Source: Intrasporangiaceae bacterium URHB0013
GTDB lineage: Bacteria; Actinomycetota; Actinomycetes; Actinomycetales; Dermatophilaceae
DNA length: 64,000 bases
Assembly: GCA_000620545.1 (NCBI GenBank)
Contig: JIBA01000013.1
Location: forward strand, 372,001-436,000
Direction of reading: 5' to 3'
Of the stretch, positions 1-64,000 are shown in pieces (position 1 is the first letter of the stretch; the number at the start of each line of letters is the position of its first letter). Below the pieces are notes generated by a model. The model saw nothing but the letters and a program-made list of their open reading frames with translations. It was not told where the DNA came from and did no database searches. The translations under genes were made by a program, and so were the position numbers.

Positions 1-806
1 GCGACGCGGTACCAGACGAAGGGCATCAGGGTGTTGCTCGCGACGAAGCGCAGCAACCAGGCGATCGAGGCGTAGGCCACGACGAACGCTACGACGACGC
101 CGACGACCACGGGGCCGACGCCCAGGGCCGACAGCCCGTCCTTCTCCTCGACGGCCTGGAAGAGGCCCGCCGCCGTCAGGGCCGGGATCGCGAGGAAGAA
201 GCTGAGGCGTGTGGCCGTGACGCGGTCGATGCCGCGAGCGATGCCGGCGGAGATCGTCGCCCCCGAACGGGACACGCCGGGGATGAGCGAGAAACACTGG
301 ACGAGCCCGATGACGACGCCGTCGATCGGGCCCACCGAGTGCTCACCCCGCAGCGTGCCACGCGCCTCGTAGCGGGCGTAGACCCGCTCGGCGACGACCA
401 TGACGATGCTCCAGAGGATCAGACCCGCAGCCACGACCCAGAGGCTGCGCAGCGGCCCCGAGATGAGGTCGCGTGCCAGGAAGCCGACGATGCCGACCGG
501 GAGCGAGCCGATGACGACGGCCCACGCGAGGTTGTAGTCGGGGTTCTTGCGGACCTGCGCGCTGGCGAGCCCCCTGAACCACACGACCGCGAAGCGGACG
601 ATGTCGCGGAAGAAGTACAGGAGGGTCGCGGCGATCGCGCCGAGCTGGATGACGGCGGTGTAGGCCGTCACGGCTGGGTCGCTCACGTCGAGGCCGAGCA
701 CCTTCTCGGTGATGGTCAGGTGCCCGGTCGAGGAGACCGGGAGGTACTCGGTGAGGCCTTCGACGACGCCGAGGATGACGGCGTCAAGGTAGCTGAGGTC
801 AGCCAT
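1..806 (-). CDS. uppP: Undecaprenyl-diphosphatase UppP (BacA), 3' end cut by the window edge
   Basis: UppP dephosphorylates undecaprenyl diphosphate in the cytoplasmic membrane, recycling the lipid carrier for peptidoglycan. The 268 codons present read through without a stop. They contain the family's first motif EGLTEYLPVSSTGH (residues 16-29) and the second, PGVSRSGATISAG (about 175-187). The visible end is the usual last-helix region with FVWYR, so only a few C-terminal residues lie beyond the edge. The ATG at 806 sits directly before the conserved N-terminus. The ribosome site is weak (AGAAGG, somewhat far upstream). A TAGGGT hexamer on the minus strand at 892-897 could be a -10 giving a leader of about 80 bases; that is inference. 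Confidence 0.95.
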   Translation of the reverse strand, partial: MADLSYLDAVILGVVEGLTEYLPVSSTGHLTITEKVLGLDVSDPAVTAYTAVIQLGAIAATLLYFFRDIVRFAVVWFRGLASAQVRKNPDYNLAWAVVIGSLPVGIVGFLARDLISGPLRSLWVVAAGLILWSIVMVVAERVYARYEARGTLRGEHSVGPIDGVVIGLVQCFSLIPGVSRSGATISAGIARGIDRVTATRLSFFLAIPALTAAGLFQAVEEKDGLSALGVGPVVVGVVVAFVVAYASIAWLLRFVASNTLMPFVWYRV

Positions 807-955
807 GGGTCAGGGTGGGCCTTCTGGCAGGAGGGACGGGACGTGCCGCAGACCCGGACGGGCGTTGCGGCCGCTGGGCAACAAGGTCGCCACCCTACCC
901 ACAACGTGACGTGACCACCGTCGCGGGCGAACGGGGAGGCGCACGAGGCGCAGGC

Positions 956-2053
956 CTAGAGAGGCTCCGCAGCGTCCCGCACCTCGTGGGTCGGCGCCTC
1001 GAGACCTGCGATCCCCGCCACGACGTGCACCGTCGCCAGGGCTTGGTCGCGAGTCATGCCGCCGCCCACCGCGACGGCCAGCGTGGTGACGCCGGCCGCC
1101 TCGTACCGCCCCAGCCGTCGGGCGACCCGCTCCGGTGAACCGAGCAGCGCCGTCTCGTCGATGAACTCGAGCGGCACGGCGGCCGCAGCCTCCCGGTGGC
1201 GGCCGGCGAGGTAGAGCTCCTGGATGCGCCCCGCGTCCTCCTCGAAGCCCATCCGGCAGGCGAGCTGGTTGTAGAAGTTCTGCTCGCGCGAGCCCATGCC
1301 GCCGATGTAGAGCGCGCAGTAGTCGCGCACGTGGTCGGCCGCCTCCTCGACGTCGTCGACGAGGACCACGGGCGTCGTCGCCACGACGTCGAAGCCCGTC
1401 AGGGGTGAGTCGACAGGCCCCCGCCCGCCCCGCCGACGGCCCGTCTCGAGCGTGGCGAGCAGGTCACGGGCGTGCTCGGGGCTGAAGAAGATCGCGAGCC
1501 AACCGTCGGCGATCTCCCCGGTCAGCTCGAGGTTCTTCGGCCCGACGGCCGCGAGGTAGACGGGCAGGTCAGGGCGCACGGGCCGCGCGGAGAGCTTGAG
1601 CGACTTGCCCGGGCCGTCCGGCAGCGGCAGCGGGTAGTGCGGCCCTGCGTGGCTGACCGTGTCGCGACGCAGCGCAGCGCGGACGATCTCGACGTAGTCG
1701 CGCGTGCGACCGAGCGGGCTGCGGAACGGCACGCCGTGCCAGCCCTCGCTCACCTGCGGACCCGACACCCCGAGACCGAGCCGGAACCGGCCGCCGGACA
1801 TCGTGTCGATCGTCGCTGCCGTCATCGCCGTCATCGCCGGTGTGCGCCCCGGGATCTGCATGACGGCCGACCCGAGCCCGACGTGATCCGTCAGAGCCCC
1901 GATCCAGGCGAGCATCGAGGGGCTGTCGGAGCCGTATGCCTCGGCCACCCAGACGCTGTCGTAGCCGAGCCGGTCCGCAGCCTGGGCGACCGCCACCTGG
2001 TCCGGCCCCGTCGTACCGCGTCCCCAGTAGCCGAGATTCACACCGATCCTCAT
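956..2053 (-). CDS. LLM-class F420-dependent oxidoreductase
   Basis: This 365-residue TIM-barrel protein belongs to the bacterial luciferase-like family; actinobacterial members usually use coenzyme F420. It begins MRIGVNLGYWG and has the family's GGRFRLGLGVSG segment (about 105-116) and the later LAAVGPKN region. The substrate cannot be read from sequence. I chose the ATG at 2053 because a minus-strand TAGCCT (2061-2066) lies seven bases before it, the leaderless pattern used across this window; an upstream in-frame extension runs into the divergent gene and has no family similarity. It lies upstream of uppP on the same strand, separated by about 150 bases. Confidence 0.9.
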   Translation of the reverse strand: MRIGVNLGYWGRGTTGPDQVAVAQAADRLGYDSVWVAEAYGSDSPSMLAWIGALTDHVGLGSAVMQIPGRTPAMTAMTAATIDTMSGGRFRLGLGVSGPQVSEGWHGVPFRSPLGRTRDYVEIVRAALRRDTVSHAGPHYPLPLPDGPGKSLKLSARPVRPDLPVYLAAVGPKNLELTGEIADGWLAIFFSPEHARDLLATLETGRRRGGRGPVDSPLTGFDVVATTPVVLVDDVEEAADHVRDYCALYIGGMGSREQNFYNQLACRMGFEEDAGRIQELYLAGRHREAAAAVPLEFIDETALLGSPERVARRLGRYEAAGVTTLAVAVGGGMTRDQALATVHVVAGIAGLEAPTHEVRDAAEPL

Positions 2054-2060
2054 GGGTCGC

Positions 2061-2121
2061 AGGCTATCGGCGCCGCCTGCGACGTGGCGGCCGGTCGGCA
2101 TGCGGCGTCGACCACTACCGT
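2061..2121. promoter_or_regulatory. Divergent leaderless promoter pair (LLM oxidoreductase / aldo-keto reductase)
   Basis: TAGCCT on the minus strand (2061-2066) lies 7 bases from the ATG at 2053. TACCGT on the plus strand (2116-2121) lies 7 bases from the ATG at 2129. Both fit actinobacterial -10 boxes of leaderless transcripts. No clear -35 boxes are seen. Inferred from spacing only. Confidence 0.5.
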
Positions 2122-2128
2122 TCGTGGC

Positions 2129-3064
2129 ATGCGCAGGCGTCTCGGCTCGTCCGGTCTCTCGGTCACCCCTCTCGCCCTGGGCACCATGTTGTGGGGCAAC
2201 GCCGTCGACCGCCACGAGGCCGGTGACCACCTGCGCGCGTTCCTCGAGGCGGGCGGCAACCTCGTCGACACGGCCTACGGCTACGGCGGCGGTGACTCCG
2301 AGACCATCCTCGGCGGGCTGCTGGACGGCACGGTCGTCCGCGAGGACCTCGTCATCTGCACCAAGGCCGGCATCTCCCGGGTCGGCGGTGAGCGTCGGGT
2401 CGACGTGTCCCGGCGCGGGCTGATGGGCCAGCTGGAGACGTCACTGCGGCGTCTCGGCACCGACCACGTGGATCTCTGGCTCGTGCACACGTGGTCGGAC
2501 GAGGTGCCGCTGTCCGAGACGCTGTCGGCGCTGGAGTGGGCTGCGGCGTCGGGTCGCGCCCGTTACGTCGGCGTGTCCAACTACTCCGGCTGGCAGTCGG
2601 CGCGCGCCTACAGCATGCTCGAGTCAGCACGAATCCCACTGGTGGCCAATGAGATCGAGTATTCCTTGGTATGCCGTACGCCCGAGGACGAGGTCGCGCC
2701 GGCTGCCGCTTCCCTCGGCTTCGGCCTGCTGCCGTGGTCGCCCCTGGGACGTGGAGTCCTGACGGGCAAGTACCGCAACGGCATACCGTCAGGGTCGCGC
2801 GCCGCGTCGACCGACTTCCCGGGCTTTGCCGAGCGCTTCCTCGACGAGCGGACCACCCGCGTCGCGGACGCCGTGGCGATGGCCGCTCGGGGGCTCGGAG
2901 CCAAGCCCGGCGAGGTGGCGCTTGCCTGGGTGCGCGATCGGCCCGGCGTCGCGGCGCCGATCGTCGGAGCCCGCACGTCGGCCCAGCTGCGCTCCGCGCT
3001 CGCGAGCCTCGAGCTCGCGCTTCCGGCGGAGATCGTCGCCGCCCTCGACGACGTCTCTGCCTAG
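2129..3064 (+). CDS. Aldo/keto reductase
   Basis: An NAD(P)H-dependent carbonyl reductase of the AKR family, 311 residues and cytosolic. The tetrad is visible: Asp and Tyr in LVDTAYGYG (about 45-53), Lys in VICTKAG (about 75-81) and His in WLVHTW (about 113-118). The phosphate-binding end APIVGARTSAQL (about 274-285) marks the NADPH site. The ATG at 2129 gives the typical N-terminus MRRRLGSSGLSVTPL and lies 7 bases after TACCGT. Longer in-frame starts would run antisense into the divergent F420 oxidoreductase. Its physiological substrate is unknown. Confidence 0.92.
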   Translation: MRRRLGSSGLSVTPLALGTMLWGNAVDRHEAGDHLRAFLEAGGNLVDTAYGYGGGDSETILGGLLDGTVVREDLVICTKAGISRVGGERRVDVSRRGLMGQLETSLRRLGTDHVDLWLVHTWSDEVPLSETLSALEWAAASGRARYVGVSNYSGWQSARAYSMLESARIPLVANEIEYSLVCRTPEDEVAPAAASLGFGLLPWSPLGRGVLTGKYRNGIPSGSRAASTDFPGFAERFLDERTTRVADAVAMAARGLGAKPGEVALAWVRDRPGVAAPIVGARTSAQLRSALASLELALPAEIVAALDDVSA

Positions 3065-3082
3065 GCGGGCAACCGCCCGGTG

Positions 3083-3586
<504 letters not shown>

Positions 3587-3658
3587 GCCTCGACCGTAGT
3601 GGACCCGCGGGACCCAGAGCACCGATTCCGGGCTCGGAAACGCCCGGCAACACAGCGA

Positions 3659-3687
3659 TCCCGCAGCGAGCCGTGCTCGCTGCGGGA
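3659..3687 (-). terminator. Hairpin terminator after the lipoprotein gene
   Basis: A perfect 13-base-pair stem (3659-3671 with 3675-3687) around a 3-base CGT loop lies about 50 bases after the lipoprotein stop codon. No U-run follows, as is common in high-GC actinobacteria. Confidence 0.75.
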
Positions 3688-3735
3688 CCGTTCACACGTG
3701 GTCGGCGAGCCGTTCAGCCTCGCCGGCGTGGAGTG

Positions 3736-4530
3736 TCACATGGGCGCCTTGACGGTGTCGGCTGCCGGCGGAGCGGTGATGTCGACAGGTTCGCCGTACT
3801 TGCTCATCATCATGTCGGCCTTGACACCGGACAGGTCGAACGTGACCTTGCGCAGCTGGTTCTTCGCGTCCAGCCAGGCGGTGTACGTGATGGTGTCGGG
3901 CAGCTTGGTCTTCTCGCCGGTGGGCAGCTGGGCCTGCATCGCCGTGGTGTCCAGCGTCAGGTCGTACTTCCACGTCTTCTCGCCGTCGACCGTCTCCTCG
4001 CCGACGAACGTGACGTCCTGGACGGCCGCGCCGAACTGGTCGTACATCTTCGTCGGATCGGCCTGGTCGAGCGACTGTGCGAGCTGCTTGCCCATCGTCG
4101 AGCTGCTGTCGATGACGGCCCACTTGCCGGCGGCGAGGCCGGGGAAGCCCTTCATGTAGACCTTCTTGTCGACGAGGATCATGTCGAGCTTCATCGAGGG
4201 GCCCATGTCCATGGTCATCTTCATGGCGGGGTTGCTCGCGTCGACCTTCGTGTCGCCGGTGATCGCGATCTTCTGGCCGGCGGCGTCCATCGACATCGTC
4301 ACGTGGGCGCTGGTGGCGTTCTTGCCGGCTGCCTTCATGGCGGCGACGAACGACGCCTTGTCCTTGTACGGCTGGCCGGCGGCGGGGGCATCGCTCGTCG
4401 CGGCGGCCGAGCTGGTCTGGGTCTGTCCGGCCGAGGGGGCCGGGCTCTCGGCCTTGCCACAGGCGGCGACCCCGAGAACGGCCGGAAGGACGATGACTGC
4501 TGCCGCGATGCGGCGGGTGTTCCATTTCAT
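3736..4530 (-). CDS. LppX/LprG-like secreted lipoprotein
   Basis: 264 residues with a type II signal peptide: MKWNTRR, a hydrophobic stretch, then the lipobox VAAC with Cys24, so it should be lipid-anchored outside the membrane. A Ser/Ala/Pro-rich linker follows. The rest resembles the LppX_LprAFG fold, which in relatives binds a lipid or hydrophobic ligand (KVYMKGFPGL and WKYDLTLDTTA segments). The ATG at 4530 has a strong AGGAGGT at 4539-4545, which excludes the longer upstream frame. It is transcribed alone and followed by a hairpin terminator. The ligand is unknown. Confidence 0.85.
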   Translation of the reverse strand: MKWNTRRIAAAVIVLPAVLGVAACGKAESPAPSAGQTQTSSAAATSDAPAAGQPYKDKASFVAAMKAAGKNATSAHVTMSMDAAGQKIAITGDTKVDASNPAMKMTMDMGPSMKLDMILVDKKVYMKGFPGLAAGKWAVIDSSSTMGKQLAQSLDQADPTKMYDQFGAAVQDVTFVGEETVDGEKTWKYDLTLDTTAMQAQLPTGEKTKLPDTITYTAWLDAKNQLRKVTFDLSGVKADMMMSKYGEPVDITAPPAADTVKAPM

Positions 4531-4720
4531 GCGTGTTGACCTCCTGGGCCCTTGACGCCGGGCTGTGCCAGGCGGTTCCCCTGCTCGCCGCACCGTGCGG
4601 GACCCTCATAGTTCCCCGGTGCGGCCGTCGGATGACCCAGCGACGGTACCGCGGCCACCTGAGCGCCACGCCGCGCATACGGTCTCGGTGGGGTCACGGT
4701 TGGTGCGAGAATGGACGGCG

Positions 4721-4906
4721 ATGACGGAGTACGAGTACCGGGTCCTCACGTTCGACCGCCACACGTCGAAGGCCCAAGCGCGACAGGCGGTGCGCGAGCA
4801 CGCCGAGTACGGCCGTTGGGAGCTCTCGCGGACCGTGATCTACGAGGGCGGTGTGCGGCGGATGTGGCTGCGTCGCAGGATCATGCGCGTCGAGCGCACG
4901 GCCTGA
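4721..4906 (+). CDS. DUF5703 family small protein
   Basis: A 61-residue basic protein with the compact pattern of the actinobacterial DUF5703 family: EYEYRVL near the start, HAEYGRWEL in the middle and RRMWLRRRI near the end. The function is unknown. The start at 4721 gives the family N-terminus MTEYEY. There is no convincing Shine-Dalgarno. It converges on the M20 peptidase with 14 bases between the stops. Confidence 0.82.
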   Translation: MTEYEYRVLTFDRHTSKAQARQAVREHAEYGRWELSRTVIYEGGVRRMWLRRRIMRVERTA

Positions 4907-4920
4907 CACCGTGACGGGCC

Positions 4921-6279
4921 TCAGCAGGTGCGCAGGAAGTCGCCGAGCACCCGTGCCCCGAAGCACAGGGAGTCGACGGGGACCCTCTCGTCGATGCCGT
5001 GGAACATCGGCGCGAAGTCCAGGTCGGCCGGCAGCCGCAGCGGCGCGAAGCCGTAGCCGCTGATCCCGAGTCGGCTCAGGGCCTTGTTGTCCGTGCCGCC
5101 GGAGAGGCAGTAGGGCAGGACCGCGGCCTCCGGGTCCTCGCGCAGCAGAGCCTGCTTCATCGACTCGACGAGGTCGCCGGAGAACGGCGCCTCGATGGCG
5201 ACGTCGCGGTGCACGACCTCGACCTCGACGTGTTCGCCGGCCAGCTCGCGGATCGTCGCCATGAGGGCGTCCTCGTGGCCGGGCAGGAAGCGGCAGTCGA
5301 CGGCGGCCGTTGCGGTCTGCGGGATGACGTTGTGCTTGTAGCCCGACTCGAGCATCGTGACGTTGGCCGTGTCCCGCAGCGTGCCTCGCACGAAGCCCTG
5401 GGCCCCGCCGAGCGTGGCCAGCAGCTGTTCGAGGTCCTCGTCTGCGGACGAGAGTCCCGTCATGGTGCTCAGCGTGTCCAGCAGCTCCCGGACCGAGGCG
5501 ATGTACTCGCGGGGCCATTCGTGGGCGGCGATCCGGCCGATGGCGGCGGCGAGGCGCACGATGGCGTTGTCATCGTTGGGCACCGACCCGTGGCCGGCCC
5601 GTCCGTGGGCGCGCAGCCGCAACCAGGCGATGCCCTTCTCCGCTGTCTGGAGCAGGTAGGCGCGCTGCGGGCCCTGCGACGTCGGCACGCTGACGCTGTA
5701 GCCGCCGACCTCGCTGATGGCCTCCGTCACGCCCTCGAACCACTGTGGCTGGTGGTCGACGAGCCAGTGGCTGCCGTACGTACCGCCGGCCTCCTCGTCC
5801 GCGAAGAAGACGAACGTCGTGTCGCGGGCGGGTCTGGTCCCCGATCGGGCGAAGTGGCGGATGTTCGCGAGGATCATGGCGTCCATGTCCTTCATGTCCA
5901 CCGCGCCGCGGCCCCAGATGCAGCCGTCGCGCTCCTCGGCGGCGAAGGGGTCGACCTGCCAGTCCGCGGCGTTGGCCGGCACGACGTCGAGGTGGCCGTG
6001 CACCGCGAGCCCCGGCCGCGACGAGTCCTCCCCCTCGAGGCGGACGACCACCGTCGCGCGGCCGGGCTCGCTCTCGAGCAGGGTGCCCTCGAGGCCGACC
6101 TCGGCGAGCTCTCCCATGACGTACTCGGCGGCCTTGCGCTCCCCCGGGCCGGACCCGTCGCCGTAGTTGGAGGAGTCGATGCGGATGAGCTCGGCGCAGA
6201 TCCGGGCGACCTCCTCCTCCGCTGTCACGGCACTCGGTCCCGCGCTCGTCACGGTGGGTTCGGCGTCGTCGTGGCTCAT
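4921..6279 (-). CDS. M20-family metallopeptidase (ArgE/DapE-like)
   Basis: A 452-residue zinc-dependent amidohydrolase or peptidase. The first metal site is HGHLDVVP (about 94-101), followed by GRGAVDMKD, and the catalytic base and metal ligand are in FADEEAGG (about 160-167). The dimerisation domain has GRAGHGS. The exact substrate (dipeptide or N-acyl amino acid) cannot be told; actinobacterial relatives are simply called M20/M25/M40. The ATG at 6279 lies 7 bases after a minus-strand TACGCT (6287-6292), making a leaderless start more likely than the longer frame reaching toward the tRNA. That -10 box sits within one of the window's GGCATAC motifs. Confidence 0.9.
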   Translation of the reverse strand: MSHDDAEPTVTSAGPSAVTAEEEVARICAELIRIDSSNYGDGSGPGERKAAEYVMGELAEVGLEGTLLESEPGRATVVVRLEGEDSSRPGLAVHGHLDVVPANAADWQVDPFAAEERDGCIWGRGAVDMKDMDAMILANIRHFARSGTRPARDTTFVFFADEEAGGTYGSHWLVDHQPQWFEGVTEAISEVGGYSVSVPTSQGPQRAYLLQTAEKGIAWLRLRAHGRAGHGSVPNDDNAIVRLAAAIGRIAAHEWPREYIASVRELLDTLSTMTGLSSADEDLEQLLATLGGAQGFVRGTLRDTANVTMLESGYKHNVIPQTATAAVDCRFLPGHEDALMATIRELAGEHVEVEVVHRDVAIEAPFSGDLVESMKQALLREDPEAAVLPYCLSGGTDNKALSRLGISGYGFAPLRLPADLDFAPMFHGIDERVPVDSLCFGARVLGDFLRTC

Positions 6280-6402
6280 GCCGATCAGCGTATGCCGCCC
6301 CCTCCCGACGCCCGCAGCCGCCCGTTTGGTCTTTTGGACACGCCCCGTGTAACGTTTCGCCTCGCCGCAAGGGATTCCCACGAGCCCCTTGCAACGCACC
6401 TT

Positions 6403-6489
6403 GTCGGGGTGGCGGAATGGCAGACGCGCTAGCTTGAGGTGCTAGTGCCCTTAACGGGCGTGGGGGTTCAAGTCCCCCCCTCGACACCA
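6403..6489 (+). tRNA. tRNA-Leu (anticodon GAG), CCA encoded
   Basis: A class II cloverleaf of 87 bases. The acceptor 5' GTCGGGG pairs with CCTCGAC at the 3' end (one G-T), followed by ACCA. The anticodon stem CTAGC/GCTAG closes loop TTGAGGT with anticodon GAG at 6436-6438, reading CUC and CUU. A long variable arm (TGCCC-TTAA-CGGGCG) and the T arm GGGGG-TTCAAGT-CCCCC are clear. The CCA is genomically encoded (6487-6489). Confidence 0.97.
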
Positions 6490-6493
6490 TGAG

Positions 6494-6526
6494 GCCCTCG
6501 GGTTCCTGCTGGTCAGGACCCGGGGG
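6494..6526 (+). terminator. Hairpin terminator after tRNA-Leu
   Basis: An inverted repeat (CCCTCGGGTTCCTG with CAGGACCCGGGGG, one bulged base) starts four bases after the tRNA and is followed by the pyrimidine-rich TCTTCTCGTCT. Confidence 0.7.
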
Positions 6527-6610
6527 TCTTCTCGTCTCCCGGCCTCTCCGGTACGAGCGTCACATCGCATTTCTCTGGTCGCTGCTCTGCGACAGACGTA
6601 ATCTTCGATG

Positions 6611-7156
6611 GTGAGCGACGAGAACGTGGCTGGGCTGGCGGACGACCTCTACGACGTGATCGGACTGCTGCGGCGGCGGTCGCGGCGCCTCGTCGGCGCG
6701 CCCCTTCCCGAGCTCGCCCTGTCCGGCGCCCAGCTCGAGCTGATGCGCGTGGTACGACGCAATCCCGGCATCCCCGTCGCCGAGGCGGCCCGGGTCCTCG
6801 GCCTCGCCGCCAACACCGTCTCGACCCTCGTCGGACAGCTGCTCGCGCTCGAGGTGCTCGTCCGCCAGCGCGACGCGAGCGACCGCAGAGTGGCCCGCCT
6901 CGACCTCACACCCTCGGCACGCGAGGGCCTGGAGCAGTGGCGCGACCGACGGACCCAGGCGACAGCCGCTGTGCTCGCCCATCTGCCGGTGGCCGACCGT
7001 GCCCGGCTGGCCGAGGCGTTGCCGACCATCGCGCGGGTCGCCGCCGGCCTACCGGAGACACCAGCCGTTGCTCCACCTCCTGAGCCGACGGTGCCGTCCT
7101 TGACCGTGACCGTCGGCGACGGGGAGGGCGAGCCACCCGGGGACGTCCGTCCATGA
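6611..7156 (+). CDS. MarR-family transcriptional regulator
   Basis: A 181-residue winged-helix DNA-binding protein. The recognition region runs from VAEAARVLGLAANTVSTLVGQL to the wing DASDRRVARLDLT (about 55-105). A Pro/Gly-rich tail follows. I chose GTG 6611 because TAATCT (6599-6604) lies exactly six bases before it; ATG 6608 is the alternative and is only three bases from that box. Its end overlaps the ABC ATPase start by four bases (ATGA). It probably represses its own operon with the exporter in response to the exported compound; that is inference from context. Confidence 0.88.
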   Translation: MSDENVAGLADDLYDVIGLLRRRSRRLVGAPLPELALSGAQLELMRVVRRNPGIPVAEAARVLGLAANTVSTLVGQLLALEVLVRQRDASDRRVARLDLTPSAREGLEQWRDRRTQATAAVLAHLPVADRARLAEALPTIARVAAGLPETPAVAPPPEPTVPSLTVTVGDGEGEPPGDVRP

Positions 7157-7968
7157 CGTCTGCCATCGACATCCGGGGGCTGGGCTACAGCTTCGGGGCG
7201 CACCGGGCGGTCGAGGACCTGACGCTCGCCGTCGAGCAGGGTGAGTGCTTCGGGCTGCTCGGGCCCAACGGTGCCGGCAAGACGACGACGATCCGACTGC
7301 TCAACACCCTGCTGCCGCTCCAGACCGGCGACGTCGAGATCTTCGGTCGCTCCGTACGCACCGACACGATGGCCGTGCGACGGCTGCTCGGCTACGTTCC
7401 GCAGCAGCTGTCCATCGAGGGCGCGCTGACGGGCCGTGAGAACGTCGAGTGGTTCGCCCGTCTCTTCGACGTCCCCCGGCGCGAGCGCAGGGCACGCGTC
7501 GACGAGGTGCTCGACATGGTCGACCTCCGCGGCGACGAGTCGCGTCTGGCGTCGACGTACTCCGGTGGCATGGTGCGCCGACTCGAGCTCGCCCAGGCCC
7601 TCGTCAACCGGCCCGCGCTGCTCGTCCTGGACGAGCCCACCGTCGGACTCGACCCCGTCGCGCGCGACAGCGTGTGGCGGCGGGTCGCGCAGATGCAGCG
7701 CGACCACGGCATGACGGTGCTCCTCACGACCCATTACATGGAGGAGGCCGACACGCTCTGCGGCCGGGTCGCCCTCATGCACCGGGGGGCCCTCCGCGCG
7801 ATCGGATCGCCCGCCGACCTCAAGGCCGCGGCCGGTACGGGCGCCAGCCTCGAGGACGTCTTCAGGCACCACACGGGCGAGACCCTCGACGAGACCGAGA
7901 CCGAGGGTGAGAAGGGAGGGCTGCGCGGTGTCCGAGCGACTCGTCGAACCGCCCGCCGTCTGGGCTGA
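7153..7968 (+). CDS. ABC-2 exporter ATP-binding protein (DrrA-like)
   Basis: 271 residues. Walker A GPNGAGKTT (about 37-45), Q-loop VPQQ, signature YSGGM (about 137-141), Walker B LLVLDEPT, D-loop, and the H-loop in TTHYMEEAD are all intact. The C-terminal ASLEDVFRHHTGE resembles the DrrA regulatory end. With the following permease it should form a drug, polyketide or lipid exporter. It is translationally coupled to the MarR gene (ATGA at 7153-7156) and overlaps the permease start by about 41 bases, so the three genes form one operon. Confidence 0.92.
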   Translation: MTSAIDIRGLGYSFGAHRAVEDLTLAVEQGECFGLLGPNGAGKTTTIRLLNTLLPLQTGDVEIFGRSVRTDTMAVRRLLGYVPQQLSIEGALTGRENVEWFARLFDVPRRERRARVDEVLDMVDLRGDESRLASTYSGGMVRRLELAQALVNRPALLVLDEPTVGLDPVARDSVWRRVAQMQRDHGMTVLLTTHYMEEADTLCGRVALMHRGALRAIGSPADLKAAAGTGASLEDVFRHHTGETLDETETEGEKGGLRGVRATRRTARRLG

Positions 7969-8749
7969 ACCGCAGGGCCGGTCAGGCGTCGGCCTGCTGG
8001 TCTCGCGCATCGGCACCTTCTGCCTCGTCGAGCTGCAGAAGCTGCGCCACGACCGCAGCGAGCTGATCACGCGGGCGATCCAGCCGATCCTCTGGCTCGT
8101 CATCTTCGGCCAGACCTTCAGCCAGATCCGCGCGATCCCAACGGGCGGCATCCCCTATCTCGACTTCCTCGCCCCGGGGGTCATCGCCCAGTCGGCACTG
8201 TTCGTCGCGATCTTCTACGGCATCCAGATCATCTGGGAGCGCGACGCCGGCGTGCTGACCAAGCTTCTCGTGACGCCCACGCCGAGAGCCGCCCTCGTGG
8301 CCGGCAAGGCGTTCGCCGCGGGAGTGCGATCGGTGGCGCAGGCCGTCATCGTCATCCTCGTCGCGGCCCTCATGGGCGTGGCCATGACGTGGAACCCGGT
8401 CCGCCTCCTCGGCGTGGTGGTCGTCGTCATGCTCGGCGCCGCGTTCTTCTCCTGCCTCTCGCTCAGCATCGCCGGCATCGCCCTCAAGCGGGACCGGCTC
8501 ATGGGCATCGGCCAGGCGATCACGATGCCGCTCTTCTTCGCCTCCAACGCGCTGTACCCGATCGAGATGATGCCGCAGTGGCTGCAGGTGGTCAGTCACG
8601 TCAACCCGCTCACGTACGAGGTGTCCGCCCTGCGCGCGCTGCTGATCGGCACACCCACGAACTACTGGCTCGACTTCGGCGTCCTCGTGGGCAGCGCCGT
8701 CGCAGGGATCGTGTGTGCCGCCGCCCTCATCGGGCGGCTGGCGCGCTGA
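7928..8749 (+). CDS. ABC-2 type exporter permease
   Basis: 273 residues with about six membrane segments, including one after RAIQPILWLVIFGQTF and the late LIGTPTNYWLDFGVLVGSAVAG. It carries the ABC-2 signature region (FYGIQIIWERDAGVLTKLLVTPTPR), the coupling loop seen in DrrB-like permeases. GTG 7928 is preceded by GGAGGG at good spacing and lies inside the end of the ATPase gene. It is the partner of the upstream ATPase under MarR control. Confidence 0.9.
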   Translation: MSERLVEPPAVWAEPQGRSGVGLLVSRIGTFCLVELQKLRHDRSELITRAIQPILWLVIFGQTFSQIRAIPTGGIPYLDFLAPGVIAQSALFVAIFYGIQIIWERDAGVLTKLLVTPTPRAALVAGKAFAAGVRSVAQAVIVILVAALMGVAMTWNPVRLLGVVVVVMLGAAFFSCLSLSIAGIALKRDRLMGIGQAITMPLFFASNALYPIEMMPQWLQVVSHVNPLTYEVSALRALLIGTPTNYWLDFGVLVGSAVAGIVCAAALIGRLAR

Positions 8750-8797
8750 CCTCGAGCCGACCCCTGCCGTTGCACCGGTGACCGTACGCTGTGCCGC

Positions 8798-10066
8798 GTG
8801 ACCTTCCTGCGCGCCCTCTTCACCCTGCTCCGTGGGCGCGGATTCCGTCGGCTGTTCGTCAGCCGCGTCACCTCCTCGTTCAGCGACGGGATCTTCCAGG
8901 TGGCGCTCGCGAGCCACATCCTCTTCAACCCGGAGAAGGCCGCCGACGCCCGGAGCATCGCCGTGGCCTTCGCCGTCGTCCTGCTCCCTTACAGTGCCCT
9001 CGGCCCGTTCGTCGGTGTCCTGCTCGACCGCTGGCCACGACGCCGGGTCATCGTCGTCAGCCAGCTCATCCGCGCCGCGGCCATGCTCGGCGTCGCGGTC
9101 CTGGTCACCACGGCGGAGACGGGCCCGGCCTTCTTCGGGCTGGTCCTGCTCGTCTTCTCCGTCAACCGCTTCATCCTCGCCGGTCTCTCGTCCGCCATGC
9201 CGCACGTCGTCACGCGCGACCGGCTCGTCAGCGCCAACTCCGTTGCGCCGACCTGCGGCTCGCTGGCATACCTGCTCGGCGGAGCCGTCGGCACGGGCGT
9301 GCGTGCTCTCGGGGGCAGCGATGTGCTCGACGTGGTCCTGGCCGCCACCGGGGTGCTCGCGGCGGCGTGGGTCTCCGCGCGCCTGCCCTTCATCGGCCCG
9401 GACGACACGAGCGGGGCCCCGTCCATGGGCCAGATCACCCGCTCAGTGGTGACCGGGCTCGTCGAGGCGGTGCGGTCGTTCCCCCGCCGGGCCTGGCTCC
9501 TGCTCGTCCTCGTCTTCCTGACCCGGATCCCCTTCGGCTTCCTCCTGCTGCAGACCCTCCTGCTCTTCCGCGGGCCCTTCGAGGACGACCACGGGGCGAT
9601 CGGCTTCGGCATCGCTGCCGGGGCAGCCGCGGTCGGCTTTGCCTCCGCCGCGTTCGTCACGCCGTGGCTCGCACCGCGCCTCACGGCCGTGCGGTATGCC
9701 GCCCGGATGCTCGCGATCGGTGCGGTGGTCTGCGGTGTCCTGGGTCCCCTCCTCGTGCCGTGGAGCATCGTCGCCGTCTCCTTCGCCGTCTCCTTCACGT
9801 CGCAGTGCGTCAAGATCACCGTCGACTCGCTCATGCAGGCCCACGTCGGCGACCACCTGCTGGGCCGGGCCTTCTCGGCGTACGACGTCGTCTACAACGC
9901 CGGGATGGTCGCGGCCGCTGCCCTCGGCGCCCTGGTGCTGCCCGAGACCGGGCTGGCGTGGTGGCCGCTCGTCGCGTTCGGCTGCCTCTACGGCACCATG
10001 GCCATGCTGCTCGGCCGACTGTGGGCGCGGGCCACGCGGCTGGACCTCGAGCGGCCACTAGGCTGA
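8798..10066 (+). CDS. MFS transporter
   Basis: 422 residues with the hydrophobicity pattern of a 12-helix major facilitator. The A-like loop VLLDRWPRRRVIVVSQ (about 76-91) follows helix 2, and a long central loop (DDTSGAPSMGQ) separates the two halves. It looks like the MFS_3/enterobactin-exporter-like group, so it is probably a drug or metabolite exporter; the substrate is unknown. GTG 8798 lies seven bases after TACGCT (8785-8790), a leaderless start. It is independent of the ABC operon just upstream. Confidence 0.88.
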   Translation: MTFLRALFTLLRGRGFRRLFVSRVTSSFSDGIFQVALASHILFNPEKAADARSIAVAFAVVLLPYSALGPFVGVLLDRWPRRRVIVVSQLIRAAAMLGVAVLVTTAETGPAFFGLVLLVFSVNRFILAGLSSAMPHVVTRDRLVSANSVAPTCGSLAYLLGGAVGTGVRALGGSDVLDVVLAATGVLAAAWVSARLPFIGPDDTSGAPSMGQITRSVVTGLVEAVRSFPRRAWLLLVLVFLTRIPFGFLLLQTLLLFRGPFEDDHGAIGFGIAAGAAAVGFASAAFVTPWLAPRLTAVRYAARMLAIGAVVCGVLGPLLVPWSIVAVSFAVSFTSQCVKITVDSLMQAHVGDHLLGRAFSAYDVVYNAGMVAAAALGALVLPETGLAWWPLVAFGCLYGTMAMLLGRLWARATRLDLERPLG

Positions 10067-10070
10067 CGGC

Positions 10071-10841
10071 GTGCTTCCCGAGCTGACGGCCACCCGCTAC
10101 GTGACGCCGCTCAAGGAGGGTGGCTCGCTGCCGGGCATCGTCGAGGCGGACGACGACGGCACCTACGTCCTGAAGTTCCGCGGCGCCGGCCAAGGGCTCA
10201 AGGTGCTCGTGGCAGAGGTGCTCGTCGCCGGGATCGCGCGACTGCTCGACGTGCCGGTGCCCGACCTCGCTGTGATCCGCCTCGATGCGCGGATCGCCAA
10301 GTACGAGGCCGACGAGGAGGTCCAGGACCTCCTCACGGCCTCCGTGGGGACCAACCTCGGCGTCGACTTCCTGCCCGGCTCCCTCGGCTACGACGGCTCA
10401 CGGCCGCCAGACGCGGACCTGGCCGAGCGGATCATCTGGCTCGACGCGCTGACGGCGAACGTGGACCGCACGTGGTCCAACCCCAACCTTCTCGTCTGGC
10501 ACGGTCGCACGTGGGCCATCGACCACGGTGCCGCGCTCTACTTCCACCATTCGTGGCCGGGCCGGGCGCCGGCACCGGAGCGCTTCGCCGCCCAGCCGTT
10601 CGACGCGAGCCGCCACGTCCGGCGCGACGTCGCCGACGACGTCTCGCGTCGGCACGCCGAGTTCGCCGCCGCGCTCACGCCCAAGGCCGTCGAGGCTGTC
10701 ATCGCCGAGGTGCCCGAGGAGTGGATCGAGCCCACGCCCGACCTGGCCGACGCTGGGGCTGTGCGGGCGGCATACGCCCGGATGCTGCGCGCCCGTCTCG
10801 ACGGTCCGCTCACGTGGGTGCCGACGGACGTCGCCGCGTGA
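10071..10841 (+). CDS. HipA-like kinase (HipA_2 family)
   Basis: 256 residues with a HipA/PI3K-like kinase core. Visible features are a lysine in YVLKFRG (about 25-31), the catalytic Asp and Asn in ANVDRTWSNPNLL (about 128-140) and the metal Asp in WAIDHGAAL (about 147-155), so it looks catalytically intact. There is no HipB-type antitoxin beside it; the partner is instead the coupled DUF3037 gene. TAGGCT (10059-10064) lies six bases before GTG 10071 and overlaps the end of the MFS gene. Its target is unknown; a toxin role should not be assumed. Confidence 0.85.
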   Translation: MLPELTATRYVTPLKEGGSLPGIVEADDDGTYVLKFRGAGQGLKVLVAEVLVAGIARLLDVPVPDLAVIRLDARIAKYEADEEVQDLLTASVGTNLGVDFLPGSLGYDGSRPPDADLAERIIWLDALTANVDRTWSNPNLLVWHGRTWAIDHGAALYFHHSWPGRAPAPERFAAQPFDASRHVRRDVADDVSRRHAEFAAALTPKAVEAVIAEVPEEWIEPTPDLADAGAVRAAYARMLRARLDGPLTWVPTDVAA

Positions 10842-11215
10842 ACGCCTACCAGTACGTCCTGCTGCGGCTGGTCCCGCGCGTCGACCGCGAGGAGTTCATC
10901 AACGTGGGCGTCGTCCTCTACTCGCAGGACGCCGGGTTCCTCGACGCCGCCTGGGAGCTCGACGAGCGCCGGGCCGGCGCGCTGTCGGGGACGTGCGACC
11001 TCGACGGCGTCCGGTCGGTGCTCGAACGCGTCCGCGCCGTGTGCCGGGGCGAGACCGGTCGCGGACTGCCGACCCTCGACAAGCCGGGCCAGCGCTTCGG
11101 CTGGATCATCGCGCCGCGCTCGACCGTCGTGCAGCCGGGCCCGGTCCACGGCGGGCTCTGCGACGACCCGGCCGTCGAGCTCGAACGCCTTCTCGACCGG
11201 CTCGTCCGGCTCTGA
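10838..11215 (+). CDS. DUF3037 protein paired with the HipA-like kinase
   Basis: 125 residues starting MNAYQYVLLRLVPRVDREEFINVGVVLY, the typical DUF3037 opening. The function is unknown. GTG 10838 overlaps the kinase stop codon (GTGA), so the two are translated as a pair. It contains no membrane segment or obvious catalytic motif. The recurring kinase/DUF3037 pairing in actinobacteria suggests that it is a partner, substrate or regulator of the kinase; this is inference. Confidence 0.85.
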   Translation: MNAYQYVLLRLVPRVDREEFINVGVVLYSQDAGFLDAAWELDERRAGALSGTCDLDGVRSVLERVRAVCRGETGRGLPTLDKPGQRFGWIIAPRSTVVQPGPVHGGLCDDPAVELERLLDRLVRL

Positions 11216-11224
11216 GTCGCTCCC

Positions 11225-12043
11225 TCAGCGCCGCGCCCTGGGGCGCAGGGCCCACATCGCGACGGCGCTTGCCGCGGCCACGTTGAGCGAGTCCACGCCG
11301 CCGGCCATGGGGATGCGCAGGGTGAGGTCCGCATCCGCGACCGTGCGGTGCGACAGTCCGTCGCCCTCGGTGCCGACGACGAGGGCGAGCCGCTCGGGTG
11401 GGTCGGTCTCGAGGTCGTCGAGCGAGACCGAGTCGTCGGAGAGCGCCATCGCCGCCACGGTGAGGCCGGCCTCGTGCAGCAGGTCCATCCCCTTCGGCCA
11501 GGGGTCGATCCGGGTCCAGGGCACCTGGAACACCGTGCCCATGGAGACCCGGATCGAGCGGCGGTAGAGCGGGTCGGCGCACCGCGGCGTGATGAGGACG
11601 GCATCGACGCCCAGGGCTGCGGCCGACCGGAAGATCGCGCCGACGTTCGTGTGGTCGACCACGTCCTCGAGCACGATGACGCGTCGCGCGCCGGCGATGA
11701 GCGACTCGACGCTGCGCAGCGCCGGTCGCTGCATCGCGGCGAGGGCGCCCCGGTGCAGGTGGAAGCCGGTCAGCTGCTCGATGACGTCGTGGTCGCCGAA
11801 GTAGACCGGGATGCCGTCGGCCTCGGCGTCGGCGACGATGTCGGCCAGGTCGTCGAGCCACCGCCGGGCCATGAGGTAGGAGCGAGGTCGGTGCCCCGCC
11901 CGCAGGGCACGCCGGATCACCTTCTGGCTCTCCGCGATGTAGAGGCCGCGCTCCGGCTCGTGGCGCCTCCGCAGCACGACGTCGGTCAGCGAGACGTAGT
12001 CCGTCAGTCGCGGGTCGGTGGGGTCGGAGATCTCGATCGGCAC
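11225..12043 (-). CDS. TrmH/SpoU-family RNA 2'-O-methyltransferase
   Basis: 272 residues with an N-terminal substrate-binding domain and a SPOUT methyltransferase domain. Motif 1 is DHTNVGAIFRSAAALG, motif 2 LVVGTEGDGL and motif 3 IPMAGGVDSLNVAAASAVAM, which form the knotted SAM site. It should methylate ribose in rRNA or tRNA; the nucleotide is not determined. I chose GTG 12043 because a minus-strand TAGCCT (12051-12056) lies seven bases before it; a longer frame begins further upstream. Nine bases separate its stop from the convergent DUF3037 stop. Confidence 0.9.
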   Translation of the reverse strand: MPIEISDPTDPRLTDYVSLTDVVLRRRHEPERGLYIAESQKVIRRALRAGHRPRSYLMARRWLDDLADIVADAEADGIPVYFGDHDVIEQLTGFHLHRGALAAMQRPALRSVESLIAGARRVIVLEDVVDHTNVGAIFRSAAALGVDAVLITPRCADPLYRRSIRVSMGTVFQVPWTRIDPWPKGMDLLHEAGLTVAAMALSDDSVSLDDLETDPPERLALVVGTEGDGLSHRTVADADLTLRIPMAGGVDSLNVAAASAVAMWALRPRARR

Positions 12044-12106
12044 GCCCGACAGGCTAGTGGTGGCCGGGTACTCCCCCGACATCGTGGGAGCCGCCCGAGC
12101 CGACGG

Positions 12107-12877
12107 TCAGGGGAACCGGACGAGCTTGACGATGGCGACGAGTCCGATGGCGATGATGAGCCCGCGCAGCACGTTCGGCGGGATGCGCCGCCCGACCCGG
12201 GCCCCGATGATGCCACCGACGAAGGCGCCGGCCCCGATGAGCACGACGACGAGCCAGTCGATGTGCTCGCGAGCGAAGAGGACGAAGACGGTTGCCGCGA
12301 CGAGGTTCACGACGAGCGACAGGACGTTCTTGTACCCGTTGAGACGCTGCAGGGGCTCCAAGCTCAGGGCGCTGAGCAGGCCCATCAGCAGGACGCCCTG
12401 GGCGGCGCCGAAGTAGCCCCCGTAGACGCCGGCGGCGAAGACTCCGGCCGCCATGACCGGTGCGTGCCAGCGCGGCACCGGCCCGTCGTCGCCCTGGGGG
12501 TGGACGCGGGCCTGGATGCGTGGTCCGGCGACCACGAGCACCAGCGCGATGAGGATGAGGACGGGGACGATCGCCCGGAACGCCGCGGCCGGCAGCACGA
12601 GCAGCAGGCCGGCCCCGACCACCGAGCCCACGAACGACATCGGCATGAGGCGCCGCAGAGTGCGCGCCTGGCCGTCGAGCTCCTGCCGGTAGCCCCACGC
12701 ACCGGTCACGCCGCCGGCGACGAGACCGATGTTGTTGGAGACGTTGGCGACGAGCGGGTTGACCCCGAAGAAGAGCAGGGTGGGGAAGGTGATGAGTGTG
12801 CCCGAGCCGACGATCGTGTTGATGATGCCCGCCCCGGTGCCCGCCAGCGCGACGGCGACCGCGGACCAGAACGACAC
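12107..12877 (-). CDS. TSUP (TauE/SafE) family transporter
   Basis: 256 residues with about eight membrane segments in two repeats. The N-terminal repeat has GAGIINTIVGSGTLITFP, and the second has the matching GVYGGYFGAAQGVLLM. Family members move sulfite, sulfoacetate or other small anions. No in-frame start follows GTG 12877, so this start stands, although it lies within one arm of a 38-base dyad. TAGGGT on the minus strand (12884-12889) is six bases before the GTG, implying a leaderless transcript whose promoter is inside the same dyad. Confidence 0.9.
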   Translation of the reverse strand: MSFWSAVAVALAGTGAGIINTIVGSGTLITFPTLLFFGVNPLVANVSNNIGLVAGGVTGAWGYRQELDGQARTLRRLMPMSFVGSVVGAGLLLVLPAAAFRAIVPVLILIALVLVVAGPRIQARVHPQGDDGPVPRWHAPVMAAGVFAAGVYGGYFGAAQGVLLMGLLSALSLEPLQRLNGYKNVLSLVVNLVAATVFVLFAREHIDWLVVVLIGAGAFVGGIIGARVGRRIPPNVLRGLIIAIGLVAIVKLVRFP

Positions 12878-12909
12878 CCGGTCACCCTACAGAGGGTGAC
12901 CGGGTGTCG
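12872..12909 (-). promoter_or_regulatory. 38-base perfect dyad covering the TSUP -10 box and start codon
   Basis: Two 17-base arms (12872-12888 and 12893-12909) flank a 4-base loop. The dyad holds the TAGGGT -10 and the GTG start of the TSUP gene, and lies 14 bases after the stop codon of the SPFH gene. It could be the SPFH terminator, an operator for TSUP, or both. Confidence 0.7.
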
Positions 12910-12923
12910 TGGAAGCGCGTGCG

Positions 12924-14099
12924 TCAGCGTTGGGCCGGCGGCTCCGGCGGGGCCTCGGGCAGGTCGGCCGGCGCGGCCGGTGGGGCGATCGCCGGCGACA
13001 CCGGCGGAGCGCCCGGCGGTGGGGACACGTCCGCGGCACTCTGGTAGGGCGGCGGCTGCTGGCGGTGGAGTGGGTAGGCCGGCTCGGCGGACTCGGCACT
13101 GGCCGCCGCCGCCTCGTCGCGGGCCTCGGCGAGAGCCTTGGCCGAGTCCTCGAGGATCGTCTCGGCGAAGGCGTCCTCCTCGGCATCCGTCGTCTGCACC
13201 CACGCGTCGTCGTCGTCGTTCGGGAGCGGGTCGTTGCCGCCGAGGGCGTTGCCGATCCCCTTGAGGGCGTCGGTCAGCTCGGAGGGGATGATCCACATCT
13301 TGTTGGAGTCGCCGCGGGCGATCTGCGGGAGCACCTGGAGGTACTGGTACGCGAGCAGCTTCTGCGTCGGCTTGCCGCGGTGGATCGCGGAGAAGACCTG
13401 CTGGATGGCTCGCGCCTGCCCCTGGGCCTCGAGGATCCGAGCCTGGGCCGAGCCCTCGGCGCGCAGGATCTGGCTCTGCTTCTCGCCCTCGGCCGTCAGG
13501 ATCGCGGACTGCTTGACGCCCTCGGCCGTGAGGATCGCGGCACGACGGTCACGCTCGGCCCGCATCTGCTTCTCCATCGAGTCCTGCACCGAGTGGGGCG
13601 GGTCGATGGCCTTGAGCTCGACGCGGTTGACGCGGATGCCCCACTTGCCGGTGGCCTCGTCGAGGACACCGCGCAACTGGCCGTTGATCTGGTCGCGGCT
13701 GGTCAGCGTCTGCTCGAGGTCGAGCGAACCGATGACGTTGCGGAGCGTGGTGACCGTCAGCTGTTCGATGCCCTGGATGAAGTTCGCGATCTCGTAGACC
13801 GCGGCCTTGGCGTCGATGACGGAGTAGTAGATGACGGTGTCGATGCTCACGACGAGGTTGTCGGAGGTGATGACCGGCTGCGGCGGGAACGAGACGACCT
13901 GCTCACGCAGGTCGATGTTGGCCCTGACCTTGTCGACGAACGGCACGAGGAAGTGGATGCCGGCCGTCAGCGTCTTGTTGTAGCCACCCAGCCGCTCGAC
14001 GATCTGTGCCGTCTGCTGGGGCACGATGCGGACCGTGCGCAGCACGATGACGAGCGCCACGATGACGATGAGTATCGGAATGATGAGTACCGGGTCCAC
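12924..14099 (-). CDS. SPFH-domain (stomatin/prohibitin-like) membrane protein
   Basis: 391 residues. One N-terminal membrane helix (about 4-22) is followed by an SPFH domain starting VRIVPQQTAQIVERLG, then a coiled coil rich in Ala, Glu and Gln with repeated ILTAEG and ILRAEG units (about 190-250). The Pro/Ala-rich tail of about 100 residues is longer than in many stomatins. Such proteins form cage-like membrane scaffolds. GTG 14099 has a GGAGAAGG-like site. The NfeD gene lies immediately upstream, the usual stomatin/NfeD pairing. Confidence 0.92.
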   Translation of the reverse strand: MDPVLIIPILIVIVALVIVLRTVRIVPQQTAQIVERLGGYNKTLTAGIHFLVPFVDKVRANIDLREQVVSFPPQPVITSDNLVVSIDTVIYYSVIDAKAAVYEIANFIQGIEQLTVTTLRNVIGSLDLEQTLTSRDQINGQLRGVLDEATGKWGIRVNRVELKAIDPPHSVQDSMEKQMRAERDRRAAILTAEGVKQSAILTAEGEKQSQILRAEGSAQARILEAQGQARAIQQVFSAIHRGKPTQKLLAYQYLQVLPQIARGDSNKMWIIPSELTDALKGIGNALGGNDPLPNDDDDAWVQTTDAEEDAFAETILEDSAKALAEARDEAAAASAESAEPAYPLHRQQPPPYQSAADVSPPPGAPPVSPAIAPPAAPADLPEAPPEPPAQR

Positions 14100-14222
14100 G
14101 ACCTTCTCGACCTTCTCCCTGTGGGGTCCGTGCTCCCCGAGGAAGCGCGGTTGGTGCGGGCGGACCGGTCGGTCCGCTCGTTCGTTCGGTGGCGTCAGTG
14201 CGGCAGGACGGCGGTGCCCGGC

Positions 14223-14669
14223 TCAGCTCCCCACGACGCGGGCGCGGCTCACGATGGCGGTGGCGCCGTCGATGGAGTCGACGACGACCTCCTCACCGGG
14301 CTCGATGTCGTCGCCGAGCGTGCGCGCCGACCAGGTCTCGCCCGCGAGCTTGACGCGACCTCCGGCGGGGGTGACCCGGTCGATGGCGACGGCCGAGCGG
14401 CCGACGTTGGCTGCCGCGCCCATGAGCTGCTGCGGCAGGGCGGTCTGGAAGCGGTTCTTGAGCCAGGGACGCACGATCGCGAGCAGGGCCACGGCGACCA
14501 GCGCTGCGACGATCGCCTGCACCACCGGCGACGCCCCGAAGGCCGCAGCGACCGAACCGCCCACGGCACCACCGGCCAGCATGAGGAAGGTGAGGTCGAC
14601 CGTGACTGCCTCGATGGCCACCAGCACGAGGGCCACTGCCAACCACACCATCCAAGCGTGTCCCTCCAC
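14223..14669 (-). CDS. NfeD family membrane protein
   Basis: 148 residues: two to four hydrophobic helices (WLAVALVLVAIEAVTVDLTFLML, then VVQAIVAALVAVALLAI) followed by a small OB-fold domain ending in GEEVVVDSIDGATAIVSRA. NfeD proteins partner stomatins and probably help control membrane quality. I chose GTG 14669, giving MEGHAWMVWL, which matches short NfeD N-termini; ATG 14651 with GGAGGG is a good alternative, and a longer frame up to 14726 exists. It precedes the SPFH gene on the same strand by about 120 bases. Confidence 0.85.
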   Translation of the reverse strand: MEGHAWMVWLAVALVLVAIEAVTVDLTFLMLAGGAVGGSVAAAFGASPVVQAIVAALVAVALLAIVRPWLKNRFQTALPQQLMGAAANVGRSAVAIDRVTPAGGRVKLAGETWSARTLGDDIEPGEEVVVDSIDGATAIVSRARVVGS

Positions 14670-14799
14670 GTGCCCCCACCCTGCCTTCGTTCGCACCGGC
14701 GACGGGTCCGATGTCCCGTGCGTCACTCCTGTGACGTTCTCGATTCTGCCTCAGTTCCCCCTCGCGACCTACGGATCGGGATGCCCGGACAGGTTGCGA

Positions 14800-15585
14800 T
14801 CACGACTCGGCTCGGGCCGACCAACGCTCGCCGTGCTGGTCGAGCACGAGTGGCAGCCCGAACGTCGCGCTGAGGTTCTCGGCCGTCAGGGTCAGCGCGA
14901 TGGGCCCGGCTGCGACGACCCGGCCGTCGCGGATCATCAGCACGTCGGTGAACGACGGCGGGATCTCCTCGACGTGGTGCGTCACGAGCACCATCGCCGG
15001 CGCCTCGGTGTCGGCAGCCAGGTCGGCCAGGCGCTGGACGAGGTCCTCACGACCGCCGAGGTCGAGCCCGGCAGCCGGCTCGTCGAGGAGCATGAGCTCG
15101 GGATCGGTCATCAGGGCCCTGGCGATCTGGACGCGCTTGCGCTCGCCCTCGCTCAGCGTGCCGTAGGCGCGGTCGGCGAGGTGGTCCGCGCCGAGCGCCT
15201 TGAGCAGCTCCATCGCGCGCACGTAGTCCACGTGGTCGTACGTCTCGCGCCAGCGGCCGATGATGCCGTACGACGCGGTGACGACGACGTTGCCGACGAG
15301 CTCGTCGCCGGGGATGCGCTCGGCCATCGAGGAGCTGGCGAGCCCGATGCGCGGCCGCAGCTCGAAGACGTCGACCGCGCCGAGCACCTCGCCGAGGATG
15401 CCGGCGACGCCGGACGTCGGGTGCAGGCGTGCAGCGGCGATCTGGAGCAGGGTGGTCTTGCCGGCACCGTTGGGCCCCAGTACGACCCAGCGCTCACCCT
15501 CCTCGACCTCCCACGTGACGTCGTCGAGGAGCGTCGAGGCGCCGCGGCGAACGGTGACTCCGGCGAGGGCGAGGACGTCGCTCAT
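14800..15585 (-). CDS. Stand-alone ABC ATPase with LSEGERK signature
   Basis: 261 residues. Walker A GPNGAGKTT (about 38-46), Walker B LMLLDEPAAGLDLGG and the switch His in THHVEEIPP are present. The signature is LSEGERK rather than LSGGQ, as in ModF-like and some orphan ATPases. No permease gene is adjacent, so it may serve a distant transporter or act in another process. ATG 15585 lies six bases after TAGGGT (minus strand, 15592-15597), a leaderless start, and is divergent from the next gene. Confidence 0.87.
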   Translation of the reverse strand: MSDVLALAGVTVRRGASTLLDDVTWEVEEGERWVVLGPNGAGKTTLLQIAAARLHPTSGVAGILGEVLGAVDVFELRPRIGLASSSMAERIPGDELVGNVVVTASYGIIGRWRETYDHVDYVRAMELLKALGADHLADRAYGTLSEGERKRVQIARALMTDPELMLLDEPAAGLDLGGREDLVQRLADLAADTEAPAMVLVTHHVEEIPPSFTDVLMIRDGRVVAAGPIALTLTAENLSATFGLPLVLDQHGERWSARAES

Positions 15586-15645
15586 GGCTTGACCCTATGG
15601 CAAGGCCGTCGGGGTCGCCGAGGCGGCGCACCCTACGATGACGAG

Positions 15646-16410
15646 GTGTCCGAGCTGCCCGCGTCCGTGCGCCTCGCGCTGTGGGTCACGGCTTCGTGGC
15701 GAGGCGACCTCGCCACGGCGGACGCCCTGGCGCGCGCCTTCCCCGACCTCGACCACGTCGCCGGCGACCTCGCCCGGCTCGACGTCTGGCGCGACCTCGG
15801 CGAGCGTGCGCTGTTCGTGGCGCTCCCCCGTCCGGGGGACATCAGCCGCATGCCGCGTGGCTCGTCGGCTGCGACGGCGCACGCTGCCGACGCCGGGGAG
15901 TGCGTCTTCGTCGCCGGCATCGGTGGCGTGCTCGTGCCGACGCTCTCGGAGTTCGGCCCGGAGGGTGACGTGGGCGTTCGCGCGGACTGGACGGCGTACG
16001 AGGCGGATCCGGTTCCGCGGCACCGGTTGGAGATGCTCGACCTGCGCGAGATCGAGCGTGAGCTCATGCGCCGGGTGCGCCAGCACACGACGGGCTTCGA
16101 GGAGGTCGGCGGCCACCCGTGGGGTGAGGAGGCGCGCGCCGAGGCGCAGGCTGACCTCGACACGGCCCTCTGGGGCATCCCGCCGGCGACCTCGGGTCGG
16201 GCGCTGCGCATCATGGCGCTCGCCGGGAACCTCTCCCGGGTGGCGCACCGGAACGCCAACCGGACCTCCCTGGGATCGGGCGGGCTCGACGCGGGGACCG
16301 CGGCCAACCGGACCCGCCTGCTGCGCGACCTCGCAGCGGACGCAGACGCGGCGCTCGCCGACGCGACGAACGTCGCCGTCATGTCGATCGCGGGCTGGCG
16401 CCCCGCCTGA
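15646..16410 (+). CDS. Conserved actinobacterial protein of unknown function
   Basis: 254 residues with no signal peptide or membrane segment. I do not recognise a catalytic motif. Landmarks are an N-terminal helical part with ASWRGDLATADALARAFPDLD, a middle segment ECVFVAGIGGVLVPTLSEFGPEG, HRLEMLDLREIERELMRRV, and an Ala-rich helical end. GTG 15646 lies six bases after TACGAT (15634-15639). It is divergent from the orphan ABC ATPase and convergent with the next small gene. Codon use is like its neighbours, which supports real coding. Confidence 0.75.
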   Translation: MSELPASVRLALWVTASWRGDLATADALARAFPDLDHVAGDLARLDVWRDLGERALFVALPRPGDISRMPRGSSAATAHAADAGECVFVAGIGGVLVPTLSEFGPEGDVGVRADWTAYEADPVPRHRLEMLDLREIERELMRRVRQHTTGFEEVGGHPWGEEARAEAQADLDTALWGIPPATSGRALRIMALAGNLSRVAHRNANRTSLGSGGLDAGTAANRTRLLRDLAADADAALADATNVAVMSIAGWRPA

Positions 16411-16420
16411 CCGGCCGCTC

Positions 16421-16837
16421 CTAGTCCTCCGGGGCCGACGTCTCGAGCTGCGCCAGCAGTGCTCGTGCGTAAGCACGCTCGGCGTCGATGTCAGCGTGGC
16501 GCCCGAGGGTGCCGTTCCGCCCACGGGCGGACACGGCATACCCACCGTCGAGCTGCTCGAGCGAGACGAACGACTCGCCGAGCAGGTCGCGCAGCTGGTC
16601 CTCGCGCGGGAGCCAGACGACCCTGTCCTGCTCGACGCTGTCGAGAGCCCACTCGGTGGTGCCGTTGAAGCCGATGACGTCGCCCGTCGTGAAGTGGTGC
16701 ACGTCGACCGTGATCTCGCTGATGACGAAGACGTCGTCCTCCATGCCGCTGACGGGCACGACGAAGCGGTCACCGGAGACGGGCTTCCACGTGAGTCCCG
16801 CGTCGGAGAGCCGGCGGGCGAGCTCGATGGTCAGCAT
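16421..16837 (-). CDS. Conserved hypothetical actinobacterial protein
   Basis: 138 residues, soluble and acidic. It has a WKPVSGDRFVVP segment, EDDVFVISEITVDVHH, a central IGFNGTTEWALDSVEQ and WLPREDQLRDLLGE. I recognise it as a conserved actinobacterial type but know no function. I chose ATG 16837 (MLTIELARRL) with GGGGGG just upstream; ATG 16846 and a longer frame up to 16873 are possible. It lies 10 bases from the convergent stop of the preceding gene and is divergent from the PIG-L gene. Confidence 0.75.
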   Translation of the reverse strand: MLTIELARRLSDAGLTWKPVSGDRFVVPVSGMEDDVFVISEITVDVHHFTTGDVIGFNGTTEWALDSVEQDRVVWLPREDQLRDLLGESFVSLEQLDGGYAVSARGRNGTLGRHADIDAERAYARALLAQLETSAPED

Positions 16838-16892
16838 GCCCCCCATCGTCACATCGACCCCGGACTTCGCCAAGCAACCCTAGATTTGGTCC

Positions 16893-17627
16893 ATGACCCC
16901 GCCTCCTGAGCTGCAGCCGCTGGACGAGAGCACCTTCGAGACCGTCCTCTGCGTCGTCGCGCACCCCGACGACCTCGAGTACGGGACGGCCGCCGCCGTC
17001 GACAAGTGGGTTCGCGCGGGCAAGACCGTGACCTACCTGCTCGCGACCCGAGGAGAGGCCGGCATCGACACCATGTCGCCGCAGGAGGCCGGGCCGCTGC
17101 GCGAGCAGGAGGAGCGTGATGGTGCGGCAGCGGTCGGCGTCGACGTCGTGGAGTTCCTCGACGGGTTCGCCGACGGCGTGGTCGAGTACGGCCTCCCGTT
17201 GCGTCGCGCCATCGCCCGCGAGATCCGCGTCCGCAAGCCCGACCTGGTCATCACGACGACGTACGCCGACCGCTTCCCGGGCGGCTTCGTCAACCAGGCC
17301 GACCACCGTGCCGTCGGTCTCGCCGTCGTCGACGCCAAGGCCGACGCGGGCAACCGGTGGATCTTCACGGACCTCGTCGACGAGGGCCACGACCCGTGGC
17401 AGGTCGCCCGGCTGCTCATCGTCGCCGACCCCGAGCCGACGCACTTCGTCGACGTCTCCGACCACTTCGACGCCGCGGTCAGGTCGCTCTCGGCCCACGA
17501 CGCCTACCTCTCGGCGCTCGGGCCCGAGTACCCCAAGCCTGCCGACCTGCTCGGCATGATCCTCGGCGGGCCCTCGGAGGCGGTCGGGCTGCCGTATGCC
17601 GTGACGGGCCGACTCGTCGGCGGCTGA
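16893..17627 (+). CDS. PIG-L family deacetylase
   Basis: 244 residues of the LmbE/PIG-L zinc-dependent N-deacetylase family. The metal motif AHPDDLEYG lies at about 23-31, and the third ligand is in NQADHRAVG (about 135-143). Relatives remove acetyl groups from GlcNAc-inositol, mycothiol conjugates or other sugars; which one cannot be decided here (compare MshB and Mca, which are longer). ATG 16893 lies six bases after TAGATT (16881-16886), a leaderless start. Confidence 0.9.
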   Translation: MTPPPELQPLDESTFETVLCVVAHPDDLEYGTAAAVDKWVRAGKTVTYLLATRGEAGIDTMSPQEAGPLREQEERDGAAAVGVDVVEFLDGFADGVVEYGLPLRRAIAREIRVRKPDLVITTTYADRFPGGFVNQADHRAVGLAVVDAKADAGNRWIFTDLVDEGHDPWQVARLLIVADPEPTHFVDVSDHFDAAVRSLSAHDAYLSALGPEYPKPADLLGMILGGPSEAVGLPYAVTGRLVGG

Positions 17628-17738
17628 GGTCGCGCTCCACGAAGGACCCGACTCCGCAGGGACCAGCGTGGCACTGGTCGGGGGACGGACGGGGCGCCGC
17701 GGTCGGCGGAGGCCGCCATGAGCCGAAGGTCGGCGACC

Positions 17739-18941
17739 TCAGCTGCCGAGGACCGCCCGGTAGACCTCGAGCGTGCGGTCACCGATGGAGCCCCACGAGA
17801 ACGAGTCGACGGCGCGGTGCCGACCGGCCCGGCCGAAGGCATGGGCCCGGTCGACGTCCGAGACGGCCTCGGTGAGCGCCGCCGCGAGGTCGGCCACGAA
17901 GCGGTCGGGGTCGACCGGCGTGCCGGTGCCGTCCTGGACCTGGTCGATCGGCACGAGCCACCCGGTCTCGCCGTCGACGACGACCTCGGGGATGCCTCCG
18001 GTCGCCGTGGCCACGACGGCGAGCTCGCACGCCATCGCCTCGAGGTTGACGATGCCGAGCGGTTCGTAGACGGACGGGCACGCGAAGACGGTGCCGTGGC
18101 TCAACAGGGCGACCACCTCGTTGCGGGGCAGCATGTCGGGGATCCAGACGACGCCCTCACGCTGGGCTCGCAGCTCCCTCATCAGTCCCTCGACCTCCGC
18201 GAGGATCTCCGGGGTGTCCGGGGCCCCGGCGCAGAGGACGATCTGGACGTCGGGCGGCAGCTTCGCGCACGCGCGCAGCAGGTAGGGCAGGCCCTTCTGG
18301 CGGGTGATGCGGCCGACGAAGACCACCGAGCGCTGGTCGGGGTCGACGCCGTGGCGGCGGACGATGTCAGTGGCCTCGGCGGAACGTTCGGCGGACCACA
18401 GCTGCGAGTCGATCCCGTTGTGCACCACGTGAACCCGTTCCGGGTCGAGGGACGGGTAGCTCCTGAGGATGTCCTCGCGCATGCCTGCGCTCACCGCGAC
18501 GACAGCGGCAGCGGACTCGTAGGCGGTGCGCTCGGCCCACGACGACACGCGGTAGCCGCCACCGAGCTGCTCGGCCTTCCAGGGCCGCATCGGCTCGAGC
18601 GAGTGGGCGGTCACGACGTGCGGCATACCGCCGAGGAGCGACGCGAGGTGGCCGGCCATGTTGGCGTACCACGTGTGGGAGTGCACGAGGTCGGCGCCGA
18701 CGCAGTCGCCGGCCATGCTCACGTCCACGCCGAGGGTCTGCATCGCGGCGTTGCCGCCGGCGAGCTCGGGCAGGTCGGCGTACGCCGTCGTGCCCGCCTC
18801 GTCACGCGCGGCACCGAAGCAGCGCACCTGGACGTCGATGTCGCCCCGGGCACGCAAGGCCCGGACGAGCTCTGCCACATGAACCCCCGCGCCTCCGTAG
18901 ATGGCCGGCGGGTACTCCTTGCTGAGGATGTCGACGCGCAC
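17739..18941 (-). CDS. glgA: Glycogen synthase, GT4 type (GlgA/GlgM)
   Basis: 400 residues of a GT-B glycosyltransferase. The N-terminus has KEYPPAIYGGAGVHV, the acceptor and ADP-glucose loop, and the C-terminal half has VGRITRQKGL and the EX7E-type PSVYEPLGIVNLEAMA. The short length matches the actinobacterial GT4 group, which includes GlgM (maltose-1-phosphate synthase), rather than the longer GT5 GlgA. GTG 18941 lies six bases after TAGGGT (minus strand, 18948-18953). It is divergent from glgC, which supplies its ADP-glucose donor. Confidence 0.92.
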   Translation of the reverse strand: MRVDILSKEYPPAIYGGAGVHVAELVRALRARGDIDVQVRCFGAARDEAGTTAYADLPELAGGNAAMQTLGVDVSMAGDCVGADLVHSHTWYANMAGHLASLLGGMPHVVTAHSLEPMRPWKAEQLGGGYRVSSWAERTAYESAAAVVAVSAGMREDILRSYPSLDPERVHVVHNGIDSQLWSAERSAEATDIVRRHGVDPDQRSVVFVGRITRQKGLPYLLRACAKLPPDVQIVLCAGAPDTPEILAEVEGLMRELRAQREGVVWIPDMLPRNEVVALLSHGTVFACPSVYEPLGIVNLEAMACELAVVATATGGIPEVVVDGETGWLVPIDQVQDGTGTPVDPDRFVADLAAALTEAVSDVDRAHAFGRAGRHRAVDSFSWGSIGDRTLEVYRAVLGS

Positions 18942-18947
18942 GTTCCG

Positions 18948-19036
18948 ACCCTAGTGCCGCTCCGATCCCGCGGAACGGAAAGCCCTGCCGATCTTGCGTG
19001 CTGAACCTGTCGGCCGAAGGACGGCTGCCCTAGGGT
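18948..19036. promoter_or_regulatory. Divergent leaderless promoters of glgA and glgC
   Basis: TAGGGT occurs on each strand: minus 18948-18953 (six bases from GTG 18941) and plus 19031-19036 (seven bases from ATG 19044). The two -10 boxes are about 80 bases apart, so the genes probably share control. Confidence 0.55.
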
Positions 19037-19043
19037 GGCGTCC

Positions 19044-20300
19044 ATGGCCCGACGAAGCCCAGCCGCTGGTCCGAAAGTCCTCGCGATCGTGCTCGCTGGC
19101 GGTGAGGGCAAGAGGTTGATGCCGCTCACTGCCGACCGGGCCAAACCCGCCGTACCGTTCGCGGGCATCTACCGACTCATCGACCTGGCGCTGTCCAACG
19201 TCGTCAACTCCGGCTACCTGCAGGTCGTCGTGCTGACCCAGTACAAGTCGCACAGCCTCGACGCGCACGTCACGAAGACGTGGCGCATGTCGACGCTCCT
19301 CGGCAACTACGTGACGACGGTCCCGGCCCAGCAGCGCGTCAACAAGGAGTGGTACCTCGGCAGCGCCGACGCGATCTACCAGAGCCTCAACCTCATGCAC
19401 GACGAGCGTCCGGACATCGTCGTCGTCGTGGGCGCCGACCACGTCTACCGCATGGACTTCAGCGCGATGGTGGACCAGCACATCGAGTCGGGGGCGGCGT
19501 GCACGGTCGCGGCGATCCGCCAGCCGATCTCCCTCGCCGACCAGTTCGGCGTCATCGAGGTCGACGACGACGACCCGTCCAGGATCGCGGCGTTCCTCGA
19601 GAAGCCCAGCGATCCCAAGGGGCTTCCGGACAACCCCGGCGAGGTGCTCGCCTCGATGGGCAACTACGTCTTCACCGCCGCCGCGCTCGAGGAGGCCGTG
19701 ACGAGTGACCACGACACCGACTCGAGCCACGACATGGGCGGCGACATCGTGCCGTACTTCGTCAGCCGCGGTGAGGCCGGCGTCTACGACTTCCAGGACA
19801 ACGACGTGCCGGGTGCGACCGACCGGGACCGCGGCTACTGGCGTGACGTCGGCACGATCGAGTCCTACTACGACGCCCACATGGACCTCATCTCGATCCA
19901 CCCGGTCTTCAACCTCTACAACTACGACTGGCCGATCTACACGAGCCACAGCCCCTACCCGCCGGCGAAATTCGTGCACGGCAGCGGCGACCGCATCGGC
20001 GAGGCGCTCAACTCGGCGGTCTCCCCCGGCGTCGTCGTCTCGGGCGCCCACATCTACGCGTCGGTGCTCTCGCCCCTCGTCAAGGTCCACTCGTACGCCA
20101 GCATCCAGGGTTCGGTGCTGCTCGACGGGGTGGAGGTGCATCGGCACGCGCAGATCCGCCGGGCGATCATCGACAAGAACGTCGTGGTCCCCGAGGGCTG
20201 CCAGCTCGGCATCGACCACGAGCACGACAGGGCCCGCGGCTTCCACGTCACCGACTCCGGCATCGTCGTCGTCGGCAAGGGCCAGGTCGTCACGCGATGA
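19044..20300 (+). CDS. glgC: Glucose-1-phosphate adenylyltransferase
   Basis: Makes ADP-glucose from glucose-1-phosphate and ATP, the committed step of glycogen synthesis. 418 residues. The N-terminus has [23 protein letters not shown] (nucleotide loop and Lys), then GSADAIYQ, and GADHVYRMD with the catalytic Asp. The C-terminal left-handed beta-helix starts around [14 protein letters not shown] 19044 lies seven bases after TAGGGT; an upstream ATG at 19035 is in frame but would sit inside the promoter. It is divergent from glgA. Confidence 0.95.
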
Positions 20301-20355
20301 GCCCGCGTCGTCGGTGACCTCCGCCGAGGCCGAGGGGTCCGGCCACGCGACGAGG

Positions 20356-20420
20356 CACGGCATACGCTCTCCGCGCGGCTGCGTGTCCGCTCCACCGACG
20401 TGCACAGGGCGTATGCCGTG
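20356..20420 (+). terminator. Long inverted repeat after glgC built on the GGCATAC motif
   Basis: A 12-base perfect stem, CACGGCATACGC (20356-20367) with GCGTATGCCGTG (20409-20420), encloses 41 bases. It lies 56 bases after the glgC stop in the 248-base gap before the next gene and may end the glgC transcript. Confidence 0.55.
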
Positions 20421-20548
20421 TGCCACCGTGCGGGGGCACACGGCCTCTGGGCCGCTACCCGCGCAGGGCGGCCGCTCGGCGCGCTCGGCGGCCGCGACCA
20501 GCAGCTCCTCCACAGACCCACCGACCACCACGACCCCCGGAGGACGAG

Positions 20549-21445
20549 ATGAGCACGGACCACAGCCCCATGGGGACCGACGAGAACGCGGCGCCGGCCA
20601 GTGCCCGCGACCCCCGGCCGGCGCGCGTCGGCATCCAGGTCCCCCCGCAGCACGCCACCTGGGCCCAGATCCGCCGGACCGCGGCGACGCTCGAGGAGAT
20701 GGGTGTCGACGTCCTGCTCAACTGGGATCACTTCTTCCCGCTCAGTGGGGACAGCGGGGGCCTGCACTTCGAGTGCTGGACGATGCTCGGCGCCTGGGCG
20801 GAGTCGACCGAGGCCGTCGAGATCGGCGCCCTCGTCACGTGCAACAGCTACCGCAACCCCAGCCTGCTCGCCGACATGGCACGCACCGTCGACCACGTGA
20901 GCGATGGTCGACTGATCCTCGGGATCGGCTCCGGCTGGAAGCAGCTCGACTACGACGAGTACGGGTACGAGTTCGGTACGGCCGGCGGGCGGCTCGATGC
21001 CCTGGCCCGCGACCTGCCGGTCATCCGCGACCGGTGGACGCGGCTCAACCCCGCACCGACACGCGACATCCCCATCCTCATCGGCGGCGGCGGTGAGAAG
21101 AAGACGCTGCGGATCGTCGCCGAGCACGCCGACATCTGGCACGGCTTCGGCGGCCCCGAGGAGATCGCCCACAAGCACCGGGTCCTCGACCGGTGGTGCG
21201 CGCGCCGCAACCGCGACCCGCTCGAGATCGAGCGGTCGGCCGGTGTCGCCTTCGTGCCCGGCCGCAACCCCGACCAGTCGGGTGACTACGCCAGCAACGC
21301 CCAGCAGCTCCACGACATCGGGACACGCCTCTTCACGGCGAGCGTCGCCGCGGCGAACCCCGACCTGGCGCGGGTGCGCGACCTGCTGCAGTGGCGCGAC
21401 GAGGTCAACGCGGCGTCGCCGAGCCCCGCCGGCAGCACGTCGTGA
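20549..21445 (+). CDS. LLM-class F420-dependent oxidoreductase
   Basis: 298 residues of the luciferase-like TIM-barrel family. It has LLNWDHFFPL (about 47-56), HVSDGRLILGIGSGW (about 115-129) and IPILIGGGGEKKTLRI (about 173-188), all typical of F420-dependent members. The substrate is unknown. ATG 20549 is preceded by GGAGGACGAG, a strong ribosome site, unlike the leaderless genes around it. The ZIP transporter gene begins one base after its stop, so the two are co-transcribed. Confidence 0.9.
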   Translation: MSTDHSPMGTDENAAPASARDPRPARVGIQVPPQHATWAQIRRTAATLEEMGVDVLLNWDHFFPLSGDSGGLHFECWTMLGAWAESTEAVEIGALVTCNSYRNPSLLADMARTVDHVSDGRLILGIGSGWKQLDYDEYGYEFGTAGGRLDALARDLPVIRDRWTRLNPAPTRDIPILIGGGGEKKTLRIVAEHADIWHGFGGPEEIAHKHRVLDRWCARRNRDPLEIERSAGVAFVPGRNPDQSGDYASNAQQLHDIGTRLFTASVAAANPDLARVRDLLQWRDEVNAASPSPAGSTS

Positions 21446-21446
21446 C

Positions 21447-22178
21447 GTGCTGACAGCGACCTTCTGGGGCCTCGTCGGCGGGGCCGCGCTGCTCGTGGGA
21501 GCCCTCCTCGGGCTCTACGCGCGTGCCTCGTACCGGGTCATCGGTCTCGTCATGGCCTTCGGTGCGGGCGTGCTCATCAGCGCCGTCGCCTTCGAGCTCA
21601 CCGAGGAGGCCTTCCGGTCCGCCGGGGTGGCGCCCGTCGTCGTCGGCCTCGTCAGCGGGTCGCTCGTTTTCTTCCTCGGCGACTGGCTCATCGACCGTCG
21701 CGGGGGTCACCGGCGCAAGAGCCCGACCGGCGGGCCGCAGCAGGGCGCCGGCGCGATGGCGCTCGTCCTCGGGGCCCTGCTCGACGGCATACCCGAGTCG
21801 GCAGCGATCGGCGTCAGCGTGCTCGGCGGAGGGGAGGTCGGCATCGCGATGGTCGCTGCCGTGTTCCTCTCCAACGTGCCGGAGTCGATGTCGGCCAGCG
21901 CCGGCCTCAAGCGGGCCGGACGCTCCACGCGTCAGATCCTGCGCCTCTGGTTCATCGTCATGCTGGCGTCGGGACTCGCGGCCGGCCTCGGCTACGTGCT
22001 CCTCGAGGGGGCCTCACCCGCAGTCGTGGCGGGGATCCAGACGTTCGCGGCCGGTGCCATCATCACGATGCTCGCCGACACGATGATCCCCGAGGCGACC
22101 GAGCACGCGGGTCGCCTCGTCGGCCTCGTGACGATGCTCGGCTTCGCGCTGGCCTTCCTTCTCAGCGCGCTGGGCTGA
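21447..22178 (+). CDS. ZIP-family metal transporter
   Basis: 243 residues with about eight membrane helices. The conserved helix 4/5 metal site is visible as LGALLDGIPESAAIGVS and FLSNVPESMSAS. The histidine of the usual HNxPEG and HxxPE motifs is changed here to Asp or Asn, as in some actinobacterial members. A short His/Arg loop (RRGGHRRKS) lies between helices 3 and 4. It probably imports zinc, iron or manganese. GTG 21447 follows the stop of the F420 oxidoreductase by one base. Confidence 0.87.
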   Translation: MLTATFWGLVGGAALLVGALLGLYARASYRVIGLVMAFGAGVLISAVAFELTEEAFRSAGVAPVVVGLVSGSLVFFLGDWLIDRRGGHRRKSPTGGPQQGAGAMALVLGALLDGIPESAAIGVSVLGGGEVGIAMVAAVFLSNVPESMSASAGLKRAGRSTRQILRLWFIVMLASGLAAGLGYVLLEGASPAVVAGIQTFAAGAIITMLADTMIPEATEHAGRLVGLVTMLGFALAFLLSALG

Positions 22179-22213
22179 GACCGGGCACGCGGCTTCCCGG
22201 CCGCCCGCGCGGA

Positions 22214-22242
22214 CGCCACCGGCCGTATGCCGGAAGGTGGCG
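22214..22242 (+). terminator. Hairpin terminator after the ZIP gene
   Basis: CGCCACC (22214-22220) pairs with GGTGGCG (22236-22242) around a loop that contains a GTATGCC motif and can form inner GG/CC pairs. It lies 35 bases after the ZIP stop codon. Confidence 0.5.
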
Positions 22243-22276
22243 CGGGCGCCGACGTGCGCTCACTACCCTGACGCGG

Positions 22277-23524
22277 GTGACCGAAGCGATCAGCACGGAC
22301 GGAACGGACATCCAGACCCTCAGCGTCACCGTGACGGGAGACGACCGCCCCGGCGTCACCGGGACCCTGCTGGGAGCGCTGTCGGGCGTCGACGCCGAGG
22401 TCCTCGACATCCAGCAGGTCGTCGTCCACGGTCACCTCACCCTGACCGTCCTGCTGCGCCCCGGGGCACACGTCGACCAGCTGCGCGACGCCGCCGCGGT
22501 CGCCGCCCACCGCCTCGGTCTGGCGCTGACCGTCGTCGGCGGCACGGGGGTCAACGCGCGGTCGCGACAGGGACGCGCAGCCGTCGTCGTCCTCGGCGCA
22601 CCGCTGAGCGCCGACGCCGTCTCCCTCGTCACGACCCGCATCGCCGACCACGGCGCCAACATCGACCGCATCCGTCGACTCTCGCGCTACCCCGTGACGA
22701 CCGTCGAGTTCGACATCTCCGGCGCCGACGTGCCGTCGCTGCGCACCGAGCTCGCCCTCGTCGCCACGTCCGAGGGCATCGACATCGCCGTGGCGCCGGG
22801 CGGGCTCGCGCGCCGCGGACGACGGCTCGTCGTCCTCGACGTCGACTCGACCCTGATCCAGCAGGAGGTCATCGAGCTGCTCGCCGCGCACTGCGGTCGC
22901 GAGGCCGAGGTCGCCGAGGTGACGGCGCGCGCGATGGCGGGCGAGCTCGACTTCGAGGAGTCCCTGCGCGCCCGCGTGGCCACCCTGGCGGGTCTGCCGG
23001 CGTCGGTCCTCGACGAGGTGCGCGAGGCCGTGCAGCTGACGCCCGGCGCTCGCACGCTCGTGCGGACCCTCAAGCGGCTCGGGTTCACGGTGGGCCTCGT
23101 CAGCGGCGGCTTCATCGAGATCGTCGGCGAGCTCGCGGACGACCTCGGGATCGACCACGCCCGGGCGAACCGGCTCGAGATCGAGGACGGTCGCCTCACC
23201 GGGCGCGTCGTCGGCGAGGTCGTCGACCGGGCCGGCAAGGCGCGGGCGCTGCGCGAGTTCGCCGAGCAGGAGGGACTGCCGCTGAGCCGCACCGTCGCGA
23301 TCGGGGACGGCGCCAACGACCTCGACATGCTCGACGTCGCGGGCCTCGGCGTCGCCTTCAACGCCAAGCCGATCGTGCAGGAGCAGGCCCAGACCGCCGT
23401 CAACGTGCCCTACCTCGACTCGGTGCTCTACCTGCTCGGCATCTCGCGCGAGGAGATCGAGGAGGCCGATCTCGACGACGGCACGCCGACCCAGGCTCCG
23501 CCGGTCCCCCACGCCGGTCACTAG
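22277..23524 (+). CDS. serB: Phosphoserine phosphatase with N-terminal ACT domains
   Basis: The last step of serine biosynthesis. 415 residues. Two ACT-like regulatory domains (VTGDDRPGVTGTLLG at about 13-27, and ITTR-type SLVTTRIADHGANID) precede a HAD phosphatase core with nucleophile motif LDVDSTLIQQEVIE (about 186-199), GLVSGGFIEI and the metal motif AIGDGANDLDM. The length matches actinobacterial SerB proteins. GTG 22277 lies seven bases after TACCCT (22264-22269), a leaderless start. The ACT domains suggest feedback by serine. Confidence 0.95.
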   Translation: MTEAISTDGTDIQTLSVTVTGDDRPGVTGTLLGALSGVDAEVLDIQQVVVHGHLTLTVLLRPGAHVDQLRDAAAVAAHRLGLALTVVGGTGVNARSRQGRAAVVVLGAPLSADAVSLVTTRIADHGANIDRIRRLSRYPVTTVEFDISGADVPSLRTELALVATSEGIDIAVAPGGLARRGRRLVVLDVDSTLIQQEVIELLAAHCGREAEVAEVTARAMAGELDFEESLRARVATLAGLPASVLDEVREAVQLTPGARTLVRTLKRLGFTVGLVSGGFIEIVGELADDLGIDHARANRLEIEDGRLTGRVVGEVVDRAGKARALREFAEQEGLPLSRTVAIGDGANDLDMLDVAGLGVAFNAKPIVQEQAQTAVNVPYLDSVLYLLGISREEIEEADLDDGTPTQAPPVPHAGH

Positions 23525-23533
23525 GCTGGCGCG

Positions 23534-24454
23534 ATGCAGTCCGTGGCCCCTTCGTCCGTAGGCTCGAACCCGAACGGCGTCCGCCGCACGCTGCTCATCA
23601 TCGGCGGTGCGGAGGACCGGATCGGGCGGTCGGTGGTGCTGAAGCGTTTCGTGAAGCTGGCCGGTGGCCGGCGATCGCACATCGTCGTCATCCCCACCGC
23701 GTCCTCCTATGCCGACGAGGTCTCCGAGGCGTACCGCGACGTCTTCACCCGGCTGCGCGGCGGCGAGGTGTCCGTCGTAAATCCGACGACCCGGCGTGAC
23801 TCGAACGACCCGGCGATGGTCGACGCGCTCGACACCGCGACCGGCGTCTTCATCACCGGCGGTAGCCAGGTCAAGCTGGCCCAGAACATCGTCGGCACAC
23901 CCGTGGGGGCAGCCGTCATCCGTGCCTACGAGCGCGGCGCCGTCGTCGCCGGCACGTCGGCCGGTGCCTCGATCATGAGCCGCTTCATGATCTCGCTCGG
24001 CGAGGAGGGGCTGACCCCCAGGCAGCGCGCAAGCCAGATGTCGGCCGGTCTCGGTCTCGTCGAGGACGTCATCATCGACCAGCACTTCGACCAGCGGGGC
24101 CGCTACGGCCGGCTGATGTCCATGGTCGCGGCGTCGCCGAACCTGCTCGGCATGGGCATCGACGAGAACACCGCGGCCGAGATCCGTGACGGCACGGTCA
24201 TGTCGGTCATCGGGGCCGGCTCGATCTTCATCGTCAACGCCCGCAACGCGATCACCGACGCGCCTGACGCCCGCCGTGGGGCGCCGCTCCTCGTTTCGGG
24301 TGCGGTGGTGCACTCGCTGCCCACGGGCAGTACGTTCGACCTGGGCCACGTCGAGCTGACCGCGTTCGTCGAGCGTCATCCCGACATCGAGGGCGCGGTC
24401 GTCCCGGCGAAGGTTCGCGCGGCGCGCTCGTCGACGAGCAGCGCCGCTCCCTGA
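23534..24454 (+). CDS. cphB: Cyanophycinase
   Basis: A serine exopeptidase of family S51 that releases beta-Asp-Arg dipeptides from cyanophycin. 306 residues. The nucleophile motif AGTSAGASIMS lies at about 138-148, with upstream GVFITGGSQVKLAQN and the DQHFDQRGRYGRL segment near the active site. ATG 23534 lies six bases after TAGGCT (23522-23527), a box that overlaps the serB stop codon. It sits directly before cphA, so synthesis and degradation genes are adjacent. A signal peptide is not evident, so it acts in the cytosol. Confidence 0.95.
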   Translation: MQSVAPSSVGSNPNGVRRTLLIIGGAEDRIGRSVVLKRFVKLAGGRRSHIVVIPTASSYADEVSEAYRDVFTRLRGGEVSVVNPTTRRDSNDPAMVDALDTATGVFITGGSQVKLAQNIVGTPVGAAVIRAYERGAVVAGTSAGASIMSRFMISLGEEGLTPRQRASQMSAGLGLVEDVIIDQHFDQRGRYGRLMSMVAASPNLLGMGIDENTAAEIRDGTVMSVIGAGSIFIVNARNAITDAPDARRGAPLLVSGAVVHSLPTGSTFDLGHVELTAFVERHPDIEGAVVPAKVRAARSSTSSAAP

Positions 24455-24541
24455 GTCCCGTTCGTCCCGCCGCACACCGCACCACCGGTCGACCAGGTAT
24501 GCCGCACGGCACGTCCCGCACGACCCCGTAGGAGGAGATCC

Positions 24542-27433
24542 ATGGCCGTCGAGGTACCCACCCCCACAGGACCGGCCCGACCGGACCTGAAGATCCTCGA
24601 GACCCGGATCTACCGCGGACCCAACGTCTGGTCCTACCAGCAGGCCATCCACCTCGTCGTCGACCTCGGCAGCCTCGAGGAGTACCCGACGATCTCGCTG
24701 CCCGGCTTCACCGACCGGCTCGTCGAGCTCGTGCCCGGGCTCGAGCGCCACACCTGCTCGCTCGGCCGCCGCGGCGGTTTCATCGAGCGGCTGCGCGAGG
24801 GCACCTGGCTCGGCCACGTCGCCGAGCACGTCGCACTCCAGCTGCAGACGCTGGCCGGCCACGACTCACGACGCGGCAAGACGCGCGCGGTCAAGGGGAC
24901 GCCCGGTCACTACAACGTCGTCTACAGCTACACCGACGAGACGGTCGGGGTCGCCGCGGGCAAGCTCGCCGTCCGCCTCATCAACCATCTCGTCGACCCC
25001 GACGACGGCTTCGACTTCGAGACCGAGTTCAACGCCTTCCTGCGGCAGGCCGAGCGGGTGGCCTTCGGGCCGTCGACGGCCGCCATCCTGGAGGAGGCAG
25101 CCTCTCGCGACATCCCGTACATCCGCCTCAACTCCGCCTCGCTGGTCCAGCTCGGGCAGGGGGTCCACGCGCAGCGCATCCGGGCGACCATGACGTCGAG
25201 GACTGGAGCCCTCGCGGTCGACATCGCCGGCGACAAGGACCTCACCACGAAGCTGCTCGGCTCGGCCGGCCTGCCGGTGCCCAAGCAGGAGGCCGTACGC
25301 ACGGTGCGCGGCGCCGTCGACGCGGCGCGTCGCATCGGTTTCCCCGTCGTCGTCAAGCCGCTCGACGGCAACCACGGCCGCGGTGTCTGCCTCAACCTCA
25401 TGAGCGACGCGGACGTCGAGAAGGCCTTCGACATCGCCAAGGGTGAGTCACGGCGCGGCACGATCATCGTCGAGTCCTTCGTGACGGGCCGCGACTACCG
25501 CTGCCTCATCGTCGGAGGACGGATGCAGGCCATCGCCGAGCGCGTCCCCGCGCACGTCATCGGCGACGGCACCCACACGGTCGCCGAGCTGGTCGAGATC
25601 ACCAACGCCGACCCACGCCGCGGTGTCGGCCACGAGAAGGTGCTGACCAAGATCAAGGTCGACGCCAACGCGCTCGAGGTCCTCGCGGGGCAAGGGCACA
25701 CGACCGACTCGGTGCCGCCCGAGGGTGAGATGGTCAAGCTCGCCCTCACCGGCAACATGTCGACCGGTGGCATCTCGATCGACCGCACGTTCGACGCCCA
25801 CCCCGACAACGTCGAGATCGCCGAGGAGGCTGCCCGCATGGTCGGGCTCGACGTCGCCGGCATCGACTTCATCTGCCCGGACATCACCTATCCCGTGCGC
25901 GAGACGGGTGGCGCGATCTGTGAGGTCAACGCGGCACCCGGCTTCCGGATGCACACGCATCCGACGGTCGGTGAGCCGCAGTTCATCGCCAAGCCGGTCG
26001 TCGACCTGCTCTTCCCGCCGGGCGCACAGTCACGCGTACCGATCGTCGCCGTCACCGGCACCAACGGCAAGACGACGACCTCGCGGATGATCGCCCACAT
26101 CTTCAAGGGCCTCGGGCGCAAGGTGGGCATGACTTCGACCGACGGCGTCGTCATCGACGAGCGGCTCGTCATCAAGGCGGACGCCTCCGGCCCCCGGTCG
26201 GCCCGCATGGTGCTGCAAAACCCTCGCGTCGACTTCGCCGTCATGGAGGTCGCCCGCGGCGGCATCCTGCGAGAGGGGCTCGGCTACGACCGCAACGACA
26301 TCGCGGTGGTGACCAACGTCGCGCCCGATCACTTGGGGCTCAAGGGGATCGACACCCTCCGCCAGCTCGCCGACGTCAAGGCGGTCGTCGTCGAGGCTGT
26401 GCCGCGCGACGGCTTCGCCGTGCTCAACGCCGACGACCCGCACGTGCGCAACATGCGTCGCCGATGCTCCGGCGGCATCGTCTGGTTCAGCATGGCCGAG
26501 CCCGGCAGCGAGGTCCGGGAGTTCGTCGACGACTACTGCCGTCGTGGGGGTCGCGCCGTGGTCCTCGAGCCGAGCGAGCGCGGCGAGATGATCGTCATCA
26601 AGCACGGGCGGCGCAGCATGCAGCTGGCGTGGACGCACCTGCTGCCGTCGACCTTCGGCGGCGCGGCCCGCTTCAACGTTGCCAACGCCCTCGCCGCGGC
26701 CGGCGCGGCCTTCGCCGCGGATGCGCCGCTGCACGACATCCGGCAGGGGTTGCGGACCTTCGCGACGACCTACTACCTCTCCCCCGGACGCCTCAACCTC
26801 GTCCAGGTCAACAACGCCGACGTGTTCGTCGACTACTGCCACAACGCGGCCGGCATGAAGGAGCTCGGCGCCTTCGTCGACCGCTACGCCGACCAGAAGC
26901 AGCGTCAGGCCGACCTCGGAAAGACCTCCCGCATCGGCATGATCGGCGCCGCCGGCGACCGGCGGGACGACGACATGCGCGAGCTCGGAGCCGTGGCCGC
27001 CCAGCACTTCGACGTCATCGTCATCCGCGAGGACGAACGCCTGCGCGGCCGCAAGCCCGGCAAGACCGCCGAGCTGGTGGCGGAGGGTGCTCGCGCCGCC
27101 ATGCGCGAGGGAGCCCGCTGCCGCCAGATCGAGATCGTGCTCGACGAGCTCGAGGCCACGCGCCACGTGCTCGCGCGCACCAATCCCGGGGATCTCGTGG
27201 TCATGTGCGTCGACCAGCACGCGCGGGTCGTCGCCGAGCTCGAGGAGCGCACGAAGCACGCCCAGGCCGGCGCCCGCATCGGCACGGCCGCAGCAGCCAC
27301 GAGCGACCCCGACCTCGACCCGAGCACCCTCACCGAGACCGCCGAGGCCGAGGGCGACGAGGCCGACGCCGAGGCCCTCGGCGCCATCCCGACCGACGCC
27401 CCGCCGGCCAGGGCCGACGACACCGCCATCTGA
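24542..27433 (+). CDS. cphA: Cyanophycin synthetase
   Basis: Polymerises Asp and Arg into cyanophycin, an insoluble nitrogen reserve, using ATP. 963 residues: an N-terminal domain, an ATP-grasp domain (about 220-480, with PVVVKPLDGNHGRGV and EVNAAPGFRMH) that adds Asp, and a Mur-ligase domain with P-loop VTGTNGKTTTSRMI (about 502-515) that adds Arg. It is some 60-90 residues longer than many CphA proteins because of an acidic Ala/Asp/Glu tail after about residue 905. ATG 24542 has GGAGGAGATCC upstream. A GTATGCC motif lies in the short gap after cphB. Confidence 0.95.
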   Translation: MAVEVPTPTGPARPDLKILETRIYRGPNVWSYQQAIHLVVDLGSLEEYPTISLPGFTDRLVELVPGLERHTCSLGRRGGFIERLREGTWLGHVAEHVALQLQTLAGHDSRRGKTRAVKGTPGHYNVVYSYTDETVGVAAGKLAVRLINHLVDPDDGFDFETEFNAFLRQAERVAFGPSTAAILEEAASRDIPYIRLNSASLVQLGQGVHAQRIRATMTSRTGALAVDIAGDKDLTTKLLGSAGLPVPKQEAVRTVRGAVDAARRIGFPVVVKPLDGNHGRGVCLNLMSDADVEKAFDIAKGESRRGTIIVESFVTGRDYRCLIVGGRMQAIAERVPAHVIGDGTHTVAELVEITNADPRRGVGHEKVLTKIKVDANALEVLAGQGHTTDSVPPEGEMVKLALTGNMSTGGISIDRTFDAHPDNVEIAEEAARMVGLDVAGIDFICPDITYPVRETGGAICEVNAAPGFRMHTHPTVGEPQFIAKPVVDLLFPPGAQSRVPIVAVTGTNGKTTTSRMIAHIFKGLGRKVGMTSTDGVVIDERLVIKADASGPRSARMVLQNPRVDFAVMEVARGGILREGLGYDRNDIAVVTNVAPDHLGLKGIDTLRQLADVKAVVVEAVPRDGFAVLNADDPHVRNMRRRCSGGIVWFSMAEPGSEVREFVDDYCRRGGRAVVLEPSERGEMIVIKHGRRSMQLAWTHLLPSTFGGAARFNVANALAAAGAAFAADAPLHDIRQGLRTFATTYYLSPGRLNLVQVNNADVFVDYCHNAAGMKELGAFVDRYADQKQRQADLGKTSRIGMIGAAGDRRDDDMRELGAVAAQHFDVIVIREDERLRGRKPGKTAELVAEGARAAMREGARCRQIEIVLDELEATRHVLARTNPGDLVVMCVDQHARVVAELEERTKHAQAGARIGTAAAATSDPDLDPSTLTETAEAEGDEADAEALGAIPTDAPPARADDTAI

Positions 27434-27465
27434 CCGTCCTGAGCTCCGGTCGGCCCGGCGACCGC

Positions 27466-27528
27466 GAACGCAGACTGATCCGCCGACAGACCCGGGTCCC
27501 GTTCAGTCTGCGAACCAGTCTGCGGTTC
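27466..27528. terminator. Bidirectional terminator between cphA and the Mur-ligase-TPR gene
   Basis: GAACGCAGACTG (27466-27477) pairs with CAGTCTGCGGTTC (27516-27528, one extra base). A second copy of CAGTCTGCG at 27504-27512 can pair instead. It fills the 98-base gap between convergent genes. Confidence 0.65.
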
Positions 27529-27531
27529 GGG

Positions 27532-29781
27532 TCAGTCGGTGACGGGGGCCAGCTCGTCGGCGTACGCGCGGAGGGCCCGGCGGTAGGCCTGCGTGTCGAC
27601 GTCGGTCGTCGCCTCGAGCGTGCCCCGGATGAGGTCGGCGACGGCCTGCCGCTCCTGGCCGAGGTCGGCCTGGACGAGGGCCCGCAACATGAGGGCGGCC
27701 GTGTTGTGGGGACGGGCCTCGAGCACCTCGGCGACGAGGTCCCGGGCCTCGGCGGCCCGTCCCACGACGCGGAGGCTCGACGCGAGTTGGAGCTGGGCGC
27801 GGTGCCGGTGCGGCTCACGCAGCCCGCCCGCAAGGGCCTCCTCGTAGAGGCCGATGGCGCCCTGCTCGTCGCCCATCGCGTCCCTTGCACCGGCCAGCTC
27901 GAAGACCAGCCGCGGGTCGTCCGGGTGGACCTCGAGCAGCGCCTGCGCGGCAGCCACCCGGGCCTCGTCGTCGTCGGTGTCCCAGAGGGCCGCGATCTCG
28001 GTCTCGAGCTCGTGCTCGCCGCGCGCGGCGACGACCTTGCGCCGGATCGACCGCGCGTCGTCGACCTTGCCGCCGTGCTCGCGGATCCAGCCGTCGACCT
28101 CGACGCGTTCGGCATGGCACATGAGCGCGATGACGTCGCCGTCGAGTGCATGTGGCACGAGGGTCTCGAACGACTCCAGCTCGGTGTCGTGGCTGGGCAC
28201 GTCGAGGACGCCGACCTTGGCCAGCCCGTCGCGGAAGAGGCCGAGCAGGTCCTCGGGCTCACGTCCCCGGAGGTACTGGCGGGCGACCTTGAGGACGACC
28301 TCCTCGGCGCCGCGGCCGGCGATCTCGCCCATGGCGACGATGGCCTCGTCGGCCCGGTCACCCGCGCAGCCGAGGGCGAGGCGTACGGCACCACCCGGGG
28401 CTGCGAGCCCGCGCGCGACGTCGAGCAGCGCCTCGAGGCCGGCCTCGTTGTGGGCCATGTCCATGATGACCGTGGCCTTGCCGCCGCCCGGCAGGGGGAG
28501 CGAGTACGTGTTGAGCCGTCCCCAGTTGTGTTCCGGGTCGGGTGCGAAGGTGCGCAGGCCGTCGACGACCGCGGAGCGTGGGACGCCGAGCCCCAGGGCC
28601 GCCGCCGCGCCGGCGAGCGCGTTGGCGATGTTGTTGCGCGACAGGCCGCTCAGGGTCATCGGCACGTCGACGATCTTGACGAGCCTGTCGGGGTCGCCGT
28701 TGGGCGAGAGGACGACGATCTCGCCGTCGAGGACGGTGATGCCACGACCGCCGGAGTTGATCGACTCCCAGAGGGCCGGCGATGCGGGGTCGAGGCTGAA
28801 GGCCCACGGCTTGGCCTTGATGCCGAAGCGCATGGCCCAGACGCGAGGGTCGTCGCCGTTGAGGACGACCCAGCCCTGGGGCTTCGTGACGGTCGTGACG
28901 ATCGCCTTGACCTCGGCCAGCTGGTCGAGCGTGTCGATCCCCTGCAGACCCAGGTGGTCGGCGCTGACGTTGGTGACCACGCTGACGTCGTTGGCCGTGA
29001 CGCCCATGCCCTTGAGGAGCATGCCGCCACGGGCGGTCTCGAGGATGCCGATGTCGAGGCCGGGCGTCTCGAGGACGGCGCGCGCGCCGGCGGGTCCGGA
29101 GAAGTCCCCTTCCTCCGTGGTCTCCCCCATGACGACGACGCCGTCCGTCGAGCTCCACGCCGTCGTCAGGCCCGCGCTCATGCACATGTGCGCCATGAGT
29201 CGGGTCGTCGTCGTCTTGCCGTTGGTCCCGGTGACCGAGGCGACCGGGACGGTCGGCGTGAGGACGCTGGGGCCGGGACCGTCCGGCGCGGCCAGGATGA
29301 CGGCGGCCGCGTCCTCGATCACCTCGTCGGCGCGCCTGGACGGGTCGAGCAGTCCCGCCATGACGGCGCCGAGCTGCTCCCCCGCGACGCGGCCTCGGGT
29401 GCGGTTGACCCATGGGAAGGCGAGGACGACGTCGTTAACGGTCTGTCCCGCCCGCACGCGGACGCCCAGGCGTCCGGCGCCGATCTCGGTGCCGACACGA
29501 CGCATCACCGTGCGGATGACCCGCATGACGAACCGCTGGCGCAGGGCGGTGCCACGCCGGCCCGGACGGGCCGAACGCATACCCAGCCGGCGAGCCAGGT
29601 CCTCGGCGTGGGTGCGCTTCAGGTCGAGGTAGCCGGGCACGTGCAGGATGACCTTGATCGCGGGCCGTGCGAAGTAGAGGTTGGGCCCGTCGAGCACCCG
29701 GACCTCGTCGACGCGAACCTGCGGCACCGCCTCGGACTCGGTCGTCGTCAGGGGGTTGGACTCGGTCCCGGCGTGAGGCAT
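27532..29781 (-). CDS. Mur-ligase-family protein (CphA-related) fused to a C-terminal TPR domain
   Basis: 749 residues. An N-terminal segment of about 175 residues (VRVLDGPNLYFARPAIKV) is followed by a Mur-ligase core: P-loop VTGTNGKTTTTRLM at about 181-194, ARGGMLLKG, VSADHLGLQGIDTLDQLA and DMAHNEAGLEAL. These match the ligase half of cyanophycin synthetase, but the ATP-grasp half is absent. Residues from about 595 to 745 are helical repeats of TPR type (LLEVHPDDPRLVFELAGARDAMGD). ATG 29781 lies six bases after TAGAGT (minus strand, 29788-29793). It converges on cphA. It may join or ligate a cyanophycin-related substrate; the product is unknown. Confidence 0.85.
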   Translation of the reverse strand: MPHAGTESNPLTTTESEAVPQVRVDEVRVLDGPNLYFARPAIKVILHVPGYLDLKRTHAEDLARRLGMRSARPGRRGTALRQRFVMRVIRTVMRRVGTEIGAGRLGVRVRAGQTVNDVVLAFPWVNRTRGRVAGEQLGAVMAGLLDPSRRADEVIEDAAAVILAAPDGPGPSVLTPTVPVASVTGTNGKTTTTRLMAHMCMSAGLTTAWSSTDGVVVMGETTEEGDFSGPAGARAVLETPGLDIGILETARGGMLLKGMGVTANDVSVVTNVSADHLGLQGIDTLDQLAEVKAIVTTVTKPQGWVVLNGDDPRVWAMRFGIKAKPWAFSLDPASPALWESINSGGRGITVLDGEIVVLSPNGDPDRLVKIVDVPMTLSGLSRNNIANALAGAAAALGLGVPRSAVVDGLRTFAPDPEHNWGRLNTYSLPLPGGGKATVIMDMAHNEAGLEALLDVARGLAAPGGAVRLALGCAGDRADEAIVAMGEIAGRGAEEVVLKVARQYLRGREPEDLLGLFRDGLAKVGVLDVPSHDTELESFETLVPHALDGDVIALMCHAERVEVDGWIREHGGKVDDARSIRRKVVAARGEHELETEIAALWDTDDDEARVAAAQALLEVHPDDPRLVFELAGARDAMGDEQGAIGLYEEALAGGLREPHRHRAQLQLASSLRVVGRAAEARDLVAEVLEARPHNTAALMLRALVQADLGQERQAVADLIRGTLEATTDVDTQAYRRALRAYADELAPVTD

Positions 29782-29819
29782 GGCAGGACTCTAGCGAGAC
29801 GCGCGGAGGGCGTGCGCGG

Positions 29820-30581
29820 TCACTGCCCCATGGCGTGCACGCCGCCGTCGACGTGGACGATCTCGCCCGTCGTCGCGGGGAACCAGTCGGAGAGCAGCGC
29901 CGCGCAGGCCTGGGCAGCGGGCACCGGGTTGTTGACGTCCCAACCGAGGGGTGCACGGTCGTCCCAGACCTGCTCGAACTGCTCGAAGCCGGGGATCGAC
30001 TTGGCGGCAGTCGTACGGATCGGGCCCGCTGCCACGAGGTTGCAGCGCACGCCCTTGGGACCGAGGTCGCGGGCGAGGTAGCGGTTCGTCGACTCGAAGG
30101 CGGCCTTGGCCACGCCCATCCAGTCGTAGACCGGCCAGGCGAACTTCGCGTCGAAGGTCAGGCCGACGACCGACCCTCCGTCGGCCATCAGGGGCAGCGT
30201 CGCGACGGCGAGCGACTTGAGGCTGTAGGCCGAGATCTGCAGCGCCGTCGAGACGTCCTCCCACGTGCCCTCGAGGAAGTTGAACGCACCCTGGGGCGCG
30301 AAGCCGATCGAGTGCAGCACGCCGTCGAGGCCGTCGACGTGCTCACGCAGACGCTCGGCGAGCGTGTCGAGGTGCTCCTGGTCGGCGACGTCGAGCTCGA
30401 TCACGACAGGCGTCTCGGGCAGCCGCTTGGCGATGGTCTGGGTGATCTTCATCGTCCGGCCGAACGAGGTGAGGATGACGGTCGCACCCTCCTGCTGGGC
30501 GACCTTCGCGACGTGGAACGCGATCGAGCTGTCCATGAGGACACCGGTGATGAGGAGCTTCTTGCCTTCGAGGATTCCCAT
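29820..30581 (-). CDS. fabI: Enoyl-ACP reductase (InhA/FabI type)
   Basis: The last reduction of fatty-acid elongation, NADH-dependent. 253 residues. It has the short-chain dehydrogenase fold with GILEGKKLLITGVLMDSSIAF (cofactor loop), the catalytic Tyr and Lys in YDWMGVAKAAFES (about 155-167) and the family end GEIVHVDGGVHAMGQ. The C-terminus resembles InhA rather than E. coli FabI. ATG 30581 has a GAGAAAG site. fabG lies upstream on the same strand, the same order as mabA-inhA in mycobacteria, with a hairpin in the gap. Confidence 0.93.
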   Translation of the reverse strand: MGILEGKKLLITGVLMDSSIAFHVAKVAQQEGATVILTSFGRTMKITQTIAKRLPETPVVIELDVADQEHLDTLAERLREHVDGLDGVLHSIGFAPQGAFNFLEGTWEDVSTALQISAYSLKSLAVATLPLMADGGSVVGLTFDAKFAWPVYDWMGVAKAAFESTNRYLARDLGPKGVRCNLVAAGPIRTTAAKSIPGFEQFEQVWDDRAPLGWDVNNPVPAAQACAALLSDWFPATTGEIVHVDGGVHAMGQ

Positions 30582-30632
30582 GCCTGCGACTTTCTCGTGT
30601 GGGTGGGCGCGCTTGGTGCACAAAGGGGCTGG

Positions 30633-30652
30633 CGGCATACGAACGTATGCCG
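30633..30652. repeat. Perfect hairpin of paired CGGCATACG motifs between fabG and fabI
   Basis: CGGCATACG (30633-30641), two bases AA, then CGTATGCCG (30644-30652): nine paired bases, extendable by a G-T and a G-C pair. It lies in the 81-base gap of the fabG-fabI unit, about 10 bases after the fabG stop. It could attenuate transcription into fabI or act as an RNA processing site. Confidence 0.8.
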
Positions 30653-30662
30653 TCGCGTGGGC

Positions 30663-31436
<774 letters not shown>

Positions 31437-31501
31437 CTAACGGACTACCGAAGGGTAGACAGCACGGTCGCACGCGCGTGGGACGGGCTTATGGTGGAAG
31501 G

Positions 31502-31792
31502 GTGCCAAGAGCCAAGAACGAACCCGTGGTGCACACCGTCACCTCGGCCTCGACCTCCACGACGGACGACCAGGACCAACGTGTCCGCCGCTACCTCACG
31601 ATGATGGGCATCCGCGTCGTGTGCTTCGGTCTGGTCTTCGTCACCTCCGGCTGGCTCCGGTGGACCGCCATCCTCGCCGCCGTCTTCATCCCCTACGTGG
31701 CCGTGGTGATCGCGAATGCCGTGAGCCCCCGTCAGCCAGGGAGCATCCAGTCGGTCGTGCCCCAGGACGACACGCGGCGCCTCGAGCAGTGA
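31502..31792 (+). CDS. DUF3099 family small membrane protein
   Basis: 96 residues with two membrane helices (MMGIRVVCFGLVFVTSG and WTAILAAVFIPYVAVVIANA) and a basic, disordered N-terminus, as in actinobacterial DUF3099 proteins. The function is unknown. GTG 31502 lies six bases after TATGGT (31490-31495), a leaderless start. Its stop overlaps the next gene's start (GTGA), so the two are translated together. Confidence 0.82.
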   Translation: MPRAKNEPVVHTVTSASTSTTDDQDQRVRRYLTMMGIRVVCFGLVFVTSGWLRWTAILAAVFIPYVAVVIANAVSPRQPGSIQSVVPQDDTRRLEQ

Positions 31793-32037
31793 GCGAACCG
31801 CTCTTTCCGGCGTCCACGCGCAGCGCCGACGTCGAACACCTGTGCAGCGCCAGGGGATGCCGGGCGCGGGCCGTTCGTGCGGTCATCTGGAACAACCCCA
31901 AGCTGCACACGTCCGAGCGCCGCAAGGTGTGGCTGGCCTGCGCCGAGCACCAGCAGTCCCTCGCCGACTTCGTCGCCCTCCGTGGCTTCCTCATCGAGGT
32001 CATCCCGGTCGAGGACCTCACCGACGCCGACGGCTGA
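31789..32037 (+). CDS. Small zinc-ribbon-like protein coupled to DUF3099
   Basis: 82 residues. It carries HLCSARGCRARA and, 20-odd residues later, WLACAEHQQ, giving three Cys and one or more His in a CxxxxC...CxxH pattern that could hold one zinc. I know no function; similar short proteins are common in actinobacteria. GTG 31789 overlaps the DUF3099 stop codon. It has no membrane segment. It is probably the partner of the membrane protein, which is inference from coupling. Confidence 0.75.
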   Translation: MSEPLFPASTRSADVEHLCSARGCRARAVRAVIWNNPKLHTSERRKVWLACAEHQQSLADFVALRGFLIEVIPVEDLTDADG

Positions 32038-32091
32038 GCCGGCTCGGCAGGTCCGCACCACCGTCGTCGAGGGGGTCGGCATCACCCTCGT

Positions 32092-32250
32092 TCACGAGCC
32101 GGGCCGCCTGCGCCGGATCAGCGCCAGCGTCACCGGCGCCGCAACCGCGACGACGCTCGTGAGACAGCCGAGAGGGAGGGGCAGGCAGCACCCCATGCAC
32201 GACACCCTCGTGCCGTTCGGGGTCCTGGTCGAGTAGTTCGGGATGGGCAT
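32092..32250 (-). CDS. Possible 52-residue Cys-rich membrane peptide
   Basis: The frame begins MPIPNYSTRT and has a CMGCCLPLPLGCL segment leading into a single hydrophobic helix (TSVVAVAAPVTLALI) and a basic end RRRRPG. This topology fits a small actinobacterial membrane protein, but no strong ribosome site or -10 box is clear, and 52 codons in GC-rich DNA can arise by chance. The gap on either side has no other gene. Low confidence. Confidence 0.4.
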   Translation of the reverse strand: MPIPNYSTRTPNGTRVSCMGCCLPLPLGCLTSVVAVAAPVTLALIRRRRPGS

Positions 32251-32574
32251 GAGGCGAAACTGGCCTCGTCGTGAAGGCGACATGGTGTTCCTGTCAGAGG
32301 TCCGGGAGCGAGTCGGGCAACGAGGGGGCCGTACCCACCGCGACGCCGTCACCATCCGAGGCCGCCCACGAATCGACTCCCCCTGCAGGGCGCTCCTGCA
32401 GTGGCACAGGAGGTCCGGCGGGCAGGCACGGGCCTGCCCGTGCCTGCCCGCCGGACCTCCTGGTCGGCGCTCCACGTCGCGCCACGGCTCGAGCGCTCAC
32501 CCGAGCTGCGTGCTCGACAGCGGCCGGTTGTGCTCCGGTCCGTCCCCGTGACCGTCAGGTGACCCCGGTCCCTG
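32251..32574. other. Gene-free stretch before katG, dominated by a long palindrome
   Basis: I find no convincing gene here on either strand. Open frames exist but have no start site or family similarity, and several read the palindrome twice. The stretch holds the 56-base palindrome at 32407-32462 and, just before it, a short CTGCAG-N7-CTGCAG repeat (about 32384-32402). Confidence 0.6.
32407..32462. terminator. 56-base near-perfect palindrome downstream of katG
   Basis: Two 27-base arms (32407-32433 and 32436-32462) are exact reverse complements around a 2-base CT centre. The RNA would be a 27-pair hairpin. It lies 113 bases beyond the katG stop on the katG strand, so a terminator is the simplest role, but it is far longer than usual. 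A purely structural or recombination role is possible. Confidence 0.75.
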
Positions 32575-35312
<2,738 letters not shown>

Positions 35313-35318
35313 GCCAGA

Positions 35319-35347
35319 AGAATGGACCGTCATCTGGAATGAATCAA
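35319..35347 (-). promoter_or_regulatory. Promoter of furA-katG with possible FurA operator
   Basis: On the minus strand TTGATT (35342-35347) is followed after 17 bases by CATTCT (35319-35324), six bases before ATG 35312. The stretch is unusually AT-rich, and CCAGA/TCTGG form an inverted repeat across it, so FurA may autoregulate here. Inference. Confidence 0.5.
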
Positions 35348-35410
35348 ATCTGGGGAGGGCGCAGTCCCAAGGACCGAGCAGGGGCTGGCCACGACGGATC
35401 GGCGGTGGCG

Positions 35411-36433
35411 TCAGCCGCCGATGGCGGACATGGGACGGTCGGGCTGGACGAAGTCCGGGTCGCCGATGCCGTGACCGCGGCGCTTGCGCCACATCTCACC
35501 GCGCATGAGCCCGAGCAGCTCGTCGTCGGTGGCACCCTCGCGCAGCGGGCCACGCAGGTCGGTCTCGGTCGTCGAGAAGAGGCAGTTGCGCACCTGCCCG
35601 TCCGCCGTCAGCCGCGTGCGGTCGCAGGCAGCGCAGAACGGTGCGCTGACGCTGGCGATGATGCCGACCGTCTGGGGGCCACCGTCGACGAGGAACCGCT
35701 CGGCGGGCGCACTCCCCCGGTCGGCCGCGGGCAGCGGAGTCAGGTGCCAGCGCCGTGACAGGCGCTCACGGATCTCATCGGCGGAGATCATCTGCGTCCG
35801 GTCCCACGCGTGCTGCGCGTCGAGCGGCATCTGCTCGATGAACCGGAGCTCGTAGCCACGGTCGAGGCACCAGGCGAGGACGTCTGCCACCGAGTCGTCG
35901 TTGATGCCGCGCATCGCGACGGCGTTGACCTTGACGGGCGTCAGGCCGGCGTCGGCGGCGGCCTTGAGCCCTGCCTCGACGTCAGCGAGTCGGTCGCGAC
36001 GCGTCAGCTGGGTGAAGGTCTCGGAGTCGATCGTGTCGAGGCTGACGTTGACCCGGTCGAGGCCCGCCTCCTTGAGGCCGACGGCGACCCGCTCGAGCCC
36101 GACGCCGTTGGTCGTCATGGCGATCTTCGGTCGCGGCCGGAGGGAGGCGATGCCGGCGACCAGGTCGACGAGCGAGCGCCGCAGGAGCGGCTCACCGCCG
36201 GTGAGTCGGACCTGGGTGATGCCGTCACGCACGAAGATGCCGATTATCCGGAGCATCTCCTCGTCCGTCAGCATCTCGGCCTTCGGCATCCACGGCAGGC
36301 CCTCGGCGGGCATGCAGTACGTGCAGCGCAGGTTGCACCGGTCGGTGACCGACACGCGGAGGTCACGGGCCACCCGGCCGAAATGGTCGGCCAGGCCAGC
36401 CGGCCGGACGCTCGGGTCGGGAAGGCGGGTCAT
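35411..36433 (-). CDS. moaA: GTP 3',8-cyclase MoaA
   Basis: A radical SAM enzyme that starts molybdenum cofactor synthesis from GTP. 340 residues. The N-terminal cluster motif is CNLRCTYC (about 35-42) and the C-terminal cluster CAACDRTRL ... NCLFS. The last two residues are Gly-Gly, which in MoaA reach the active site. ATG 36433 lies seven bases after TACAGT (minus strand, 36441-36446); an ATG three codons earlier is too close to that box. No other moa gene is nearby. Confidence 0.94.
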   Translation of the reverse strand: MTRLPDPSVRPAGLADHFGRVARDLRVSVTDRCNLRCTYCMPAEGLPWMPKAEMLTDEEMLRIIGIFVRDGITQVRLTGGEPLLRRSLVDLVAGIASLRPRPKIAMTTNGVGLERVAVGLKEAGLDRVNVSLDTIDSETFTQLTRRDRLADVEAGLKAAADAGLTPVKVNAVAMRGINDDSVADVLAWCLDRGYELRFIEQMPLDAQHAWDRTQMISADEIRERLSRRWHLTPLPAADRGSAPAERFLVDGGPQTVGIIASVSAPFCAACDRTRLTADGQVRNCLFSTTETDLRGPLREGATDDELLGLMRGEMWRKRRGHGIGDPDFVQPDRPMSAIGG

Positions 36434-36440
36434 GTGCTCC

Positions 36441-36459
36441 ACTGTAGGCCGGGTACCGT
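36441..36459. promoter_or_regulatory. Divergent leaderless promoters of moaA and the SURF1 gene
   Basis: TACAGT (minus, 36441-36446) lies seven bases from ATG 36433. TACCGT (plus, 36454-36459) lies six bases from GTG 36466. Only seven bases separate the two -10 boxes, so polymerases should compete. Confidence 0.5.
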
Positions 36460-36465
36460 CGATCC

Positions 36466-37266
36466 GTGCTTCGACTCTGGCTGACGCGGCGCTGGCTGCT
36501 GTGGACCGTGGTGGCGGTCCTCTTCGGGGTCGCCTGCTTCTACCTCGGCCTCTGGCAGTGGCACCGGCACGTCGAGCAGCGTACGAAGGTCGACGCCATC
36601 GCCCGCAACTACGGCGCAGCGCCGGTGGCTCTGGCTCCGGCCCTGGTCGAGTCCCCCATCCCGGCCGAGCGTCAGTGGACCCGGGTCACCTTGACGGGCA
36701 CGTATGCCGCCGGCACCGACCTGCTCGTCCGCAACCGCACGCTCGACGCGACGGTCGGCTTCGAGGTGCTGACGCCGATGCAGGTCGGCGGCCTGACCGT
36801 GCTCGTGGACCGCGGCTGGGTGCCCAATGCGGCAGACGCCGAGACGAGCCCACCCGTCGACCCGCCGCCCCCGGGACCGGTGCAGGTCACCGGCTGGCTG
36901 CGCACCGGTGAGGTGAGCCTCGACCGCGACCTCCCGCGGCCGCAGCTGGCGAGCATCAACGTCGGCGATGCGCGGACGCAGGTGCCCTCGCTGAGCGCGG
37001 TGGACGCGTACGTCGTGCTCGGTGAGCAGCAGCCGGCGGCGACTGCCGGCGACCACCCCCTGCGCCTGCTCCCCCGACCCCAGGAGGACCTCGGGCCGCA
37101 CCAGGCCTACGCCTACCAGTGGTGGCTCTTCATGCCCGCCGGTCTCGTCTTCATCGTCTTCGCGATCCGACGCGAGGCGGCCGCCGGCCGGGCCGAGCTG
37201 ACCGGCCCGGATGCGCCCCCGGTCAAGCCGAGGAAGGTCCGCATCTGGGACGAGGAGGACGCCTGA
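36466..37266 (+). CDS. SURF1 family cytochrome oxidase assembly protein
   Basis: 266 residues with an N-terminal helix (LLWTVVAVLFGVACFYLGLWQWHRH) and a C-terminal helix (WWLFMPAGLVFIVFAI), separated by a large extracytoplasmic domain, the SURF1 layout. Family markers include GLWQWHR, the LLVRNRTLD segment, VDRGWVP and HQAYAYQWW. It should help place haem A in cytochrome c oxidase, in keeping with ctaA and ctaB at the right end. GTG 36466 lies six bases after TACCGT. Confidence 0.9.
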   Translation: MLRLWLTRRWLLWTVVAVLFGVACFYLGLWQWHRHVEQRTKVDAIARNYGAAPVALAPALVESPIPAERQWTRVTLTGTYAAGTDLLVRNRTLDATVGFEVLTPMQVGGLTVLVDRGWVPNAADAETSPPVDPPPPGPVQVTGWLRTGEVSLDRDLPRPQLASINVGDARTQVPSLSAVDAYVVLGEQQPAATAGDHPLRLLPRPQEDLGPHQAYAYQWWLFMPAGLVFIVFAIRREAAAGRAELTGPDAPPVKPRKVRIWDEEDA

Positions 37267-37389
37267 GGCCAGAGGCCGCTGGCGCGCCCTGTGCCACCCG
37301 TGCCGGACGGATGAGAGGGTCGGGGTCGGTGACGCCCGTCAAGAGGTGCGCGCCGATGAGCATCCCGTCCCACCACCAAGGAGCCCGCC

Positions 37390-37755
37390 ATGGACATGCG
37401 CCTGGAGCTCGTCCCCCTTCCCACGACCGACGTCGACCGCAGCAAGGCGTTCTACACCGAGGGAATGGGCTTCGTCCTCGACCACGACGTCGAGCCGGGC
37501 AACGGCATGCGCGTCGTGCAGCTGACGCCTCCGGGCTCGAGCTGTTCGATCGTCATCGGCGTCGGGATGAGCGCCCCCGACGCTCCACGTGTGCAGAGCC
37601 TGCACCTCGTCGTCGACGACATCGACGAGGCGCGGCGGCTGCTGACGAGCCAGGGCGTGGACGTCTCGCCGGTCGAGGACATGGGCGGGGTCAGATATGC
37701 GCACCTCAGCGACCCGGACGGCAACACGTGGGCGCTCCAGCAGATCTCGCGCTGA
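37390..37755 (+). CDS. VOC-superfamily (glyoxalase-like) protein
   Basis: 121 residues making one pair of beta-alpha-beta-beta-beta modules. It starts with LELVPLPTTDVDRSKAFY and ends DPDGNTWALQQ, the last containing a usual metal-ligand Asp/Glu region. Such proteins include dioxygenases, resistance proteins and glyoxalase-like enzymes; the substrate is not determined. ATG 37390 has AAGGAG six bases upstream. It lies about 120 bases after the SURF1 gene on the same strand and may be separate. Confidence 0.88.
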   Translation: MDMRLELVPLPTTDVDRSKAFYTEGMGFVLDHDVEPGNGMRVVQLTPPGSSCSIVIGVGMSAPDAPRVQSLHLVVDDIDEARRLLTSQGVDVSPVEDMGGVRYAHLSDPDGNTWALQQISR

Positions 37756-37887
37756 CTGCAGCAGCGGGGGCACGACCGTCGGCTACTCCGTCATGGGTGC
37801 TCGTCCGCCGGGCTCGCAGCCTGGCTGCCAGCCACGAGGAGCGCCCGGGCTGAGCCGCCCGTCACGGACCGGGTCAGCGCGCCGAGG

Positions 37888-39822
37888 TCACACGTGGTCC
37901 AGGGCGGCGTCGCTCGTCAGGTCCTCGAGCTCACCCCGGTCGGCACGTCCGGGGCGCTCGGTCACCTGGTCGTCGAACTGCGTCGCGTGGAGGTCGGCAT
38001 ACAGGCCGCCTGCGGCGAGCAGCTCGGAGTGCCGGCCGGTCTCGACGACCCGGCCGTGGTCGAGCACGACGATGAGGTCCGCCTGGCGGATCGTCGAGAG
38101 CCGGTGCGCGATGACGATCGAAGTGCGGCCCTCGAGGGCTGCGTCGAGCGCCCGCTGCACGGCGACCTCGGACTCGGAGTCGAGGTGGGCGGTCGCCTCG
38201 TCGAGGACGACGACGTCGGGGGCCTTGAGCAGCAGCCGCGCGATGGCGAGGCGCTGCTTCTCACCGCCGCTCAGTCGGTGGCCTCGGTCGCCGACGACCG
38301 TGTCCAGGCCTTCGGGGAGCTCGGCGACCAGGTCGCTGATCTGCGCGGCTCGCAGCGCTGAGTGGATGGCGTCGTCGGTGGCGTCCGGTCGCGCGTAGAG
38401 CAGGTTGGCCCGGATCGTGTCGTGGAAGAGGTGCGCCTCCTGCGTGACCACGCCGACGCGGTCGCGCAGCGACGTCATCGTGACGTCGCGCAGGTCACGG
38501 CCGCCGATGCGCACGGCCCCCTCGCTCGGGTCGTAGAGCCGGGCCACGAGGGAGGTCAGGGTCGTCTTGCCCGCTCCGGACGGCCCTACGAGCGCGACGA
38601 GATGACCGGCCGGCGCGCCTACGGTGATGTCGTTGAGCACCACGCCGCTGCCCCGGCGGTCGCCGGAGGCGACGGACTCGAGGGACGCGAGCGAGACCTC
38701 GTCGGCCGACGGGTAGCGGAACGCCACGTGCTCGAGCTCGACTCCGAGAGGCCCGTCGGGCAGGTCGACGGCGCCGGGGCTCTCCTTGACGAGCGGCTCG
38801 AGGTCGAGGACCTCGAACACGCGCTCGAAGGAGATGAGCGCCGTCATGATGTCGACGCGGACGTTGCTCAGCGAGGTCAGCGGCCCGTAGAGGCGAGCCA
38901 GCAGCGCCGCCAGCGCGAGCAGCGTGCCGACCGAGAGGGTGCCGTTGACCGCCATGACGCCACCGAAGCCGTAGACCATGGCCGTCGCGAGCGCCGCGAC
39001 GAGCGTCAGCGCCGCCATGAACACGGTGCGGTTGAGAGCGATCTGGATGCCGATGTCACGCACCCGGCCGGCGCGCTCGGCGTACTCGGCCTCCTCGCGG
39101 GCCGGCGTGCCGAAGAGCTTGACGAGCAGCGCGCCTGCGACGTTGAAGCGCTCGGTCATCCGCGTGCCCATGTCGGCGTTCAGGGTCATCTGTCGATGAG
39201 CGAGGCTCGCGAGGCGCTTGCCCATGAGCTTGGCGGGGATGAGGAAGAGCGGCACGAGCAGCAGCGAGCCGAGCGTCAGCTGCCACGACAGTGCGAGCAT
39301 CGCGCCGACGACGAGCACGACGGACACGACGTTGGCGACGACGTTGGACAGCACAGACGTGAACGCCTGCTGGGCACCGACGACGTCGTTGTTGAGCCTG
39401 GAGACCAGCGAACCGGTCTGGGCCCGCGTGAAGAACGCGATCGGCTGGCGGAGCACGTGGCCGAAGACCTGGGTGCGGAGGTCGTTGATGAGCCCCTCAC
39501 CGATACGGGAGGAGTACCACCGCGAGATGATCGTCAGCACGGCGTCGACGATCGCGATCGCCGCCACGACGAGGGACAGTCGCACGACGACCGACGAGTC
39601 CTGGGGAATCACGCCGTCGTCGACGAGACTCTTGAGCAGCAGCGGAACGGTCACGACGAGCACGGAGTCAAGGACCACGACCGCGAGGAAGCCGACGATG
39701 GCCCTGCGGTACGGCCGGGCGTAGGTCAGGACGCGCCGACGCGTGCCCGGCGCGAGGCTTCGGTCGGCCACCGACGAGTCACGCGACATCGATCGCATCG
39801 CCATCCACGGCTGCATGCCCAC
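37888..39822 (-). CDS. ABC exporter with fused membrane and ATPase domains
   Basis: 644 residues. A six-helix membrane domain (about 35-340) has the exporter segment FTRAQTGSLVSRLNNDV. An ATPase domain follows: Walker A VGPSGAGKTTLTSL, Q-loop VTQEAHLF, signature LSGGEKQR, Walker B VVVLDEATAHLDSES, H-loop IVIAHRLSTI. A loop of about 20 residues (SVASGDRRGSGVV) before Walker A is an insert. It should work as a homodimer or heterodimer exporting lipid or drug. GTG 39822 has AGGAGGT seven bases upstream; ATG 39816 is two codons later and also usable. Confidence 0.9.
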   Translation of the reverse strand: MGMQPWMAMRSMSRDSSVADRSLAPGTRRRVLTYARPYRRAIVGFLAVVVLDSVLVVTVPLLLKSLVDDGVIPQDSSVVVRLSLVVAAIAIVDAVLTIISRWYSSRIGEGLINDLRTQVFGHVLRQPIAFFTRAQTGSLVSRLNNDVVGAQQAFTSVLSNVVANVVSVVLVVGAMLALSWQLTLGSLLLVPLFLIPAKLMGKRLASLAHRQMTLNADMGTRMTERFNVAGALLVKLFGTPAREEAEYAERAGRVRDIGIQIALNRTVFMAALTLVAALATAMVYGFGGVMAVNGTLSVGTLLALAALLARLYGPLTSLSNVRVDIMTALISFERVFEVLDLEPLVKESPGAVDLPDGPLGVELEHVAFRYPSADEVSLASLESVASGDRRGSGVVLNDITVGAPAGHLVALVGPSGAGKTTLTSLVARLYDPSEGAVRIGGRDLRDVTMTSLRDRVGVVTQEAHLFHDTIRANLLYARPDATDDAIHSALRAAQISDLVAELPEGLDTVVGDRGHRLSGGEKQRLAIARLLLKAPDVVVLDEATAHLDSESEVAVQRALDAALEGRTSIVIAHRLSTIRQADLIVVLDHGRVVETGRHSELLAAGGLYADLHATQFDDQVTERPGRADRGELEDLTSDAALDHV

Positions 39823-39915
39823 TTGACGGACCTCCTGTCCTCCCTCGATCCAACCGCGCAGCACCGACAGCGATTCCCCGGTCGGGCGCGCCCGTCGGGA
39901 TCGACCCGGCGGGGG

Positions 39916-40689
39916 TCAGGACCCGAAGCCGCCGAGCATCGCCTGGAGCAGGCCCGTCTGGGTCTCGCGCTCACGAGCGAGCTGGCTCTCACGGTCGCCC
40001 TGCGTGGCACCCTGCAGCAGGGGCTTGAGCGCGCGCAGGGCAGCAGTCGGCGCCGCCAGCAGGGCCTCGACGAGCGATGCCGTCGCCTCGTCGAGGTCGG
40101 CCGCGGGCGCGAGCGAGCCGACGAGGCCGATGCTGTGCGCCTCGGGCGCCGAGACCTTACGGCCCGTCGCGCAGATCTCCAGGGCCCGCGCGTAGCCGAC
40201 GAGGTGGACGAGCGGCCACGTGCCGCCGAGGTCCGGCACGAGACCGAGGCTCGTCTCGCGCATGGCGAACCACGCGTCGAGTGCGGCGATCCGCAGGTCG
40301 GCTGAGAGGGCCAGCTGGAATCCGGCTCCGATCGCGTAGCCGTGTACCTGCGCCACGACGACCGCCGGGCACTCGGCCCAGGCGGTGAAGCCCTCCTGGT
40401 AGGCCGCGATGCCTCGCTGGATGACCTCCGGGCCTCCACCGGCCAGCTGGGCCACGCTCTCCTCGCCGGGCACGCCCTCGGGCGTGAACATCGCCGTGTC
40501 GATGCCGGCGGAGAAGGCGTCACCGGCTCCACGGAGCACGACCACGCGTACCGCCTCGGGAACCGAGCGAGCCTCCTCGGCGAGCGCGGCCCACAGCGAC
40601 GGGGTCTGGGCGTTGCGCTTCTCCGGGTGGTCCAGCGTGAGGGTGCGGACGGGCCCGTCGGTCTCGACCCTGAGGTGCGGATGCGTCAT
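39916..40689 (-). CDS. Enoyl-CoA hydratase/isomerase family protein
   Basis: 257 residues of the crotonase fold. Oxyanion-hole segments are GDAFSAGIDTAMF (about 55-67) and HGYAIGAGFQLALSADLRIA (about 115-134). One active-site Glu is at the usual place in FAMRETSLGLVPDLGGTWPL, where the second acidic residue appears as Asp in VPDLGG. The reaction is hydration or isomerisation of an acyl-CoA, not further defined. ATG 40689 lies six bases after TAACCT (minus strand, 40696-40701). Confidence 0.9.
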   Translation of the reverse strand: MTHPHLRVETDGPVRTLTLDHPEKRNAQTPSLWAALAEEARSVPEAVRVVVLRGAGDAFSAGIDTAMFTPEGVPGEESVAQLAGGGPEVIQRGIAAYQEGFTAWAECPAVVVAQVHGYAIGAGFQLALSADLRIAALDAWFAMRETSLGLVPDLGGTWPLVHLVGYARALEICATGRKVSAPEAHSIGLVGSLAPAADLDEATASLVEALLAAPTAALRALKPLLQGATQGDRESQLARERETQTGLLQAMLGGFGS

Positions 40690-40750
40690 GACCGCAGGTT
40701 ACCCGCGGGTCAGGGCGGCTCCCTGAGGAGGACTCAGGCCGCCGCAGGAC

Positions 40751-40948
40751 TCAGGCCGCCGCCTGCGCGGCCCGGATCGGCAGGACGACCCGGAGAATGC
40801 CCCAACCGCTGACGGACGCCGGCTGGACCAGCTCGACCCGGAAGACGCGGGCACAGTCGAGGCACGACCACGCTGCGGTCGGGTCGGGAAACGGTGTCAC
40901 GTCATCGCCCGAGCAGAACGGGCAGGTGAGGTGGTGGTCGGTGGGCAT
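40751..40948 (-). CDS. Small double-CxxC (zinc-ribbon-like) protein
   Basis: 65 residues. CPFC near residue 10 and CLDC near residue 30 would bind one zinc, and the C-terminus is hydrophobic and basic. The function is unknown. I chose ATG 40948 (MPTDHHLTC); an upstream in-frame ATG at 40984 exists within the AT-rich gap. A palindromic ACACTGAGTGT precedes the start. It lies between the ABC-F gene and the crotonase gene on the same strand. Confidence 0.72.
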   Translation of the reverse strand: MPTDHHLTCPFCSGDDVTPFPDPTAAWSCLDCARVFRVELVQPASVSGWGILRVVLPIRAAQAAA

Positions 40949-41077
40949 GACACTCAGTGTCCCGACCGGACCGCCCAGATACAATAACCGTCCATTATGT
41001 GACCGGAAGCGTCTGGTTATACATCTCGCTGAGCTCCAGTCGCAGACGCCGAGGAGGCGAGGCCGGCGCCGAGGCGG
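40949..41077. other. AT-rich gap with probable promoter of the CxxC protein
   Basis: This 129-base gap has the lowest GC content I noticed in the window, with ATACAATAACC and GGTTATACATC on the plus strand. No gene is visible. It lies between the ABC-F stop and the small protein's start, so it probably holds that gene's promoter. Confidence 0.45.
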
Positions 41078-42676
<1,599 letters not shown>

Positions 42677-42808
42677 GGCATTCCTCCTATCGGTGCCGCA
42701 CTACGTCAGCGGCCGGACAACCCCTCCAGTCTAGAAGCCGCGAGTGAGTGCTCCTGACGCCTCGTCGGAGCGGGCCGCTGCCGGCCGGAGAGAGCCGCGC
42801 CTGCGGCC

Positions 42809-42833
42809 CCAGGCCCACCAGCGGTGGGCCTGG
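42809..42833. repeat. 11-pair hairpin in the ABC-F / FemX divergent gap
   Basis: CCAGGCCCACC (42809-42819), loop AGC, GGTGGGCCTGG (42823-42833). It lies upstream of both flanking genes, so it does not end either transcript as drawn. Confidence 0.75.
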
Positions 42834-42843
42834 CGCCGGCGAC

Positions 42844-42902
42844 ACGGCATACGTCCTCGGGTTCGGGCGGTGCCGGTGGCGTCGGTCAGTGGCGTATGCC
42901 GT
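42844..42902. repeat. Inverted pair of GGCATAC motifs upstream of the FemX gene
   Basis: ACGGCATACG (42844-42853) and CGTATGCCGT (42893-42902) are exact reverse complements enclosing 39 bases. Same family as the elements at 20356-20420 and 30633-30652. Confidence 0.7.
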
Positions 42903-42957
42903 CCGGCGGGCGAGGCGTCCCGGGTGGGCCCGTCACGCTCGGGTAGCGTGAGCCAGC

Positions 42958-44076
42958 GTGAACGCGCCCATCTCCGTTCGTGACATCACCGCAGCCGAGC
43001 ACCTCGCCTGGCTGCGGACCCAGCCGTCGGCCAGCTTCCTCCAGACGCCGGCCTGGGCCGCCGTCAAGAAGGAGTGGCGCGCCGAGTCGGTGGGCTGGTT
43101 CGAGGGCGAGGAGATGGTGGGCGCGGCGCTCGTCCTGCACCGGTCGCTCCCGCGCATCAAGCGTTCGCTGGCCTACGTGCCCGAGGGGCCCGCCATCGAC
43201 TGGGCCTCGCCGCGGCTCGTCGAGCTGCTCCGCGCCCTGCGCGACCACGTCAGGGCCAAGGGTGCGTTCGCGCTCCGGCTCGGACCGCCCGTCGCCACGC
43301 ACCGCTGGCGCACCGCCACGATCAAGGCGGCCATCGGGGACCCGGCGGTCCGTCGCTACGACGAGGTCGCGCCCGACGTCGTGGAGCCGGTGGGCACGGC
43401 CGTCGTGGCGCAGCTGGAGCGGCTGGGGTTCCGGCACCTCAGCCCGGACGACGGCTTCGCCGCCGGGCAGCCGGAGTACGTGTTCCAGGTGCCGCTCGCC
43501 GGACGCACCGAGGCCGACGTGCTCGCGGGCATGAACCAGCTGTGGCGCCGGAACATCAAGAAGACCGCCAAGAACGGCGTCGAGGTCCGCATCGGTGACG
43601 CGTCCGACCTCCCGGCCTTCCATCGCACGTACGTCGAGACGGCCGAGCGCGACCGCTTCACGCCCCGCGGTCTCCCCTACTTCGAGACGATGTATGCCGC
43701 GCTGAGCTCCGAGGACCCCGAGCGGATCCGCGTCTACCTGGCCGAGCACGATGGCGACGTCCTCGCGGCAACGGTCTTCATCCGGGTCGGCGAGCACGCC
43801 TGGTACTCCTACGGCGCTTCGACGGCGGCCAAGCGTGAGCTGCAGGGATCGACGGCGATCCAGTGGCGGATGATGCAGGACTCGATCGCTGCCGGAGCGT
43901 CGGTCTACGACCTCCGCGGCATCACGAACACCGTCGACGAGTCCAACCCGCACATCGGCCTCATCCGTTTCAAGGTGGGCACCGGTGGGGAGGCCGTGCG
44001 GCTGGCCGGCGAGTGGGACCTCCCTCTGAACCGCTTGCTCTACAAGGCTTTTGACCTCTACATGAAGCGGCGGTGA
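42958..44076 (+). CDS. FemAB/FemX-type aminoacyl (lipid II) transferase
   Basis: 372 residues with two GNAT-like domains. The N-terminal half has FLQTPAWAAVKKEWRAES (about 27-44) and YVPEGPAIDW. The second half has a GMNQLWRRNIKKTAKNGVEV segment and the family end LIRFKVGTGGEAVRLAGEWDLP. FemX-type enzymes add the first amino acid of the peptidoglycan cross-bridge to lipid II from aminoacyl-tRNA. GTG 42958 lies eight bases after TAGCGT (42944-42949). The PLP gene begins six bases after its stop. Confidence 0.9.
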   Translation: MNAPISVRDITAAEHLAWLRTQPSASFLQTPAWAAVKKEWRAESVGWFEGEEMVGAALVLHRSLPRIKRSLAYVPEGPAIDWASPRLVELLRALRDHVRAKGAFALRLGPPVATHRWRTATIKAAIGDPAVRRYDEVAPDVVEPVGTAVVAQLERLGFRHLSPDDGFAAGQPEYVFQVPLAGRTEADVLAGMNQLWRRNIKKTAKNGVEVRIGDASDLPAFHRTYVETAERDRFTPRGLPYFETMYAALSSEDPERIRVYLAEHDGDVLAATVFIRVGEHAWYSYGASTAAKRELQGSTAIQWRMMQDSIAAGASVYDLRGITNTVDESNPHIGLIRFKVGTGGEAVRLAGEWDLPLNRLLYKAFDLYMKRR

Positions 44077-44082
44077 GCGCTC

Positions 44083-45099
44083 GTGTCCTTCGTCCTGCAC
44101 GTCGACGGTGAGCGATGGCGCGCCGGTCACGACCACTTCGTCGCCGAGCACCCCGGCGTCGTCCCGGTGGTCAAGGGCAACGGCTACGGCTTCGGCCGCG
44201 ACCTGCTGTGCGCCGAGGCCGCCCGCCTCGGGGTGCCGATGGTGGCCGTCGGCGCGTACGCAGAGGCGGCGACGGCCCTGGCCACCTTCGGCGGCGACGG
44301 CCTCGTCATGGAGCCCTACCGCGCAGCCGTCCACGCGGACCTGCCCGACCTCGCGAACCGGCAGGTCGTGCACACCGTGACGACCGAGTCAGACCTCGAG
44401 AGCCTCCGGAGCGTGGCCGGCGAGGCCCGGGTCGTCGTCGAAGGGCTGACCTCGATGAACCGCTACGGCACGCCGGTCGCGGACGTGGCCGCGCTCGCCG
44501 GCGTCGCCGATGCCCTCGGGGTGACGCTGCACCTCCCGCTCGGGACGGGCCACGTCGAGGAGATCTCGCGCTTCATCGCGGCGGTGCCGGGGGTGCAGAC
44601 CTGGTTCGTGTCGCACGTCACCGCAGCGGAGCTGGCTACTCTCGCAGCGCGTTTCCCGGAGCACGAGTTCCGGCCGCGCATCGGTACCGACCTCTGGTAC
44701 GCCGACAAGGGCTCCTACGAGGTGCGCGCCCACGTGCTCGACGTGCGACCCGTCAGCAAAGGCGCGCGGGTCGGCTACCGACAGCGCGCCGTCGGCCCCG
44801 GGCACCTCGTCGTCGTCAGCGGAGGCACGTCGCACGGTGTCGCCATGGAGAGCCCGTCGCCGGCCGCCACGGCTCGCTCTCGCGCCATCGCCGTCACGGA
44901 GGGCATCCTCGAGGCCGCGCACCGGGTGCGCTCGCCCTTCACCGTGTCAGGTCTCATGCCGCGCTTCGCGGAGCCGCCGCACATGCAGTGCAGCCTGCTC
45001 GTGCTGCCGACCGGCGTCGTTCCCCCTCGGATCGGCGACGAGGTCACGGTCCGGATGCGTCTGACGACGACGACCCCGGACGCGGTCATCGTCTCCTGA
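44083..45099 (+). CDS. Alanine-racemase-fold PLP protein paired with FemX
   Basis: 338 residues. The N-terminal barrel has the PLP-lysine motif VVKGNGYGFGRDL (about 27-39) and the R/M segment VEGLTSMNRYGTP. The second domain keeps a shortened beta core, but where alanine racemases carry the second catalytic Tyr (GYADGY-type) I see GYRQRAVGPGH, which has a Tyr in a different setting. Alanine racemases are typically 360-390 residues, so this is slightly short. It may be a racemase or another PLP enzyme supplying the cross-bridge amino acid. GTG 44083 follows the FemX gene by six bases. Confidence 0.8.
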   Translation: MSFVLHVDGERWRAGHDHFVAEHPGVVPVVKGNGYGFGRDLLCAEAARLGVPMVAVGAYAEAATALATFGGDGLVMEPYRAAVHADLPDLANRQVVHTVTTESDLESLRSVAGEARVVVEGLTSMNRYGTPVADVAALAGVADALGVTLHLPLGTGHVEEISRFIAAVPGVQTWFVSHVTAAELATLAARFPEHEFRPRIGTDLWYADKGSYEVRAHVLDVRPVSKGARVGYRQRAVGPGHLVVVSGGTSHGVAMESPSPAATARSRAIAVTEGILEAAHRVRSPFTVSGLMPRFAEPPHMQCSLLVLPTGVVPPRIGDEVTVRMRLTTTTPDAVIVS

Positions 45100-45130
45100 G
45101 CCCCGCGGGTGCCGGGTGGTCGCGTACGGC

Positions 45131-45188
45131 GGGTGCGCCGGCGTGACGGCCGACCTCAGGGGTGCGCCGGCGTGACGGCCGACCTCAG
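45131..45188. repeat. Tandem 29-base duplication at the 3' end of map
   Basis: Two exact 29-base copies, 45131-45159 and 45160-45188, are followed by a diverged fragment (GGATGCGCCTGCG). The second copy contains the map stop codon. It lies between the convergent ends of the racemase-like and map genes. Confidence 0.85.
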
Positions 45189-45967
45189 GGATGCGCCTGC
45201 GTCGGCACGGTGAGGATCTCCGCTCCGTCGCCGGTGATGGCGATCGTGTGCTCGCTGTGCGCTGCCCGCGCGCCCGTCGCACTGCGCAGCGTCCACCCGT
45301 CGGCGTCGGTGACGAGCTCGGCGGTGTCCGCCATGACCCAGGGCTCCAGGGCCAGCAGGAGCCCGGGACGCAGCGCGTACCCACGGCCGGGTCGTCCCGT
45401 GTTCGGGATGTGCGGGTCCTGGTGCATCGTCGACCCGACGCCGTGACCTCCGAACTGGGTGTTGATCGGATACCCCGCCTCGGACAGCACCGAGCCGATC
45501 GCATGGGAGATGTCACCGATCCGGGCCCCGGGGCCCGCGGCAGCGATCCCGGCCTGCAGTGCGCGCTCCGTCGCGCTGATCATCGCGATGCTCTCCGCGG
45601 GCTCTGAGTCGCCCACGATGAAGGTGATCGCCGAGTCGGCCACGACCCCGTCCCGGGCGACGGCGAGGTCGAGTGACAGCAGGTCACCGTCGGCGAGCGG
45701 GTAGTCGTGCGGCAGCCCATGGAGCACGGCGTCGTTCACGGACGTGCAGATGTAGTGGCCGAACGGCCCGCGGCCGAAGGAGGGCGCATAGTCGACGTAG
45801 CACGACGAGCCTCCGGCCTCGAGGACCATGGTCTCGGCCCACCGGTCGATGTCCTGCAGGTTGGTGCCCACCACGGTGCGGCTCTTGAGCGTCTGAAGGA
45901 CGTCCGCGACGAGAGCACCGGCCTGCCTGGCACGCGGCAGCTCGGCGGGGCTCAGGATCTCGATCAT
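45185..45967 (-). CDS. map: Type I methionine aminopeptidase
   Basis: Removes the initiator Met from nascent proteins. 260 residues. Metal ligands are visible: Asp in SLDLAVARDGVVADSAITF (two), His in GGHGVGSTMHQDP, Glu in LALEPWV and Glu in HSEHTIAIT. No N-terminal zinc-finger extension is present. ATG 45967 has GAAGGAGGCG just upstream, which decides it over the longer frame from 45991. It is divergent from a small XRE regulator. Confidence 0.93.
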   Translation of the reverse strand: MIEILSPAELPRARQAGALVADVLQTLKSRTVVGTNLQDIDRWAETMVLEAGGSSCYVDYAPSFGRGPFGHYICTSVNDAVLHGLPHDYPLADGDLLSLDLAVARDGVVADSAITFIVGDSEPAESIAMISATERALQAGIAAAGPGARIGDISHAIGSVLSEAGYPINTQFGGHGVGSTMHQDPHIPNTGRPGRGYALRPGLLLALEPWVMADTAELVTDADGWTLRSATGARAAHSEHTIAITGDGAEILTVPTQAHP

Positions 45968-45994
45968 TCGGCGCCTCCTTCGGGGGACCAATAA

Positions 45995-46025
45995 CTATCC
46001 CGGGCATGCTATCCCGGTCTAGGAT
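45995..46025. promoter_or_regulatory. Direct repeat operator candidate between map and the XRE gene
   Basis: CTATCCCGG occurs twice with a 14-base period (45995-46003 and 46009-46017), just before the TAGGAT -10 box (46020-46025), which lies six bases from ATG 46032. The repeat would sit over the promoter of one or both divergent genes. Confidence 0.6.
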
Positions 46026-46031
46026 CGGGCC

Positions 46032-46334
46032 ATGGTCAGGTTGCCGCTCACCCCCGCAGAGGTCGAGCGCGGACGCCGCCTCGGCGCCCTCCTGCGTCGT
46101 GCCAGAGGGGAGCGCTCGATGGTCGAGACCGCGCTCGACGCACGGATCTCACCGGAGACCCTCCGGAAGATCGAGTCCGGCCGCGTGGCGACACCGGCCT
46201 TCCCGACCATCGCCGCGATCGCCGACGTCCTCGGCCTCTCGCTCGACGCCGTGTGGGCCGAGATCGCCCCGCCCGGGCGCCGTACCGAACGGGGCCGCTC
46301 CGGTCGCGACGCCGGCGAGCCGCTGGCTTCGTAG
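46032..46334 (+). CDS. XRE-family helix-turn-helix regulator
   Basis: 100 residues. The helix-turn-helix is clear: GALLRRARGERSMVETALDARISPETLRKIESGRVATP (about 18-55), followed by a second helical part FPTIAAIADVLGLSLDAVWAEI. No ligand domain. ATG 46032 lies six bases after TAGGAT. It probably binds the direct repeat just upstream and may control map or itself; inference. Confidence 0.87.
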   Translation: MVRLPLTPAEVERGRRLGALLRRARGERSMVETALDARISPETLRKIESGRVATPAFPTIAAIADVLGLSLDAVWAEIAPPGRRTERGRSGRDAGEPLAS

Positions 46335-46390
46335 GACCGGCCGGCGTCGGGGTCCCTCCTGCCGAGTGTGGCCCCCGCCCTTCAGACCTC

Positions 46391-46478
46391 GACCGTCCGG
46401 GACGACGATGGTGCTGCGCCGGCACGAGGGGCCGTCACCCCCGGGCGGTACCGTCGTCCCGGACGGTCGGCGTCCGGG
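46391..46478 (+). promoter_or_regulatory. WYL-gene leader with three CGTCCGGGA elements and two exclusive hairpins
   Basis: Arm A (46391-46407) and arm B (46452-46468) are 17-base exact reverse complements enclosing 44 bases. Arm B's CCCGGACG (46458-46465) can pair instead with CGTCCGGG (46471-46478), which abuts the ribosome site GGGAGG of the next gene. The same half-site appears twice forward and once reversed, so it may equally be a DNA operator. Confidence 0.65.
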
Positions 46479-46488
46479 AGGTGACGAC

Positions 46489-47472
46489 ATGCGGTACGAC
46501 ACGAGTCCGACGGCACGGGCCCTGCTCGCGCTCGAGGCCATCCAGGACTGCCCGGGCATCACGGCCCAGAGACTGGGCGACCACCTGGGGGTCACGGAGC
46601 GGGCGGCCCGCCGCTACGTCGCGATCCTGCGGGAGGCCGACCTGCCCATCGAGTCGGTCACGGGTCCGCACGGCGGCTACCGCGTCGGCCGCGGACTGCG
46701 GCTGCCGCCCCTGATGTTCACCGCCGCCGAGGCGCTCGGCCTCGTCATGGCGGTCCTGGAGGGACACCGCGGCGCGGCGGACCCGACCGAACTCGTCGGG
46801 ACGGCCCTGTCCAAGATCCTGCGGGTGCTCCCCCAGCCGGTCGCAGAGCCGGTGCGGGCCGTGCACCGCATCAGCGGACCGCCTCCCGACCCGAGCCTGC
46901 GAGTGGACCCTGGCCTGACCGCGCAGCTCGTCGGGGCCTGCACGTCGGCGCGACGGGTCCGCATCGACTACCGCCTCGAGGACGGTCGGGTACGACTGAT
47001 GGAGGTCGACCCCTGGGCGGTGGTCCTGCGCCACGGCCGCTGGTACCTCCTCGGCTGGTCGCACACGAGCGGGGCCCAGCGCGCGCTCCGGATCGACCGC
47101 GTCCAGTCGGTCTTCACGACGTCGCAGACGTTCACGGCGCCCGAGCACCTCGACGCGCTCCGGACCCTCGAGGAGCACCTGTCGCAGGGGTGGCGCCACG
47201 AGGTCGACGTGCTGTTGCGGGCCGACCTCGACGACGCATCACGATGGGTCCCGCGCAGCCTCGGGCGCCTCGAGGAGGTCGAGGGCGGCATCCGGCTGCG
47301 GGCCACGACGGACGACCCCGAGTGGTACGCACGACAGCTCGCCGTCACGCCGCTGACCTTCGAGGTGCTCGGGTCGGCCCCGCTCGTCCAGGCCACCGAG
47401 GACCTCGCCGCGCGCCTCGTCAAGGCGGCCGGCTCAGCCGCCGCCACGCCCCGCAGCGGGCACCAGGGATGA
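46489..47472 (+). CDS. WYL-domain transcriptional regulator
   Basis: 327 residues. A winged helix covers about 1-70 (TAQRLGDHLGVTERAARRYVAILREADLPI). The WYL domain follows with VRIDYRLEDGRVRLMEVDPWAVVLRHGRWYLLGW and the C-terminal WCX extension. WYL domains sense nucleic acids or small ligands in phage-defence, DNA-damage and metabolic regulators. ATG 46489 has GGGAGGTGAC upstream. The inverted repeats just before it suggest autoregulation. No defence genes are adjacent. Confidence 0.9.
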   Translation: MRYDTSPTARALLALEAIQDCPGITAQRLGDHLGVTERAARRYVAILREADLPIESVTGPHGGYRVGRGLRLPPLMFTAAEALGLVMAVLEGHRGAADPTELVGTALSKILRVLPQPVAEPVRAVHRISGPPPDPSLRVDPGLTAQLVGACTSARRVRIDYRLEDGRVRLMEVDPWAVVLRHGRWYLLGWSHTSGAQRALRIDRVQSVFTTSQTFTAPEHLDALRTLEEHLSQGWRHEVDVLLRADLDDASRWVPRSLGRLEEVEGGIRLRATTDDPEWYARQLAVTPLTFEVLGSAPLVQATEDLAARLVKAAGSAAATPRSGHQG

Positions 47473-47540
47473 GCCGGCCCGAGCGGGTACGACACCGTCA
47501 CGGCGGCGGATGAGCAGCCGACGAACCCAGGTCCCCGCAC

Positions 47541-47578
47541 TAGGGTGATCTCGACCGGACCGGGGAGGTCCCCGGTCC
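47541..47578 (+). promoter_or_regulatory. Promoter and leader hairpin of the membrane zinc peptidase gene
   Basis: A -10 box TAGGGT (47541-47546) is followed within the leader by a perfect 10-pair hairpin, GGACCGGGGA (47557-47566) and TCCCCGGTCC (47569-47578), loop GG. The start ATG at 47598 has GAGGAG. Confidence 0.55.
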
Positions 47579-47597
47579 CGAGCCCGAGGAGCGGCAC

Positions 47598-48545
47598 ATG
47601 AGCTTCAACGACAGCGCCCAGCTCGACACCTCACAGGTGCAGAGCGGCGGCAGCGGTGGTGGAGGGGGTGGTTTCCCCGGCGGCATGCAGGTCGGTGGGG
47701 GCATCGGCGGCCTCATCCTCCTCGTGCTCATGCTCATCTTCGGCGGCGGCAAGCTGCTCGGCGGCGGCGACTCCGGCAGCTCCGCCGGAGGCCTCCCCTC
47801 GCAGCAGCTGGAGAGCGGCCAGGTCGCAGCCGGCGGGCAGGTCGACCAGGGCGAGTTCTCCCAGTGCAGGACCGGCGCCGACGCCAACAAGAACGACGTG
47901 TGCCTCATCATCGCGACGGTCAACAGCGTCCAGGACTACTGGGGCAAGACGCTGCCGAGGTACCAGATGAACTACGAGCCGGTGAGGACCGTCATCTACC
48001 AGGGGCAGACCCCGTCCGGCTGCGGCACGGCCAACTCACAGGTGGGCCCGTTCTACTGCCCTCTCGACTCCAAGGTCTACGTCGACGCCAGCTTCTTCCA
48101 GGAGCTGGAGGGCAAGTTCGGTGCCGACGGCGGCCAGCTGGCGAAGGAGTACGTCATCGCCCACGAGTACGGCCATCACATCCAGAACCAGCTCGGCATC
48201 CTCAACCGGGCTCAGCAGGACCCACAGGGACCGAACTCCGGCGCCGTCCGCATCGAGCTCATGGCCGACTGCCTCGCCGGCACCTGGGTCAAGCACGCGA
48301 CCGAGACGACCGACGCCAACGGCACGCCGCTGCTCAAGCCCATCACCGAGAGCGACATCACCTCCGCACTCTCGGCCGCGTCCGCCGTCGGTGACGACCG
48401 CATCCAGAAGAAGATGCAGGGGCGCGTCACGCCCGAGAACTGGACGCACGGGTCGTCCGAGGCCCGGATGAACTGGTTCATGCAGGGCTACGAGACGGGC
48501 GACCTCAACCAGTGCAACACGTTCGGCGTCGACACCGTCAGCTGA
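47598..48545 (+). CDS. Membrane-anchored neutral zinc metallopeptidase (YpfJ family)
   Basis: 315 residues. A Gly/Ser-rich cytoplasmic start (QSGGSGGGGGGFPGG), one membrane helix (GLILLVLMLIFGGG, about 39-52), then an outside domain with zinc motif HEYGHHIQNQ (about 196-205) and the third ligand region ELMADCLAGTW. Four Cys are spread through the outside domain and may form disulfides. The cellular substrate is unknown. ATG 47598 has GAGGAG. Its stop overlaps the convergent ribosome-rescue gene by eight bases. Confidence 0.92.
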   Translation: MSFNDSAQLDTSQVQSGGSGGGGGGFPGGMQVGGGIGGLILLVLMLIFGGGKLLGGGDSGSSAGGLPSQQLESGQVAAGGQVDQGEFSQCRTGADANKNDVCLIIATVNSVQDYWGKTLPRYQMNYEPVRTVIYQGQTPSGCGTANSQVGPFYCPLDSKVYVDASFFQELEGKFGADGGQLAKEYVIAHEYGHHIQNQLGILNRAQQDPQGPNSGAVRIELMADCLAGTWVKHATETTDANGTPLLKPITESDITSALSAASAVGDDRIQKKMQGRVTPENWTHGSSEARMNWFMQGYETGDLNQCNTFGVDTVS

Positions 48546-49164
48546 CGTCGCCGACCGTCGACTCGGTGAGCTCGATGCGCACGGCCCGGCCACGCCGCAG
48601 CGCGGTCTCGAGGACGTCGCGCTTCGGGTCGGGCAGGTCGTAGAGCTCACGCATCGGCAGCCCCGCGAGGGCCCTCAGGGCCCCGGCGGCGAGGACGTCG
48701 CGCACGAGCGCGCGATCGCCGCCGACCACCAGCGCCCGAGGTATGCCGTCCGCTCCCGCCGCCGGTGACTCGTCGTCCCCGAGGAGCACCCGTCGCGCGT
48801 GGCCCACGACGGCGTCGACGAGCTCGTCCGCCTGCTTGCCCCGGCGCCGCGCGAAACGCTGCTGCGACCAGCCGCCGGCAGCGGTGCGGGACTGGACATG
48901 GCGGGACCCGACCTTCGAGACCGTTAAGGCGCCCGCGGGGGCCAGCCCCACGGCATACCCACCTCGACGGACGAGGATGACGCCGAGGGGGACGTGGGCG
49001 AACGGCCTTGCCACCACAGTGGATCCGTCTGCAGCTCGCGCGGACATGACGACGCCGCCGGGAGTGGTCTCCTCGGCGGCGTCGTAGGGGCCGTGTCGCT
49101 CGGCGAAGCGTGCCATCCACCCGTCGAACCGTGCGGGGTCGACCTCGATGACGCGCGTCGTCAC
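48538..49164 (-). CDS. acVLRF1-family peptidyl-tRNA hydrolase (ribosome rescue)
   Basis: 208 residues of the actinobacterial Vms1-like release-factor-1 group, which cleaves peptidyl-tRNA on stalled ribosomes. The catalytic loop SRTAAGGWSQQRFARRRGKQ (about 90-110) holds the Gln used in place of the GGQ motif. Flanks include GGVVMSARAADG and the second part VVGGDRALVRDVLAAG. GTG 49164 lies 20 bases after the sufT stop on the same strand, with no terminator between, so it appears to belong to the SUF transcript. The family role is from literature knowledge; activity here is inferred. Confidence 0.85.
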   Translation of the reverse strand: MTTRVIEVDPARFDGWMARFAERHGPYDAAEETTPGGVVMSARAADGSTVVARPFAHVPLGVILVRRGGYAVGLAPAGALTVSKVGSRHVQSRTAAGGWSQQRFARRRGKQADELVDAVVGHARRVLLGDDESPAAGADGIPRALVVGGDRALVRDVLAAGALRALAGLPMRELYDLPDPKRDVLETALRRGRAVRIELTESTVGDVS

Positions 49165-49183
49165 GAGCGCTGGTGGTGCACGC

Positions 49184-49510
49184 TCAGAGGTTGAAGCCGA
49201 GGGCGCGCAGCTGCTCGCGACCGTCCTCGGTGATCTTGTCGGGACCCCACGGCGGCATCCACACCCAGTTGATGCGGTGCGTCGTGACGAGGCCCTCGAG
49301 CGCCTGAGCCGTCTGGTCCTCGATGACGTCGGTGAGCGGGCACGCGGCCGACGTCAGCGTCATGTCGATGACGGCGTGCGACTGCGCGTCGACGGTGATG
49401 CCGTAGACGAGGCCGAGGTCGACGACGTTGATGCCGAGCTCCGGGTCGACGACGTCGCGCATGGCCTCCTCGACGTCGGCCACGTTGGGCGGGGTGGTGG
49501 TCTGGGTCAT
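49184..49510 (-). CDS. sufT: SUF-associated metal-sulfur assembly factor (SufT/DUF59)
   Basis: 108 residues of the MIP18/PaaD-like family. It has DVVDPELGINVVDLGLVYGI (about 19-38), TLTSAACPLTDVIEDQ with the conserved Cys, and WVWMPPWGPDKI. It helps mature Fe-S proteins after cluster building. ATG 49510 overlaps the sufU stop by four bases, so it is translated from the suf message. The N-terminus has a short TQTTTPP tail. Confidence 0.92.
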   Translation of the reverse strand: MTQTTTPPNVADVEEAMRDVVDPELGINVVDLGLVYGITVDAQSHAVIDMTLTSAACPLTDVIEDQTAQALEGLVTTHRINWVWMPPWGPDKITEDGREQLRALGFNL

Positions 49511-49988
49511 GACGAAACTCCTTGGGGGGAGGTGGAACTGCTGGGAGAGATGTCAACGCCGGCCCGGGCGAGCGCGTCGGTGAAGGCGGTCCAGCCGAGC
49601 AGGGCGCACTTGACGCGTGCGGGGTACCTGGCGACACCGGCGAAGGCGACGCCGTCACCGATGACCGTCTCGTCGCCGCTCACCTGGCCACGGGAGGTCA
49701 GCATGGTGCGCATGGCCTCGACGGTCCCGAGGGCCTCGGCGACCGGGTGGCCGATGACCTCCTCGGCGAGGACGGACGAGCTCGCGACGGAGATCGAGCA
49801 GCCCTGCGCCTGGTAGGACACGTCGGTCACGACGGCGTCCGACCCGGTGCCGGAGACGCCGACCCGGAGGGTCACCTCGTCGCCGCACGTCGGGTTGATG
49901 TGGTGCACCTCGGCGTCGAACGGCTCGCGCAGGCCCGCGTGGTGCGGGCGCTTGGAGTGCTCGAGGATGAGCTCCTGGTAGAGATCCA

Positions 49989-49989
<1 letters not shown>
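49507..49989 (-). CDS. sufU: SUF iron-sulfur scaffold/sulfur-transfer protein SufU
   Basis: 160 residues. The zinc site residues are seen: Cys35 and Asp37 in NPTCGDEV, Cys64 in QGCSISVASSS, and a Cys in RVKCALLGW near residue 131. SufU takes persulfide sulfur from SufS and is zinc-dependent in Gram-positive bacteria. ATG 49989 overlaps the sufS stop by one base (TGATG). Ser/Thr-rich C-terminal tail. Confidence 0.94.
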
Positions 49990-52075
<2,086 letters not shown>

Positions 52076-52078
52076 GGG

Positions 52079-53377
52079 TCAGTTCTCCTTGTGGGTGCTG
52101 GCGGTGTCGGTGCTGGGGGTGTGCTGCGTGGGCCCGGCGTACGCGGTCGACGCGAGCTCGTCCTCGATGGCAGCGGTGATCTCGTCGCGCAGGTCGGCGA
52201 GCGGGATCTCACGGATGATGTCGGCGAAGAAGCCGCGCACGACAAGGCGCTTGGCCTCGTCCTCGGTGATGCCGCGCGACTGCAGGTAGAACAGTTGCAG
52301 GTCGTCGAACCGGCCGGTCGCAGAAGCGTGCCCGGCGCCGGTGATCTCGCCGGTCTCGATCTCGAGGTTCGGCACCGAGTCGGCGCGGGCGCCGTCGGTG
52401 AGCACGAGGTTGCGGTTGAGCTCGTAGGTGTCGGTGCCCTCGGCCTCGGCGCGGATCAGCACGTCGCCGACCCAGACCGTGCGGGCCGTGTCGCCCTGGA
52501 GGGCGCCCTTGTAGGTGGCGCGGCTCTTGCAGTGCGGCGTGTTGTGGTCGATGTAGGAGCGGTGCTCGAGGTGCTGGCCCGCGTCGGCGAAGTAGACGCC
52601 GAGGAGCGTCGCATCCCCGCCCGGCCCGGCGTAGCGCACGTTGGCGTTGACGCGGACGACCGCGCCACCGAGCGACACCGAGAGGTGCTTGTAGCGGGCG
52701 TCCCGGCCGACGAGCGCGTCGTGCTGCCCCAGGTGCTGGGCGTCGTCGGCCCAGCGCTGCACCGACACGACCGTGAGGTCGGACCCGTCGCCCGTCACCA
52801 CGGACACGAGCTGCGCATAGCGCGCCGAGCCGGTGTGCTCGACGACGACGGTCGCCTTGGAGAAGCGGCCGGCACGCACGACGAGGTGGCCGTGCACGGG
52901 CTCTGCACCCCGCCCGACGAGCGAGAGGCGGACGGGCTGGTCGAGCTCGGCCTCAGCCGGGATGTCGAGCAGCAGCGCACCGTTCGCGCCCGCGCCGGCC
53001 ACGACGGCCGCACGGTCCTGGGGCGGCAGGATGCCGAGACCCTGGGCCTGCTCGGACGTGATCGTCGACGTCGTGACGCCCTCGGGGAGCGTGGTGCCCC
53101 ACTCGAGGTCGCCCGTCGCGCCCTCGGCGAGCAGGCCGGCGAGCTTCTTGACGGGCGTGAAGCGCCAGTCCTCCTCGCGGCCCGTCGGCAGCGGGAACGC
53201 GGCGACGTCGAAGGACGCCGTGCGCTCCGCACGCGACTGGACCGGCACGAAGGCGGCGGCCGAGTCCGTGTGGGCGGTGGCACCGGGGATGGTGGCGGTC
53301 GGGGCGGCGTCGGGCACCGTGGTCTCGCTCTGCTGGGTCTCGGGGGTGTCGGTGGTCGTGTCAGCCAGAAGGCCCAT
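52079..53377 (-). CDS. sufD: Fe-S assembly protein SufD
   Basis: 432 residues with a Thr/Pro/Ala-rich N-terminal extension of about 50 residues, then the SufB/D right-handed beta-helix. The C-terminal helical end has LFYLQSRGITEDEAKRLVVRGFFADIIREIP, matching the SufC-binding part. HNTPHCKSRATYKGAL is the conserved stretch. The start ATG overlaps the sufB stop by one base. It forms SufB-SufC2-SufD. Confidence 0.93.
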   Translation of the reverse strand: MGLLADTTTDTPETQQSETTVPDAAPTATIPGATAHTDSAAAFVPVQSRAERTASFDVAAFPLPTGREEDWRFTPVKKLAGLLAEGATGDLEWGTTLPEGVTTSTITSEQAQGLGILPPQDRAAVVAGAGANGALLLDIPAEAELDQPVRLSLVGRGAEPVHGHLVVRAGRFSKATVVVEHTGSARYAQLVSVVTGDGSDLTVVSVQRWADDAQHLGQHDALVGRDARYKHLSVSLGGAVVRVNANVRYAGPGGDATLLGVYFADAGQHLEHRSYIDHNTPHCKSRATYKGALQGDTARTVWVGDVLIRAEAEGTDTYELNRNLVLTDGARADSVPNLEIETGEITGAGHASATGRFDDLQLFYLQSRGITEDEAKRLVVRGFFADIIREIPLADLRDEITAAIEDELASTAYAGPTQHTPSTDTASTHKEN

Positions 53378-54798
53378 CAGCCGACGGCTCCTTCCATCTG
53401 CAGCTCGATGAGGCGGTTGAGCTCGAGGGCGTACTCCATGGGCAGCTCACGCGCGATCGGCTCGATGAAGCCGCGCACGATCATCGCCATCGCCTCGTCC
53501 TCGGCCATGCCGCGGGACATGAGGTAGAAGAGCTGGTCCTCGGACACCTTCGAGACCGTGGCCTCGTGACCCATCGAGACGTCGTCCTCGCGGATGTCGA
53601 CGTAGGGGTAGGTGTCGGAGCGGCTGATCGTGTCGACGAGGAGCGCGTCGCAGCGCACCGTCGAGGCCGAGTGCGAGGCGCCCTCGAGCACCTGCACGAG
53701 GCCGCGGTAGCTCGCGCGCCCGCCACCACGGGCGACCGACTTGCTGATGATCGAGCTCTTGGTGTTGGGAGCCGCGTGGACCATCTTCGAGCCGGTGTCC
53801 TGGTGCTGGCCCTCGCCGGCGAAGGCGATCGAGAGCGTCTCGCCCTTGGCGTGCTCGCCCATGAGGAAGACGGCCGGGTACTTCATCGTCACCTTGGAGC
53901 CGATGTTGCCGTCGACCCACTCCATCGTCGCGCCGGCCTCGCAGGTCGCGCGCTTCGTGACGAGGTTGTAGACGTTGTTGGACCAGTTCTGGATCGTCGT
54001 GTAGCGCACCCGGGCGTTCTTCTTGACGATGATCTCGACAACGGCCGAGTGCAGCGAGTCCGACTTGTAGATCGGTGCGGTGCAGCCCTCGACGTAGTGC
54101 ACGTACGAGCCCTCGTCGGCGATGATCAGCGTCCGCTCGAACTGGCCCATGTTCTCGGTGTTGATGCGGAAGTACGCCTGGAGCGGGATGTCGACGTGGA
54201 CACCCTTGGGCACGTAGATGAACGAGCCACCCGACCACACGGCCGTGTTGAGCGCGGCGAACTTGTTGTCACCGGCCGGGATCACCGTCGCGAAGTGCTC
54301 GCGGAAGAGGTCCTCGTGCTCCTTCAGGGCCGTGTCCGTGTCGAGGAAGATGACGCCCTGGGCCTCGAGGTCCTCACGGATCTGGTGGTAGACGACCTCC
54401 GACTCGTACTGCGCGGCGACACCGGAGACGAGGCGCTGCTTCTCGGCCTCGGGGATGCCCAGCCGGTCGTAGGTGTTCTTGATGTCCTCGGGCAGGTCGT
54501 CCCACGTGGCCGCCTGCTTCTCGGTGGACTTCACGAAGTACTTGATGTTCTGGAAGTCGATGCCGGTGAGGTCGGAGCCCCACGAGGGCATCGGCTTCTT
54601 GCCGAAGAGGCTGAGGCTCTTCAGGCGCAGCTTCGTCATCCACTCGGGCTCGTTCTTGCGGGCCGAGATGTCGCGCACGACGTCCTCGTTGAGCCCACGA
54701 CGCGCCGTGGAGCCGGCCACGTCGCTGTCGGCCCAGCCGTACTCGTAGGTGCCGATGCCCTTGAGGCCGGGGTTCAGCTCTTCGATGTGGGTGGTCAT
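53377..54798 (-). CDS. sufB: Fe-S assembly protein SufB
   Basis: 473 residues, the normal length. It contains [20 protein letters not shown] near the start, [18 protein letters not shown], the core [22 protein letters not shown], and the C-terminal [36 protein letters not shown]. No intein is present, unlike in some actinobacteria. ATG 54798 overlaps the sufR stop by four bases. First structural gene of the operon. Confidence 0.96.
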
Positions 54799-55673
54799 GA
54801 GGAACCTTCCTTGACGTGCGTGAGCGTGTCGGTGCTCGTGCGGGTCGTGCTCGTGCGTGGCGTACGCGTGGCCGGGCGAGTGCGCGGCGTGGTCTGGTTG
54901 GTCTGGGTGTTCTGGACGGCCTGAGCGTCAACGCCCGGGGCCTCGGTCGTCTTCCGCGCGCGGGCGCCGATCCCACCGGTCGGGACGAATGTCGTGCAGA
55001 CGTGGTGTCCGCCCGCGAGGGTGGCAAGGCGCTGGACGTGCACTCCCAGGAGGCGGGAGAACGCATCGGTCTCGGCCTCGCAGAAGGCTGGGAACTCGGT
55101 GGCGACGTGCTGCACCGGGCAGTGCCCCTGGCACAGCTGGACGCCGGTCAGGCCGCCGGCGCCGACGGGACGGGCGGTGGCGGCGAAGCCGTCCTCGCTC
55201 AGCGCCTCGACGAGGGCCTCGGTGCGAGCGGCGGGGTCGTCCCCTGCCGCAGCGAGGCGGGCGGCATACCGCTCCTCGAGCGCGCCGACCCGGCTGCGGG
55301 CGAAGTCGCCCACGGCCGCGGGCCCCGCGTGCTCCTCGAGGTAGCGCAGCACCTCGACGGCGAGCGAGTCGTAGTCGGCCTCCAGGGCGCTGTGCCCGGC
55401 GTCGGACACGACGTAGGCACGGGCGGGACGGCCGCGACCGCGGCGGCCGCCGGTGGGCTCGTGCGGCACGACGACACCCTGCTCCACCAGCGCGTCGAGG
55501 TGACGGCGCACGGCGGCGGGAGTGAGGTCGAGGTGACGGCCCAGCTCGGCCGCCGAGATCGGGCCGTCGGTGGAGACCATGTGGAGGACCCGCGAGCGCG
55601 TGCGTGACTCGAGCGGCGAGACGTGCTCGCCGTCCCTGATCTCACGCGGTGCGTGCTCTCCGAAAAACACCAC
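54795..55673 (-). CDS. sufR: SUF operon regulator SufR
   Basis: 292 residues. A winged helix (about 20-90, [24 protein letters not shown]) is followed by a ligand domain whose Cys ([14 protein letters not shown] and HVCTTF) can hold a 4Fe-4S cluster. The last 50 residues are Thr/Arg-rich and low-complexity, an unusual tail. SufR represses suf genes when clusters are sufficient. GTG 55673 is the first of two GTG codons in a row; the second (55670) fits a CACAAT box six bases away. Four-base overlap with sufB. Confidence 0.92.
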
Positions 55674-55736
55674 ACCATTGTGACGTAATTAGGTCCTCGA
55701 CTTCCAGTTAGGACGCCCTTACCGCCACTCGACGCC
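55674..55736 (-). promoter_or_regulatory. Promoter/operator region of the suf operon
   Basis: A 63-base AT-richer gap before sufR. CACAAT on the minus strand could be the -10. TTAGGTC (55689-55695) and TTAGGAC (55708-55714) are direct repeats 19 bases apart, and GTCCT-N12-AGGAC is a dyad across them: candidate SufR sites. Confidence 0.45.
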
Positions 55737-56771
55737 TCAACGCTCACCGCCATCACGCCGGTCGGTGGCGGGGCGCCGGCCGGCGCCCGGTTCGTCGAGG
55801 TCGGCGTGCGGGGCACCGTCGAGGTCCCCGGCGTCCGCGTGGATGTCCGAGTCGTCGTCGGCGTCGTCGTCTGGGTCGTCCAGATCGTCGTCGACGTCCG
55901 GCGGCATGATGACCGACGGCATCCGCGTCCGGGGCGGCGCCACGGCGTCCTCCCCGAACCACCGTCGGCGCAGCGGCGCCGTCACCCAGCCGAGCGGACA
56001 GGTGAGGACGTAGCCGTAGGCCAGGGCCATGCCCGTGGCGCCGGGGAAGAGCGCGAGCCCGAGGGCGACGACGACACCCAGGGGCACGGTGATCCGCAGG
56101 TGCCGGGGCGAGAGCAGGTCGCGGAAGGAGCGGAAGCGGAAGGACGACGCCATGAGTGCCGCCGGCACCACCCCGGCCACGACGGGCACGAGGGGCGCCC
56201 AGTCGTAGAGCGGGTCGCCGATGGCGAGCACCGTGGAGATGACGACGCCCGCCGCCCCCGGGCTCGCGAGACCGACGAAGTAGCGCTTGTCGGCGAGCGG
56301 GTCGATGGTGACGTTGAAGCGCGCGAGGCGGTAGGCGGCACAGGCCAGCCAGAACATCGCCCCCGCCCAGGCCCACACCGGGTAGGCCGGCAGCGCCCAC
56401 GTGTAGACGAGCACGGCAGGCGCGATGCCGAACGAGATGAGATCGGCGAGCGAGTCGAACTGCAGGCCGAACGGTGTGATGGCACCGACGGCTCGGGCCA
56501 CCGCGCCGTCGCAGATGTCGAGGACGATCGAGATGCCGACGAGCACCGCGGCCGTACGGAAGTGGCCCTGGAAGGACAGCAGCACCGAGGAGAAGCCGCA
56601 CAGCATGTTGCCGAGGGTGAAGAGGCTCGGCAGGGTCGCCCGGGCGCGGACGCGCGGGTTGAGCCGCTCGAGCGGGATGACTCGGGCACCGGTGGCGGAG
56701 ACGAGCCGCATGCGGCGGCTCACGCGGTCGCGTCGGCGGCTGCGCTCGTCGGAGGTCGCGTCGCCGGTCAC
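55737..56771 (-). CDS. pssA: CDP-diacylglycerol-serine O-phosphatidyltransferase
   Basis: Makes phosphatidylserine from CDP-diacylglycerol and serine. 344 residues with several helices. The CDP-alcohol transferase motif is DGAVARAVGAITPFGLQFDSLAD, split as DGxxAR(x8)GxxxDxxxD (about 84-106). An acidic Asp-rich tail (DVDDDLDDPDDDADDDSD) extends the C-terminus. GTG 56771 overlaps the psd stop (GTGA), so the two consecutive enzymes of phosphatidylethanolamine synthesis are coupled. Confidence 0.92.
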   Translation of the reverse strand: MTGDATSDERSRRRDRVSRRMRLVSATGARVIPLERLNPRVRARATLPSLFTLGNMLCGFSSVLLSFQGHFRTAAVLVGISIVLDICDGAVARAVGAITPFGLQFDSLADLISFGIAPAVLVYTWALPAYPVWAWAGAMFWLACAAYRLARFNVTIDPLADKRYFVGLASPGAAGVVISTVLAIGDPLYDWAPLVPVVAGVVPAALMASSFRFRSFRDLLSPRHLRITVPLGVVVALGLALFPGATGMALAYGYVLTCPLGWVTAPLRRRWFGEDAVAPPRTRMPSVIMPPDVDDDLDDPDDDADDDSDIHADAGDLDGAPHADLDEPGAGRRPATDRRDGGER

Positions 56772-57433
56772 GGGACGTCCGCCGCCGGGAAGCGACCCAG
56801 CACCGTCTCCCCACCGACGGCGTGCGTGCCCTTGCTCACCTCGAGCTGCACCTCCGGCGGCACGAAGACGTCCATGCGCGAGCCGAACTTCATCAGGCCC
56901 ATCCGTCCGCCGGTCGCGATCTCGTCGCCGGGCTGGACGCGGGTGACGATGCGGCGCGCGAGCTGGCCGACGAGCTGGCGGTAGACGACGCGGCGCGGTC
57001 GACCGCCGACGACCCGTTCGACAATGATCTCGCTGCGCTCGTTCTTCGTGGCGCTCGCGGCGCGGTAGGCGGCGAGGAAGCGCCCGGGCGTGTGGGTGAC
57101 GTCGATGACGCGGCCACCGTAGGGAGAGCGGTTCATGTGCACGTCGAGCAGCGACAGGAAGATGCTCACCTGCTGCCACTCACCGGGCGGGGCGATGCCC
57201 GGTTGCGGCTCCCCCACGTGCATGACGATGCCGTCAGCCGGCGCGAGGACGACGTCGGGATCCGACACCGGCGTGTGGTCCGGCGTGCGGTCCGGGTCGC
57301 GGAAGAAGAGGGTGACGCCCGCTGTCAGCAGGCCGAGGGCGGCGGTCGTACGCGGTCGGCGGGCCAGCGCGGCGACCACCGTGGGCACGGCGGCCATCAC
57401 GGTGAAGGGCCTGGCGGCTGGGTCGATCTTCAC
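56768..57433 (-). CDS. psd: Phosphatidylserine decarboxylase proenzyme
   Basis: 221 residues of the short actinobacterial type. An N-terminal membrane region (VMAAVPTVVAALA) precedes VLAPADGIVMHVGE, FLSLLDVHMNRSPYGG and the self-cleavage site in MKFGSRMDVFVP, where Gly-Ser forms the pyruvoyl group. It decarboxylates phosphatidylserine to phosphatidylethanolamine. GTG 57433 has GGAG upstream at a longish spacing; the upstream frame lacks family similarity. It is divergent from the ABC ATPase gene. Confidence 0.92.
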   Translation of the reverse strand: MKIDPAARPFTVMAAVPTVVAALARRPRTTAALGLLTAGVTLFFRDPDRTPDHTPVSDPDVVLAPADGIVMHVGEPQPGIAPPGEWQQVSIFLSLLDVHMNRSPYGGRVIDVTHTPGRFLAAYRAASATKNERSEIIVERVVGGRPRRVVYRQLVGQLARRIVTRVQPGDEIATGGRMGLMKFGSRMDVFVPPEVQLEVSKGTHAVGGETVLGRFPAADVP

Positions 57434-57605
57434 GGGTGGGGTCTCCGTCAGGGTCGAGTGGGCGGTCGGGTGGGTTGGGGCAACGGCCTGGCGCACCGAG
57501 CGGGCGCGCTGGGCGAGGGACTGGTGCTGGCACGGCGTCGGGTGGGCCGGTGGCGACCGAGGTTCGTGCCCAAGGCCGTCGGGACCGAGCCTAGACTCAT
57601 GCGCC

Positions 57606-58316
57606 ATGACCCTTGCGGTGACACTGTCGGGCCTGCACCGCACCTTCGGTCAGGTGTCGGCCCTCGACGGACTGACTTGGTCGGCGCCTGCCGGGTCCGT
57701 CACGGCGGTCCTGGGCCCGAACGGTGCGGGCAAGACGACGGCCATCGAGTGCGCCGTGGGGCTGGGTCAGCCCGATCGTGGCACGGTGCGCGTGCTGGGC
57801 ACCGACCCGTGGCAGGCGAGCGCCGACCACCGCGCCCGTGTCGGGGTGATGCTCCAGGCCGGGGGGCTGCCCAACGGCGCGAAGCCGATGCGGCTGCTGC
57901 AGCACCTCGCCCGCCTCTATGCCGACCCCGTCGACGTCGCCGAGGTGGCGCACCGCCTCGGTGTGACCGACTTCGCCGCGACGACGGTACGCCGGCTCTC
58001 GGGCGGCCAGAAGCAGCGCCTCGCGCTCGCTGCGTCGCTGCTCGGTCGCCCCGAGGTGCTCTTCCTCGACGAGCCGGTGGCCGGACTCGACCCGCACGGA
58101 CGGCTCGACGTGTGGGACCTCGTGGCCGAACAGCGTGACGCCGGAACCACCGTGGTCGTGACGACCCATTCCTTCGAGGAGGCCGAGCGGCTCGCCGACC
58201 ACCTCGTCATCATGAACGCGGGACGCACCGTCGCTGAGGGGACGCCCGACGCCGTGACCGAGGGGCGCTCCCTCTCAGACGTCTACTTCAGCCTGACGCG
58301 CAAGGGAGCCGCGTGA
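57606..58316 (+). CDS. ABC-2 exporter ATP-binding protein
   Basis: 236 residues. Walker A LGPNGAGKTTAIE, Q-loop VMLQAGGLPNG (the usual Gln context is short), signature LSGGQKQRLALAASL, Walker B VLFLDEPVAGLD, H-loop TTHSFEEAE. ATG 57606 lies eight bases after TAGACT (57592-57597). Its stop overlaps the permease start (GTGA). This ATPase/permease pair lies upstream of ctaA, an arrangement common in actinobacteria; a link to haem A synthesis is unproven. Confidence 0.92.
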   Translation: MTLAVTLSGLHRTFGQVSALDGLTWSAPAGSVTAVLGPNGAGKTTAIECAVGLGQPDRGTVRVLGTDPWQASADHRARVGVMLQAGGLPNGAKPMRLLQHLARLYADPVDVAEVAHRLGVTDFAATTVRRLSGGQKQRLALAASLLGRPEVLFLDEPVAGLDPHGRLDVWDLVAEQRDAGTTVVVTTHSFEEAERLADHLVIMNAGRTVAEGTPDAVTEGRSLSDVYFSLTRKGAA

Positions 58317-59089
58317 GCACCGCAGCCACCCCGAAGCCGACGACCGCGCGCGCCGCTGCCCCGAGCAGACGGGTCCTGACCCAGGCCGGGTTCGAGGTCG
58401 GGAGCCTGCTCCGCAACGGCGAACAGCTCCTCGTCTCCCTCGTGCTCCCCGCCTTGACGCTCGTCGGGCTCAGCATGACGAGCACCCCGTCCCTCGGCCC
58501 TGGCACGCGGATCGACGTCGCGACGCCAGGGGTCATCGCACTGTGCGTCATCTCCGCCGCATTCACCGCGCAGGCCATCTCGACCGGCTTCGACCGGCGC
58601 TACGCGGTGCTGCGCTACCTCGGCGTCACACCGCTCGGGCGGGGCGGCCTCGTCGCGGCCAAGGTGCTCGCGACGCTCGCCGTCGAGGCGATCCAGATCG
58701 CGCTCATCGCCGTGCTCGGACTCGTCCTGGGGTGGCGACCCGACGTCTCGGGCATCCCGTATGCCGTCCTCTTCGTCATCCTGGGCACGTGGGCATTCGT
58801 GGCCCTGGCCCTCCTGCTCGCGGGAACCCTCCGGGCCGAGGCGGTGCTCGCGATCGCCAACCTCGTGTGGGTGCTGCTCCTCGCGCTGGGCGGTGTCATC
58901 GTCCCCCGGACCGAGCTTCCGGCGGGTGCGTCTGCCGTCGCGGCCTACCTGCCCTCGGCGGGACTCGCCGACGGGCTCCGGTCGGCGCTCGTCGAGGGGC
59001 AGCTGAACCTTCCCGCCCTCGGTGTCGTCCTCGCGTGGGGACTGGTGGGCACGGTTCTCGCGGCGCGTCTCTTCCGCTTCGACGACTGA
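58313..59089 (+). CDS. ABC-2 exporter permease
   Basis: 258 residues with about six membrane helices, beginning after GFEVGSLLRNGEQLLVSLVLPALTL. The coupling region is TGFDRRYAVLRYLGVTPLGRGGLVAAK. Ala/Thr/Pro-rich N-terminus. GTG 58313 overlaps the ATPase stop. The exported substrate is unknown. Confidence 0.9.
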   Translation: MSTAATPKPTTARAAAPSRRVLTQAGFEVGSLLRNGEQLLVSLVLPALTLVGLSMTSTPSLGPGTRIDVATPGVIALCVISAAFTAQAISTGFDRRYAVLRYLGVTPLGRGGLVAAKVLATLAVEAIQIALIAVLGLVLGWRPDVSGIPYAVLFVILGTWAFVALALLLAGTLRAEAVLAIANLVWVLLLALGGVIVPRTELPAGASAVAAYLPSAGLADGLRSALVEGQLNLPALGVVLAWGLVGTVLAARLFRFDD

Positions 59090-59244
59090 ACCGGCCAGAC
59101 TGGCCGACACCTGCCGACCTACCCGGCGCACGGGTCACATCGGCGACGCACCACGGCAGCACCGGAACACCGCAACATCGCAGCACGCAACACCGCACGA
59201 GGCAGCCGCATCACCACCTGACGACCTGACGGCCTGGAGGCGAC

Positions 59245-59727
59245 GTGTTCGACTACATCTTCGGTCTTCCGATGCATGCCCTCGTGATCCACGCGGTGGT
59301 CGTGCTCGTGCCCCTTTCGGCGCTGTGCGCGATCGCCTACGTCGTGCGCCCCGGGTGGCGACGTCTGCTGCGCTGGCCCACGGCGGCCGGCGCCGTGATC
59401 TCGGGCGTCTCGGCGTTCGTCGCCGCCGAGAGCGGCGAGGCGCTCCAGCGCCGGGTGTCGCAGGTGAGGGCGAGCACGACGGACTTCGACCTGCTCAACG
59501 TGCACGTGGAGTGGGGCGACCGCGCCAAGCTCGTCTGCCTCATCTTCATGGTCCTCACCCTCCTTGCCCTGTGGGTGGTCCGCCCGCCCGGGGAGGCGTC
59601 GCCCCTCGGTCACGCCTTCGACGTCATCGTCTGCACGCTGGTCGTGCTCGTCGCCGTGGCCGTCGTCATCACCGTCGTGCTGGCAGGCCACGCCGGCTCG
59701 CAGGTCGTCTGGAACGGCCTCGCCTGA
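59245..59727 (+). CDS. DUF2231 family membrane protein
   Basis: 160 residues with four membrane helices. The start FGLPMHALVIHAVVVLVPLSA contains two His in the first helix (a possible haem or metal pair) and the end has VITVVLAGHAGSQVVW with a third. DUF2231 proteins have this His pattern; function is unknown. GTG 59245 has GGAGG six bases upstream. It lies between the ABC exporter and ctaA, among haem/respiratory genes. Confidence 0.85.
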   Translation: MFDYIFGLPMHALVIHAVVVLVPLSALCAIAYVVRPGWRRLLRWPTAAGAVISGVSAFVAAESGEALQRRVSQVRASTTDFDLLNVHVEWGDRAKLVCLIFMVLTLLALWVVRPPGEASPLGHAFDVIVCTLVVLVAVAVVITVVLAGHAGSQVVWNGLA

Positions 59728-59859
59728 CCTGGCCCGCCGGAGGACGCTTGTCCCCACCTGCGCGGAAGCAGCCCGGCCCCTGCGGAGTGGGTCCGCAGTG
59801 ACGACCGAGCCCATCCGGGCGATGCGGGGTGACCGCGCCGGGCGGCATACCCTTGCGGG

Positions 59860-60825
59860 GTGTCCTCCACGCCAACCGTGACCGACGCCGGCCCTGCGAC
59901 CGGCACGAGCCGTCTCGCCCGGGCCGCCGGTCGTCTTCCCGCCGTCCCGTCCCGTTGGGTGCGTCCACTGCTGCTGGCCAACCTCGTCGGTGAGGTCGGC
60001 ATCGTCGTCACCGGGGGCATCGTGCGCCTCACCGGTAGCGGCCTCGGGTGCAGCACGTGGCCGGAGTGCCAGCCCGGCTCGTTCACGCCCGTGCGCACGC
60101 CCGAGAGCGAGATCCACGACCTCGTCGAGTTCGGCAACCGCACGCTGACCGGCGTCGTGGGCGTCCTCGCCCTGGCGTCGCTGTGGGTCGTGCTCACGCA
60201 CTGGCCGGCGCGCCGACGGCTCCACCTCGTCGCGGTCGGAGTCCTCGCCGGCATCCCCGCGCAGGCCGTCCTCGGTGGCATCACGGTCCTGACGGGGCTC
60301 AACCCGTGGACCGTCATGTCGCACTTCCTGCTCTCTATGGTGCTCGTCGCACTGTCGACCGCTCTCGTACGGGGAGCACGCGACGACGGGTCGGGCCCTG
60401 GCGAGCTCCTCGTGCACCCGCTCGCGCGCACCCTGGCCCTGGGCACGAGCGCGGTCGGGGCGGTCGTGCTGCTCCTCGGCACCATCGTCACCGGGTCGGG
60501 CCCGCACTCGGGGGATGCCGTCCGGCCCGCGCGCACCGGTTTCGACCCGCGCTTCGTGTCGTGGATGCACGCCGACGCCGTCATGCTCTTCTGCGGTCTC
60601 GTCATCGCCACCCTGGTCGCGGTCAGCATCTCGGCCACCACCGACGAGGCCCGCCGAGCCTGGACCATGGTCCTGCTCGTCACACTCGCCCAGGGCCTCG
60701 TCGGCTACGTGCAGTACTTCACCAAGCTGCCCGAGCTGCTCGTCCTCGTGCACATGCTCGGTGCCAGCCTGCTCGTCGTCGCCCTGACGTTCGGCGTGCT
60801 GGCCACCAGACGCCACCCGGTCTGA
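59860..60825 (+). CDS. ctaA: Heme A synthase (COX15/CtaA)
   Basis: Oxidises haem O to haem A for cytochrome oxidase. 321 residues with eight helices. Family signatures are GGIVRLTGSGLGCSTWPEC (about 46-64), which includes a loop Cys pair with CQPG, HDLVEFGNRTLTG, SHFLLSM and later SWMHADAVMLF and LVLVHMLGA, giving the haem-binding His. GTG 59860 lies six bases after TACCCT (59848-59853), a box that overlaps a GGCATAC motif. It pairs functionally with ctaB. Confidence 0.93.
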   Translation: MSSTPTVTDAGPATGTSRLARAAGRLPAVPSRWVRPLLLANLVGEVGIVVTGGIVRLTGSGLGCSTWPECQPGSFTPVRTPESEIHDLVEFGNRTLTGVVGVLALASLWVVLTHWPARRRLHLVAVGVLAGIPAQAVLGGITVLTGLNPWTVMSHFLLSMVLVALSTALVRGARDDGSGPGELLVHPLARTLALGTSAVGAVVLLLGTIVTGSGPHSGDAVRPARTGFDPRFVSWMHADAVMLFCGLVIATLVAVSISATTDEARRAWTMVLLVTLAQGLVGYVQYFTKLPELLVLVHMLGASLLVVALTFGVLATRRHPV

Positions 60826-60977
60826 GGGCCGCACGGCGCGCCATCGACCAGCGGACGCCGGATGCCCACCCACCGCGCGCCCGGTCGGACGTCGCGGTCG
60901 TCGACAGGGCCGGCGGCGTTCGAGCCGACCCCGCTCCGCACGGGCCTCGACCGGACGGTCTTCCATAGGCTGGGGCG

Positions 60978-61991
60978 GTGACCGACCAGCCGACCCTGCG
61001 CGCCGGCGAGCTCGTGCTGAGGCCCTGGACGCTCGAGGACAGCGACGTGACCCGGCCCCTGCACGACCGCGAGATGGCCCGCTGGTTCGACTTCCCCGAG
61101 ACCCTGCCGCCCACCGACGAGCACCGGGCCTGGATCGAGCGGACCCACGACGAGTGGTCCGACCGGTCCAGGGCGACCTTCCTCGTCGAGTGGCGCGGAC
61201 GCGGCGCCGGCACCGTCGACGTCCGCGTCCAGGATCCGGGCATCGGAGTGCTGTCCTGGGCGGTCTTCGCGCCGTTCCGCGGACAGGGGCTGGCGTGGCG
61301 AGCCGTGCGACTCCTCGTCGAGTGGGCCTTCGACGCGCTCGATCTCGAACGTGTCGAGGCGCACGTCAACCCCGACAACCGCGCGTCGGTGCGCACCGCC
61401 CTGCGTGCCGGCCTCCGCCGCGAGGGCCACCTGCGCGGAAACGCGACCCTCGCCGGCGTGCGCCAGGACACCGTGGTCCTCGGACGGCGCCGTGAGGACG
61501 CGCACCCGGACACCCGAGAGGGCTTCACCGCGATGCTCGACTCGAGCCTGCCCACCAAGCGCGCCATCGCCCAGGGCGTCCTCCGCTCGGACTCCGGGCA
61601 GCTGCTGCTCTGCGAGCTCGTCTACAAGCGCGAGTGGGACCTGCCCGGCGGTGTCGTCGACCGGTTCGAGTCCCCTGCGGCCTGCGTCGTCCGAGAGGTT
61701 CGCGAGGAGCTGGACCTCGTCGTCACTGCAGGACCGCTGCTCGCCGTCAACTGGCTTCCGGCCCTGCACGGCTGGGGTGACGCGACGGTCTTCGTCTTCG
61801 ACCTCGGGACCGTGCAGGCCGACGTCATCGGACGGGCCCACCTGCAGCAGCGAGAGATCCGCGACGTGCACTGGACGGCACCGGACGACTGGGCGGGCCG
61901 GGTCGCGCCCTACAACGAGCGACTGCTCATGGCCCTGCACGCACACGACGGCGGCACGCTCTACCTCGAGGACGGCACGCCCACGCGGTGA
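60978..61991 (+). CDS. GNAT acetyltransferase-NUDIX hydrolase fusion
   Basis: 337 residues. Residues 1-175 are a GNAT domain (RPWTLEDSDVTRPLHDREMARWF, then VFAPFRGQGLAWRAVRLLV as the acetyl-CoA loop and LERVEAHVNPDNRASVRTALRAGL). Residues about 185-337 are a NUDIX domain with the box GGVVDRFESPAACVVREVREELDL. The substrates of both are unknown; they may be linked in nucleotide or damage-control metabolism. GTG 60978 lies six bases after TAGGCT (60966-60971). The stop converges on ctaB. Confidence 0.87.
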   Translation: MTDQPTLRAGELVLRPWTLEDSDVTRPLHDREMARWFDFPETLPPTDEHRAWIERTHDEWSDRSRATFLVEWRGRGAGTVDVRVQDPGIGVLSWAVFAPFRGQGLAWRAVRLLVEWAFDALDLERVEAHVNPDNRASVRTALRAGLRREGHLRGNATLAGVRQDTVVLGRRREDAHPDTREGFTAMLDSSLPTKRAIAQGVLRSDSGQLLLCELVYKREWDLPGGVVDRFESPAACVVREVREELDLVVTAGPLLAVNWLPALHGWGDATVFVFDLGTVQADVIGRAHLQQREIRDVHWTAPDDWAGRVAPYNERLLMALHAHDGGTLYLEDGTPTR

Positions 61992-62039
61992 CCGCGCCAC
62001 CCGGCATACGCCCTCGGGGTCTCGGTGCAGCCGCTGCAG

Positions 62040-63053
62040 TCAGGCGAAGAACGGCAGCGCCACGTGCCAGATGGGATCCAGCGCGACGCCCACGAAGAGG
62101 ATCGTCAGGTACGTGATCGAGAAGTGGAACAGGCGCATCGGCTTGAGGACGTCCTCGGCCGCACCCGCCCGCGCCTTGGCGAGGAGACGGTGCGCCTCGG
62201 TGAGGAAGAGCGCCCCCGCCACGACGGCGGCCACGGTGTAGACCCAGCCGACCTGCTGGACGGGGATGAGCGCGAGCGACGTGAGCACCATCGCCCACGA
62301 GTACACGACGACCTGCCGAGCGACCACGACGAAGCGCTCGACGACGGGCAGCATCGGCACGTGCGCCGCGGCGTAGTCGTCCTTGTAGCGCATCGAGAGC
62401 GGCCAGTAGTGCGGAGGCGTCCAGAAGAAGATGACCAGGAAGAGGATGAGGGCCGACCAGCTGAGCGAGTCGGTGACGGCCGACCATCCGATGAGCACCG
62501 GCATGCAGCCCGCCGCCCCTCCCCAGACGATGTTCTGGGCCGTGCGGCGCTTGAGCAGCAGGGTGTAGCCGAAGACGTAGAAGAGCAGGGCAGCCAGGGC
62601 CAGCCCGGCGCTCAGCCAGTTGACGAGCAGGCCAAGCCAGACCGTCGACCCGACCGCGAGCGCGACACCGAAGACGAGGGCGCCGCGTGGGCTCACGGTG
62701 CCCGTCACGAGCGGGCGTCGACTCGTCCGGTGCATCACCGCGTCGATGTCGCGGTCGATGTAGCAGTTGAGGGTGTTGGCGGCCCCCGCGGACAGGGTGC
62801 CGCCGACGACGGTGGCGACGACGAGCCAGAGGTCGGGCACACCCTGCTCGGCGAGGAACATCACGGGGATCGTCGTGATGAGGAGCAGCTCGATGATCCG
62901 CGGCTTCATCAGCGAGACGTACTGTCCGACGAGGAACTTCAGCCCACTGCCGTCCGGACCGTGCAGCGCCGAGAGGTCGGCGCGGGGGTCCACCGTTGTC
63001 ACTGAGATCCTCACCGCTGGTACGTCGCTCCGGCCCGATGGGTACGTGAGCAT
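62040..63053 (-). CDS. ctaB: Heme O synthase (protoheme IX farnesyltransferase)
   Basis: Adds a farnesyl group to haem B. 337 residues with about nine helices. The Asp-rich motif [19 protein letters not shown] (about 95-113) is the prenyl-diphosphate site; [11 protein letters not shown] and the second [15 protein letters not shown] are also present. ATG 63053 lies nine bases after TAGACT (minus strand, 63063-63068); a GTG a few codons later is possible. It is divergent from tkt, the usual actinobacterial layout. Confidence 0.93.
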
Positions 63054-63154
63054 TGCGTTCCAAGTCTAGACCGTCGCCGGCGACGGGCGGCACCGCACCT
63101 GCGGAGCGCCGTACCGACCCTCGGGCGAGGTGTCGTCGCTCACAGCGCGGGCAC

Positions 63155-63193
63155 TAGGCTCGTGGCGTACGAGATCCACCTTTGCTGAAGGAG
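63155..63193 (+). promoter_or_regulatory. Probable tkt promoter and ribosome site
   Basis: A TAGGCT -10 box (63155-63160) would start a leader of about 35-40 bases. AAGGAG (63188-63193) lies nine bases before GTG 63203. Unlike many neighbours, tkt is therefore led by a Shine-Dalgarno. Confidence 0.5.
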
Positions 63194-63202
63194 ACCCGTT
63201 CC

Positions 63203-64000
63203 GTGCCCACTGCTGCGTCCAGCACCGCCACGAAGGCGAAGAAGCCCACCCGATCCGGCGCCACGCGGACGGCCAAGACGAAGGGCTTGCTGGCACAGCG
63301 CGACCCGGGTCTGCCGCTGCCCGTGGCGAAGAAGGCCGGCTGGAGTGACCTCGACGTGCGCGCGGTCGACACGACGAGGCTGCTCGCCGCCGACGCCGTG
63401 CAGAAGGTCGGCAACGGCCACCCCGGCACCGCGATGTCGCTGGCCCCGCTCGCGTACCTGCTCTACCAGAACGTCATGACGCACGACCCGTCCGACCCTG
63501 CCTGGCTCGGCCGCGACCGGTTCGTGCTCTCCTGCGGGCACTCGAGCCTGACGCAGTACATCCAGCTCTACCTCAGCGGCTACGGCCTCTCGCTCGACGA
63601 CCTCAAGTCGCTGCGCACGTGGGGCTCGCTGACCCCCGGCCACCCCGAGGTCCACCACACCCCCGGCGTCGAGATCACGACCGGCCCGCTCGGGTCGGGC
63701 CTCGCGTCGGCCGTCGGCATGGCCATGGCCCAGCGTCGCCAGCGCGGCCTGTTCGACCCGGACGCCAAGCCCGGCACGAGCCCCTTCGACCACCACGTCT
63801 ACGTCATCGCCTCCGACGGCGACATGCAGGAGGGCGTCTCCCACGAGGCCTGCGCCCTCGCGGGCCACCAGGAGCTCGGCAACCTCACCGTCCTCTACGA
63901 CGCGAACCAGATCTCCATCGAGGACGACACGGACATCGCATTCAGCGAGGACGTCGCCGCGCGCTTCGAGGCGTACGGCTGGCACGTCGTCGAGGTCGAC
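63203..64000 (+). CDS. tkt: Transketolase, 5' part (runs off the window)
   Basis: TPP-dependent enzyme of the pentose phosphate pathway. The 266 codons present cover most of the first domain. An unusual basic Ala/Lys/Thr-rich extension (MPTAASSTATKAKK) precedes DTTRLLAADAVQKVGNGHPGTAMS, HDPSDPAWLGRDRFVLSCGH, TGPLGSGLASAVGMAM and the TPP motif SDGDMQEGVSHEACALAGH followed by LYDANQIS. The gene remains open at the edge. It is divergent from ctaB. Confidence 0.95.
   Translation, partial: MPTAASSTATKAKKPTRSGATRTAKTKGLLAQRDPGLPLPVAKKAGWSDLDVRAVDTTRLLAADAVQKVGNGHPGTAMSLAPLAYLLYQNVMTHDPSDPAWLGRDRFVLSCGHSSLTQYIQLYLSGYGLSLDDLKSLRTWGSLTPGHPEVHHTPGVEITTGPLGSGLASAVGMAMAQRRQRGLFDPDAKPGTSPFDHHVYVIASDGDMQEGVSHEACALAGHQELGNLTVLYDANQISIEDDTDIAFSEDVAARFEAYGWHVVEVD

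Follow-up and report, generated by a model that had tools for sequence, protein, structure and literature searches.

Why does a single octamer, CGGCATAC, recur so often in the DNA of Intrasporangiaceae bacterium URHB0013? The question was raised by an earlier note on a 64-kb stretch of its genome (below, the window, meaning the whole 64,000-nucleotide stretch). That note counted 28 heptamers of the form GGCATAC/GTATGCC, 26 of them the octamer, and an exact recount gives the same figures, with the first heptamer at 1934 and the last octamer ending at 62009. About one octamer would be expected: a third-order Markov model of the window predicts 1.2, and 100 dinucleotide shuffles give a mean of 0.89 and a maximum of 4. 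The GC content is about 71%, a shade below the 72% reported earlier. As for position, a simple gene caller places 11 of the 26 octamers between genes, as the note had estimated, and 15 within them; nine of these 15 are read as TAT-GCC, in keeping with its remark that the word makes use of the rare Tyr codon TAT.

Is this abundance a local matter? The whole genome (4,567,713 bases) holds 1,988 copies, or about one per 2.3 kb (one per 0.7 kb in the densest genome, G352), with 1,011 on the forward and 977 on the reverse strand; the same letters read backwards, which serve as a control, occur 135 and 113 times. On 436 contiguous kb of the contig, there are 176 copies where Markov models computed with the word masked predict 3.0 (order 3) or 6.8 (order 4), so that the count set by the note as a test, genome-wide against a third-order background, comes out far above expectation. 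Four of the 1,680 letter permutations of CGGCATAC are more frequent than it in this contig; raw count alone therefore does not single it out, and it is the Markov excess that does. The density is 0.34 per kb in genes against 0.69–1.46 per kb between them, which bears out the intergenic enrichment suspected earlier, and it is greatest between convergent genes. Words with one mismatch are also in excess (354 against 237 expected), much of this being due to CGGCATCC (117 against 48), and two-mismatch words number 3,928 against 3,710. Neighbouring copies lie less than 100 bp apart in 14 pairs, against 7.0 expected, and nine of the 14 are in inverted order, a bias that is not significant.

Are the individual copies preserved? 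Among aligned relatives, CGGCATAC is kept in 86 of 111 cells, whereas random 8-mers are kept at 40% in coding and 36% in intergenic DNA. Between genes, the window has three inverted pairs that fold: 20358..20365 (+) with 20411..20418 (−), at −41.6 kcal/mol, a place to which no relative aligned; 42845..42852 (+, kept in 3/4 aligned relatives) with 42894..42901 (−, 4/4), at −30.9 kcal/mol; and 30633..30640 (+) with 30645..30652 (−), the hairpin CGGCATAC-GAAC-GTATGCCG, at −19.4 kcal/mol, which is the one kept 7/7 in both arms. The other intergenic copies are found at 6290..6297 (−, divergent genes on either side, 5/5), 22225..22232 (−, 3/6), 24497..24504 (−, 4/7), 59843..59850 (+, 1/1) and 62002..62009 (+, convergent genes on either side, again with no relative aligned). 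Within genes, the TAT GCC reading occurs at 9694..9701 (−, gene 8798-10066, 7/7), 16534..16541 (+, gene 16421-16846, 7/7), 17594..17601 (−, gene 16893-17627, 5/7), 36702..36709 (−, gene 36508-37266, 4/5), 37995..38002 (+, gene 37888-39771, 0/5), 43692..43699 (−, gene 42958-44076, 2/5), 48951..48958 (+, gene 48538-49164, 3/3), 55262..55269 (+, gene 54795-55673, 2/2) and 58759..58766 (−, gene 58313-59089, 1/1). Other codons spell the word at 2669..2676 (−, GTA TGC CGT) and 2779..2786 (+, GGC ATA C), both in gene 2129-3064, and at 10768..10775 (+, gene 10071-10841, GCA TAC, 7/7), 18621..18628 (+, gene 17739-18941, ATG CCG frame, 2/7), 21785..21792 (+, gene 21447-22178, GGC ATA CCC, 4/5) and 48741..48748 (−, gene 48538-49164, GGC ATA C, 3/3).

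The word overrides codon use, and it is maintained at synonymous sites. In the alignments, TAT codons are kept in 33 of 42 cases inside CGGCATAC and in 5 of 54 outside it, and GCA codons in 7/7 inside and 58/563 outside. Across the contig, TAT is chosen for 67 of 89 Tyr residues in word context and for 109 of 2,172 elsewhere. In three genomes rich in CGGCATCC, it is the Asp codon GAT that is raised in word context (10/12, 12/21 and 33/36, against 4–9% elsewhere), and four wordless genomes have no such codon effect in word context. Thus, the effect shifts with the dialect, Tyr TAT for CGGCATAC and Asp GAT for CGGCATCC; this split is strong but not clean, because GAT is somewhat raised in the word-like frame of the URHB0013 genome (12/70 against 6%) and TAT appears in the CGGCATCC genomes in 2/5, 0/5 and 2/5 cases.

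How far does the word extend among relatives? The 198 genomes of the order are rich in CGGCATAC only within the bacterium's own family, where at least 400 copies occur in 106 of 186 genomes, spread over 30 of 53 genera (maximum 4,724); many of the related genera that the note had proposed to check do share it. In sister genera it falls to background level, as it does in single species of otherwise rich genera. When one 14–20 kb locus per genome was scanned for k-mers without guidance, in 10 rich and 10 poor genomes, CGGCATAC or an overlapping word came first in all 10 of the rich and in none of the poor. On a single-gene ComEC tree (32 rows; L032 has no row), the word state takes seven changes, at least five of them forced by well-supported branches, and loss or replacement of the word thus happened repeatedly. 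No such word stands out in the samples of G346 (g112), G214 (g4), G231 (g85), G203, G302, G206 (g76), G215 (g81), G284 (g104), G198 (g74) and G262 (g97). The G213 (g80) sample has a weak word signal, and different words are over-represented in those of G369 (g6) and G273 (g99).

Some CGGCATAC-poor relatives hold, at similar abundance, variants that differ by one or two letters, namely CGGCATCC, CGGCGTAC and CGCCGTAC. There are 3,816–4,480 copies of CGGCATCC in g79, g116 and one single-contig g84 genome, and 2,111–4,185 copies of CGGCGTAC in g102, with 2,216–2,618 in members of g75, g76 and g77. Two words coexist in G229 (1,217 CGGCATAC and 2,195 CGGCATCC) and also in G331 and G333. Counts are genome-wide for CGGCATAC, CGGCATCC and CGGCGTAC, and come from samples for CGCCGTAC, CGTCATAC and CGGCATTC, the last two being perhaps further dialects. 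In the sister clade g9 + g5, an unrelated word, CCCCCTTCGC, is found instead, strand-balanced and in inverted hairpin pairs. Some Nocardioides loci have raised CGGCGTAC too, so part of its dialect signal may reach beyond the family.

What could such a word be for? It resembles the "self" tags by which two other, unrelated bacterial families choose the DNA that they take up, and CGGCATAC is probably a DNA uptake sequence with dialects, of the DUS/USS kind, in a Gram-positive family; of the three options offered by the earlier note, the uptake-like word is the best supported. The DUS of the Neisseriaceae is a short continuous word that numbers from ∼900 to almost 6,000 in each genome, with few-base dialects, genomes that combine two of them, abundant words with a single mismatch and inverted pairs at terminators (PMC3630211). 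CGGCATAC shares its short continuous form, high copy number, few-base dialects, two-dialect genomes and one-mismatch words, and the three folding pairs of the window may correspond to its terminator-like inverted pairs; however, the sequence is unrelated to the DUS, whose receptor is ComP, and the hosts are high-GC Gram-positives with Tad/Flp pili instead of type IVa pili. Similarly, the USS of the Pasteurellaceae has a high-copy 9-nt core with subclade variants and inverted repeats (PMC12616744); high copy number and variants within the group recur here, whereas the 25 nt examined on each side of CGGCATAC hold no strong AT-rich stretch, and sequence, phylum and pilus all differ. Among the open-licence papers listed by searches on the word itself and on uptake sequences in Actinobacteria/Actinomycetota/Micrococcales and in Gram-positives, none reports such a word in this group, and a search on Intrasporangiaceae listed none that deals with their natural transformation.

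An uptake sequence would imply a competent organism with biased uptake, and the steps may be envisaged as follows. DNA released by kin would carry the word about every 2.3 kb, and it would be bound at the cell surface by a receptor, for which a minor pilin of a Tad/Flp-type competence pilus is the likeliest candidate; ComEA and ComEC would then bring one strand inside, and recombination would favour word-bearing alleles, with copies accumulating and staying. Should the preference of the receptor shift, the genome would follow and a dialect would appear (CGGCATCC, CGGCGTAC, CGCCGTAC, perhaps CGTCATAC and CGGCATTC); should the machinery be lost, the word would erode.

Which genes go with the word? 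URHB0013 encodes ComEA, ComEC and Tad genes (Pfam). In the family, ComEC is found in 180 of 186 genomes and T2SSF in 183 of 186, and comEA at 19 of 20 loci with a relaxed pattern; being near-universal where examined, none of them is a simple determinant of the word. Since many wordless genomes also carry Com and Tad genes, these can be at most necessary. A survey of TadA in 163 genomes at least 90% complete, counted regardless of shared ancestry, suggests that the word is scarcer in genomes that lack the tad-1-like ATPase: in 10 genomes no match to the tad-1-like TadA of URHB0013 is better than 1e-52, and all 10 are word-negative, as compared to none of the 108 word-positive ones. With a stricter cut (E < 1e-100), a full match is missing in 12 word-negative and five word-positive genomes (Fisher p 0.002, kinship ignored); the five, G265, G122, G306, G309 and G312, have matches that had been counted as fragmentary. 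A 167-aa putative minor pilin is present in 165 of 186 genomes; the search did not detect it in five wordless genera or in G220 or G256. It was rejected as the word determinant because a copy was likewise not detected in seven word-positive genomes, G359, G228, G265, G122, G278, G312 and G363 (the last assigned by elimination as the sole unlisted genome), of which two are less than 85% complete. Both tests give a weak result for G265, G122 and G312. By eye, no dialect-linked residues were obvious when three tad-1 proteins were compared across 30 genomes.

Could the word be, instead, where an abundant protein binds, one that organises the chromosome or has a regulatory role and whose specificity drifts from genus to genus? 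A site of this sort would also be maintained, strand-balanced, genome-wide and lineage-restricted. It is nevertheless an unlikely explanation, because 15 of the 26 window copies lie in genes, nine of them with the rare TAT codon, the gaps between copies on the 436 kb are near random, or exponential (mean 2,447, sd 2,178), and the word drops to background in close relatives. Moreover, no other gene is linked to the word here, and a missing tad-1-like TadA tends to accompany its absence; both the dialects and the Tad/Com link are accounted for less well by a protein site.

Strand balance bears on another possibility, that of a Chi-like or other recombination or segregation signal. Chi and KOPS are strand-biased, whereas CGGCATAC is nearly even genome-wide and stands at 93/83 on the 436 kb, where the most uneven of seven 62.5-kb bins, with origin and terminus not placed, has 18/8 (p 0.08). 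Such a signal is very improbable, for all that CGGCATAC is a short over-represented octamer and that Chi words differ between species too (PMC3630211). A modification or restriction site, or a word like HIP1, deserves just as little credence, even if other genome-wide octamers of unknown role exist. HIP1, found genome-wide in cyanobacteria and itself an octamer of unknown role, is a palindrome, while CGGCATAC differs from its own reverse complement; restriction sites tend to be avoided; and we know of no methylation sites whose non-palindromic word is exchanged for another under selection on synonymous codons, the pattern found here. The slightest chance of all is that of remnants of small mobile hairpins (REP/MITE-like), which the earlier note had listed and which found no support, or of a composition artefact. 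Some copies do form inverted pairs, but flank bias beyond codon periodicity is clear at two positions only, just before the octamer (A 49%, G 34%) and just after it (G 61%), and past this one base per side neither conservation nor a longer shared unit is seen; 128 of the 176 copies are inside genes, whereas REP/MITE elements would be mainly extragenic. An artefact of composition was rejected on the strength of the Markov, permutation and codon controls.

With the uptake sequence as the preferred reading, a wider claim comes into view. Sequence-specific uptake of self-DNA could here have been invented independently for a third time, and for the first time outside Proteobacteria and in Gram-positives: a tag system based on a Tad/Flp pilus, for which three dialects are counted genome-wide and up to three others appear in samples from a single actinobacterial family, caught mid-switch in two-dialect genomes and replaced by the unrelated CCCCCTTCGC in g9 + g5. 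We consider this claim as apt to fail as to hold. If true, self-DNA tags arise repeatedly, also with a different pilus, and many little-studied actinobacteria would be predicted to be naturally transformable. The dialect switches, two-dialect genomes and losses would then amount to many natural experiments on the joint change of a receptor and thousands of sites.

The nearest Gram-positive parallel is Micrococcus luteus, whose natural transformation is Flp/Tad-dependent, and which has comEA-comEC, the tad clusters that transformation needs, and putative minor pilins whose processing site reads G/xxxxE[FS] (PMC4322843); the terms "uptake sequence" and "DUS" are absent from the main text of that paper. 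The URHB0013 genome likewise has comEA-comEC, tad clusters that resemble those of M. luteus and putative minor pilins with the same site, and differs in having a third, Flp-type tad cluster. In its second tad cluster, the T2SSF match falls in a 497-aa frame, which is perhaps a TadB-TadC fusion like that of M. luteus tad-2.

The earlier note had counted 28 copies of GGCATAC and 26 of the octamer CGGCATAC between positions 1934 and 62009 of the window, and an exact recount agrees. Against these 26 octamers, dinucleotide shuffles give a mean of 0.89 and a third-order Markov model predicts 1.2; by the latter the word is the best-scoring 8-mer of the window. The own genome (4.57 Mb, 17 contigs) has 1,011 copies in forward and 977 in reverse orientation; as a control, the same letters written backwards occur 248 times.

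With regard to its spread, 198 genomes of the order were counted, the own genome included. In the own family, 8 of 14 are rich (1,192 to 2,982 copies), and the 184 genomes outside it carry 0 to 167, most of them at no more than about three times the backwards-word control. Across 186 genomes of the family, own genome included, at least 400 copies are present in 106 genomes, which belong to 30 of the 53 genera, and the largest count is 4,724, in a genome of 4.2 Mb; three genomes (G203, G274 and G302) are single word-poor species within rich genera. Named relatives were found by a ComEC-based search, and the word was counted genome-wide in 20 named records, which were linked to numbered genomes by identical counts: Knoellia remsis has 3,277 copies, Humibacillus xanthopallidus 3,225, Phycicoccus elongatus 2,614, Ornithinimicrobium cavernae 1,637 and Intrasporangium flavum just 66, while Kribbella (n = 1), Nocardioides (n = 2), Jiangella, Streptomyces lavendulae, Actinomadura and Amycolatopsis have 26 to 199. 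Because the family labels of these records span both Intrasporangiaceae and Ornithinimicrobiaceae, the own family covers both, and we take it to be the Dermatophilaceae of GTDB.

Do the word-poor genomes lack such a word, or do they carry another form of it? When samples of 49-100 kb from word-poor and intermediate genomes are scanned for k-mers without a preset word, variants of CGGCATAC come out as the top signal or among the top signals: CGGCATCC in genera g79, g84 and g116; CGGCGTAC, or its inner part GGCGTACG, in g75, g77, g8 and g102; and, by sample count only, CGCCGTAC in genome G274 and CGTCATAC beside a first word in G353. A single Phycicoccus MAG locus of 22 kb has 15 copies of CGGCATTC vs 0.9 expected. 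Two of these dialects, CGGCATCC and CGGCGTAC, are confirmed by genome-wide counts, the remaining variants coming from samples. CGGCATCC reaches 2,099-4,480 copies in all seven g79, g84 and g116 genomes and at most 1,336 in the others. CGGCGTAC reaches 2,111-4,185 in g102; two genomes of g75 have 2,366 and 2,618, one of g76 has 2,529, and g77 has 2,216. Most remaining genomes have fewer than 660, and G136, G274, G207, G201, G213, G331, G333 and the same-genus G360 are intermediate (752-1,463). The two-word genomes G229, G230, G331 and G333 look like switches from an old to a new word that are under way. In G273 (genus g99; L025, L065-L068), CCGCATCG, which has the GCAT core in common, is 4.7-fold over-represented (76 in 100 kb) and may be an additional dialect. 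CGGCGTAC is also raised at several Nocardioides ComEC loci (L178, L154, L161 and L202; 22 vs 2.4 expected at L178), hinting that such words extend outside the family.

Another question is what is being kept, the word or its codons. The window was compared with seven same-genus genomes (85.5-89% identity over aligned bases), 3 of the 26 word sites being without an aligned relative. Of 111 aligned cells, 86 have the word intact (52/70 in coding DNA, 34/41 in intergenic DNA); for random 8-mers the figures are 9,393/23,489 (coding) and 935/2,567 (intergenic). In these genomes TAT is retained as TAT in 33/42 cells inside the word vs 5/54 outside, and GCA in 7/7 vs 58/563. Over 436 kb of the own contig, 77 of 193 TAT codons fall in the word; by a second gene call of this contig, Tyr is TAT in 67/89 cases in the word-making frame vs 109/2,172 elsewhere. 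In three CGGCATCC genomes it is Asp that is written GAT in that frame (10/12, 12/21 and 33/36; elsewhere 78/908, 40/1,094 and 72/1,085), and the same codon count gives no such frame-specific effect in four wordless genomes. The split between dialects is not clean: Asp is GAT in 12/70 in-frame cases of the own genome vs 447/7,572 elsewhere, and Tyr is TAT in 2/5, 0/5 and 2/5 cases in the word-like frame of the CGGCATCC genomes. General codon bias would not give a pattern of this kind; the object of upkeep is the DNA word itself.

As for its anatomy, codon periodicity aside, the flanks of the octamer are clearly biased only at -1 (A or G) and +1 (G). The 176 copies in 436 kb divide into 128 genic, 47 intergenic and one at an edge by the first gene call, or 117 genic and 58 intergenic by the second. 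Genes carry 0.34 copies per kb, tandem gaps 0.69, divergent gaps 0.82 and convergent gaps 1.46. Over the same 436 kb, neighbouring copies lie less than 100 bp apart in 14 pairs vs 7.0 expected, 9 of them inverted, an orientation count that is by itself non-significant. The window has three inverted pairs that fold as hairpins, the tightest of which (30633-30652) has both arms intact in 7/7 relatives, with flanks 72-78% identical.

Taken together, the high copy number, the balance between strands, the dialects, the excess of near matches and the synonymous-site upkeep are as expected of the uptake words of Neisseriaceae (DUS) and Pasteurellaceae (USS), as described in PMC3630211 and PMC12616744. 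The simplest account is a receptor-driven uptake bias working via a competence machine of Tad and Com proteins, in which uptake itself, the receptor and the natural competence of these bacteria are inferred. ComEC was found in 180 and T2SSF proteins in 183 of 186 family genomes, and of the 20 comEC loci read, 19 have comEA alongside. Three tad clusters are present in the own genome, the labels tad-1-like and tad-2-like being assigned from gene order. The tad-1-like cluster encodes TadA, TadB and TadC together with a Flp-like ORF, a TadE protein, a Tad/TadG-like protein and a 167-aa protein that has a G/RAILEF site but matches no Pfam family; another cluster is of Flp type; and the last combines TadA with a weak match to TadE and a single T2SSF match, in a frame of 497 aa. 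At locus L233 (12441-13788), two small same-strand proteins of 152 and 174 aa, with N-termini signal-peptide-like by eye, adjoin the tad-1-like cluster. Transformation of Micrococcus luteus needs comEC and genes from two tad clusters, according to PMC4322843.

In the 163 genomes with a completeness of 90% or more, TadA was scored as present when the match to the own tad-1-like TadA was better than 1e-52; 108 were word-positive (400 or more copies of CGGCATAC, or on the list of dialect genomes), under thresholds chosen after the data were seen. The match is missing in 10 genomes, every one word-negative (hypergeometric 1.1e-5, shared ancestry ignored). By genus, the 6 TadA-absent genera all lie within the 14 negative of 48 (2.4e-4, or 0.0012 without g96, a genus in which the 167-aa protein was detected; ancestry again ignored). 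Of the genomes scored present, seven match more weakly (E between 3.8e-56 and 5.1e-91); with these scored absent, TadA is missing in 12/55 negative and 5/108 positive genomes (Fisher p 0.002). In the word-positive, weak-TadA genomes G265, G122 and G312, the 167-aa protein was likewise not detected, and these may be genuine exceptions. The odds of the uptake reading are unaffected by them, because the main evidence, upkeep and dialects, is untouched.

Neisseriaceae and Pasteurellaceae are given in PMC12616744 as the only families known to use such words, and the same two are named in PMC5031613 (2016); a search of open-licence papers found no report of an uptake word for Actinobacteria. Systems of this kind have been described before; what would be new is the phylum, the type of pilus and the word itself.

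Other words are over-represented as well. Genera g5 (L028, L057-L060) and g9 (L053-L056, L026), sisters in the ComEC tree, have a different one, CCCCCTTCG(C), strand-balanced and about 15-fold raised (G066 has 42 in 100 kb, G249 has 33 in 80 kb). Its close pairs are inverted in 7/8 cases in g5 and 2/2 in G249, it is about 10 times denser in intergenic DNA than in genes in g5, and it may represent another uptake-like word, unrelated to the first. In G369 (genus g6; L073-L076, L029), CCGCACCTA occurs 16 times and AGTAGGTGC 17 times in 100 kb, and words such as CCGCTAACG and AGCGTTAGC, with 8 copies each, look like a single longer repeat family. In the word-poor G203 (genus g3; L093-L095), a string around AATCCGCG/GGATTCACG, with 7-9 copies in 60 kb, is probably a dispersed repeat.
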